In this document: positions 1 to 20,365 of the stretch, piece by piece
Layout: every line of letters starts with the position of its first letter
Numbering within the stretch: the first letter of the stretch is position 1
Virus record (IMG/VR): IMGVR_UViG_3300008448_006361
Location: 1-20,365 of that record
Origin: a virus
DNA length: 20,365 nt
Reading direction: 5' to 3' (one strand)
Translations under genes and position numbers: made by a program
The notes under the pieces: generated by a model
The model's input: the letters and a program-made list of their open reading frames with translations, nothing else
Told to the model about the DNA's origin: nothing
Databases searched by the model: none

Positions 1-14
1 CTATAAGATAATCA

Positions 15-212
15 TTATTTTATTACCCTACCATATGTCAGATTATTTTTTGCTCTGATATCCTTGTGGGTAAACTGCCAGAATTCTCCAGTATCATTTA
101 TCACTACGGTATAAAGAGTATCAGTTTCATGTCCATACTCAGTCACAAGCCAGATTATACCTGGGCCTTTAGGTGTATTAACTTCCATTCTATTATGTGG
201 CTCATAAATCAT
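15..212 (-). CDS. Small conserved-looking phage protein, unknown function
   Basis: A 65-aa ORF on the minus strand. Its ATG overlaps the TGA stop of the upstream transferase-like gene (ATGA overlap), so the two are probably translated from one mRNA. The sequence is rich in alternating hydrophobic and polar residues (IIWLVTEYG, LYTVVINDTG, FWQFTHKDI), which suggests a small beta-barrel such as an SH3-like fold. No catalytic motif or membrane segment is visible. It lies next to a probable protein-modifying enzyme and could be its partner, but that rests only on co-translation. Function unknown; the ORF itself is well supported by the tight coupling. Confidence 0.8.
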   Translation of the reverse strand: MIYEPHNRMEVNTPKGPGIIWLVTEYGHETDTLYTVVINDTGEFWQFTHKDIRAKNNLTYGRVIK

Positions 213-871
213 AAGGTAATATTTATCTTCTCATCTCTGGTTACTAGCTCTGTGTAAAGTTCAATATCTCTTGACCATTCTGAACCAGTCCAGAACTCAA
301 ACCCGGAATACTTAGATTTATATAAACAACATAACTCATATCCCCCTAGTAAATAAACATACTCACAGTTTAATAACCTAGCTGTCTCACATTCATAATA
401 CTGAGCTACTGTACCCAAAGAAAGTTTTGGGTCATGATAATTCCATATAAACTGATAAGCCACAAACTGATTTTCAAATACTCTATATATACTAATACCT
501 ACTAGTACATCTGTCCAGTATTCTATAACCTGGCAATCCTTGAAAGACTCCAGACTGATATCTCTATTAAACTCATGATATTCACAGTATGCTTTATGCA
601 ACTTAACATACTCTTCTAGACTAGCCTCTATATTACCAGCTTGCACAGTAACTTTTTTAGAAAGCCTTCTTGTAGTCTTACTTGGTTTGTATACTGATAA
701 ATCCAAGCGGGTACTCCTTTCATTATACCACTTACCTTCCCAGGGAATCCAACCTTCTTTCAAAGCTTGGGTAGGAGTCTCATCTTCTAAGATACCATAA
801 GCGCAGTTAACAATAACCTCCAGGTTACTAACCTTGCCAAAACCTTTAATATGGTCAAACACAATCTTCAT
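209..871 (-). CDS. Probable aminoacyl-tRNA-protein transferase (ATE/Bpt-like, GNAT fold)
   Basis: A 220-aa protein. An upstream extension to 1165 is open, but its low-complexity Ser/Pro/His-rich translation looks noncoding, so I start at MKIVFDHIKG. Visible features match arginyl/leucyl-tRNA-protein transferases: LKEGW near 37-41 (family: Ll..GwRR), YKPSKTTRR at 61-69 (family: F.PSrsqRR), YHDPKLSLGT at 145-154 (family: YDP...SLGt), YVYLLGGY at 171-178 (family: Y.YLGYyi), and YKSKYSGFEFW at 184-194 (family: YK..f.p.E). The family transfers an amino acid from a charged tRNA to protein N-termini, creating N-degrons. The N-terminal Cys pairs of classical ATE1 are not seen, which fits shorter Bacteroidota relatives. 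Which amino acid it uses cannot be told; a GNAT acetyltransferase is the alternative. It is co-translated with the 65-aa protein. Confidence 0.72.
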   Translation of the reverse strand: MKIVFDHIKGFGKVSNLEVIVNCAYGILEDETPTQALKEGWIPWEGKWYNERSTRLDLSVYKPSKTTRRLSKKVTVQAGNIEASLEEYVKLHKAYCEYHEFNRDISLESFKDCQVIEYWTDVLVGISIYRVFENQFVAYQFIWNYHDPKLSLGTVAQYYECETARLLNCEYVYLLGGYELCCLYKSKYSGFEFWTGSEWSRDIELYTELVTRDEKINITL

Positions 872-1133
872 ATGGTACCTTATTGTGACTACCCCAGGAG
901 TAAGAATGAAAGTAACAACCCCCGGGGCAATCAACCTGTAGCATGGTAAAGGTAGGGAAAAGTTTGGGGATGGACAACTACGGTAATTGGTTTCACTATA
1001 TATATGGGGATGTGGTGACCCATACAGCGCAGGCCCCACCCCCTGAGCAGCAGAGGTGGTACCCCCCATAGAAGCAGAGGGATGATGTGAGAACAGTAGA
1101 AAAAATGTAAGAATGTTTGCACAGGAGAAAGTT
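872..1133. promoter_or_regulatory. GC-richer divergent intergenic region
   Basis: This stretch separates the minus-strand block from the plus-strand early array, so it must carry divergent promoters. It is clearly richer in G and C than its surroundings, with runs such as CCCCCGGGG and GGCCCCACCCCC. On the minus strand two related boxes, GGGGGTTGTTAC and TGGGGTAGTCAC, lie about 33 bases apart just upstream of the transferase start and could be operators or a late promoter. Short inverted repeats such as TATGGG/CCCATA are present. It could also be a replication start region; that is speculation. Confidence 0.45.
943..1071 (+). CDS. Possible 42-aa ORF in the divergent region
   Basis: An ATG-to-TAG ORF of 42 codons on the plus strand. 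Its translation has an aromatic middle (DNYGNWFHYIYGDVV) and a proline-rich end (APPPEQQRWYPP). It sits in the GC-rich divergent patch and has neither the GTTGCARC box nor a clear AT-rich leader. The patch may simply be noncoding and open by chance, since the opposite strand is also open here. I report it because the translation is protein-like; support is weak. Confidence 0.2.
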   Translation: MVKVGKSLGMDNYGNWFHYIYGDVVTHTAQAPPPEQQRWYPP

Positions 1134-1151
1134 TCTGTGGCAGCTTCTATG
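1134..1151 (+). promoter_or_regulatory. Early promoter-like box 1 (GTGGCAGCTTCTAT variant)
   Basis: TCTGTGGCAGCTTCTATG lies about 34 bases before the ATG at 1171. It matches the recurring box GTGTTGCARCTTTTAT found before most genes of the 1.1-4.2 kb array and is nearly identical to the copy at 1859. Confidence 0.6.
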
Positions 1152-1170
1152 TGATGAGAAAACAACAGCT

Positions 1171-1353
1171 ATGATAAAATCTATTCAATTTGTATGTGTG
1201 GGATTGTTGGTGACAATCTTCATGGAAGGAATGTTCACTCTTGGTAGTGCATTTGATTTTGAACACTATAGCGGCTTTGCTTGGGTAACACAAGCAATAG
1301 TTGCTACAGCAGTTATAACTACAGCTCTTAGAGTTGCTAAAGAAGGAGAGTAA
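1171..1353 (+). CDS. Small membrane protein, first gene of the early cassette array
   Basis: A 60-aa protein starting MIKSIQFVCVGLLVTIF. I prefer the ATG at 1171 to the one at 1117 because the promoter-like box lies between them, as in the following cassettes. Residues about 4-26 form a strong membrane segment, and a second hydrophobic stretch covers about 37-53 (VTQAIVATAVITTAL), giving a likely two-pass inner-membrane protein with a short basic/acidic tail. No family is recognised. The stop codon sits in the loop of a terminator hairpin, so it is its own transcription unit. A membrane-targeted early host-takeover role is plausible but unproven. Confidence 0.75.
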   Translation: MIKSIQFVCVGLLVTIFMEGMFTLGSAFDFEHYSGFAWVTQAIVATAVITTALRVAKEGE

Positions 1354-1366
1354 TCTCCTTTTCTTT
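1343..1366 (+). terminator. Terminator hairpin with the stop codon in its loop
   Basis: Stem AAGGAGA/TCTCCTT (7 bp) with loop GTAA, followed by a T-rich tract. The TAA stop of the 60-aa gene is in the loop. Confidence 0.8.
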
Positions 1367-1368
1367 TT

Positions 1369-1385
1369 ATGTTGCAGCTTTAATA
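1369..1385 (+). promoter_or_regulatory. Early promoter-like box 2
   Basis: ATGTTGCAGCTTTAATA, directly after the preceding terminator and 33 bases before the ATG at 1404. Same box as the neighbouring cassettes. Confidence 0.65.
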
Positions 1386-1403
1386 TAAAGTAAAATATAT
1401 ACT

Positions 1404-1631
1404 ATGAACTCAGAAAAAAGAAATGCCTTGTTTGTTGTAACCTACTTTGCTTTAGGTTTATTTGGTGGATGGTTAATAGGTGCTGTTGCATATCATCATC
1501 CAAGACATGTTGACACTGAATACTTCATTGAGTTGAAGGGAGATTCAGCTGTGATAGAAGGATTAGATAGACATACATATACATGTCCTATTGATAGTAT
1601 TCCTGCTGTATTAGAAAGAGATAACCTGTAA
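1404..1631 (+). CDS. Single-pass membrane protein (paralogue of the gene at 7484)
   Basis: A 75-aa protein. A short charged N-terminus (MNSEKRN) is followed by one transmembrane segment at about 8-29, rich in F/G/A, then a soluble domain with EYFIELKGD and a HTYTCP motif near the C-terminus. The start and end closely match the 81-aa protein at 7484-7729 (LFVV.YFALGLFGGW, Y.IELKG, TYTCP, DNL at the end), so the pair arose by duplication. This copy is a stand-alone cassette with its own box and terminator. Orientation is probably N-in with the C-terminal domain in the periplasm, by the positive-inside rule. Function unknown. Confidence 0.85.
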   Translation: MNSEKRNALFVVTYFALGLFGGWLIGAVAYHHPRHVDTEYFIELKGDSAVIEGLDRHTYTCPIDSIPAVLERDNL

Positions 1632-1647
1632 TGGGTTATCTTTTTTC
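1619..1647 (+). terminator. Terminator hairpin with the stop codon in its loop
   Basis: Stem AGATAACC/GGTTATCT (8 bp), loop TGTAATG containing the TAA stop of the 75-aa gene, then a run of six T. Confidence 0.85.
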
Positions 1648-1652
1648 TAACC

Positions 1653-1670
1653 ATAGTGTTGCAGCTTCAT
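1653..1670 (+). promoter_or_regulatory. Early promoter-like box 3
   Basis: ATAGTGTTGCAGCTTCAT, 39 bases (from GTTGC) before the ATG at 1698. The preceding TTTTCTAACC is shared with box 4. Confidence 0.65.
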
Positions 1671-1697
1671 TGTTATAATAATTCTAATATAGTTGTT

Positions 1698-1841
1698 ATG
1701 GCAAATGATATCCCTAAATGTTCTTGTGGTGCAGAAGTAATGTATGATACTTATGAGCATCCTACTGAAGAAAGCATCCGTGTTGATTATGCTGATTGCT
1801 TTGATTGTGCACATAGTGAAGAAAATGAGTTGCCTATTTAG
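1698..1841 (+). CDS. Tiny putative zinc-binding protein
   Basis: A 47-aa acidic protein. The start at MANDIPKC was chosen because the in-frame upstream region is the promoter-like box and leader. Cysteines at 8, 10, 34 and 37 (CSC and CFDC) are spaced as in a small zinc ribbon or knuckle. No membrane segment. Small zinc-binding proteins are common among phage early genes that bind host proteins or nucleic acid, but nothing here names the target. It is a separate cassette whose TAG stop lies in the terminator hairpin. Confidence 0.75.
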   Translation: MANDIPKCSCGAEVMYDTYEHPTEESIRVDYADCFDCAHSEENELPI

Positions 1842-1852
1842 GTAGCTCTTTT
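1827..1852 (+). terminator. Terminator hairpin overlapping the stop codon
   Basis: GAGTTGCCTA pairs with TAGGTAGCTC (10 bp with two G-U pairs), followed by TTTTCT. The TAG stop begins the 3' arm. Confidence 0.7.
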
Positions 1853-1858
1853 CTAACC

Positions 1859-1877
1859 ATAGTGTGGCAGCTTCTAT
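1859..1877 (+). promoter_or_regulatory. Early promoter-like box 4 (GTGGCAGCTTCTAT variant)
   Basis: ATAGTGTGGCAGCTTCTAT, with its GTGGCAGC 39 bases before the ATG at 1903; shares the TGGCAG variant with box 1. Confidence 0.6.
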
Positions 1878-1902
1878 TGGATATGAAATTAAATCTTTTA
1901 CT

Positions 1903-2073
1903 ATGCATAGAGTAGATATTTTTAGTTTCTTGGCATCAGATGCTGCGGAACTAACCAAGATGCAAACGCGTCTTAACCAATGGATGACTGCAAAGTCCTT
2001 GGTGAAGTATGAAATACACACTGCGGGTGAGTACATCATCTTCAATGTTTGCAGAAAGAAAGAGGAGGCTTAG
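1903..2073 (+). CDS. Small early protein, unknown function
   Basis: A 56-aa protein starting MHRVDIFSFL. The longer reading from the GTG at 1864 runs through the promoter-like box, so I reject it. The protein has an amphipathic helical middle (DAAELTKMQTRLNQWMTAK) and a beta-like C-terminal half (YEIHTAGEYIIFNV) with a basic-acidic tail. No known motif, membrane segment or metal site. It is a single-gene cassette with the stop inside a GC-rich hairpin. Confidence 0.75.
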   Translation: MHRVDIFSFLASDAAELTKMQTRLNQWMTAKSLVKYEIHTAGEYIIFNVCRKKEEA

Positions 2074-2088
2074 GCCTCTTCTTCTTTT
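2060..2088 (+). terminator. Terminator hairpin around the stop codon
   Basis: AAGAGG pairs with CCTCTT across AGGCTTAGG, followed by a T-rich tract. The TAG stop lies in the loop. Confidence 0.65.
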
Positions 2089-2093
2089 AAAGC

Positions 2094-2112
2094 ATAGTGT
2101 TGCAGCTTTACT
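2094..2112 (+). promoter_or_regulatory. Early promoter-like box 5
   Basis: ATAGTGTTGCAGCTTTACT, with GTTGC 41 bases before the ATG at 2140. Confidence 0.65.
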
Positions 2113-2139
2113 TGTAATTAAAATTTTAAAGTAAATACA

Positions 2140-2391
2140 ATGGACACAGAAACATTAATTAAAGTAGTTGCTATGCTTGAAAAGAAAGTTTGGAACTTGA
2201 CATATAAGTATAGTGACTTGCAACTATTTATGATAGCACATAACTATAGTAGTGTTGAAATAAAAGAAGCTAAAGAGAAGCATGACATAGAGAGAAAAGC
2301 TTTAGTTGATTTTATGAATCAGTTACAGAAAACTATTGCTGTTAAAATGATTACAGAAGACTTTAGTCATTTGTTTAAAGAGGGAGAGTAA
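2140..2391 (+). CDS. Small helical early protein, unknown function
   Basis: An 83-aa protein that appears almost entirely alpha-helical, with heptad-like hydrophobic spacing (LIKVVAMLEKKVWNL and a charged middle, VEIKEAKEKHDIERKAL), consistent with a short antiparallel coiled coil. No cysteine cluster, membrane segment or catalytic motif. It is an independent cassette with its own box and a strong terminator whose loop contains the stop codon. A protein-binding host-takeover factor is the likeliest class, by inference only. Confidence 0.82.
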   Translation: MDTETLIKVVAMLEKKVWNLTYKYSDLQLFMIAHNYSSVEIKEAKEKHDIERKALVDFMNQLQKTIAVKMITEDFSHLFKEGE

Positions 2392-2402
2392 TCTCCCTTT
2401 TA
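2381..2402 (+). terminator. Terminator hairpin with the stop codon in its loop
   Basis: Stem AGGGAGA/TCTCCCT with loop GTAA and following T tract. Same GTAA loop holding the TAA stop as at 1343. Confidence 0.8.
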
Positions 2403-2406
2403 AAGC

Positions 2407-2425
2407 ATTGGGTTGCAACTTTTAT
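2407..2425 (+). promoter_or_regulatory. Early promoter-like box 6
   Basis: ATTGGGTTGCAACTTTTAT, with the palindrome GTTGCAAC 43 bases before the ATG at 2455. Confidence 0.65.
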
Positions 2426-2454
2426 AGTAATATAAACCTTTTAATCTTTTTATT

Positions 2455-2760
2455 ATGAACAAAACTCTAAGATTTGGATACCAATCATTTGGTAAGCACA
2501 AACTGATTAAAATCAATGCTAAGATCTCTTCTGCTTCTGCTGATAAGATTGCTAAAGCTTTTCCTGACCTTTGGGCTCTTAACAATGGAAAGCATGGATT
2601 TAGAATTGAGGGATGCTTGCCATCTAAGGATATTCTTGATTTTGATGATGCACTTAAGCTTGCTATCATTGACTACAAGATTAATGCCTTACAGCAAAAA
2701 GCATTTGACATTGAGATTAATGCTGAATGCAGAAAGGATGCATTTAGCCTTAGCATCTAA
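2455..2760 (+). CDS. Early protein of 101 aa, unknown function
   Basis: A 101-aa basic/neutral protein. The first third reads as beta strands (KTLRFGYQSF, HKLIKINAKI), followed by an Ala/Ser-rich helix (SASADKIAKAFPDLWAL), a turn with NNGKHGFRIEG, and a helical end (DDALKLAIIDYKINALQQKAF). The pattern suggests a compact alpha/beta fold. No known active-site motif. Frames on both strands overlap it, but only this frame has the box, a correctly spaced leader and a terminator after the stop. Confidence 0.82.
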   Translation: MNKTLRFGYQSFGKHKLIKINAKISSASADKIAKAFPDLWALNNGKHGFRIEGCLPSKDILDFDDALKLAIIDYKINALQQKAFDIEINAECRKDAFSLSI

Positions 2761-2766
2761 GCAATT

Positions 2767-2793
2767 GGGGGAGTAGAAATACTCTCCCTTTTT
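2767..2793 (+). terminator. Strong terminator hairpin with GAAA tetraloop
   Basis: GGGGGAGTA pairs with TACTCTCCC (9 bp, one G-U) around GAAA, then five T. It lies six bases after the stop codon. Confidence 0.85.
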
Positions 2794-2794
2794 G

Positions 2795-2814
2795 CATTGT
2801 GTTGCAACTTTATT
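2795..2814 (+). promoter_or_regulatory. Early promoter-like box 7
   Basis: CATTGTGTTGCAACTTTATT, immediately after the terminator T tract, with GTTGCAAC 39 bases before the ATG at 2840. Confidence 0.65.
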
Positions 2815-2839
2815 ATCAAGTAAAATTAAATTCTACACT

Positions 2840-3028
2840 ATGACCAATTTTATTAAAGATGTGCTTTTAGAGATTGAGGGGATCTCAATTCTATTGAAGC
2901 AAGAAAGAACTAAGGATGTGATGAAAGCTATAAGCAAATTGCCTGAGAAGGATATTGTTGCTTACAGAGATTCACTTGCTGATGAATTTAAAGTGTTGAA
3001 TCCAAATAAACACTTGCTGTTATCATAG
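2840..3028 (+). CDS. Small helical early protein, unknown function
   Basis: A 62-aa protein starting MTNFIKDVLLEIEG; the in-frame ATG at 2792 precedes the box and is rejected. Nearly all of it is predicted amphipathic helix (IKDVLLEIEGISILLKQ, VMKAISKLPEKDI), with a short polar tail. It resembles a small helical bundle or dimerising coiled coil. No conserved motif recognised. It is a single-gene cassette, though the next small ORF (3085) has no box of its own and may be read through from here. Confidence 0.78.
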   Translation: MTNFIKDVLLEIEGISILLKQERTKDVMKAISKLPEKDIVAYRDSLADEFKVLNPNKHLLLS

Positions 3029-3031
3029 TAG

Positions 3032-3060
3032 AAGGGGGGGAAGCAATTCCCCTTTTACTT
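3032..3060 (+). terminator. Terminator hairpin with G-run stem
   Basis: A run of eight G preceded by AA pairs with CCCCTT across AAGCAATT, followed by TTACTTTTTT. Confidence 0.7.
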
Positions 3061-3087
3061 TTTTATTTACTTAATATATATAGTATG
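3061..3087 (+). promoter_or_regulatory. AT-rich leader of the TTATTTACTTA class
   Basis: TTTATTTACTTA lies about 23 bases before the ATG of the 47-aa gene. Similar leaders precede the genes at 6233, 8136 and 9606, none of which has a close GTTGCARC box. It may be a second promoter class or an AT-rich translation enhancer. Confidence 0.4.
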
Positions 3088-3228
3088 GAAGAAGAAGTAT
3101 GTGTTGTCTTAACTTGGGAAGAGTTGAAGACAGTATTAGCAGGACTGTCAGCCATCAAGAATATGGTAGACAATGACAAGCTTGATGCAGTATATGTCAA
3201 GCTGAGCACACAGTATAAGGGAGTCTAA
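3085..3228 (+). CDS. 47-aa early protein, unknown function
   Basis: A short ORF (47 codons) starting MEEEVCVVLTWEEL and ending QYKGV. It fills the gap between two cassettes. Support comes from an AT-rich leader with TTTATTTACTTA, a helix-forming acidic translation (ELKTVLAGLSAIKNMVDND), and a hairpin whose loop holds the TAA stop, exactly as in the neighbours. It has no GTTGCARC box, so it is either served by another promoter or by read-through. No family recognised. Confidence 0.72.
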   Translation: MEEEVCVVLTWEELKTVLAGLSAIKNMVDNDKLDAVYVKLSTQYKGV

Positions 3229-3237
3229 CTCTCTTAT
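3217..3237 (+). terminator. Hairpin with the stop codon in its loop
   Basis: AAGGGAGT pairs with ACTCTCTT (8 bp, one G-U) around CTA. The T tract is poor, so it may be a weak terminator or a 3'-end-protecting hairpin. Confidence 0.6.
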
Positions 3238-3240
3238 ACC

Positions 3241-3259
3241 ATTGTGTTGCAACTTTTAT
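3241..3259 (+). promoter_or_regulatory. Early promoter-like box 8
   Basis: ATTGTGTTGCAACTTTTAT, with GTTGCAAC 45 bases before the ATG at 3290. One of the closest copies to the consensus. Confidence 0.7.
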
Positions 3260-3289
3260 TTTAGAATAAAACCCCTTAATTTATTTATT

Positions 3290-3721
3290 ATGAACAAGAT
3301 TATTGAAGTAGCCTTAACAGGCAAGTTTGGAACTGAAGCTGTACCAAGTCTAATGGAAGTGATTAATATCACACCTAATCCTGAAATGGCAACTGAGATC
3401 CTATTAGGCATCTACACACAGCCTAAAATTCCTTCAACAGTTGTCAATGAACAAGGCTTAGAAAAGACAGCCACTCACATTGACTACTGGAGAATGCGTG
3501 TTAGTTACTCTTATCAAGAAGAGGTGCGACAGCACATCTATGTTGATCAAGATTGTGACACAAGTGTAATCACTCTTGAAAACTACAAGGAGTTTGAAAG
3601 GGATTACGGCTCTGGGAACATCAAGTCACACAGGATTCCAACTGGTGAGATAAGAACAAGACAAGATTCTTGTGAGTTCGGAGACTGGTTGGCACAAGAG
3701 GCAAAAGAGTTAGCTGTGTGA
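3290..3721 (+). CDS. Early protein of 143 aa, unknown function
   Basis: A 143-aa soluble protein starting MNKIIEVALTGKFG. The longer frame from 3242 passes through the box and is rejected. The N-terminal half looks helical (AVPSLMEVINITPNPEMA); the middle has WRMRVSYSYQEE and a charged stretch IYVDQDCDTSVITLENY; the C-terminus (CEFGDWLAQEAKELAV) is an acidic helix. The ending EELAV/KELAV is shared with the protein ending at 4614, a small similarity that may be chance. No motif recognised. Independent cassette with a strong terminator. Confidence 0.82.
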   Translation: MNKIIEVALTGKFGTEAVPSLMEVINITPNPEMATEILLGIYTQPKIPSTVVNEQGLEKTATHIDYWRMRVSYSYQEEVRQHIYVDQDCDTSVITLENYKEFERDYGSGNIKSHRIPTGEIRTRQDSCEFGDWLAQEAKELAV

Positions 3722-3727
3722 TTAAAG

Positions 3728-3752
3728 GGGAAGAGAAATCTTCCCTTTTTTT
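3728..3752 (+). terminator. Strong terminator hairpin with GAAA tetraloop
   Basis: GGGAAGA/TCTTCCC (7 bp) around GAAA, then seven T, a few bases after the stop. Confidence 0.88.
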
Positions 3753-3758
3753 CTTTGG

Positions 3759-3777
3759 ATTGTGTTGCAACTTTTAT
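3759..3777 (+). promoter_or_regulatory. Early promoter-like box 9
   Basis: ATTGTGTTGCAACTTTTAT, identical to box 8, with GTTGCAAC 35 bases before the ATG at 3798. Confidence 0.7.
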
Positions 3778-3797
3778 GGGATAATAAACTAACTATT

Positions 3798-4100
3798 ATG
3801 AAAACAATTTCTGAAATGAAAGCAACAGTTGTTGCACTTGGACAAATGGTTCACACTGACAAACTAAGTAGACCTTACCTTTGGGGGAAAATCTTATTGG
3901 CTGAGACACAAGAAACATCTTGGGTTATCATCTATGATTTCTTTGTAGGAGCAGGTACTAAACTCATAGTATATCCATTAGCTGATACTTCACGCTATGG
4001 GATAAAGCATGTTGAAGAGCATAATGATCTTGTAACAGACGCTATAGAGATGTTGGTAGAAAGAAAGGTTGCTGAAGCCTTGGCTAAGAGAAGGGTGTAA
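3798..4100 (+). CDS. Early protein of 100 aa, unknown function
   Basis: A 100-aa protein starting MKTISEMKATVVALGQM; the start follows the box and leader and the in-frame upstream ATG at 3762 is rejected. It has an alternating beta-like core (SWVIIYDFFVGAGTKLIVYPL) and a helical C-terminal end rich in Glu/Lys/Arg (AIEMLVERKVAEALAKRRV). A small alpha-beta fold is likely. No active-site motif or membrane segment. Single-gene cassette with the stop inside the terminator loop. Confidence 0.82.
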   Translation: MKTISEMKATVVALGQMVHTDKLSRPYLWGKILLAETQETSWVIIYDFFVGAGTKLIVYPLADTSRYGIKHVEEHNDLVTDAIEMLVERKVAEALAKRRV

Positions 4101-4113
4101 CAACCCTTTTTTT
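4091..4113 (+). terminator. Terminator hairpin with the stop codon in its loop
   Basis: AAGGGT/ACCCTT (6 bp) with loop GTAACA holding the TAA stop, then a continuous T tract. Confidence 0.82.
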
Positions 4114-4128
4114 AGTTAGTAGCCCAAA

Positions 4129-4172
4129 GTGTTTTATGGCTTTCAGCCAAGCCTTTGCAACTTTTATAGTAA
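4129..4172 (+). promoter_or_regulatory. Hairpin-plus-box promoter element, copy 1 (box 10)
   Basis: GTGTTTTATG is followed by the hairpin GGCT-TTC-AGCC and then CAAGC and TTTGCAACTTTTATAGTAA. The ATG at 4210 follows about 55 bases after TTGCAAC. The whole element recurs at 4739-4783 with a changed but still paired stem. Confidence 0.65.
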
Positions 4173-4209
4173 GTAAAATTATTTACTAATTCCTTAAAAC
4201 CAAATTAAA

Positions 4210-4614
4210 ATGGGAAAAAAGAAAGTTGTGTTGAAATTCAAAGAAGAAACAACACCAAATGGTAATGTAGTTAAGAATGCCACATTTGCGGGTACTCTTC
4301 TGCGCATGTCTGAAAAAGTATTTGAGTATACTAATGCAGATGGTGTTGTAGTTAACTACAAGTTGGCTGATGTGCGTTATACTGATGCAGTTGGAACTAC
4401 TCACGTAGAACCAAATGTGCATGTGTATGAGGCAAGCTATGAGCAAGACATGGAGGTTGGTGAAACTTACTTGGGTAGAGTAACCCGCAGTAAGAATGCT
4501 GATGGGAGTGCTCGTGACCCTTGGTTCAATTTGTATTCTGTAGTTGTTGGTGTGCGTAGCACTGATGATGACTTTGAAGAGTACGAGGTACCTGCAGAGG
4601 AGCTTGCTGTATAA
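4210..4614 (+). CDS. Beta-rich early protein, possibly OB-fold
   Basis: A 134-aa protein. After a basic start (MGKKKVVLKFKEET) it is dominated by beta-strand-like segments: ATFAGTLLRMSEKVFEYT, VVVNYKLADVRYTD, NVHVYEASYEQDMEVGETYLG, and FNLYSVVVGV, then an acidic tail (DDDFEEYEVPAEELAV). A basic beta-barrel with an acidic C-terminal tail is the layout of many phage single-strand DNA-binding proteins, but this cannot be confirmed by eye. It is the last of the contiguous cassettes and has the strongest terminator of the array. Codon use fits its neighbours. Confidence 0.82.
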   Translation: MGKKKVVLKFKEETTPNGNVVKNATFAGTLLRMSEKVFEYTNADGVVVNYKLADVRYTDAVGTTHVEPNVHVYEASYEQDMEVGETYLGRVTRSKNADGSARDPWFNLYSVVVGVRSTDDDFEEYEVPAEELAV

Positions 4615-4625
4615 GCATGTGGGAA

Positions 4626-4660
4626 ATAGGGTGTGTAGAAATACACACTCTATTTTTTTT
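4626..4660 (+). terminator. Very strong terminator with 12-bp stem and GAAA loop
   Basis: ATAGGGTGTGTA pairs with TACACACTCTAT (one G-U) around GAAA, then seven T. It closes the contiguous array. Confidence 0.92.
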
Positions 4661-4662
4661 GT

Positions 4663-4677
4663 CTCCACCGTGTGGAG
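4663..4677. repeat. Perfect triloop hairpin
   Basis: CTCCAC/GTGGAG (6 bp) around CGT, just after the strong terminator. Same triloop architecture as the hairpins at 4138-4148 and 4748-4760, but not followed by a GCAACTTT box. Confidence 0.5.
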
Positions 4678-4738
4678 CATTGGCATTTTATGTAGCAATA
4701 GCAAGGGTACCATGCAATGCATACTACTTAAAAATATT

Positions 4739-4783
4739 GTGTTTTATGCCTTTTCAAGGCAAGCTTCTGCAACTTTAATAGTA
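4739..4783 (+). promoter_or_regulatory. Hairpin-plus-box promoter element, copy 2 (box 11)
   Basis: GTGTTTTATG, hairpin GCCTT-TTC-AAGGC, then AAGCTTCTGCAACTTTAATAG. It aligns with copy 1 at 4129. The stem bases differ but pairing and the TTC loop are kept. No ORF follows, so it probably drives a noncoding transcript. Confidence 0.6.
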
Positions 4784-5010
4784 AAACCCAAGATAAGCAC
4801 CTACCTCACAGCGGTCAGCGCAGCGGTCATTGATGCTATCATAGCAGGGACAGTGCGGTCAAACCAACAAGTTTGTAGCAAGGAACTGCAAAACTGTAGA
4901 AGCTAGACTGGGCGGGGGTTACAGAGATTATTTTTGTGTGAGAATGAGGGTGATTTGGGGTGAAAAACACTCCATGTTATTACAGTAGCAGGTCTAGCCA
5001 CAGATTTAGT
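4784..5010 (+). ncRNA. Candidate structured early noncoding RNA
   Basis: There is no credible ORF in this GC-richer stretch, yet it follows promoter-like element 11. Visible pairing: TGCTA/TAGCA around TCA (4834-4846), CAAAC/GTTTG (4860-4875), a long-range stem GCTAGAC(TG) at 4902-4910 with CA(G)GTCTAGC at 4989-4998, and within it GGGGTG/CACTCC around AAAAA (4957-4973). Three copies of GCGGTC occur at 4811, 4823 and 4855. The 3' end is not clear; no strong terminator is seen. Antisense regulator, sponge RNA or packaging/replication signal are all possible. Confidence 0.4.
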
Positions 5011-5145
5011 CAACAGACTTAGACAACATATTTATATGGCTAACACACTATCTATGTAACTATCTCTATCAGTACTATCTCTATATATAAGAGCACAGTA
5101 ACCAACTCCGGAATCATATTAATCCACCACTTAAACCCAATAACC
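5011..5145 (+). other. Gene-free leader before the 63-aa gene
   Basis: AT-rich, with a TCTCTATCAGTACTATCTCTATATATAA-type stretch of partly repeated TATCTCTAT units (about 5059-5089), but no GTTGCARC box. A promoter for 5146 must lie here or upstream; I cannot place it. Confidence 0.35.
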
Positions 5146-5337
5146 ATGAATGTATACATCCTTCACTGCGACATGTTTGACAATGGCACTCATGTAAGCC
5201 ACAGCATTGTTAATGTATTTGCTACAAAAGAACTTGCTGAAAAAGACAAAGACCATTGTATCAAGTATGAAGATGCTGATAACTATATGTTTGACATAAC
5301 ATATACCATTACAGAAATACAAGTACAGGGAGCTTGA
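5146..5337 (+). CDS. Small acidic protein, unknown function
   Basis: A 63-aa protein starting MNVYILHCDMFDNG. It appears to mix beta (VYILHCDMF, MFDITYTITEIQV) and one charged helix (ATKELAEKDKDHCIKY), and resembles small phage proteins that act as single compact domains. The minus strand is also open here but has no start context. No GTTGCARC box precedes it, but its stop codon still sits in the loop of a hairpin, which links it to the cassette style upstream. Confidence 0.78.
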   Translation: MNVYILHCDMFDNGTHVSHSIVNVFATKELAEKDKDHCIKYEDADNYMFDITYTITEIQVQGA

Positions 5338-5346
5338 CTCCCGTTT
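5328..5346 (+). terminator. Weak terminator hairpin with the stop codon in its loop
   Basis: GGGAG/CTCCC around CTTGA, which includes the TGA stop; followed by GTTTAA, so the T tract is short. Confidence 0.5.
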
Positions 5347-5364
5347 AATCCTAAACTATATACT

Positions 5365-5586
5365 ATGCATTTAATTATTGCTAATCTAATGTTTGTTCTA
5401 CAGATACACTCCGGGTATATTATACCAACTGATGATGTAGATGGTAGAACTATATACTCTATTCCATCTGCGGGAATTGAGTATGCTTACAAAGCAGAGA
5501 TAGTCCAGTATCTTGAAACTGGTCAGTTCAGTTATGATGAAACCTTAGATGACAAGGTTGATCCATCTATGTTTAAAAACAAATAG
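5365..5586 (+). CDS. Small protein, unknown function
   Basis: A 73-aa protein with a hydrophobic N-terminus (MHLIIANLMFVLQIHSGYII), which could be a membrane anchor or a buried strand, then an acidic body (PTDDVDGRTIYSIPSAG, YDETLDDKVDPSMFKNK). A YxxE-type helix (AYKAEIVQYLETGQFSYDET) lies in between. It ends with TAG four bases before the next ATG, so the two are co-transcribed. No family recognised. Confidence 0.75.
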   Translation: MHLIIANLMFVLQIHSGYIIPTDDVDGRTIYSIPSAGIEYAYKAEIVQYLETGQFSYDETLDDKVDPSMFKNK

Positions 5587-5589
5587 GCC

Positions 5590-5868
5590 ATGATTACATT
5601 TGCTGATTTAAAATTTGAAACTGATGAGTTAGGAGAACATGCCTTTCACATCTTTGACAACTATTATGGTGTGTCAGTAGTACGTGGTCCTTATACCTAT
5701 GGTGGTAGAAATGGACTATATGAGTTGGCTGTTGTATACATGGCTCCTGAAGATAAAGAATCTCAGTTAGTATATGATACTCCGATTACTAATGATGTTA
5801 TGGGGTATTTAACTCCTGATAATATTACAGATGTAATGGCTCAGGTAAAAGCATTACCACCAAGATAA
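5590..5868 (+). CDS. Small protein of 92 aa, unknown function
   Basis: A 92-aa mainly beta-type protein (HAFHIFDNYYGVSVVRG, LYELAVVYMAPED) with a short C-terminal helix ending VKALPPR. The early part, with its DELGEHAFHIFDNYYGVSV, reads like a small solvent-exposed domain whose aromatic residues could bind a partner. It is translated right after the 73-aa gene. It is followed by a long gene-free foldable region, so its 3' UTR is unusual. Function unknown. Confidence 0.8.
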   Translation: MITFADLKFETDELGEHAFHIFDNYYGVSVVRGPYTYGGRNGLYELAVVYMAPEDKESQLVYDTPITNDVMGYLTPDNITDVMAQVKALPPR

Positions 5869-6198
5869 TTATTTACTCTCATCCAAGCAGGTAATACTCT
5901 GAGTAGTATTAATTAGCGGAATGCATAAGTCAAGGATTGCAACCTTGTGAGAGTACAAAGTCAGTTTGTTTGGAGATTGTTCTGACTATAAACTAGTGAA
6001 TCTATCCTATCCAGTAAGTTACTGGCGTTGGCTCACCATAACAGACAAGTGAGAGGCTTTAGTCCATATGCCTTAAGGACTGAATTAATGCACCACAACT
6101 AACTTCCCAAGGGTTAGCAGTTTCTAAGAACTAATAATTCCTATTATGTGACAAATAGGTTGGTAGGAAACTGAGTGCAGAGGGGTTCTGATTGTATT
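5869..6198 (+). ncRNA. Candidate structured RNA in a long intergenic region
   Basis: There is no ORF over 330 bases, but a dense series of local inverted repeats: TACTCTCA(tc)CAAG at 5874-5887 with CTTGTGAGAGTA at 5944-5955, enclosing TAATACT/AGTATTA (5892-5911); AGTCAG/CTGACT (5959-5987); CCAGTA/TACTGG with a triloop (6011-6025); CTCAC/GTGAG (6032-6053); TTAGTCC/GGACTGA (6059-6083); CCTATT/AATAGG (6140-6159). Such an ordered string is unlikely in random AT-rich DNA. It does not match a tRNA, and I cannot identify group I intron P3-P8 core elements. Its boundaries are unknown. Confidence 0.5.
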
Positions 6199-6232
6199 TT
6201 ATTTATTTACTTACTTAATTTTTATTCTGATT
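6199..6232 (+). promoter_or_regulatory. AT-rich leader TTATTTACTTACTTAATTT
   Basis: Leader directly before the 303-aa gene, ending TTCTGATT before the ATG. The same TTCTGATTATG ending and TTATTTA repeat precede the gene at 8136, and a close relative precedes 9606. Confidence 0.45.
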
Positions 6233-7144
6233 ATGAAAAATTTATCTACAAAAGGACTATCTATGTCCCAAGCACAGTCTATTTCTAACCTGTGCAACCA
6301 ACGTGCACAAGAAATTGGCCGTGAGTTGGATTCTTACAATGTCTCTAGTAAGTCCATTAAGATTGCTGGTGAGACATTTGAGTTAGAAACTCCATATGCT
6401 ATGCCATCTACAGTTCTTGAGTTACTCAAAGAGAAGGCTAACTTGCATTCTACTCAAGCATTCTTGATGGAGGCTATCAGAGAGAAGAGTGACATCATTA
6501 CAGAACTTGAAAGCAGAAGATTTGATAGTTCTGGTCTTTTGGAGCCTGAGCGTCCAGAGTATCCGGATCTTCATATTGCTAATTCTGTGGGTGAGAACTG
6601 GGGTTGGTCTCAGCTTACTCCAAGTGAGTATAATGAGTACTTGATGGCTGAAGCATATGCTTCTCATCTTGGTCAGTTCATCCATAAGGGTGGTAAGTTG
6701 ACTCAGATGCGTAAGCAGTTAGCTGATCTTCCTGCTATTGAGTGGATGAATGTTAAAGAAGGTGAGAAAACACCAGTTAAGATTCAGAAGCATCATACTG
6801 CACAGGAGTTGCTTGCTATTCATGAGCAGATTGCTAATGAGCATAGAGTTTATGAGCAACGTGTAAACTATTACAAAGCCAAGGTTAAGAACTTGGTCAG
6901 TGATGAGAATGCACGTATTCAGAAGGAAAATGCTGATAAAGCAAAAGCTTATGAATTAGAGGAGCAACGTATCAATGAAGAATACAGAGCTGCTATGAAT
7001 ACATACCGCACTCAGTTAATAGCTGAGACTTCATCTTTTAGTGCTGACCGTGAGAAGGCAATTAAGGATGCTGCTGCACTAAGAATTAGTGTTGATCCTA
7101 GATTTCAGGCTGTAATTGACATGTTCATTACTCCAGAAAAATAG
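6233..7144 (+). CDS. Helical coiled-coil protein of 303 aa, unknown function
   Basis: The largest protein in the left half. After a polar start (MKNLSTKGLSMSQAQSISN) it has a short beta insert (KSIKIAGETFELETPYAMP), a helical region (TVLELLKEKANLHSTQAFLM), a central Trp/Pro-rich section (NWGWSQLTPSEYNEYLMAEA), and a long charged helical C-terminal third (about 195-275) typical of coiled coil. There is no HNH, LAGLIDADG or GIY motif, so it is not an obvious homing enzyme despite lying between two foldable gene-free regions. It could be a replication or recombination accessory factor or a structural scaffold; nothing decides between them. The length and clean codon use make it certainly coding. 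Confidence 0.88.
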   Translation: MKNLSTKGLSMSQAQSISNLCNQRAQEIGRELDSYNVSSKSIKIAGETFELETPYAMPSTVLELLKEKANLHSTQAFLMEAIREKSDIITELESRRFDSSGLLEPERPEYPDLHIANSVGENWGWSQLTPSEYNEYLMAEAYASHLGQFIHKGGKLTQMRKQLADLPAIEWMNVKEGEKTPVKIQKHHTAQELLAIHEQIANEHRVYEQRVNYYKAKVKNLVSDENARIQKENADKAKAYELEEQRINEEYRAAMNTYRTQLIAETSSFSADREKAIKDAAALRISVDPRFQAVIDMFITPEK

Positions 7145-7452
7145 GAGCTTATAGGTGAGCAAGAGATAGGCATAAGCTGATTCTCTTGCTCTTTACACCT
7201 AGTGATAAAGACTTTAAGATATAGCAAGAACGGGTTATGCGCCCTTACATTCATAAGATTTATTAATTATCTTAACCATACCGCTTCTCTTCAAACTTTA
7301 CTGAGATAGAACTCTCCGTCAGACAGGTTACTGCACATAGATGCAATTGGCTGACACACTCTAGACTTAGTTTTTGTTTTTGCCTTTGAAGAAGAGAAGG
7401 TCTTTGACTTAGATTTTGAATTTGTCTTTGGCTATATATCTTTATCACTAGG
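7145..7452 (+). ncRNA. Candidate structured RNA with long-range 12-bp stem
   Basis: Gene-free. A perfect 12-bp pair CTAGTGATAAAG (7199-7210) and CTTTATCACTAG (7440-7451) is continued across an internal loop by ATATAGC (7219-7225) with GCTATAT (7431-7437). Inside lie TAAGAT/ATCTTA (7254-7274), CTTCTCTTC/GAAGAGAAG (7284-7399) and GTCAG/CTGAC (7318-7355). Before it is a 10-bp hairpin GAGCAAGAGA/TCTCTTGCTC (7157-7191); its extension TAGGT/ACCTA (7152-7201) competes with the long stem, which suggests two alternative folds. No family is recognised. Confidence 0.55.
7364..7430 (+). repeat. Imperfect 25-bp direct repeat
   Basis: Copies at 7364-7388 and 7406-7430, both beginning GACTTAG and ending CTTTG, identical at 21 of 25 positions. 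They lie in the 3' arm of the foldable region before the 81-aa gene. Function unknown; protein- or RNA-binding repeats are possible. Confidence 0.65.
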
Positions 7453-7483
7453 AGACTATTTTATTCAACTCAACTTATTAATT

Positions 7484-7729
7484 ATGAACACAGAAAAAAG
7501 AAACAGTTTATTTGTAGTGTCTTACTTTGCATTAGGACTATTTGGTGGTTGGATTATGGGGTCAGTAAGACCTGTTCCAGGCATGAAACCAGAGCATAAT
7601 ATTAAGCCTGAATACTACATTGAATTAAAAGGTAATGGATCTGCTATAATAGAAGATCTTGGCGGTAACACCTACACTTGCCCAACAATTGAAGACATAC
7701 CAAATGTATTAATTAAAGACAACTTGTAA
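7484..7729 (+). CDS. Single-pass membrane protein (paralogue of the gene at 1404)
   Basis: An 81-aa protein with the same plan as the 75-aa gene at 1404: charged start MNTEKRN, a membrane segment at about 8-29, a variable linker (here longer, with GMKPEHNIKPE), then YYIELKGNGSAIIED, TYTCP and the ending DNL. It is not followed by a terminator hairpin; the next ORF starts one base after the stop, so unlike its paralogue it is part of an operon. Identity is highest in the membrane segment and the ending, which suggests these matter most. Function unknown. Confidence 0.85.
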   Translation: MNTEKRNSLFVVSYFALGLFGGWIMGSVRPVPGMKPEHNIKPEYYIELKGNGSAIIEDLGGNTYTCPTIEDIPNVLIKDNL

Positions 7730-7730
7730 G

Positions 7731-7991
7731 ATGTTAGAAAAGAAGAAAGCACAGCTAAGAGATCTCAAGCGTAGAGAGGTCTCTTACAAATGGGATATTG
7801 AAGAGATTAAACATGCTGATATGGATCCGGAACGTAAGGCTATGTATTTGAATGATGCAATGTGTGAACACTACATGCTAGAAAATCAAATCATAGACTT
7901 GGAAAGTGAAATAAGGATGTATCCATTCAAGGTAACCCTAATTGGATTTGTTATATTTGTTCTTGGTATGACCATCTGTATGATGTTATAA
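7731..7991 (+). CDS. Tail-anchored coiled-coil membrane protein
   Basis: An 86-aa protein. Residues about 1-65 form a highly charged helix (MLEKKKAQLRDLKRREVSYK, LENQIIDLESEI) with heptad spacing, followed by a C-terminal membrane segment of about 20 residues (VTLIGFVIFVLGMTICMML). A cytoplasmic coiled coil with a C-terminal anchor resembles small phage inner-membrane proteins such as those involved in superinfection exclusion or lysis timing, but no specific family is recognised. It starts one base after the preceding membrane protein, so the two are probably made together. The tRNA gene begins nine bases after the stop. Confidence 0.83.
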   Translation: MLEKKKAQLRDLKRREVSYKWDIEEIKHADMDPERKAMYLNDAMCEHYMLENQIIDLESEIRMYPFKVTLIGFVIFVLGMTICMML

Positions 7992-7999
7992 TACCAAAT

Positions 8000-8073
8000 G
8001 GTTCCATAGCTCAATTGGATAGAGCAACACACTTCTAATGTGTAGGTTACAGGTTCGACTCCTGTTGGAATCA
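8000..8073 (+). tRNA. trnR: tRNA-Arg (anticodon UCU)
   Basis: A full cloverleaf can be drawn: acceptor GGTTCCA/TGGAATC (one G-U), D stem GCTC/GAGC, anticodon stem ACACA/TGTGT with loop CTTCTAA, five-base variable loop, T stem ACAGG/CCTGT with loop TTCGACT, and discriminator A. Loop positions 34-36 are TCT, reading AGA (and AGG) arginine codons. No CCA is encoded. The loop keeps U33 and A37. AGA is the arginine codon used most in these AT-rich genes, so codon supply is the simplest role. A terminator follows at once. Confidence 0.95.
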
Positions 8074-8077
8074 CTAT

Positions 8078-8104
8078 AGCCTCTAAGTAATTAGGGGCTT
8101 TTTT
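8078..8104 (+). terminator. Terminator after the tRNA
   Basis: AGCCTCTAA/TTAGGGGCT (9 bp with one G-U) around GTAA, then a run of T. It starts five bases after the tRNA. Confidence 0.85.
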
Positions 8105-8109
8105 ATATC

Positions 8110-8135
8110 TTATTTATTCACTTAAAATTCTGATT
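8110..8135 (+). promoter_or_regulatory. AT-rich leader of the TTATTTATTCACTTA class
   Basis: TTATTTATTCACTTA followed by TTCTGATT just before the ATG; shares both parts with the leader of the gene at 6233. Confidence 0.45.
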
Positions 8136-8450
8136 ATGAACATGTTAGGAAAACTATTTAACAAGAAGAAAACATTAAAAGCAACACCAGCTTTAAAGGT
8201 GTGCATTATTGATGACACAACAACAGACTTGTGGACTACCTTAGGTATTACACCAGAAAGAAGGGATGAGTTAGTTGATATTTGTGAGGAAGCTTATCAT
8301 CAATTTGATGGAAAGTCACGGTGTTATGAGTACATTGTAGATCATTGTAAACATGTCAATGAAGTAATTACAGCCACAATTGTATTTGAAAGAATGTGTG
8401 AAGGTCCTGGTAACCAATTTGCAGGTTTAATTAAACTCTTTGGAAGATGA
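8136..8450 (+). CDS. Small protein of 104 aa, unknown function
   Basis: A 104-aa protein. A basic, amphipathic N-terminus (MNMLGKLFNKKKTLKATPAL) could bind membrane or RNA. It is followed by VCIIDDTTTDLWTTLGITPE, a helical region with ERRDELVDICEEAYHQFDG, and a Cys/His-containing stretch (CYEYIVDHCKHVNEV) that could hold a metal, though spacing does not match a standard finger. The stop overlaps the next start (ATGA), forming a three-gene operon with 8447 and 8665. No family recognised. Confidence 0.82.
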   Translation: MNMLGKLFNKKKTLKATPALKVCIIDDTTTDLWTTLGITPERRDELVDICEEAYHQFDGKSRCYEYIVDHCKHVNEVITATIVFERMCEGPGNQFAGLIKLFGR

Positions 8451-8668
8451 AAGTATTTGAATTTGACTCAGTAATAGGTTTTGATTTCAACCTACAACTA
8501 ATTGACCGGGATGGTGAGTTAGTTAAAACAGGAGTAAAGCGTGGTTATGTTGCTGAACTACAAGAATTACCACAAATTGGTAACAACTTTGGTAATACAA
8601 GATGGTTCACCAACTTTAATGAATCACTATTGGCTAAGATCAGAGATTACAAAAGACTAAACACATGA
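8447..8668 (+). CDS. Small protein of 73 aa, unknown function
   Basis: A 73-aa protein, with the ATG overlapping the upstream TGA. Segments such as MKVFEFDSVIGFDFNLQLID read as a beta strand followed by an acidic turn, and the C-terminus is a basic helix (NESLLAKIRDYKRLNT). There are no cysteines and no membrane segment. Its stop again overlaps the start of 8665, so the three proteins are probably made in similar amounts and may work together. Function unknown. Confidence 0.8.
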   Translation: MKVFEFDSVIGFDFNLQLIDRDGELVKTGVKRGYVAELQELPQIGNNFGNTRWFTNFNESLLAKIRDYKRLNT

Positions 8669-9084
8669 ATGTATCAGTAACATATGATGATTCTGATGTT
8701 GCTAAAGCATTAGAAAAGATTATTGTAGACAAGAATAGTGCTGAGTTTGTAAAACTCTTTACTCCTATGATTTGTCAAAGCTCACATGCATCTAATTGGC
8801 TATTCAAGTTGATGCTTGGTAATGCTTTGCCTGAGGTAATACCAACAGGTACACTTTGCAAGTTCAGCGTTGATAATTTAGGCTATGGTGCTAACAAAGA
8901 TCATATTAAAGCTAAGTATGCTGATTCAGAGGACAAAATAGTTGTGACCATAAGAGAGTTTAGAGGCTTTCATGACTACAGTCATTATCTTGTCAACTAT
9001 ACCAATGTTAATGAACATGGTCAAGATAAACAAGACTATTGCACTGCTCAAGCAAACCAGCTAAAGATAATTAAGGAAATTTAA
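8665..9084 (+). CDS. Protein of 139 aa, unknown function
   Basis: A 139-aa protein that ends the three-gene operon. The N-terminal half is helical (DVAKALEKIIVDKNSAEFVK, NWLFKLMLGNA); the C-terminal half is beta-like with GTLCKFSVDNLGYGAN and KIVVTIREFRGFHDYSHYLV. The last block, rich in Tyr/His/Asn/Gln (NEHGQDKQDYCTAQANQ), is polar. No catalytic motif is evident. It is followed by a clear terminator at 9124. Probably a soluble regulator or binding protein; not identified. Confidence 0.83.
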   Translation: MNVSVTYDDSDVAKALEKIIVDKNSAEFVKLFTPMICQSSHASNWLFKLMLGNALPEVIPTGTLCKFSVDNLGYGANKDHIKAKYADSEDKIVVTIREFRGFHDYSHYLVNYTNVNEHGQDKQDYCTAQANQLKIIKEI

Positions 9085-9123
9085 CGTAGTATATCTGTTG
9101 GTATGCTTTTCCTAACAAATAAC

Positions 9124-9149
9124 AAGGGGCTGTAATGGCCCCTTTTTAT
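9124..9149 (+). terminator. Terminator of the 8136-9084 operon
   Basis: AAGGGGC/GCCCCTT (7 bp) around TGTAATG, then a T tract. Confidence 0.85.
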
Positions 9150-9160
9150 TGTCTTAGCTA

Positions 9161-9178
9161 TATAGTGCAGCATTTTAA
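9161..9178 (+). promoter_or_regulatory. Degenerate early promoter-like box 12
   Basis: TATAGTGCAGCATTTTAA resembles the ATAGTGTTGCAGCTTTAT box with a deletion. It is about 75 bases before the ATG at 9240, farther than usual, so this is tentative. Confidence 0.35.
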
Positions 9179-9239
9179 TTCTTTAATGAATCCATGTCAG
9201 GAATAATGGCATATATTTACTAAAGTTTATGCATTCACT

Positions 9240-9506
9240 ATGTTATATCAGTTGCCTAATGGCAAAGTTATATATTTAACAATTGAGCAATATCTTGAGC
9301 TCACTGATGAAGATGTCCAATACCTGATGTCACTAAATGCTGGTGAATATGCATTAAATCCATTCACAGATTCTGCAGTTGTAGAAAACACCAAAGAAAA
9401 ATACTATGACTTTGATTATCTAACAGATGATGAAAGTGATAGCATTATTTCAGATGATGAACCATTTGATGAAATAATAGACTTATCTGGTCCTACAGAT
9501 ATATAA
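9240..9506 (+). CDS. Acidic small protein, unknown function
   Basis: An 88-aa protein. It starts MLYQLPNGKVIYLTIEQYLE and is followed by TDEDVQYLMSLNAG, then an extended highly acidic C-terminus (DYLTDDESDSIISDDEPFDE, ending EIIDLSGPTDI). The short ordered head plus acidic tail is a layout seen in phage proteins that mimic DNA or occupy nucleic-acid-binding surfaces, which is only a suggestion here. I recall similar LPNGKVIYLT proteins in crAss-like phages but cannot verify it. Monocistronic, with a hairpin after the stop. Confidence 0.82.
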   Translation: MLYQLPNGKVIYLTIEQYLELTDEDVQYLMSLNAGEYALNPFTDSAVVENTKEKYYDFDYLTDDESDSIISDDEPFDEIIDLSGPTDI

Positions 9507-9562
9507 TAGTTCCACTTCTGATGGAACAGCACTTACTATAGCTTGAGTAACTATAGTATAGT
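9507..9562. repeat. Two inverted repeats between the acidic protein and the 157-aa gene
   Basis: GTTCCA/TGGAAC (9507-9525), then ACTATAG and CTATAGT around CTTGAGTAA. The first may be a weak terminator (no T tract); the second, being a palindrome at a promoter position, may be an operator. Confidence 0.4.
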
Positions 9563-9580
9563 ATTCTACTCAATCACTTA

Positions 9581-9605
9581 TTATTTACTTATTAATTTTT
9601 ATGTT
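9581..9605 (+). promoter_or_regulatory. AT-rich leader TTATTTACTTATTAATTTT
   Basis: Leader of the 157-aa gene. Same class as those at 3061, 6199 and 8110. Confidence 0.45.
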
Positions 9606-10079
9606 ATGAGCGCAAGTTCTAAAGTTGCTGTTGTATCTGATCCTACCACTGGAGCAGTTATTAACCAATCTCCTAATAATCCTGAATGGGGTTATATCAA
9701 AGTGGAGCAAACTACAAATGTCTATGATGACAATGGCTTTCTTAATAGAAAGAAAGTATCAGCTATTATCTCTGCACCAATTGTTATTCTACAAGAAGCA
9801 GGTTACTTTGCTGGTCAAATGTTGGATGGAAGAATTGTTGTACAAGAATCTATCACACCATGGAATGAAAAGAATCCAGAGCGTGATTTGAAAGTAGCAG
9901 GTGCTACTGGTATTATCTGCCGTATTGAGGGTCAACCAATTTACCGCAAAACTTTCTACACTGAGAAAGAGAATGCTAAAGACATTTTCCTTGCTCATGA
10001 TAATGTAGATGAATTGAAAAGAGCTTACAATGCTGAAAGAGTATCTGCTATTACTGCAGACCAGTCTTTTGATATCTAA
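9606..10079 (+). CDS. Beta-rich protein with acidic tail, candidate ssDNA-binding protein
   Basis: A 157-aa protein starting MSASSKVAVVSDPTTG. The longer reading begins at a TTG within an AT-rich leader and is rejected. The core has strand-like segments (WGYIKVEQTTNVYDD, KKVSAIISAPIVILQEAG, GRIVVQESITPW, ATGIICRIEGQPIYRKTFYT) and ends with a polar helix and ADQSFDI. A beta-barrel with an aromatic/acidic C-terminal tip, placed at the front of the replication block, is what a phage SSB would look like, but no defining motif is present. It has a strong leader and its own terminator, consistent with high expression. Confidence 0.85.
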   Translation: MSASSKVAVVSDPTTGAVINQSPNNPEWGYIKVEQTTNVYDDNGFLNRKKVSAIISAPIVILQEAGYFAGQMLDGRIVVQESITPWNEKNPERDLKVAGATGIICRIEGQPIYRKTFYTEKENAKDIFLAHDNVDELKRAYNAERVSAITADQSFDI

Positions 10080-10099
10080 TTGAATGTTGATTGATGGAG

Positions 10100-10131
10100 A
10101 GGGGGAGACATGTGCGTTTCCCCTTTTTCTT
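10100..10131 (+). terminator. Terminator after the 157-aa gene
   Basis: AGGGGGA pairs with TCCCCTT (including a G-T) across a loop of about 12 bases, followed by TTTTTCTTTT. Confidence 0.75.
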
Positions 10132-10156
10132 TTACTTATGATTAAACCTGTATACT

Positions 10157-10642
10157 ATGGAAAAGTTAAAACAAGATGTAAGAAATTACCAGATGAGATC
10201 ACATACTGTGATGTCATATGAGCAAGATGGCTACAACAGCTATCAAAATTATCTTTACAAAAGAGCACTCTACGGTCTAGATGCTCTAACAGAAAAAGAA
10301 CTTGCTACTATGTGTAGTAAGAAAAAGCAAAGAATTGTCAATGTGTATAAGCGTGCACAGGTTACACTTAACAAGTTTAAGCAGCAAATTACTATTCAAT
10401 ATAGTAACTTTCTGTTCAGTACTTTGTTCCCTGAAAGCCCAATTACACAGGCATTACTTGCTGATACTGAGACAGATGAAAAGTTCAAGAACACTTTAAC
10501 TTTTAAAGATTTAGGTATCACAAAAGAACAAATTATCAGTATCTTTATGCTTGAAGGGATCCTTCCTAAAAACTTCTTAAGTTTAGAAGGGCCACAAAAC
10601 CAACTACCAAGACTAAAGAATGATAAAACTGAAAGAATGTGA
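10157..10642 (+). CDS. Protein of 161 aa, unknown function, first of the replication operon
   Basis: A 161-aa protein, basic and helical. It begins MEKLKQDVRNYQMRSHTVMS, has a Tyr/Gln-rich section (YNSYQNYLYKRALYGL), a charged helix (EKELATMCSKKKQRIVNVYK), and a hydrophobic acidic tail region (TKEQIISIFMLEGILPKNFL). It overlaps the next gene by 23 bases. Overlap with an HNH protein and position before a ParB-like protein and a helicase suggest a nucleic-acid role, but no motif is recognised. An upstream terminator separates it from the 157-aa gene. Confidence 0.85.
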   Translation: MEKLKQDVRNYQMRSHTVMSYEQDGYNSYQNYLYKRALYGLDALTEKELATMCSKKKQRIVNVYKRAQVTLNKFKQQITIQYSNFLFSTLFPESPITQALLADTETDEKFKNTLTFKDLGITKEQIISIFMLEGILPKNFLSLEGPQNQLPRLKNDKTERM

Positions 10643-11027
10643 TGGTTGTCAAAAGATGACTGTTATATGGAAGAACCATGAGGGATTCAAATACTGTAAA
10701 TATTGCTGGAGTTGCCAAAAAGCCATTAATAGTGACAGTTCACAGAAACCAAACGACTACAAAGTCCCTCAGGTATCTTCCAAAAGAAAAAAGAAAGATG
10801 CTGAGTACCTCAAGTTGAGAGAAAGGTTCCTCACTGAAAATCCAATATGTCAGGTCTCTGTAGCCGGTTGTATGAATGGTAGTACTGATGTGCACCATAC
10901 ATATGCCGGCTCTAACAGGGATGCCTTCTATTTAGTACAGTCAACTTGGTTGTCTGTGTGTAGAAACTGTCATAATTGGGTGCATGAAAATCCTGCAGAG
11001 GCTAGAATACTGAACTACTTAAAATAA
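10620..11027 (+). CDS. HNH-type zinc-binding protein
   Basis: A 135-aa protein with two zinc sites. N-terminal cysteines at 7, 10, 26 and 29 form a zinc ribbon; after a basic linker (SSKRKKKDAEY), the C-terminal half carries CQVSVAGC (77-84), DVHHTY (90-95) and CRNCHNWVH (114-122). The His-His pair, Asn119 and His122 are placed as in HNH nucleases, with C77/C84 and C114/C117 as the structural zinc site. Similar proteins are frequent in Bacteroidota phages and related to NinG-type recombination proteins. It lies next to ParB-like and helicase genes, which fits DNA recombination or nicking. Nuclease activity is inferred. Confidence 0.8.
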   Translation: MIKLKECDGCQKMTVIWKNHEGFKYCKYCWSCQKAINSDSSQKPNDYKVPQVSSKRKKKDAEYLKLRERFLTENPICQVSVAGCMNGSTDVHHTYAGSNRDAFYLVQSTWLSVCRNCHNWVHENPAEARILNYLK

Positions 11028-11042
11028 TATGATTTAAAACTT

Positions 11043-11789
11043 ATGATTATGAAGATGATTGGAAAAGATCTTAAGATCAAACACACAACAACTTATTCAA
11101 CTTTCTCTGTATTACCTATGAACAGAGGTATTGATAGCAAACATGTACAGAAAATGATTACAAGTCTTAGACTACAAGGCTGTGTTAGAGTAGTAATATG
11201 TTGTAGGACTAACATTATTGAAGGTGAATGGAAAACCTACATTATTGATGGTCAGCATATGGCTACTGCATTAGAAAGAGAAGGGGCACCAATTCCTTAT
11301 ATTGAGGTTGAGATTACATCTGAAGAAGATCTTATTGAAAAGATGGCATATCTTAATAACTCATCTAAGTCTTGGGACATGATGAACTTTATCAATGCTT
11401 GGAAAATGATCCGCCCAGACTACATGAAGTTGTTTAAGTGGAAGAACATGTATGACATTGAGATTACCATGTTAGCAATTATTGGTGTTAACAATACTGC
11501 AATTCAAAAAAGTACTGGAGTAATTAAAACAGGAAACTTCAAAATTACTAATCCAAATGCAGAAGATATGTGTAAAGCATTCAATGATATCTTCTTAAAG
11601 ATTGGTAAGTCTGACAGAGCTGTTAAGTTTCAGTTTTTGAATGCATTCATGCAAGCATACAATCCAAAGTATGACCATAACAAAACCATGGCTGCTATTG
11701 ACAAACACCTTAAAACTGTTAAGTTGATGGCTATTGGTGATGAGACTGGTGCATTTATTAGAAAACAAATATTTAAACTTCCAAAGTAA
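11043..11789 (+). CDS. ParB/Srx-like domain protein
   Basis: A 248-aa protein. The N-terminal 90 residues match the ParB-type N-terminal fold: a start like LPMNRGIDSKHVQKMITSLR, a strand (VRVVICCRTN) and the signature YIIDGQHMATALEREG (66-81), where DGQH replaces the usual GxRR/DGhHR motif, then PYIEVEI. The remaining 150 residues are helical and may bind DNA. ParB-type domains bind CTP or nick DNA; which applies here is unknown. MKMIG at 11049 is an alternative start. The stop shares its last base with the start of the helicase gene, so the two are coupled. Confidence 0.75.
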   Translation: MIMKMIGKDLKIKHTTTYSTFSVLPMNRGIDSKHVQKMITSLRLQGCVRVVICCRTNIIEGEWKTYIIDGQHMATALEREGAPIPYIEVEITSEEDLIEKMAYLNNSSKSWDMMNFINAWKMIRPDYMKLFKWKNMYDIEITMLAIIGVNNTAIQKSTGVIKTGNFKITNPNAEDMCKAFNDIFLKIGKSDRAVKFQFLNAFMQAYNPKYDHNKTMAAIDKHLKTVKLMAIGDETGAFIRKQIFKLPK

Positions 11790-12880
11790 TGGATAGACAA
11801 GACATCCAATTTGAGGCACTGTCTGCAACTGATGGTAAACAGAAATGTTCTGTTGTATTAGGCACAGGGGTCGGTAAGACCCTTGTTGGCCTAAACTATA
11901 TTAACAGGAATTCAACTCCGTTAATGAAGGTACTGGTTGTAGCACCAAAGAAATCAATATTCCAGTCATGGAAAGATGATGCGGTCAAGTTTGATATGCA
12001 ACATCTATTAGGTAGAATTGTATTTACTACTTACCTCAGCTTGAATAAGTATAAGCCTGGTGACTTTGATATGGTCTGTTTGGATGAATGTCATTCCTTG
12101 CTAGATAGTCACAGAGGCTTTTTACAATTATATAAAGGGAAGATACTGGGTTTAACCGGTACTCCTCCCAAGTATAAAGATTCAGAGAAAGGTAAGTTAG
12201 TAAATGAATTCTGTCCTGTAGCATATACTTTCAAAGCAGATGATGCTATAGAAAATGGGATACTCAATGATTATCAGATCATTGTACACCAGCTAGAGCT
12301 TGATACTAATAAAACCTACCCTGTAGCAATGAAAACTAAAACTTTCAAAACTTCAGAGTATGACAATTACAAGTACTGGTCTAACAGACTAGAAACAAGT
12401 TCTGGACCTGTGCATATACTCAGAGTTATGCGCATGAAGGCAATGATGGAGTATCCAACTAAAGAAAGGTATGCTAAGAAACTAATGGAGTTTATTACTA
12501 CCAAATGTATTCTTTTTGCTAATACTCAAGAGCAAGCTGATAGGCTGTGTCAACATAGTTATCATAGTAACAATTCTGAATCTGAGATTAACTTAGAAAT
12601 GTTCAAGAAAGGTACTATAACTAAACTATCCACAGTACTACAGCTTAATGAGGGTGTTAACATACCTAATCTTAGACAAGGTATCATTATGCATGCATAT
12701 GGTAATGAGAGAAAAGCTTCTCAGAGAATAGGTAGATTACTCCGCCTTAATCCTGATGAGAAAGCTATTGTCCATATACTATGTTATATGGGTACTGTAG
12801 ATGAGAGATGGGTTAAAGAAGCTCTTGAAACATTTGATCAGAGTAAAATACTCTGGAAAGATTACGGAATAAAACTATAA
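11789..12880 (+). CDS. SF2 DEAD/H-box-type DNA helicase (ATPase)
   Basis: A 363-aa two-domain motor. Motif I GTGVGKT (25-31), Ia VVAPKKSIFQSW (50-61), II DECH (99-102), III TGTP (123-126), and in the second RecA domain QLNEGVNIPNLRQGI (motif V region) and QRIGRLLRL (motif VI, 312-320, with arginine fingers). ATP hydrolysis drives DNA unwinding or translocation, as in the RecG/UvsW/Type III Res families. It has no extra nuclease or zinc domain. It is coupled to the ParB-like gene upstream and the ClpS-like gene starts two bases downstream. Likely role: replication fork or recombination intermediate processing. Family call is secure; substrate is inferred. Confidence 0.93.
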   Translation: MDRQDIQFEALSATDGKQKCSVVLGTGVGKTLVGLNYINRNSTPLMKVLVVAPKKSIFQSWKDDAVKFDMQHLLGRIVFTTYLSLNKYKPGDFDMVCLDECHSLLDSHRGFLQLYKGKILGLTGTPPKYKDSEKGKLVNEFCPVAYTFKADDAIENGILNDYQIIVHQLELDTNKTYPVAMKTKTFKTSEYDNYKYWSNRLETSSGPVHILRVMRMKAMMEYPTKERYAKKLMEFITTKCILFANTQEQADRLCQHSYHSNNSESEINLEMFKKGTITKLSTVLQLNEGVNIPNLRQGIIMHAYGNERKASQRIGRLLRLNPDEKAIVHILCYMGTVDERWVKEALETFDQSKILWKDYGIKL

Positions 12881-12882
12881 TT

Positions 12883-13122
12883 ATGGAACTACCTGAAGAT
12901 CACAAACTCATCTTGTATAATGATGAGACTAATAGTTTCCCTTATGTTATGGCATGTCTTGTTAGATTCTGTGGACATGAACCACAACAAGCAGAACAAT
13001 GTGCTTTAGTTGCTGATCTTGTAGGTCAGTGTACTGTAAAACATGGCTGTTGGGCACAAATATCAACAATGGCAGAACTTCTTGAAAGTGTTGGCTTAAC
13101 TGTTAAAATATCAACATTGTGA
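12883..13122 (+). CDS. clpS: ClpS-like N-degron adaptor
   Basis: A 79-aa protein that covers nearly the whole ClpS core. LYNDETNSFPYVMACL (11-26) matches ClpS L.NDd.t..eyV...L, AEQCALVADLVGQC matches A..la..vH..G, and LLESVGLTVKI matches the C-terminal L...gl.l. Asn13 and Asp14, the equivalents of E. coli N34/D35 that hold the substrate N-terminal amine, are kept. The third pocket residue, His66 in E. coli, falls on Asp45. ClpS brings proteins with N-terminal Leu, Phe, Tyr or Trp to ClpAP; this version could redirect or block that. The stop overlaps the GTG start of the next gene. Confidence 0.8.
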   Translation: MELPEDHKLILYNDETNSFPYVMACLVRFCGHEPQQAEQCALVADLVGQCTVKHGCWAQISTMAELLESVGLTVKISTL

Positions 13123-13388
13123 AAGCAATATGTATTGACAGCAGCAATAAGCCTGCTAAAATTCCTGTAGAACAGTGGATTAAACAAGGAGAAACCTACA
13201 CCATTATCAAAGTAGTAAAGATGGGGTTACAGGACGGCAGATATGGTGTGCTTCTAAAAGAGGTACAAATGTCTGCTGACTGTTTTCCATATGAATACTA
13301 TGATGCTGATAGGTTTGTGCCTTTGGATGACAGAGTTGCCAACATGGAAGAAGAATCTGTTAAAGAAGCTGACTTAGAATTAATTTAA
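13119..13388 (+). CDS. Conserved-looking protein of 89 aa, unknown function
   Basis: An 89-aa protein starting at GTG, which overlaps the TGA of the ClpS-like gene (GTGA). ICIDSSNKPAKIPVEQWIKQ (4-23) followed by GETYTIIKVVKMGLQDG and YGVLLKEVQM reads as a small beta-barrel, and FPYEYYDADRFVPLDD precedes an acidic tail. I recall this ICID.SNKP..IP..WIK pattern from small hypothetical proteins of Bacteroidota phages. Function unknown; beta-barrel with acidic tail could be a protein-interaction domain. Confidence 0.83.
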   Translation: MKAICIDSSNKPAKIPVEQWIKQGETYTIIKVVKMGLQDGRYGVLLKEVQMSADCFPYEYYDADRFVPLDDRVANMEEESVKEADLELI

Positions 13389-13390
13389 TT

Positions 13391-13825
13391 ATGGAAGATT
13401 ATACAAAGGAGGAAGTTATAAAAGAACTTGGTTCTTTAGACCAAAAGACCCGTAAGAGAAATGTTGTTGATCAAAGAAGCTATTTAATTGGTATTTTACA
13501 TCAAAAATTTGGTCTATCAGAACATGCAATTGCAAAATTAACAGGACTTAAAAGAGAAAAAGTAAACTACAATAGAAGATTACCAGTTCAATTTAAGGAT
13601 GATATTGCATATAAAAAAAATGTATATGTATATGCTCAATTGTTTCCTTTTGACTTTAGTAAAAGTTATGCTATTAAATCACAAAGACAGAAAACAATAC
13701 AAATAGTTGTTGATGATAAACTGTTTAAGAAATTGACTTTAGTTAGAGATTTATTTGGACACACAGATGTTAGAACTACAGTTGCACATTTACTTGAAAA
13801 ATCTATGAAATTATGGGCAGAATAA
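13391..13825 (+). CDS. DNA-binding protein: N-terminal HTH and C-terminal RHH-like region
   Basis: A 144-aa basic protein. Residues about 31-60 (SYLIGILHQKFGLSEHAIAK, then LTGLKREKVNYN) have the spacing of a helix-turn-helix resembling the DnaA C-terminal domain or an RNA polymerase sigma region 4. Residues 103-142 (IQIVVDDKLFKKLTLVRDLF, then VRTTVAHLLEKSMKL) look like a ribbon-helix-helix: a strand followed by two helices. One protein with two DNA-binding modules in the replication block suggests a repressor, origin-binding or promoter-switch factor. Its own operators cannot be pinpointed. Confidence 0.72.
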   Translation: MEDYTKEEVIKELGSLDQKTRKRNVVDQRSYLIGILHQKFGLSEHAIAKLTGLKREKVNYNRRLPVQFKDDIAYKKNVYVYAQLFPFDFSKSYAIKSQRQKTIQIVVDDKLFKKLTLVRDLFGHTDVRTTVAHLLEKSMKLWAE

Positions 13826-14082
13826 AAGAAATATACATGCGTGTCATGCATGAGAATGATGGTCAGGTTCCAGAAGAAATGACCATTGCAGATATGGCTA
13901 ACATGAAAGAATTAGAAATTTATAATTGGGAAGAGTATGAAAGAGAACAAGAGAAACTTAGACTATTCAGAGCTAAACAGGAAAATCCAAGAGAGATTAC
14001 AAAGGTTGCAGAAGTTAAAGAATTCTGGGAAGAAGAACTCAGAAAAGGCAAACTCAGAAGACTTGCAAAGGGTGAACAATGA
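13813..14082 (+). CDS. Charged helical protein, unknown function
   Basis: An 89-aa protein overlapping the HTH gene by 13 bases. It is nearly all charged helix: MANMKELEIYNWEEYEREQE, then EKLRLFRAKQEN and EFWEEELRKGKLRRLAKGEQ. The high Glu/Lys/Arg content and absence of Pro/Gly suggest a long coiled coil, possibly a partner of the HTH protein. MHENDG at 13849 is an alternative start. No motif recognised. Confidence 0.78.
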   Translation: MGRIKEIYMRVMHENDGQVPEEMTIADMANMKELEIYNWEEYEREQEKLRLFRAKQENPREITKVAEVKEFWEEELRKGKLRRLAKGEQ

Positions 14083-14267
14083 GGAAGGAGACTAAAATCA
14101 TCATGGTACTCTGTGCTATTGTATGGATACCAATTATTTTGTATCTTGTTCAACCTAAACCAGTTGCAAAGAAGGAAACTTATAAATTTGTAAAGGTTAA
14201 GGATTGGTCTAAGACTGCAAAAGGATATAGATTAGGTTACTTGAACCATTTGTACAACACCAAATGA
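14079..14267 (+). CDS. Small N-terminally anchored membrane protein
   Basis: A 62-aa protein. The ATGA overlap with the previous gene sets the start. A membrane segment at about 7-24 (IIMVLCAIVWIPIILYLV) follows the basic MRKETK, then a basic tail rich in Lys (KKETYKFVKVKDWSKTAKGY). By the positive-inside rule the tail could be periplasmic or, if a reverse anchor, cytoplasmic. First of a run of tiny membrane-protein genes. Function unknown. Confidence 0.78.
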   Translation: MRKETKIIMVLCAIVWIPIILYLVQPKPVAKKETYKFVKVKDWSKTAKGYRLGYLNHLYNTK

Positions 14268-14452
14268 AACACTTTATTAAATATACCTTGGTATGGATAA
14301 GCCAAAACTTGTCCATACCTTTTTGGATGGTAGGTCATGTACACCTTAGTATGAATGTATACAAAGACATACATGAGATACTTATGTCCATGGGTATGAA
14401 TATAATTGTGTTAATAGGGTTTATTATTGATTACATAGAATCAAAAAAATAA
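14264..14452 (+). CDS. Small membrane protein
   Basis: A 62-aa protein starting MKHFIKYTLVWISQNLSIPF, overlapping the upstream stop by four bases (ATGA). Two hydrophobic stretches are present, about 5-30 and about 40-58 (MGMNIIVLIGFIIDYI), with a His-containing link (VGHVHLSMNVYKDIHEIL). A two-pass membrane protein is likely. Could be holin-like by size and topology, but it lies among replication genes; no identification. Confidence 0.75.
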   Translation: MKHFIKYTLVWISQNLSIPFWMVGHVHLSMNVYKDIHEILMSMGMNIIVLIGFIIDYIESKK

Positions 14453-14458
14453 AATATT

Positions 14459-14644
14459 ATGAATAAGTCAATAGCATTAGTAGCAGTAATTTACACTGTT
14501 CTTATTTTTGGAGAATTAAGATGTTTGTATAAAACCATTACCTGTAACTGGGATCCTATTGGTAAAGCTGAGATAGTTTATACTATAGGTACATTTACAG
14601 GTGCTGGGGTTATTATTGGGTACTTTAATATTGAAGATAAATAA
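14459..14644 (+). CDS. Small two-pass membrane protein
   Basis: A 61-aa protein with hydrophobic segments at about 5-22 (IALVAVIYTVLIFGEL) and about 40-56 (YTIGTFTGAGVIIGYF), joined by a Cys-containing loop (RCLYKTITCNWDPIGKAE), and ending in a polar tail. The layout is that of a small hairpin membrane protein. It follows the previous stop by six bases with the ATTATG start context used throughout this phage. Function unknown. Confidence 0.77.
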   Translation: MNKSIALVAVIYTVLIFGELRCLYKTITCNWDPIGKAEIVYTIGTFTGAGVIIGYFNIEDK

Positions 14645-14654
14645 CCTTTAAGCA

Positions 14655-14819
14655 ATGAGTGAACAAGAAACAGGATGGATAAGTGCTCTTATTAAGTGTG
14701 ACTTATGCGGGTATGAATCATTATCAGTACACCATGAGTCATCTGATAAATTAGAGTGTGCCAACTGTGGGAATATGTCTCACTTTGAAGTATTAAAATA
14801 TTATACAGAAGAAGAATGA
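14655..14819 (+). CDS. Small zinc-ribbon protein (54 aa)
   Basis: An ORF of 54 codons. Two CxxC pairs, CDLC (15-18) and CANC (35-38), 16 residues apart, match a zinc ribbon. Between them, YESLSVHHESSDKLE supplies the strands. The end overlaps the start of the next gene (ATGA), which supports translation. Zinc ribbons of this kind bind DNA or RNA polymerase, or serve as partner-binding modules; the target is unknown. Confidence 0.78.
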   Translation: MSEQETGWISALIKCDLCGYESLSVHHESSDKLECANCGNMSHFEVLKYYTEEE

Positions 14820-15010
14820 AATATGAACTAAATGTAAAATCAGACCATTGGAGAAGCTGCTACACTATCCGTTTGAAGTATCCTTCTGGTGTAGAAAAGT
14901 ACAGAACCAATAGGCTACCAAAAGATGAATTTGAAAAGATGTTGAACTACACAAATGAGGATTGGGAAAACTATCTCAATACTTCAGAAAACTATAATCT
15001 AGTAAAATGA
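14816..15010 (+). CDS. Small protein of 64 aa, unknown function
   Basis: A 64-aa protein starting MKYELNVKSDHWRSCYTIRL. The N-terminal half alternates as beta strands (NVKSDHWRSCYTIRLKYPSG, then VEKYRTN), the C-terminal half is a charged helix (PKDEFEKMLNYTNEDWENYL). Both ends overlap neighbours by ATGA. The size and the strand-helix layout suggest a small single-domain binding protein. No family recognised. Confidence 0.8.
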   Translation: MKYELNVKSDHWRSCYTIRLKYPSGVEKYRTNRLPKDEFEKMLNYTNEDWENYLNTSENYNLVK

Positions 15011-15126
15011 AAAATCAACAAGAACGCAGAGAAGAAATGGGAGCTTATGCTACTATGTTAGTAGTAGGAGCTGTGTCATTAGTATTAATTGGTGTCTTAT
15101 TAAAGACACTCTTTAATTTATTTTAG
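15007..15126 (+). CDS. Tiny single-pass membrane protein (39 aa)
   Basis: An ORF of 39 codons that overlaps the preceding stop (ATGA). Charged start MKNQQERREEMG, then one membrane segment of about 21 residues (MLVVGAVSLVLIGVLLKTLF). The clean charged-then-hydrophobic layout and the coupling at the 5' end make it likely to be real, although it is too short for default gene finders. Topology is N-in by charge. Function unknown. Confidence 0.68.
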   Translation: MKNQQERREEMGAYATMLVVGAVSLVLIGVLLKTLFNLF

Positions 15127-15127
15127 C

Positions 15128-15214
15128 ATGGACAATTATCCAAAATGGGTAAACAATCTTGTTTACTTTTTAGCAGGTATTGGTTTTTATGGAGTATTAT
15201 TGCATTTTTTATAG
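15128..15214 (+). CDS. Possible 28-aa membrane peptide
   Basis: The ORF starts two bases after the previous stop (TAGCATG) and ends in TAG two bases before the ATG at 15217. Translation is MDNYPKWVNNLVYFLAGIG followed by FYGVLLHFL, one hydrophobic helix. An overlapping longer ORF in another frame begins at 15145 and is also hydrophobic here; the tight spacing at both ends favours this reading, but neither is proven. Confidence 0.45.
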   Translation: MDNYPKWVNNLVYFLAGIGFYGVLLHFL

Positions 15215-15216
15215 TT

Positions 15217-15405
15217 ATGCCTGACATGTCAATTTGCACCGGAGAAGAGTGCCCTTTAAGAAATACTTGTTACAGATATAGAGCTAATGCAAGTACGTTA
15301 ATGCAATATTATTTTACAGAAGTTCCTTATAATGTAGAAGAAGATAAGTGTGACTTTTATTATCCACTTAGACAGAAACAAGAAAACAACTTAAATCTAG
15401 AATAA
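15217..15405 (+). CDS. Small Cys-rich protein with CPxxxxCYRY motif
   Basis: A 62-aa protein starting MPDMSICTGEECPLRNTCYR. Four cysteines (7, 12, 18, 45) and the CxGxxCPxxxxCYRY pattern probably bind zinc; I recall this pattern in small proteins of Bacteroidota phages. The body has MQYYFTEVPYNVEEDKCDFY. An in-frame ATG at 15145 would add 24 residues with a hydrophobic segment; I prefer 15217 because family-like proteins begin near the first Cys and a 28-aa ORF in another frame fills the space. The stop overlaps the next start (TAATG). Confidence 0.72.
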   Translation: MPDMSICTGEECPLRNTCYRYRANASTLMQYYFTEVPYNVEEDKCDFYYPLRQKQENNLNLE

Positions 15406-15584
15406 TGAGTGTAAACAAGAAAGACTACAAAGTAGTAGAAGTAACAGATGATCACATGACTTGGTATTTAGTAAAGAAAAAGTTTTTATGGTTCTTTTGG
15501 AAGACCATTAAAAACAATTCTGGTTCACAAATGCGTTATACTTCAAGAAAAGGTGCACAATCCTACATTAACTTCCTAAAGTAA
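15405..15584 (+). CDS. Small basic protein of 59 aa, unknown function
   Basis: A 59-codon ORF starting MSVNKKDYKVVEVTDDHM. It is basic and aromatic, with TWYLVKKKFLWFFWKTIKNN and a basic end (SQMRYTSRKGAQSYINFLK). The hydrophobic-basic stretch could be an amphipathic membrane-contacting helix or a nucleic-acid-binding strand. Coupled upstream by TAATG and followed by the next ATG after three bases. No family recognised. Confidence 0.75.
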   Translation: MSVNKKDYKVVEVTDDHMTWYLVKKKFLWFFWKTIKNNSGSQMRYTSRKGAQSYINFLK

Positions 15585-15587
15585 TTA

Positions 15588-16175
15588 ATGGGTGTTAGGA
15601 GAAGTCATGCTGAGATAAGACATGATACTCTAGAAGCTTTTTTACCAACACTTTTTGGAATTAAGAGAGTAAGTCACGGCATCAAAAAACATATGATATA
15701 TGTTTTTAAGGATTTTGGTACCCCTATATTAAGTTTAGCCACAAACTATGCCTACAGAGAAATGGATAAAGATATTAGAACAGCAATGGAAGCTTTGACA
15801 GCAGAAATTGCAGCAGAGCATTATGAGATTACACAAAATGTAGATAGCAATTTAAACTACCTGTGGTATATGTATCACAAGGGTAGTAAAGCAGGTACAT
15901 TCAGACCATTTGTTTATATGGCTGAGTTACAGTTGCTAAAGAAAATGGGTTATACTAATGACCTTGAAGCAAAGAATATGATCAAGATGCTTGAGTCCTC
16001 AGATGAGGATAACATACATATGGTTACTCTTGCTATCAAGAATTACAGAGACCTGAGAATTCAAGAACATGGTTTATACAGTAAAGTAAACAAAGACTAC
16101 TGGGATGTTGCCAAGAATTATGCCTTTGAGATTTTAAATCATGAGGTATTCACTACAACAATGGCAGTTAAGTAA
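15588..16175 (+). CDS. Protein of 195 aa, unknown function
   Basis: A 195-aa, mostly helical soluble protein. It starts MGVRRSHAEIRHDTLEAFLP and includes FGIKRVSHGIKKHMIYVFKD, an Asp/Glu-rich helix (AYREMDKDIRTAMEALTAEI), an aromatic WYMYHKGSKAGTFRPF section, and LLKKMGYTNDLEAKNM. No Walker, HNH or nuclease motif is visible. Its place between the tiny-protein cluster and the NinB-like gene suggests DNA metabolism. The next small ORF begins on its last base. Confidence 0.86.
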   Translation: MGVRRSHAEIRHDTLEAFLPTLFGIKRVSHGIKKHMIYVFKDFGTPILSLATNYAYREMDKDIRTAMEALTAEIAAEHYEITQNVDSNLNYLWYMYHKGSKAGTFRPFVYMAELQLLKKMGYTNDLEAKNMIKMLESSDEDNIHMVTLAIKNYRDLRIQEHGLYSKVNKDYWDVAKNYAFEILNHEVFTTTMAVK

Positions 16176-16351
16176 TGGCAAATGTAGTAGTAGAACACAT
16201 AGTAAAGGAAATAAGGTTAGATAATAAGGACATAGAAATAATGAGTCCAAAAATTATAGCTGGCTATGTTATGTATAAATACAAATGCAGTCCTTATTTA
16301 GCCAAACAAATTGCTAAAAAATTAACAAATGTTCACAGTAAAACTAGTTAA
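16175..16351 (+). CDS. Small protein of 58 aa, unknown function
   Basis: A 58-codon ORF starting at the final A of the preceding TAA (TAATG). It runs MANVVVEHIVKEIRLDNKDI and ends with a helical basic part (SPYLAKQIAKKLTNV). It overlaps the following gene by 23 bases in another frame. Basic and helical, so it may bind nucleic acid or a partner. Coupling on both sides supports it; no family recognised. Confidence 0.7.
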   Translation: MANVVVEHIVKEIRLDNKDIEIMSPKIIAGYVMYKYKCSPYLAKQIAKKLTNVHSKTS

Positions 16352-16706
16352 AGAAGGTGGTAAGTTAGTTTACCCTGATGACAAGTCAAAACTGAGTTAT
16401 CAAATATTTCTGGATAAGCTTTCTGAAGGTCAGAAAGTTGAAATGTATATTGGTCTAGCAGATACAGACCACAGTGTAGCACAATTGGCTAAAGTGCATG
16501 CATGTATTAGAGAATTAGCCAAAGAATCTGGCTATACTTTTGATGAAATGAAAATGATTATCAAAAGACAATCCGGCCTATGCTATGATGGCGGAGATGC
16601 TGAGTATTGCAAGTCATTTGCTGACTGCAGTAAAGATGAATTAGCTTTGGCTATTGAAGCTTGTATTCAATTAGGTAGAGAGAATTGGAATCTTAATCTG
16701 GCTTAG
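16329..16706 (+). CDS. NinB-like recombination protein (tentative)
   Basis: A 125-aa protein. FLDKLSEGQKVEMYIGLADT, then AQLAKVHACIRELAKESGYT, then FDEMKMIIKRQSGL, and near the end KSFADCSKDELALAIEACIQ resemble the plan of NinB/Orf-type recombination-mediator proteins (short L..L.eG..v.v.i, then ..QN..lHa.lreia...G.t.dEmk..ik). Such proteins help RecA-like recombination load onto single-stranded DNA. Its 3' end overlaps the converging minus-strand gene by 14 bases. Similarity is by eye and could be to a related helical family instead. Confidence 0.55.
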   Translation: MFTVKLVKEGGKLVYPDDKSKLSYQIFLDKLSEGQKVEMYIGLADTDHSVAQLAKVHACIRELAKESGYTFDEMKMIIKRQSGLCYDGGDAEYCKSFADCSKDELALAIEACIQLGRENWNLNLA

Positions 16707-17004
16707 GAGCTACATAGCCTTCATCTGTAGGCTCTAGTATTTCCTTTTCTAAATACAAGTCAGCATCTTTTGCTTGTTTTTCAATTTCTGCAAGTAAGAT
16801 TGTAAGTGTGTGAAAAGATCTTTGAAGATCATCTAAGTCTTGATACTGTTTAGTCATGCAAGCTTTGATATATTCTTCTGTACCTTCTTTTGGCATTTGA
16901 CTGTACAAGTAAAAAGCAACAGCTTTTGTCATCAAGTAGAAGTTCTTATTAACTTGAATTGATACAATTGCATCATCTTTTAGCTCTTTGGTTTTAATTG
17001 CCAT
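16693..17004 (-). CDS. Lone minus-strand protein of 103 aa, unknown function
   Basis: A 103-aa acidic, helical protein, the only minus-strand gene in the rightward replication block. MAIKTKELKDDAIVSIQVNK opens with strand-like character, followed by YLMTKAVAFYLYSQMP, EEYIKACMTKQYQDLDDLQR, and a charged end (EIEKQAKDADLYLEKEILEP, then TDEGYVAPKPD). Its stop overlaps the end of the NinB-like gene, and its start is 32 bases from the divergent uracil-DNA glycosylase start, so both promoters share that space. I recall similar oppositely oriented genes in crAss-like phages. No function known. Confidence 0.82.
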   Translation of the reverse strand: MAIKTKELKDDAIVSIQVNKNFYLMTKAVAFYLYSQMPKEGTEEYIKACMTKQYQDLDDLQRSFHTLTILLAEIEKQAKDADLYLEKEILEPTDEGYVAPKPD

Positions 17005-17036
17005 AACAGATTATTTTAAACAAATTTACTATAAAT
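17005..17036. promoter_or_regulatory. 32-bp divergent promoter space
   Basis: This is the only sequence between the minus-strand start and the uracil-DNA glycosylase start. It is almost all A/T (AAATTTACTATAAATATG at the right end). It must carry both translation starts and probably at least one promoter; no GTTGCARC box is seen. Confidence 0.4.
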
Positions 17037-17750
17037 ATGAAACAAACCTTAGATATTGAGGAGATTAAGTCTAAATTATCACAGAAACTAGAGCCATCTG
17101 GTTGGAGTGTTAAACTTAGAGGGTTTATCTACAGTAATGATTTTGATCAGTGTATCAAGGACTTAGCAAAACTGTCTCAAGAAGGCTACAGATTTACCCC
17201 TACATTAGCTCAAATGTTTAGAGCTTTTGAGGAGTGTCCTGTAGATAAACTTAAAATAGTTATGGTAGGACAAGATCCTTATCCAACTGTTGGAGTAGCT
17301 GATGGTATTGCCTTTAGTTGTAGTAATACAGGGAAATTACAGCCAAGCTTAAAGTTTATTCTTAATGAAGTAAACAAGACTGTATACAACGGTCATCCAG
17401 AATCTTTGGATCCAGACTTAACAAGATGGGCTAATCAAGGAATATTATTGCTTAATACTGCTCTTACAACTGAAGTTGGTAAGATTGGTAAGCACTATGA
17501 GATTTGGAGAACCTTTGCCAACTACTTGTTTGATTACTTGAATACATCCTACACCGGACTAGTATATATATACATGGGCAAACAGGCGCATATTTGGGCA
17601 GAAGATGTAAGTGATAACAATCATAAGTTCTTTTTATCCCATCCTGCCAGTGCTGTGTATCAAAAGTTTCAATCTTGGGACAGTAAAGATGTATTCAATA
17701 AGACTAATAAAATAATGCAAACTTTGTATAACACTAAAATTATCTGGTAA
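17037..17750 (+). CDS. ung: Uracil-DNA glycosylase, family 1
   Basis: A 237-aa enzyme that cuts uracil from DNA by attack on the glycosidic bond. Motif A GQDPYP (78-83) has the catalytic Asp80; the usual His after Tyr is Pro here. Uracil pocket AFSC (92-95); LLLNTALT (137-144) with Asn140 for uracil recognition; motif B SHPASA (201-206) with catalytic His202, where the usual Ser after HP is Ala. Length equals bacterial Ung. It sits just before the helicase genes; uracil-DNA glycosylase is usual in the crAss-like replication block. It may protect the genome from uracil or help set up replication. Confidence 0.93.
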   Translation: MKQTLDIEEIKSKLSQKLEPSGWSVKLRGFIYSNDFDQCIKDLAKLSQEGYRFTPTLAQMFRAFEECPVDKLKIVMVGQDPYPTVGVADGIAFSCSNTGKLQPSLKFILNEVNKTVYNGHPESLDPDLTRWANQGILLLNTALTTEVGKIGKHYEIWRTFANYLFDYLNTSYTGLVYIYMGKQAHIWAEDVSDNNHKFFLSHPASAVYQKFQSWDSKDVFNKTNKIMQTLYNTKIIW

Positions 17751-18340
17751 TGGAAGAAGTATATATAAGATTGTTAAAGATGGAGTTATCTCCCAATGCA
17801 TTCTATGTTCTGCACTGTATTAGTAAGTCTCTTATTCCTGCTGATTTTGTTAATGCAAGGATAGAAACTAAGAGATTAGTTGCTGATAATTGGTTGACTG
17901 AAAGCTTGAAATTAACTGAAAAAAGCATTATCTTTATAGAAGAGATTGAGAGTTTCTTTAAAAAAACCAAGAAGAAAACTTCCACAGACTTAATGGGAAA
18001 AGACTTTGTAGACAACATCAAGGTGTTTGTTGAACTCTTTCCTAATAGAAAGTTACCCTCTGGCAAGTATGCAAGAACAACAGTAAAGAATCTTGAAAGT
18101 TCTTTTAAGTGGTTCTTTGAAAACTACAGCTATTCTTGGGATACAATTCTCAAGGCTACTGATAAGTATGTTGATGAGTTTAGTGTAAGAAGTTACAACT
18201 ATATGAGAACCTCACAGTACTTTATCAGAAAACAAAACATAGATAAGTCATTTGAGTCCGAACTTGCTAACTACTGTGAAATAGTAGAGAACCAAGAAGA
18301 TGATGCAAATGATTCTTATTTCAAAGAAAGAGTAGTATGA
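17750..18340 (+). CDS. Possible winged-helix protein, candidate helicase loader
   Basis: A 196-aa protein sharing one base with the end of the uracil-DNA glycosylase gene. Residues 1-66 (LLKMELSPNAFYVLHCISKS, then KRLVADNWLTESLKLTEKS) fit a winged-helix domain with a wing near WLTESLKLTEK. A charged Lys-rich linker (FFKKTKKKTSTD) leads to a helical C-terminal domain with Trp/Tyr-rich parts (FKWFFENYSYSWDTILKA). The position directly before a DnaB-type helicase and the two-domain layout match phage helicase loaders, but there is no diagnostic motif. The stop overlaps the next start by four bases. Confidence 0.6.
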   Translation: MEEVYIRLLKMELSPNAFYVLHCISKSLIPADFVNARIETKRLVADNWLTESLKLTEKSIIFIEEIESFFKKTKKKTSTDLMGKDFVDNIKVFVELFPNRKLPSGKYARTTVKNLESSFKWFFENYSYSWDTILKATDKYVDEFSVRSYNYMRTSQYFIRKQNIDKSFESELANYCEIVENQEDDANDSYFKERVV

Positions 18341-18519
18341 GAATGTTGAAACTATTTATAATTGCAGCAGCGGCTTTTATGGTATCATACACTGTGGTCA
18401 ACACACTGATAATACCTATAGCAATTGGGCAATTCTTATTAATTGAGGTACTGATTTCTCTTTCTCATGCATATTACAACTATGCAAAAAAGAAGTTAAA
18501 TTTAGTAAATCCCGTATAG
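18337..18519 (+). CDS. Small membrane protein within the replication operon
   Basis: A 60-aa protein starting MRMLKLFIIAAAAFMVSYTV, ATGA-overlapping the loader-like gene and ending one codon before the helicase ATG. Two hydrophobic segments (about 5-24 and 27-46; PIAIGQFLLIEVLISLSHAY) and a basic tail (NYAKKKLNLVNPV). A two-pass membrane protein between loader and helicase could attach replication to the membrane, which is speculation; a chance location is as likely. Confidence 0.75.
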   Translation: MRMLKLFIIAAAAFMVSYTVVNTLIIPIAIGQFLLIEVLISLSHAYYNYAKKKLNLVNPV

Positions 18520-19521
18520 ATGTCAGAGTTATTCAATGGTGCCAGGCCTCTACTGCCTGTAAGTGAAAGAGATGCTTTAAGAAAAGCTATCATAAAAATT
18601 AAAGCAAGAAGACAAGGTGACCTCAAGTCACTGATTAGTGCTTGGCCCAAGTTTAATGATGCTTTTTGTGATGGATTAGAATGGAGAACTATCACCATAG
18701 TAGGTGCTAGGCCCGGTACAGGTAAAACTTTATTCATGGAACAGTTAATCAGTGATATCATTGAGCATAACCAAGACCAAGAATTTAGAATCCTAAAGTT
18801 CCAGATGGAAATGGTTGATGAAACCAACGGGGTAAGAAAACTAAGTCTGAATACAGGTGCTGATTACAATACATTAATGAGTAAGGGTGGCAACCCTGTA
18901 GATAAAGCAATTTTCTATAAATGCGTGGACTACTATGAAAAATCTGTTGAGAGAGATTTTATTAATGTAGTATATGATGCATGTACCACTGATGAAATGT
19001 GTGCTACTATCCATTATGAGATGGAAAAACACAAGAAAGAGGATGGTACATATACTAATATGCTAGTTACTATAGATCACTCAGCATTATTTAGAGTAGG
19101 TAAAGGACAAAAGGACAAGTTTGAGATGTTGAATAGCTTGGGTGAAGCTCTCACCATGATGAAAAAGAAATATCCAGTTGCTTTTTTAGTTCTTAGTCAG
19201 CTTAATAGAAATATTGATAATCCTGATAGATCCAGAGATGGGGAATATGGTAATTATATTCTTGACTCTGATATCTATGGTTCAGATGCTTTGTTACAGC
19301 ATGCAGATGTTGTAATGGGTATCAACAAACCATCTATTAGAAAGATAAGACAGTATGGACCAGAGAGATATATAATCAATGATGAGGATCTCTTGGTATT
19401 TCACTTTTTGAAATCTAGAAATGGTACCACCAGGATGAGCTTCTTTAAATTGGATAGGGATACTATGCGGATTATAGAAGTTGACACACCTGCTCAAGCA
19501 ACAAAAAAAGTAACAATTTAA
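18520..19521 (+). CDS. dnaB: DnaB-type replicative helicase (C-terminal RecA domain only)
   Basis: A 333-aa hexameric-type DNA helicase motor. H1 Walker A GARPGTGKT (62-70), H1a with Glu97 in KFQMEM (94-99), H2 LVTIDH (182-187, Asp186), H3 LSQLNR (225-230), and near the end FHFLKSRNGTTR (294-305) with the arginine finger and stator contacts. The N-terminal primase-interacting domain of bacterial DnaB (about 150 residues) is absent; the first 50 residues are a short linker. It is preceded without a gap by a small membrane protein and a possible loader. Expected role: unwinding phage DNA at the fork. The minus-strand reading is a shadow. Confidence 0.92.
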   Translation: MSELFNGARPLLPVSERDALRKAIIKIKARRQGDLKSLISAWPKFNDAFCDGLEWRTITIVGARPGTGKTLFMEQLISDIIEHNQDQEFRILKFQMEMVDETNGVRKLSLNTGADYNTLMSKGGNPVDKAIFYKCVDYYEKSVERDFINVVYDACTTDEMCATIHYEMEKHKKEDGTYTNMLVTIDHSALFRVGKGQKDKFEMLNSLGEALTMMKKKYPVAFLVLSQLNRNIDNPDRSRDGEYGNYILDSDIYGSDALLQHADVVMGINKPSIRKIRQYGPERYIINDEDLLVFHFLKSRNGTTRMSFFKLDRDTMRIIEVDTPAQATKKVTI

Positions 19522-19530
19522 AACCCAAGT

Positions 19531-20145
19531 ATGAGTACAAGAAAAGAAAGAGAAAAGGAATTTTTTGTCCAACACATGGACACATTCAGAGCTCTTAAAT
19601 TAACTGACCCATTCTTTATTATCAAGACTGCCTTCTTTCAGAAAGGTAAGTATGGTAGACAAGTTCAGTTCTTTGAATCTGAAATTGGTAGAGGAGAGGA
19701 CATTTACATTGAGTTCTATGACAATGTCACTGATGATAAGGGAACTGTTACAGATGTAACACCTTTCTCAAGTGACAGACAGTTGTTTAAGTACAAGTAT
19801 AATCCCTTCTATGAAGAGGAGTATGAAACTAAGTCTGGTACAAGTTTTAAGGGTGACCCTTATATTTTGTATACAGTACCTATTTCTGAAATGGTTGCTG
19901 TTCTTAAAGATGGCACTGAGATCACTTATGCTCTCTATGAGAAAAGAAAAGCTGATGCTGAAACAAAAGCAAAAGAAGATGAACTAGAACTTCCTAGACT
20001 ACAGAAGAGTTTATTCCCAGACTTTGAAATTGAATTCCCTCCTAAACAAGATGAGGATGTTTTCTATTCTGGTGAAGAATCAGCTTCTGAAATTCTTTTG
20101 AGAATTGCTGTAGAGTTTCAAAAACTAGCACAAAAACTAAAGTAA
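19531..20145 (+). CDS. Protein of 204 aa in the replication block, unknown function
   Basis: A 204-aa acidic protein. A basic start (MSTRKEREKEFFVQHMDTFR) is followed by a beta-rich half (FFIIKTAFFQKGKYGRQVQF, EDIYIEFYDNVTDDKGTVTD, then PYILYTVPISEMVAVL), a charged helix (ALYEKRKADAETKAKEDELE) and an acidic tail with FPDFEIEFPPKQDEDVFYSG. Between a DnaB helicase and a RecA-like ATPase, a beta-barrel ssDNA-binding or clamp-like role is possible but unproven. One base separates its stop from the next ATG. Confidence 0.86.
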   Translation: MSTRKEREKEFFVQHMDTFRALKLTDPFFIIKTAFFQKGKYGRQVQFFESEIGRGEDIYIEFYDNVTDDKGTVTDVTPFSSDRQLFKYKYNPFYEEEYETKSGTSFKGDPYILYTVPISEMVAVLKDGTEITYALYEKRKADAETKAKEDELELPRLQKSLFPDFEIEFPPKQDEDVFYSGEESASEILLRIAVEFQKLAQKLK

Positions 20146-20146
20146 G

Positions 20147-20365
20147 ATGAGTATAGTACTTCCAACTAAAAAAGTCAAGGCTGAAAGAGTTAATCCAAAG
20201 AGATTAGTAATCTATTCAAAGCCAAAGACAGGTAAAACAAGTGCCTTTGCGGGTCTTGACGAGAATCTAATCATGGATTTAGAAAATGGTGCTGATTATG
20301 TAGAAGCTCTTAAGGTTAAAATAGGAAGCTTACAAGAGCTACTTGATGCCGGTAAAGCTATTAAA
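20147..20365 (+). CDS. RecA-like P-loop ATPase (Sak4/AAA_24-like), partial at window edge
   Basis: An open 73-codon N-terminal part with no stop before the window ends. YSKPKTGKTS (23-32) is a Walker A motif; LIMDLENGADY (41-51) just after it matches the LDxEgG..y pattern of phage Sak4-type single-strand annealing/RecA-like ATPases, and KVKIGSLQELLDAGKAIK leads into the next part. Family members bind ATP and act in recombination-dependent repair and replication. The absent remainder should carry Walker B. It ends the cluster of helicase and accessory genes seen here. Confidence 0.82.
   Translation, partial: MSIVLPTKKVKAERVNPKRLVIYSKPKTGKTSAFAGLDENLIMDLENGADYVEALKVKIGSLQELLDAGKAIK

Follow-up and report, generated by a model that had tools for sequence, protein, structure and literature searches.

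A crAss-like phage carries an ATE/Bpt-like transferase gene and a gene for a ClpS-like core without N-terminal extension

E. coli ClpA is described as pulling the N-terminal extension of the adaptor ClpS; delivery is inhibited when entry of the extension is blocked, and it tolerates changes to the greater part of the extension (PMC9663308). ClpS is also known from phages. Jumbo-phage ClpS has been proposed to bring targets to host ClpAP (PMC7824862), and in phage Atu_ph07 gp708 is given as a phage ClpS, encoded together with Clp unfoldases and a protease (PMC6102473). Among the aminoacyl-tRNA-protein transferases ATE1 and Bpt, ATE1 is described as having a CX2CXnCC metal motif in its N-terminal domain (PMC10115844). 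Searches of a limited literature collection gave no paper on a phage ATE; those on ClpS and Bpt bear on this less directly.

The window, by which we mean the whole stretch of 20,365 nucleotides of virus record IMGVR_UViG_3300008448_006361 analysed here, is from a crAss-like phage lineage. A sequence-only reading had proposed that an ATE/Bpt-like transferase, a ClpS-like adaptor and a tRNA-Arg form an N-degron module in this phage; its coordinates for the three genes were found to be correct. The features considered are as follows.

15..212, minus strand: p65, 65 aa, conserved and of no known family; the gene begins on the ATE stop codon, with an overlap of 4 bases
209..871, minus strand: ATE/Bpt-like aminoacyl-tRNA-protein transferase, 220 aa from ATG (Pfam ATE_C, model versus ATE1, hhalign)
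8000..8074, plus strand: tRNA-Arg, anticodon UCU (TCT), found by ARAGORN
11043..11789, plus strand: ParB-like protein, part of the ClpS context (phrog_12305, 57.4 bits)
11789..12880, plus strand: ResIII-type helicase that constantly precedes ClpS (Pfam ResIII 48.1 bits, phrog_16 144.2 bits)
12883..13122, plus strand: ClpS-family adaptor core, 79 aa (Pfam ClpS), without N-terminal extension and with Asp45 replacing the pocket His

Pfam search assigned the transferase ORF to ATE_C at 28.1 bits (cut-off 25, E 3.5e-6), the sole Pfam family found for it at E up to 1. Six NCBIfam arginyltransferase models also matched, all far under their cut-offs (best 24.2 versus 252 bits), so the ORF fails these equivalog cut-offs, and PHROGs returned phrog_37056 only, at E 0.024. 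Alignment of the phage ATE family with Bacteroidota ATE by hhalign gave 95.8%; identity to five Bacteroidota ATE proteins was 19-23%, and Ser-Leu-Gly and Gly-Tyr are common to both groups. Fifty relatives were found in IMG/VR, with dN/dS of about 0.07-0.15 in six of seven comparisons and no computable dS in the seventh. A profile search of cellular genome contigs with the phage ATE alignment gave no cellular relative, and the phage collection gave no ATE match.

The AlphaFold model of the protein had a pLDDT of 79, with residues 1-23 under 50, and its best PDB matches were ATE1 structures (8tzv, 7wg1, 7tif): human 8tzv gave Z 14.3 over 200 residues, and the Foldseek E value against ATE1 was 3.8e-8. 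The fold predicted by the model is thus ATE1-like, a GNAT fold plus an N-terminal domain, and it aligns with human and K. lactis ATE1 over 193-200 residues. These data confirm the earlier assignment of 209-871 to an ATE/Bpt-like family. A better match to acetyltransferases, which by that reading would have refuted it, did not arise, although one GNAT acetyltransferase, VipF, scores level with ATE1 (Z 14.1) at a lower coverage of 143 residues. The phage protein differs from ATE1/Bpt in its length of 220 aa, in the operon its gene forms with p65 and in having no CX2CXnCC motif: CxxC was found within the first 110 residues in none of 22 phage ATE rows and in none of five Bacteroidota ATE rows. 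The missing motif speaks against a eukaryotic-type ATE1 and not against the wider ATE family.

If the protein were not an aminoacyl transferase acting on N-degrons but a GNAT-fold enzyme that modifies something else (p65, a virion protein, or, like MprF and FemX, a lipid or peptide), this would agree with the lack of the ATE1 Cys motif, with p65 as the fixed partner, and with the Z scores of about 11 to 14 given by FemX, MprF and acetyltransferases at smaller coverage. We consider it a doubtful reading, however, given that ATE_C has no Pfam competitor, that ATE1 chains align over 188-200 residues whereas the other listed chains align over 120-174, and that the motifs held in common with Bacteroidota ATE occur in proteins that are also CxxC-less.

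The close partner of the ATE gene is p65, not ClpS: p65 lies next to it and overlaps it in 49 of 50 ATE loci. An ORF with an HExxH motif overlaps its other end by 4 bases in 25 of 43 ATE loci, and the ATE island also holds other enzyme genes (SET, 2OG oxygenase). The window itself has no HExxH gene in the ATE operon. The p65 gene at 15-212 on the minus strand is absent from the sequence-only reading. For its product in the window, searches of Pfam, PHROGs, NCBIfam and PADLOC all came back empty; PADLOC found nothing for five proteins, and p65 and HExxH searches against PDB sequences gave nothing significant. The phage collection gave one distant p65 match, MW091528 (31.8%, E 8e-4), whose neighbours are terminase genes and include no annotated ATE. 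Two divergent p65 copies had only weak matches to phrog_21907 (E 0.25 and 0.086). The HExxH ORF of locus L126 had no PHROGs match; a different one, in L500, matched phrog_20436 at 4e-10, a family of no assigned function. In 11 of 80 p65 loci no ATE lies upstream, which rules out p65 as an exclusive partner of ATE and makes it the wider of the two; in L485 and L500, among these, an HExxH ORF lies upstream instead.

This gene order would also suit an operon that cuts and tags, in which new N-termini would arise where the HExxH protein cleaves chosen host proteins and would receive a destabilising residue from ATE. In that scheme p65 would pick out the target or keep hold of it, and the ClpS core without extension, in the same phages, would decide if what has been tagged gets to the Clp protease of the host. 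We regard such an arrangement, of which the window would carry a reduced form without the HExxH gene, as improbable.

The protein encoded at 12883-13122 is ClpS-like, as had been read from the letters, with a Pfam ClpS match of 49.8 bits (cut-off 23); NCBIfam ClpS equivalog cut-offs were not reached (best 25.6 versus 117 bits). IMG/VR held 45 relatives of one type and 130 of a second, in lists that may overlap, and dN/dS was 0.06-0.38 in five comparisons. Since both the ATE and the ClpS genes are conserved, by their IMG/VR relatives and dN/dS, they are not due to chance; both are under selection, with family motifs kept and dN < dS.

Like ClpS of Bacteroidota and E. coli, the phage core has an invariant Asn-Asp. 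These residues, N13 and D14 in the phage alignment, are aligned with the pocket residues N34-D35 of E. coli ClpS, whose pocket His is H66. The window protein has Asp45 in place of this His. Among 79 phage sequences (helicase search, best 80 of 129 loci), 40 have His, 37 Asp and two other residues at this position, with Asp the residue of the window lineage, whereas His is kept in 80 of 80 Bacteroidota relatives. The latter are the best 80 cellular rows, all Bacteroidota by title, from a scan whose patterns were derived from phage ClpS. The 40 phage proteins that keep the His may therefore be ordinary N-degron binders. The ClpS tree was built, once duplicates had been removed, from 62 phage sequences and 80 cellular ones, and was rooted arbitrarily on one cellular row.

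Unlike ClpS of Bacteroidota and E. coli, the window protein has no N-terminal extension of about 25 residues: 12 residues precede the ND motif, and the frame upstream of 12883 holds no ATG, GTG or TTG, only the rare start codons CTG, ATA and ATT. In 68 of 75 phage loci (helicase search, best 80 of 129), read over the whole open frame, the outermost in-frame ATG lay 12 residues ahead of the motif; the figure was 71 of 75 when the count was limited to DNA behind the helicase; with GTG and TTG counted too, 64 of 75 start there. A GTG or TTG start could give 22 to 30 residues before the motif in seven of the 75 loci, and an ATG could give 19 in three. In Bacteroidota ClpS an in-frame Met lies 20 or more residues before the motif in 79 of 80 loci. 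The ClpS structure prediction was poor (pLDDT 55) and no interface was read from it.

The window ClpS resembles that of jumbo phages (PMC7824862) in being phage-borne, and ClpS was also found in three uncultured phages of 635-642 kb. Two huge-phage ClpS proteins differ from it in having 26 and 29 residues before the ND motif, against 12 in the window, and in keeping the pocket His. Whereas Atu_ph07 has Clp unfoldases and a protease (PMC6102473), 14 large records searched here had neither ClpP (PF00574) nor a Clp-type AAA_2 match over cut-off, with two weak AAA_2 matches in record G047. A phage-borne Clp protease is thus rejected for these records, and the Clp partner would be that of the host.

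ClpS lies directly downstream of the helicase in all 78 helicase loci with room (helicase search, best 80 of 129 loci). It is a standard, near-constant gene of the phage group; ATE is an accessory, optional gene in a variable island. ATE was present in three of ten helicase-retrieved, ClpS-bearing records covering the ATE site and missing from seven, and two large records, G006 and G047, have ATE without ClpS, counts of absence that are weak because the viral records are mostly fragments. Some records are near-copies (G031/G032; G034/G037/G043, with the same spacing). When ATE was searched in 31 of 160 loci, picked by room or size, it was found in three; a search of 20 of 80 helicase loci (best 80 of 129) found none, an empty answer which alone shows nothing, and the same query was positive elsewhere.

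These distributions bear on whether the two proteins cooperate, ATE adding a destabilising residue to chosen proteins and the phage ClpS handing them to the host Clp protease. Both families are present and conserved, and the pocket His was seen by eye in 13 of 15 ATE-linked ClpS rows (four being one sequence; the window and G074 have Asp). No ATE_C match was found in 40 of 46 ClpS-bearing Bacteroidota genomes (46 of the best 80 cellular loci searched), so a transferase missing from most hosts of this kind would come with the phage. Where an ATE record has 13.2 kb of room or more, ClpS is also present in 12 of 14 cases, some of them near-copies, but this is expected anyway because ClpS is near-constant. 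With ClpS often alone at covered sites, ATE alone in G006 and G047, p65 rather than ClpS as the fixed ATE neighbour and no delivery extension on the phage ClpS, cooperation appears unlikely. Of the proposed module, then, the gene families stand and the fixed pairing of ATE with ClpS does not; the survey showed no consistent co-occurrence, the tRNA does not follow ATE, and the distribution does not fit one unit of all three genes.

The tRNA-Arg(UCU) at 8000-8074 on the plus strand is real by ARAGORN. Across 23 ORFs, 113 of the 152 codons for Arg are AGA, and the tRNA most likely serves these codons, a role the sequence-only reading had allowed for. It occurs with or without ATE: it is present in the ATE-negative record G073 (L074, L130), and among two-gene records it was not found in the 10-kb ATE flanks of G031, G032 and G034 or in any of the seven pieces of G036. 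A supply of Arg donor for ATE is rejected as its role, as it does not track ATE.

Independent distributions of the two genes, and an island in which ATE sits with other enzyme genes, would also be seen if each gene were unrelated cargo, kept for an ordinary reason of its own, with neither acting on the N-degron pathway. This is highly improbable, as both proteins keep their family motifs with dN < dS.

We favour, with a probability of roughly 0.45, a ClpS core that binds without delivering, alongside an independently used transferase. The lineage would touch the N-degron pathway through two separately inherited genes. The ClpS-like protein, from a fixed lineage gene behind the helicase, is a core lacking the extension that E. 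coli ClpA grips; it may bind N-degrons, the N-domain of the host Clp unfoldase, or both, with no substrate hand-over. By binding without hand-over it would compete with host ClpS and alter the substrate choice of the host Clp protease. That delivery needs the extension is known from E. coli ClpA and is carried over by analogy, as this phage would meet the Clp unfoldase of a presumed Bacteroidota host. The ATE-like protein is encoded by an accessory gene, in an operon where it overlaps p65 and often an HExxH gene; it may take an amino acid off a charged tRNA and attach it to a protein N-terminus.

If true, this would give an ATE/Bpt-type transferase by which a virus marks proteins for degradation, and a naturally occurring ClpS that, having no delivery tail, does not deliver. 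For p65, a very conserved phage protein that belongs to no family, its link to ATE offers a first lead. With many relatives available from a single viral collection (50 for ATE; 45 and 130 for ClpS), phage manipulation of the bacterial N-degron pathway becomes testable with small proteins.

The sequence-only reading had proposed an N-degron module made up of an ATE/Bpt-like aminoacyl-tRNA-protein transferase, a ClpS-like adaptor and a tRNA-Arg(UCU). Both family assignments were borne out by Pfam, and the tRNA-Arg was confirmed. The genes concerned, with their neighbours and one further enzyme, are as follows.

15-212 (-), p65, a conserved protein of 65 residues adjoining the ATE-like gene
209-871 (-), ATE-like ORF, 220 residues, Pfam ATE_C over cut-off
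8000-8074 (+), tRNA-Arg(UCU)
11789-12880 (+), ResIII-type helicase, upstream of ClpS
12883-13122 (+), ClpS ORF, Pfam ClpS, 49.8 bits
17037-17750 (+), uracil-DNA glycosylase-like protein, PF03167, 37.3 bits (cut-off 24.3); NCBIfam NF003592, 140.5 bits, under its cut-off of 162

ATE_C was the sole Pfam family matched by the product of 209-871. Its AlphaFold model (pLDDT 79) was closest to human ATE1 (8tzv; Z 14.3, 200 residues), and ATE1 also took the first rank in Foldseek; the yeast and K. lactis ATE1 aligned across 188 to 197 residues. As to a better match with acetyltransferases, Legionella VipF came near in Z (14.1) but covered only 143 residues, and MprF and FemX likewise had Z near that of ATE1 with smaller coverage. 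Profile-profile comparison of 22 phage ATE rows with five Bacteroidota ATE gave 95.8% probability over 154 columns. An ATE_C protein was found in 6 of 46 Bacteroidota genomes that have ClpS. For both ATE and ClpS, dN was lower than dS in every comparison with computable dS. The phage ATE-like protein is probably an active enzyme; no report of a phage ATE was found in the literature searched.

ClpS was present in 15 of 50 ATE records, and in 12 of the 14 that have 13.2 kb or more on the right side. The two genes were 8.9 to 13.2 kb apart in the 14 records measured; G036, a 122,794-base relative carrying both, was consistent with this across its contig ends. Counted in reverse, ATE occurred in 1 of 45 ClpS records (1 of the 4 in which the room was 13.2 kb or more). 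The helicase adjoining ClpS was then used as query, which involves no selection for ClpS itself. The co-occurrence expected of a module was not borne out: ClpS lay directly 3′ of the helicase in all 78 loci with room (among the best 80 of 129), and ATE was found in only 3 of the 10 records retrieved by the helicase that extend 12 kb or more upstream. Therefore ClpS is a standing gene of the phage lineage; ATE is not. Fourteen records of at least 100 kb comprised seven with both genes, four with ClpS only and three with ATE only, among them G033, whose sequence stops next to ATE; besides these 14, a further record with ATE, L504, has 122,643 bases. The 14 were chosen for carrying ATE, ClpS or terminase and therefore provide no association test. 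Given this distribution, the neighbours and the ClpS features described below, we treat ClpS and ATE as two separate matters. Joint action in phages with both genes is possible, though the evidence does not favour it.

AGA usage best accounts for the tRNA-Arg, as had also been suggested: of the 152 Arg codons counted in 23 ORFs, 113 are AGA.

Directly behind ATE, p65 was found in 49 of 50 loci (69 to 94% identity), the contig end cutting its site in the fiftieth. In 47 of 49 loci the two genes share 4 or 11 bases by aligned starts; in L007, L048 and L049 the ATG is one codon upstream of the aligned start. p65 was present in 14 of 15 records with ATE and in none of 19 without, several of which do not cover the site. 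Between the window and the distant lineage L047/L048, p65 retains 75 to 81% identity and ATE 47 to 48%. p65 is not exclusive to ATE: among the best 80 of 209 p65 loci, ATE was upstream in 69 and absent in 11. At L549 and L554-L558, which lack ATE upstream, p65 adjoins a small protein that is conserved and bears the motif WQR.EGKN.

An HExxH ORF precedes ATE in 25 of 43 loci with room, always with a 4-base overlap (137 to 148 residues among the distinct cases listed); it is absent from the window and 18 other ATE loci. One such ORF had no match in Pfam or PDB, so the motif is the only basis for the reading 'metallopeptidase'. ATE-negative G073 (L130) has a SET-domain protein at the ATE position, beside a homologue of window ORF 1404-1631.

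L126 (G036) 16195-16638 (-), HExxH ORF overlapping ATE by 4 bases, no family
L130 (G073) 9641-10021 (-), SET-domain protein, PF00856, 52.6 bits

Upstream of ATE lie a 2OG-Fe(II) oxygenase in L008, an HNH protein in L007 and a PhoH-like protein in L048. ATE is located in a variable island also holding enzymes that could modify proteins, and is predicted probably to work with p65, sometimes also with the HExxH protein.

The small, membrane-like ORFs 1404-1631 and 7484-7729 (+) share 59 and 60% identity with one L130 ORF and are, by sequence, a paralogous pair. TGTTGCA followed by RCTT occurs six times on the + strand (1370, 1657, 2098, 2800, 3245 and 3763), in intergenic gaps, mostly 3′ of a T-rich stretch and close upstream of a start codon; it is a candidate early promoter.

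Among ten G036 proteins scanned, PHROGs identified DNA polymerase, major head protein, portal and terminase; its large ORFs have 4028, 2145 and 1921 codons. The terminase matched 120 phage records (by first name word, uncultured 46, Bacteroides 30, Flavobacterium 29, and others), and the major head protein ten, including csAssE-Sib and Cellulophaga phages. From these genes, ORF sizes and matches we take the lineage to be crAss-like. A Bacteroidota host is suggested because the best 80 cellular ClpS relatives are all Bacteroidota by title, but the closest head protein is that of a cyanophage, Leptolyngbya phage Lbo-JY46 (29% over 99%).

ClpS has been described in phages before: it is named in a survey of jumbo phages, which suggests that it carries targets to host ClpAP (PMC7824862), and in Atu_ph07 it is one of seven Clp-like proteins (PMC6102473). 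The huge phages L113 (LR756502) and L114 (LR756504) have 26 and 29 residues before the pocket Asn-Asp (ND) motif, unlike the window lineage, and keep the pocket His (E. coli H66), where the window has Asp. In the tree, phage ClpS formed one clade separate from these two copies (support 0.98), within which the Asp-type was no single clean clade; 40 phage loci have His at the pocket position, 37 have Asp and two have Asn. Bacteroidota ClpS keeps the His in 80 of 80 rows and in 79 of 80 loci has a Met 20 or more residues ahead of the ND motif. Phage Asn13 aligns with E. coli residue 34, and the phage protein therefore starts about 21 residues later. The farthest in-frame ATG lies 12 residues before the motif in 68 of 75 helicase-linked phage loci and 19 in three; an alternative GTG/TTG start in seven would give 22 to 30. 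ClpA grips the ClpS N-terminal extension, and blocked entry of the extension inhibits delivery (PMC9663308). No Clp protease of the phages' own was found in the 14 large records. The phage ClpS core is thus predicted probably to bind without delivering, and may compete with host ClpS or switch the specificity of the host Clp unfoldase.

Follow-up and report, generated by a model that had tools for sequence, protein, structure and literature searches.

The clpS-like gene and its neighbours

We analysed positions 1 to 20,365 of a viral record from IMG/VR (IMGVR_UViG_3300008448_006361), and we refer to this whole stretch of 20,365 nucleotides as the window. An open reading frame at 12883-13122 starts with ATG, encodes a product of 79 amino acids and is packed between a helicase gene and a small gene. 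The features of the locus are as follows:

11043-11789: ParB-like gene (PHROG 12305), between the HNH and SF2 helicase genes
11789..12880, plus strand: SF2 helicase (ResIII / Helicase_C), conserved upstream neighbour, ending 2 bases before the clpS start
12844..12882, plus strand: TAA stop in frame, followed by 12 codons among which there is no ATG, GTG or TTG, upstream of the clpS ATG
12883..13122, plus strand: clpS-like gene, 79 aa, without N-terminal extension (open reading frame call, PF02617, fold, relatives)
12919..12924, plus strand: codons for N13 and D14 (N34 and D35 in E. coli), a pocket pair that does not vary (phmmer alignment, phage-clade sequences)
13015..13017, plus strand: Asp45 codon GAT at the E. 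coli His66 position (alignment; His, Asp or Asn among phage relatives)
13119..13388, plus strand: 89-aa gene g13119, conserved downstream neighbour, whose start overlaps the clpS stop

The order HNH, (ParB), SF2 helicase, clpS, g13119 is conserved in more than 100 contigs, most of which have the start of g13119 at the stop of clpS. Joint translation with the helicase is suggested by the clpS start, 2 bases past the helicase stop. The product of g13119 has no match in Pfam or PHROGs. Judged by spacing, the ParB-like gene appears to be present in some relatives and absent from others. Between 12900 and 15500, comparison with one related contig (L033) indicates a mosaic. To either side, L033 and the window mostly agree at 94–99% identity; over clpS and the genes that follow, identity drops to 80–92% and lower, which puts clpS at the border of a stretch that was exchanged. 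Elsewhere the window carries a tRNA-Arg with anticodon TCT (8000-8074). It also encodes, at 1404-1631 and 7484-7729, a pair of small proteins that resemble each other (MNSEKRNALFVVTYFALGLFGGW... and MNTEKRNSLFVVSYFALGLFGGW...); both are probably anchored in the membrane, and the pair looks like a duplication.

The window protein is a ClpS with an altered pocket residue

The protein encoded at 12883-13122 matches the ClpS family of Pfam (PF02617), for which the cut-off is 23 bits, at 49.8 bits (E 2.9e-13), and the PHROGs database returned no match for it. Its AlphaFold model has a mean pLDDT of 93.9, and the top structural matches of the model are ClpS proteins: E. coli ClpS (3o2b_A) superposes with Z 14.9 and an rmsd of 1.1 over 78 residues, and the ClpS proteins of Caulobacter, Mycolicibacterium and Arabidopsis give Z values of 14–16. 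Thus, we conclude that the window protein is a genuine ClpS, and its description in an earlier note, made from the sequence alone, as a ClpS-like protein with the ClpS core length is borne out by both the Pfam score and the structural match. A C-terminal tail of the form E-x-x-[M/L]-[H/Y] (for example YEGDMH) is conserved in 74 of 87 unique relatives; the window protein and its 97% identical relative L001 are without this tail (13105-13122) and both end in KISTL.

Based on phmmer, residues 4–50 correspond to residues 25–71 of E. coli ClpS, ungapped and at a constant offset of 21. This places N13 on N34, D14 on D35 and D45 on H66, as the earlier note had proposed for the Asn-Asp pair and for the histidine site. 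The structural match to E. coli ClpS, a comparison of the kind that it had put forward as a check, likewise speaks against a misplaced residue. The alignment is free of gaps and the confident model matches ClpS structures; therefore the Asp45 observation is right. That it could be an artefact of alignment or sequencing has practically no probability, given the ungapped alignment, the structural match and the recurrence of the residue in dozens of independent contigs; nothing was found in favour of it. Thus, the pocket residue that contacts the substrate alpha-amino group in E. coli, His66, is absent and replaced by Asp45. The gatekeeper, Met40 in E. coli ClpS, is Phe19 in the window protein.

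Distribution of histidine and aspartate at site 45

All 45 close viral relatives (73–97% identity) have Asp at site 45. Wider scans assembled a phage clade that, apart from the window protein, numbers 86 unique sequences, a few of them fragments cut at contig ends; here site 45 is Asp in 52, His in 33 and Asn in a single relative (AAC; L314:3001-3252). The earlier note had named conservation of Asp45 in homologues as a sign of adapted function; Asp is conserved in the close relatives and alternates with His in the wider clade. Free variation at this position, which the note had given as a refutation, is ruled out, since the only residues seen are His, Asp and, once, Asn.

Outside the phage clade the histidine is uniform. 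We compiled 78 unique Bacteroidota ClpS and 50 more retrieved by searching 395 Bacteroidota genomes, divergent ones included; all 128 have His at the pocket site, so that none of the Bacteroidota ClpS found by the wider profile carries Asp there. A scan of genome contigs with a profile of the window's own clade found no close bacterial relative.

On a tree of 103 sequences in which column 45 was masked, at least five changes between His and Asp are needed (bootstrap 5–6), of which three are forced by the well-supported branches alone; the protein is too short to resolve many forks of this tree. Each change from His to Asp requires one base, CAY to GAY. In the closest comparison, between L255 (Asp) and L257 (His), there are 11 synonymous and 2 non-synonymous changes, and one of the latter is site 45 itself. 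As far as these sequences go, Asp has replaced His throughout the window's own clade, and the same change recurs among related phages.

The phage clpS is under purifying selection: the median dN/dS is 0.15 for the window's clade, and for other members of the phage clade it is 0.29. Residues N13, D14, Y21, A24, L26, C30, H32, Q36-C40, G48 and G55 are unchanging within the phage clade. By these alignments, site 45 is neither frozen nor free, and alternates inside a conserved pocket.

The N-terminal extension is absent across the phage clade

Canonical ClpS proteins have an unstructured N-terminal extension that enters the unfoldase pore, and this is not present in the window protein. Only 7 residues precede Lys8 of the first strand, compared with 28 in E. 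coli ClpS and medians of 22 in Bacteroidota and 21 in huge phages. The same 7 residues are counted in 72 of 86 unique phage-clade sequences, and nine have 19 residues, with another in-frame ATG where the start normally lies. The 12 in-frame codons upstream of the window gene contain no ATG, GTG or TTG and thus leave no room for an extension from a common start codon. We looked for an upstream start that could supply one; there is none in the window, and contigs L330-L347 carry an additional in-frame ATG 12 codons ahead of the usual start, which they keep too. The extension is absent clade-wide, from His and Asp forms alike.

In E. coli, the ClpS extension enters the ClpA channel and ClpA pulls on it to deliver substrates; blocking its entry inhibits ClpS-assisted degradation (PMC9663308). 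The charged contacts of E. coli ClpS with ClpA, given in PMC12493166 as Glu79, Glu82 and Lys84, correspond to Ala58, Ser61 and Met63 in the window protein; at these positions Bacteroidota ClpS, too, depart from E. coli. These substitutions make docking on the N-domain of ClpA or ClpC uncertain. ClpS cores without the extension retain binding to ClpA and to N-degrons and deliver poorly.

Affinity of the phages and Clp partners

The nearest cellular ClpS are almost all in Bacteroidota records, which points to that phylum as the source of the gene and perhaps as the host. Among other proteins, DnaB shares about 30% identity with Crassvirales, and for the SF2 helicase the match is to Flavobacterium phages, at about 31%. 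The head protein of a relative has Leptolyngbya phage Lbo-JY46 as its nearest match (28%), and a crAss head protein was matched in one of 12 records, weakly.

Twelve records of the phage clade carry one ClpS copy each. A search for a phage-encoded unfoldase partner gave no Clp_N match in 15 records, and no ClpP was found in the 12 phage-clade records. With neither in these 12 records, any partner unfoldase must be that of the host.

Comparison with known ClpS proteins

The window protein resembles E. coli and Caulobacter ClpS in its fold (Z 14–15), core length and Asn34/Asp35 pair, and differs from them in having no extension, Asp for His66, Phe for Met40 and none of the E79, E82 and K84 contacts. 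Its nearest cellular relatives, the Bacteroidota ClpS, are 40–50% identical and share Phe19 and the QAEQC motif, but keep the histidine and an N-terminal extension. The ClpS of huge phages (LR756502, LR745206, LR756504 and relatives) are likewise phage-borne and 38–47% identical to the window protein, whereas they retain the extension and, in 43 out of 43, His at the pocket site. Three huge-phage contigs of 242–436 kb (L062, L058 and L069) have 1–3 ClpP genes and no Clp_N unfoldase.

Both phage ClpS and Asp at the pocket-histidine site, the latter in Leptospira ClpS1, were already known. Phage ClpS was noted earlier in Agrobacterium phage Atu_ph07 (PMC6102473). Among isolated phages, distant alignments place Glu at the pocket site in Atu_ph07 and Lys in GAP32, and place His there in Phosso, PA5oct, Kaldavass and an Acinetobacter record. 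The ClpS-like protein of Vibrio phage 2.275.O (AUS02627.1) shares two traits with the window protein, an Asp where the histidine would be and hardly any extension, but it is unrelated, very distant in sequence, has a C-terminal extension and comes from a phage with a Vibrio host. In the open-access literature, we found no report of ClpS in crAss-like phages or of a phage inhibitor of ClpS.

A further comparison is with ClpS1 of Leptospira interrogans (LinClpS1), which, according to PMC12493166, has Asp (Asp62) for the pocket His, keeps the Asn/Asp pair and has lost the Lys84 contact with ClpA, as in the window protein. The same source describes how LinClpS1 binds ClpA with a Kd of 0.44 uM and inhibits both its ATPase activity and the degradation of ssrA substrates. 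LinClpS1 differs from the window protein in being cellular and in having a 22-residue N-domain and a Tyr gatekeeper where the window protein has Phe (PMC12493166).

Possible function of a ClpS core without its extension

The reading that we favour, tentatively and at somewhat less than even confidence, is that the window gene encodes a ClpS core incapable of delivery and competing with the host's own ClpS for the unfoldase, for N-degron proteins or for both, with its pocket retuned by the change from His to Asp. Such a protein has retained the ClpS fold and the greater part of its N-degron pocket and has lost the N-terminal extension. Such a core would dock on the N-domain of the host Clp unfoldase, hold N-degron proteins, or do both, and would thread no tail into the unfoldase pore. 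Host ClpS would be outcompeted, N-degron proteolysis would be lowered during infection, and phage or host proteins would be spared. With Asp45 the substrate alpha-amino group would still face a hydrogen-bond acceptor, which now carries a charge; as Asp45 can accept hydrogen bonds from the alpha-ammonium and adds negative charge, we expect binding to be retuned rather than lost, with a shift in affinity or residue preference. The recurrence of the His-to-Asp change is consistent with a retuned pocket. The fold, the invariant Asn-Asp pair, the missing extension, the conserved gene position and the purifying selection are likewise observed and favour this reading, as does the occurrence of both traits in the unrelated Vibrio phage 2.275.O. 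Against it stand the ClpA-contact positions, which leave docking uncertain, and the chance that the Bacteroidota partner is ClpC instead of ClpA and needs no extension.

The earlier note had raised altered specificity and an anti-ClpS decoy as the two consequences of the changed residue. The decoy idea gains support mainly from the loss of the extension, a trait also of the sisters that have His. Asp45 alone is no proof of a decoy because LinClpS1, with an N-domain of its own, has this residue (PMC12493166) and yet binds and inhibits ClpA.

There is a lesser but real chance that the protein is a working adaptor of altered specificity, bringing other N-terminal residues to host ClpA/ClpC-ClpP so that chosen host proteins are destroyed, with the extension dispensable when the unfoldase is that of the host. 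An invariant pocket pair beside one residue that switches among His, Asp and Asn would fit this, as does the proposal that jumbo-phage ClpS bring targets to host ClpAP (PMC7824862). However, Bacteroidota and huge-phage ClpS do have the extension, which serves delivery in E. coli (PMC9663308).

We consider it unlikely that the N-degron role has gone and the pocket has been repurposed for a different ligand, be it another N-terminus, a phage protein, the helicase or the product of g13119. The tight linkage of clpS to the SF2 helicase gene and g13119 and the lost ClpA-contact positions would be explained in this way, but the Asn-Asp pair and the overall pocket are retained, and His persists in many sisters whose gene lies in this same place. 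Still less probable is relaxed constraint, by which the pocket fell into disuse once the extension was lost and His gave way to Asp by drift through a single C-to-G change. The one-base step in His/Asp pairs such as L255 and L257, and the loss of His from the unrelated ClpS of Atu_ph07 and GAP32, agree with drift; against it are the low dN/dS, the invariance of N13/D14 and other core residues, the fixation of Asp in a clade of 25% divergence and the restriction of the site to His, Asp or Asn.

Returning to the competitor that we favour, an extension-less ClpS in this group of environmental phages may block or retune the host N-degron pathway, in which ClpS selects proteins for degradation by their N-terminal residue, rather than serve it. 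Sister phages that have either His or Asp at the alpha-amine-binding position of the same extension-less ClpS, down to the nearly identical L255 and L257, constitute a natural test. Comparing them would bear on the role of the residue at site 45 and on whether these phages block N-degron proteolysis or hijack it.
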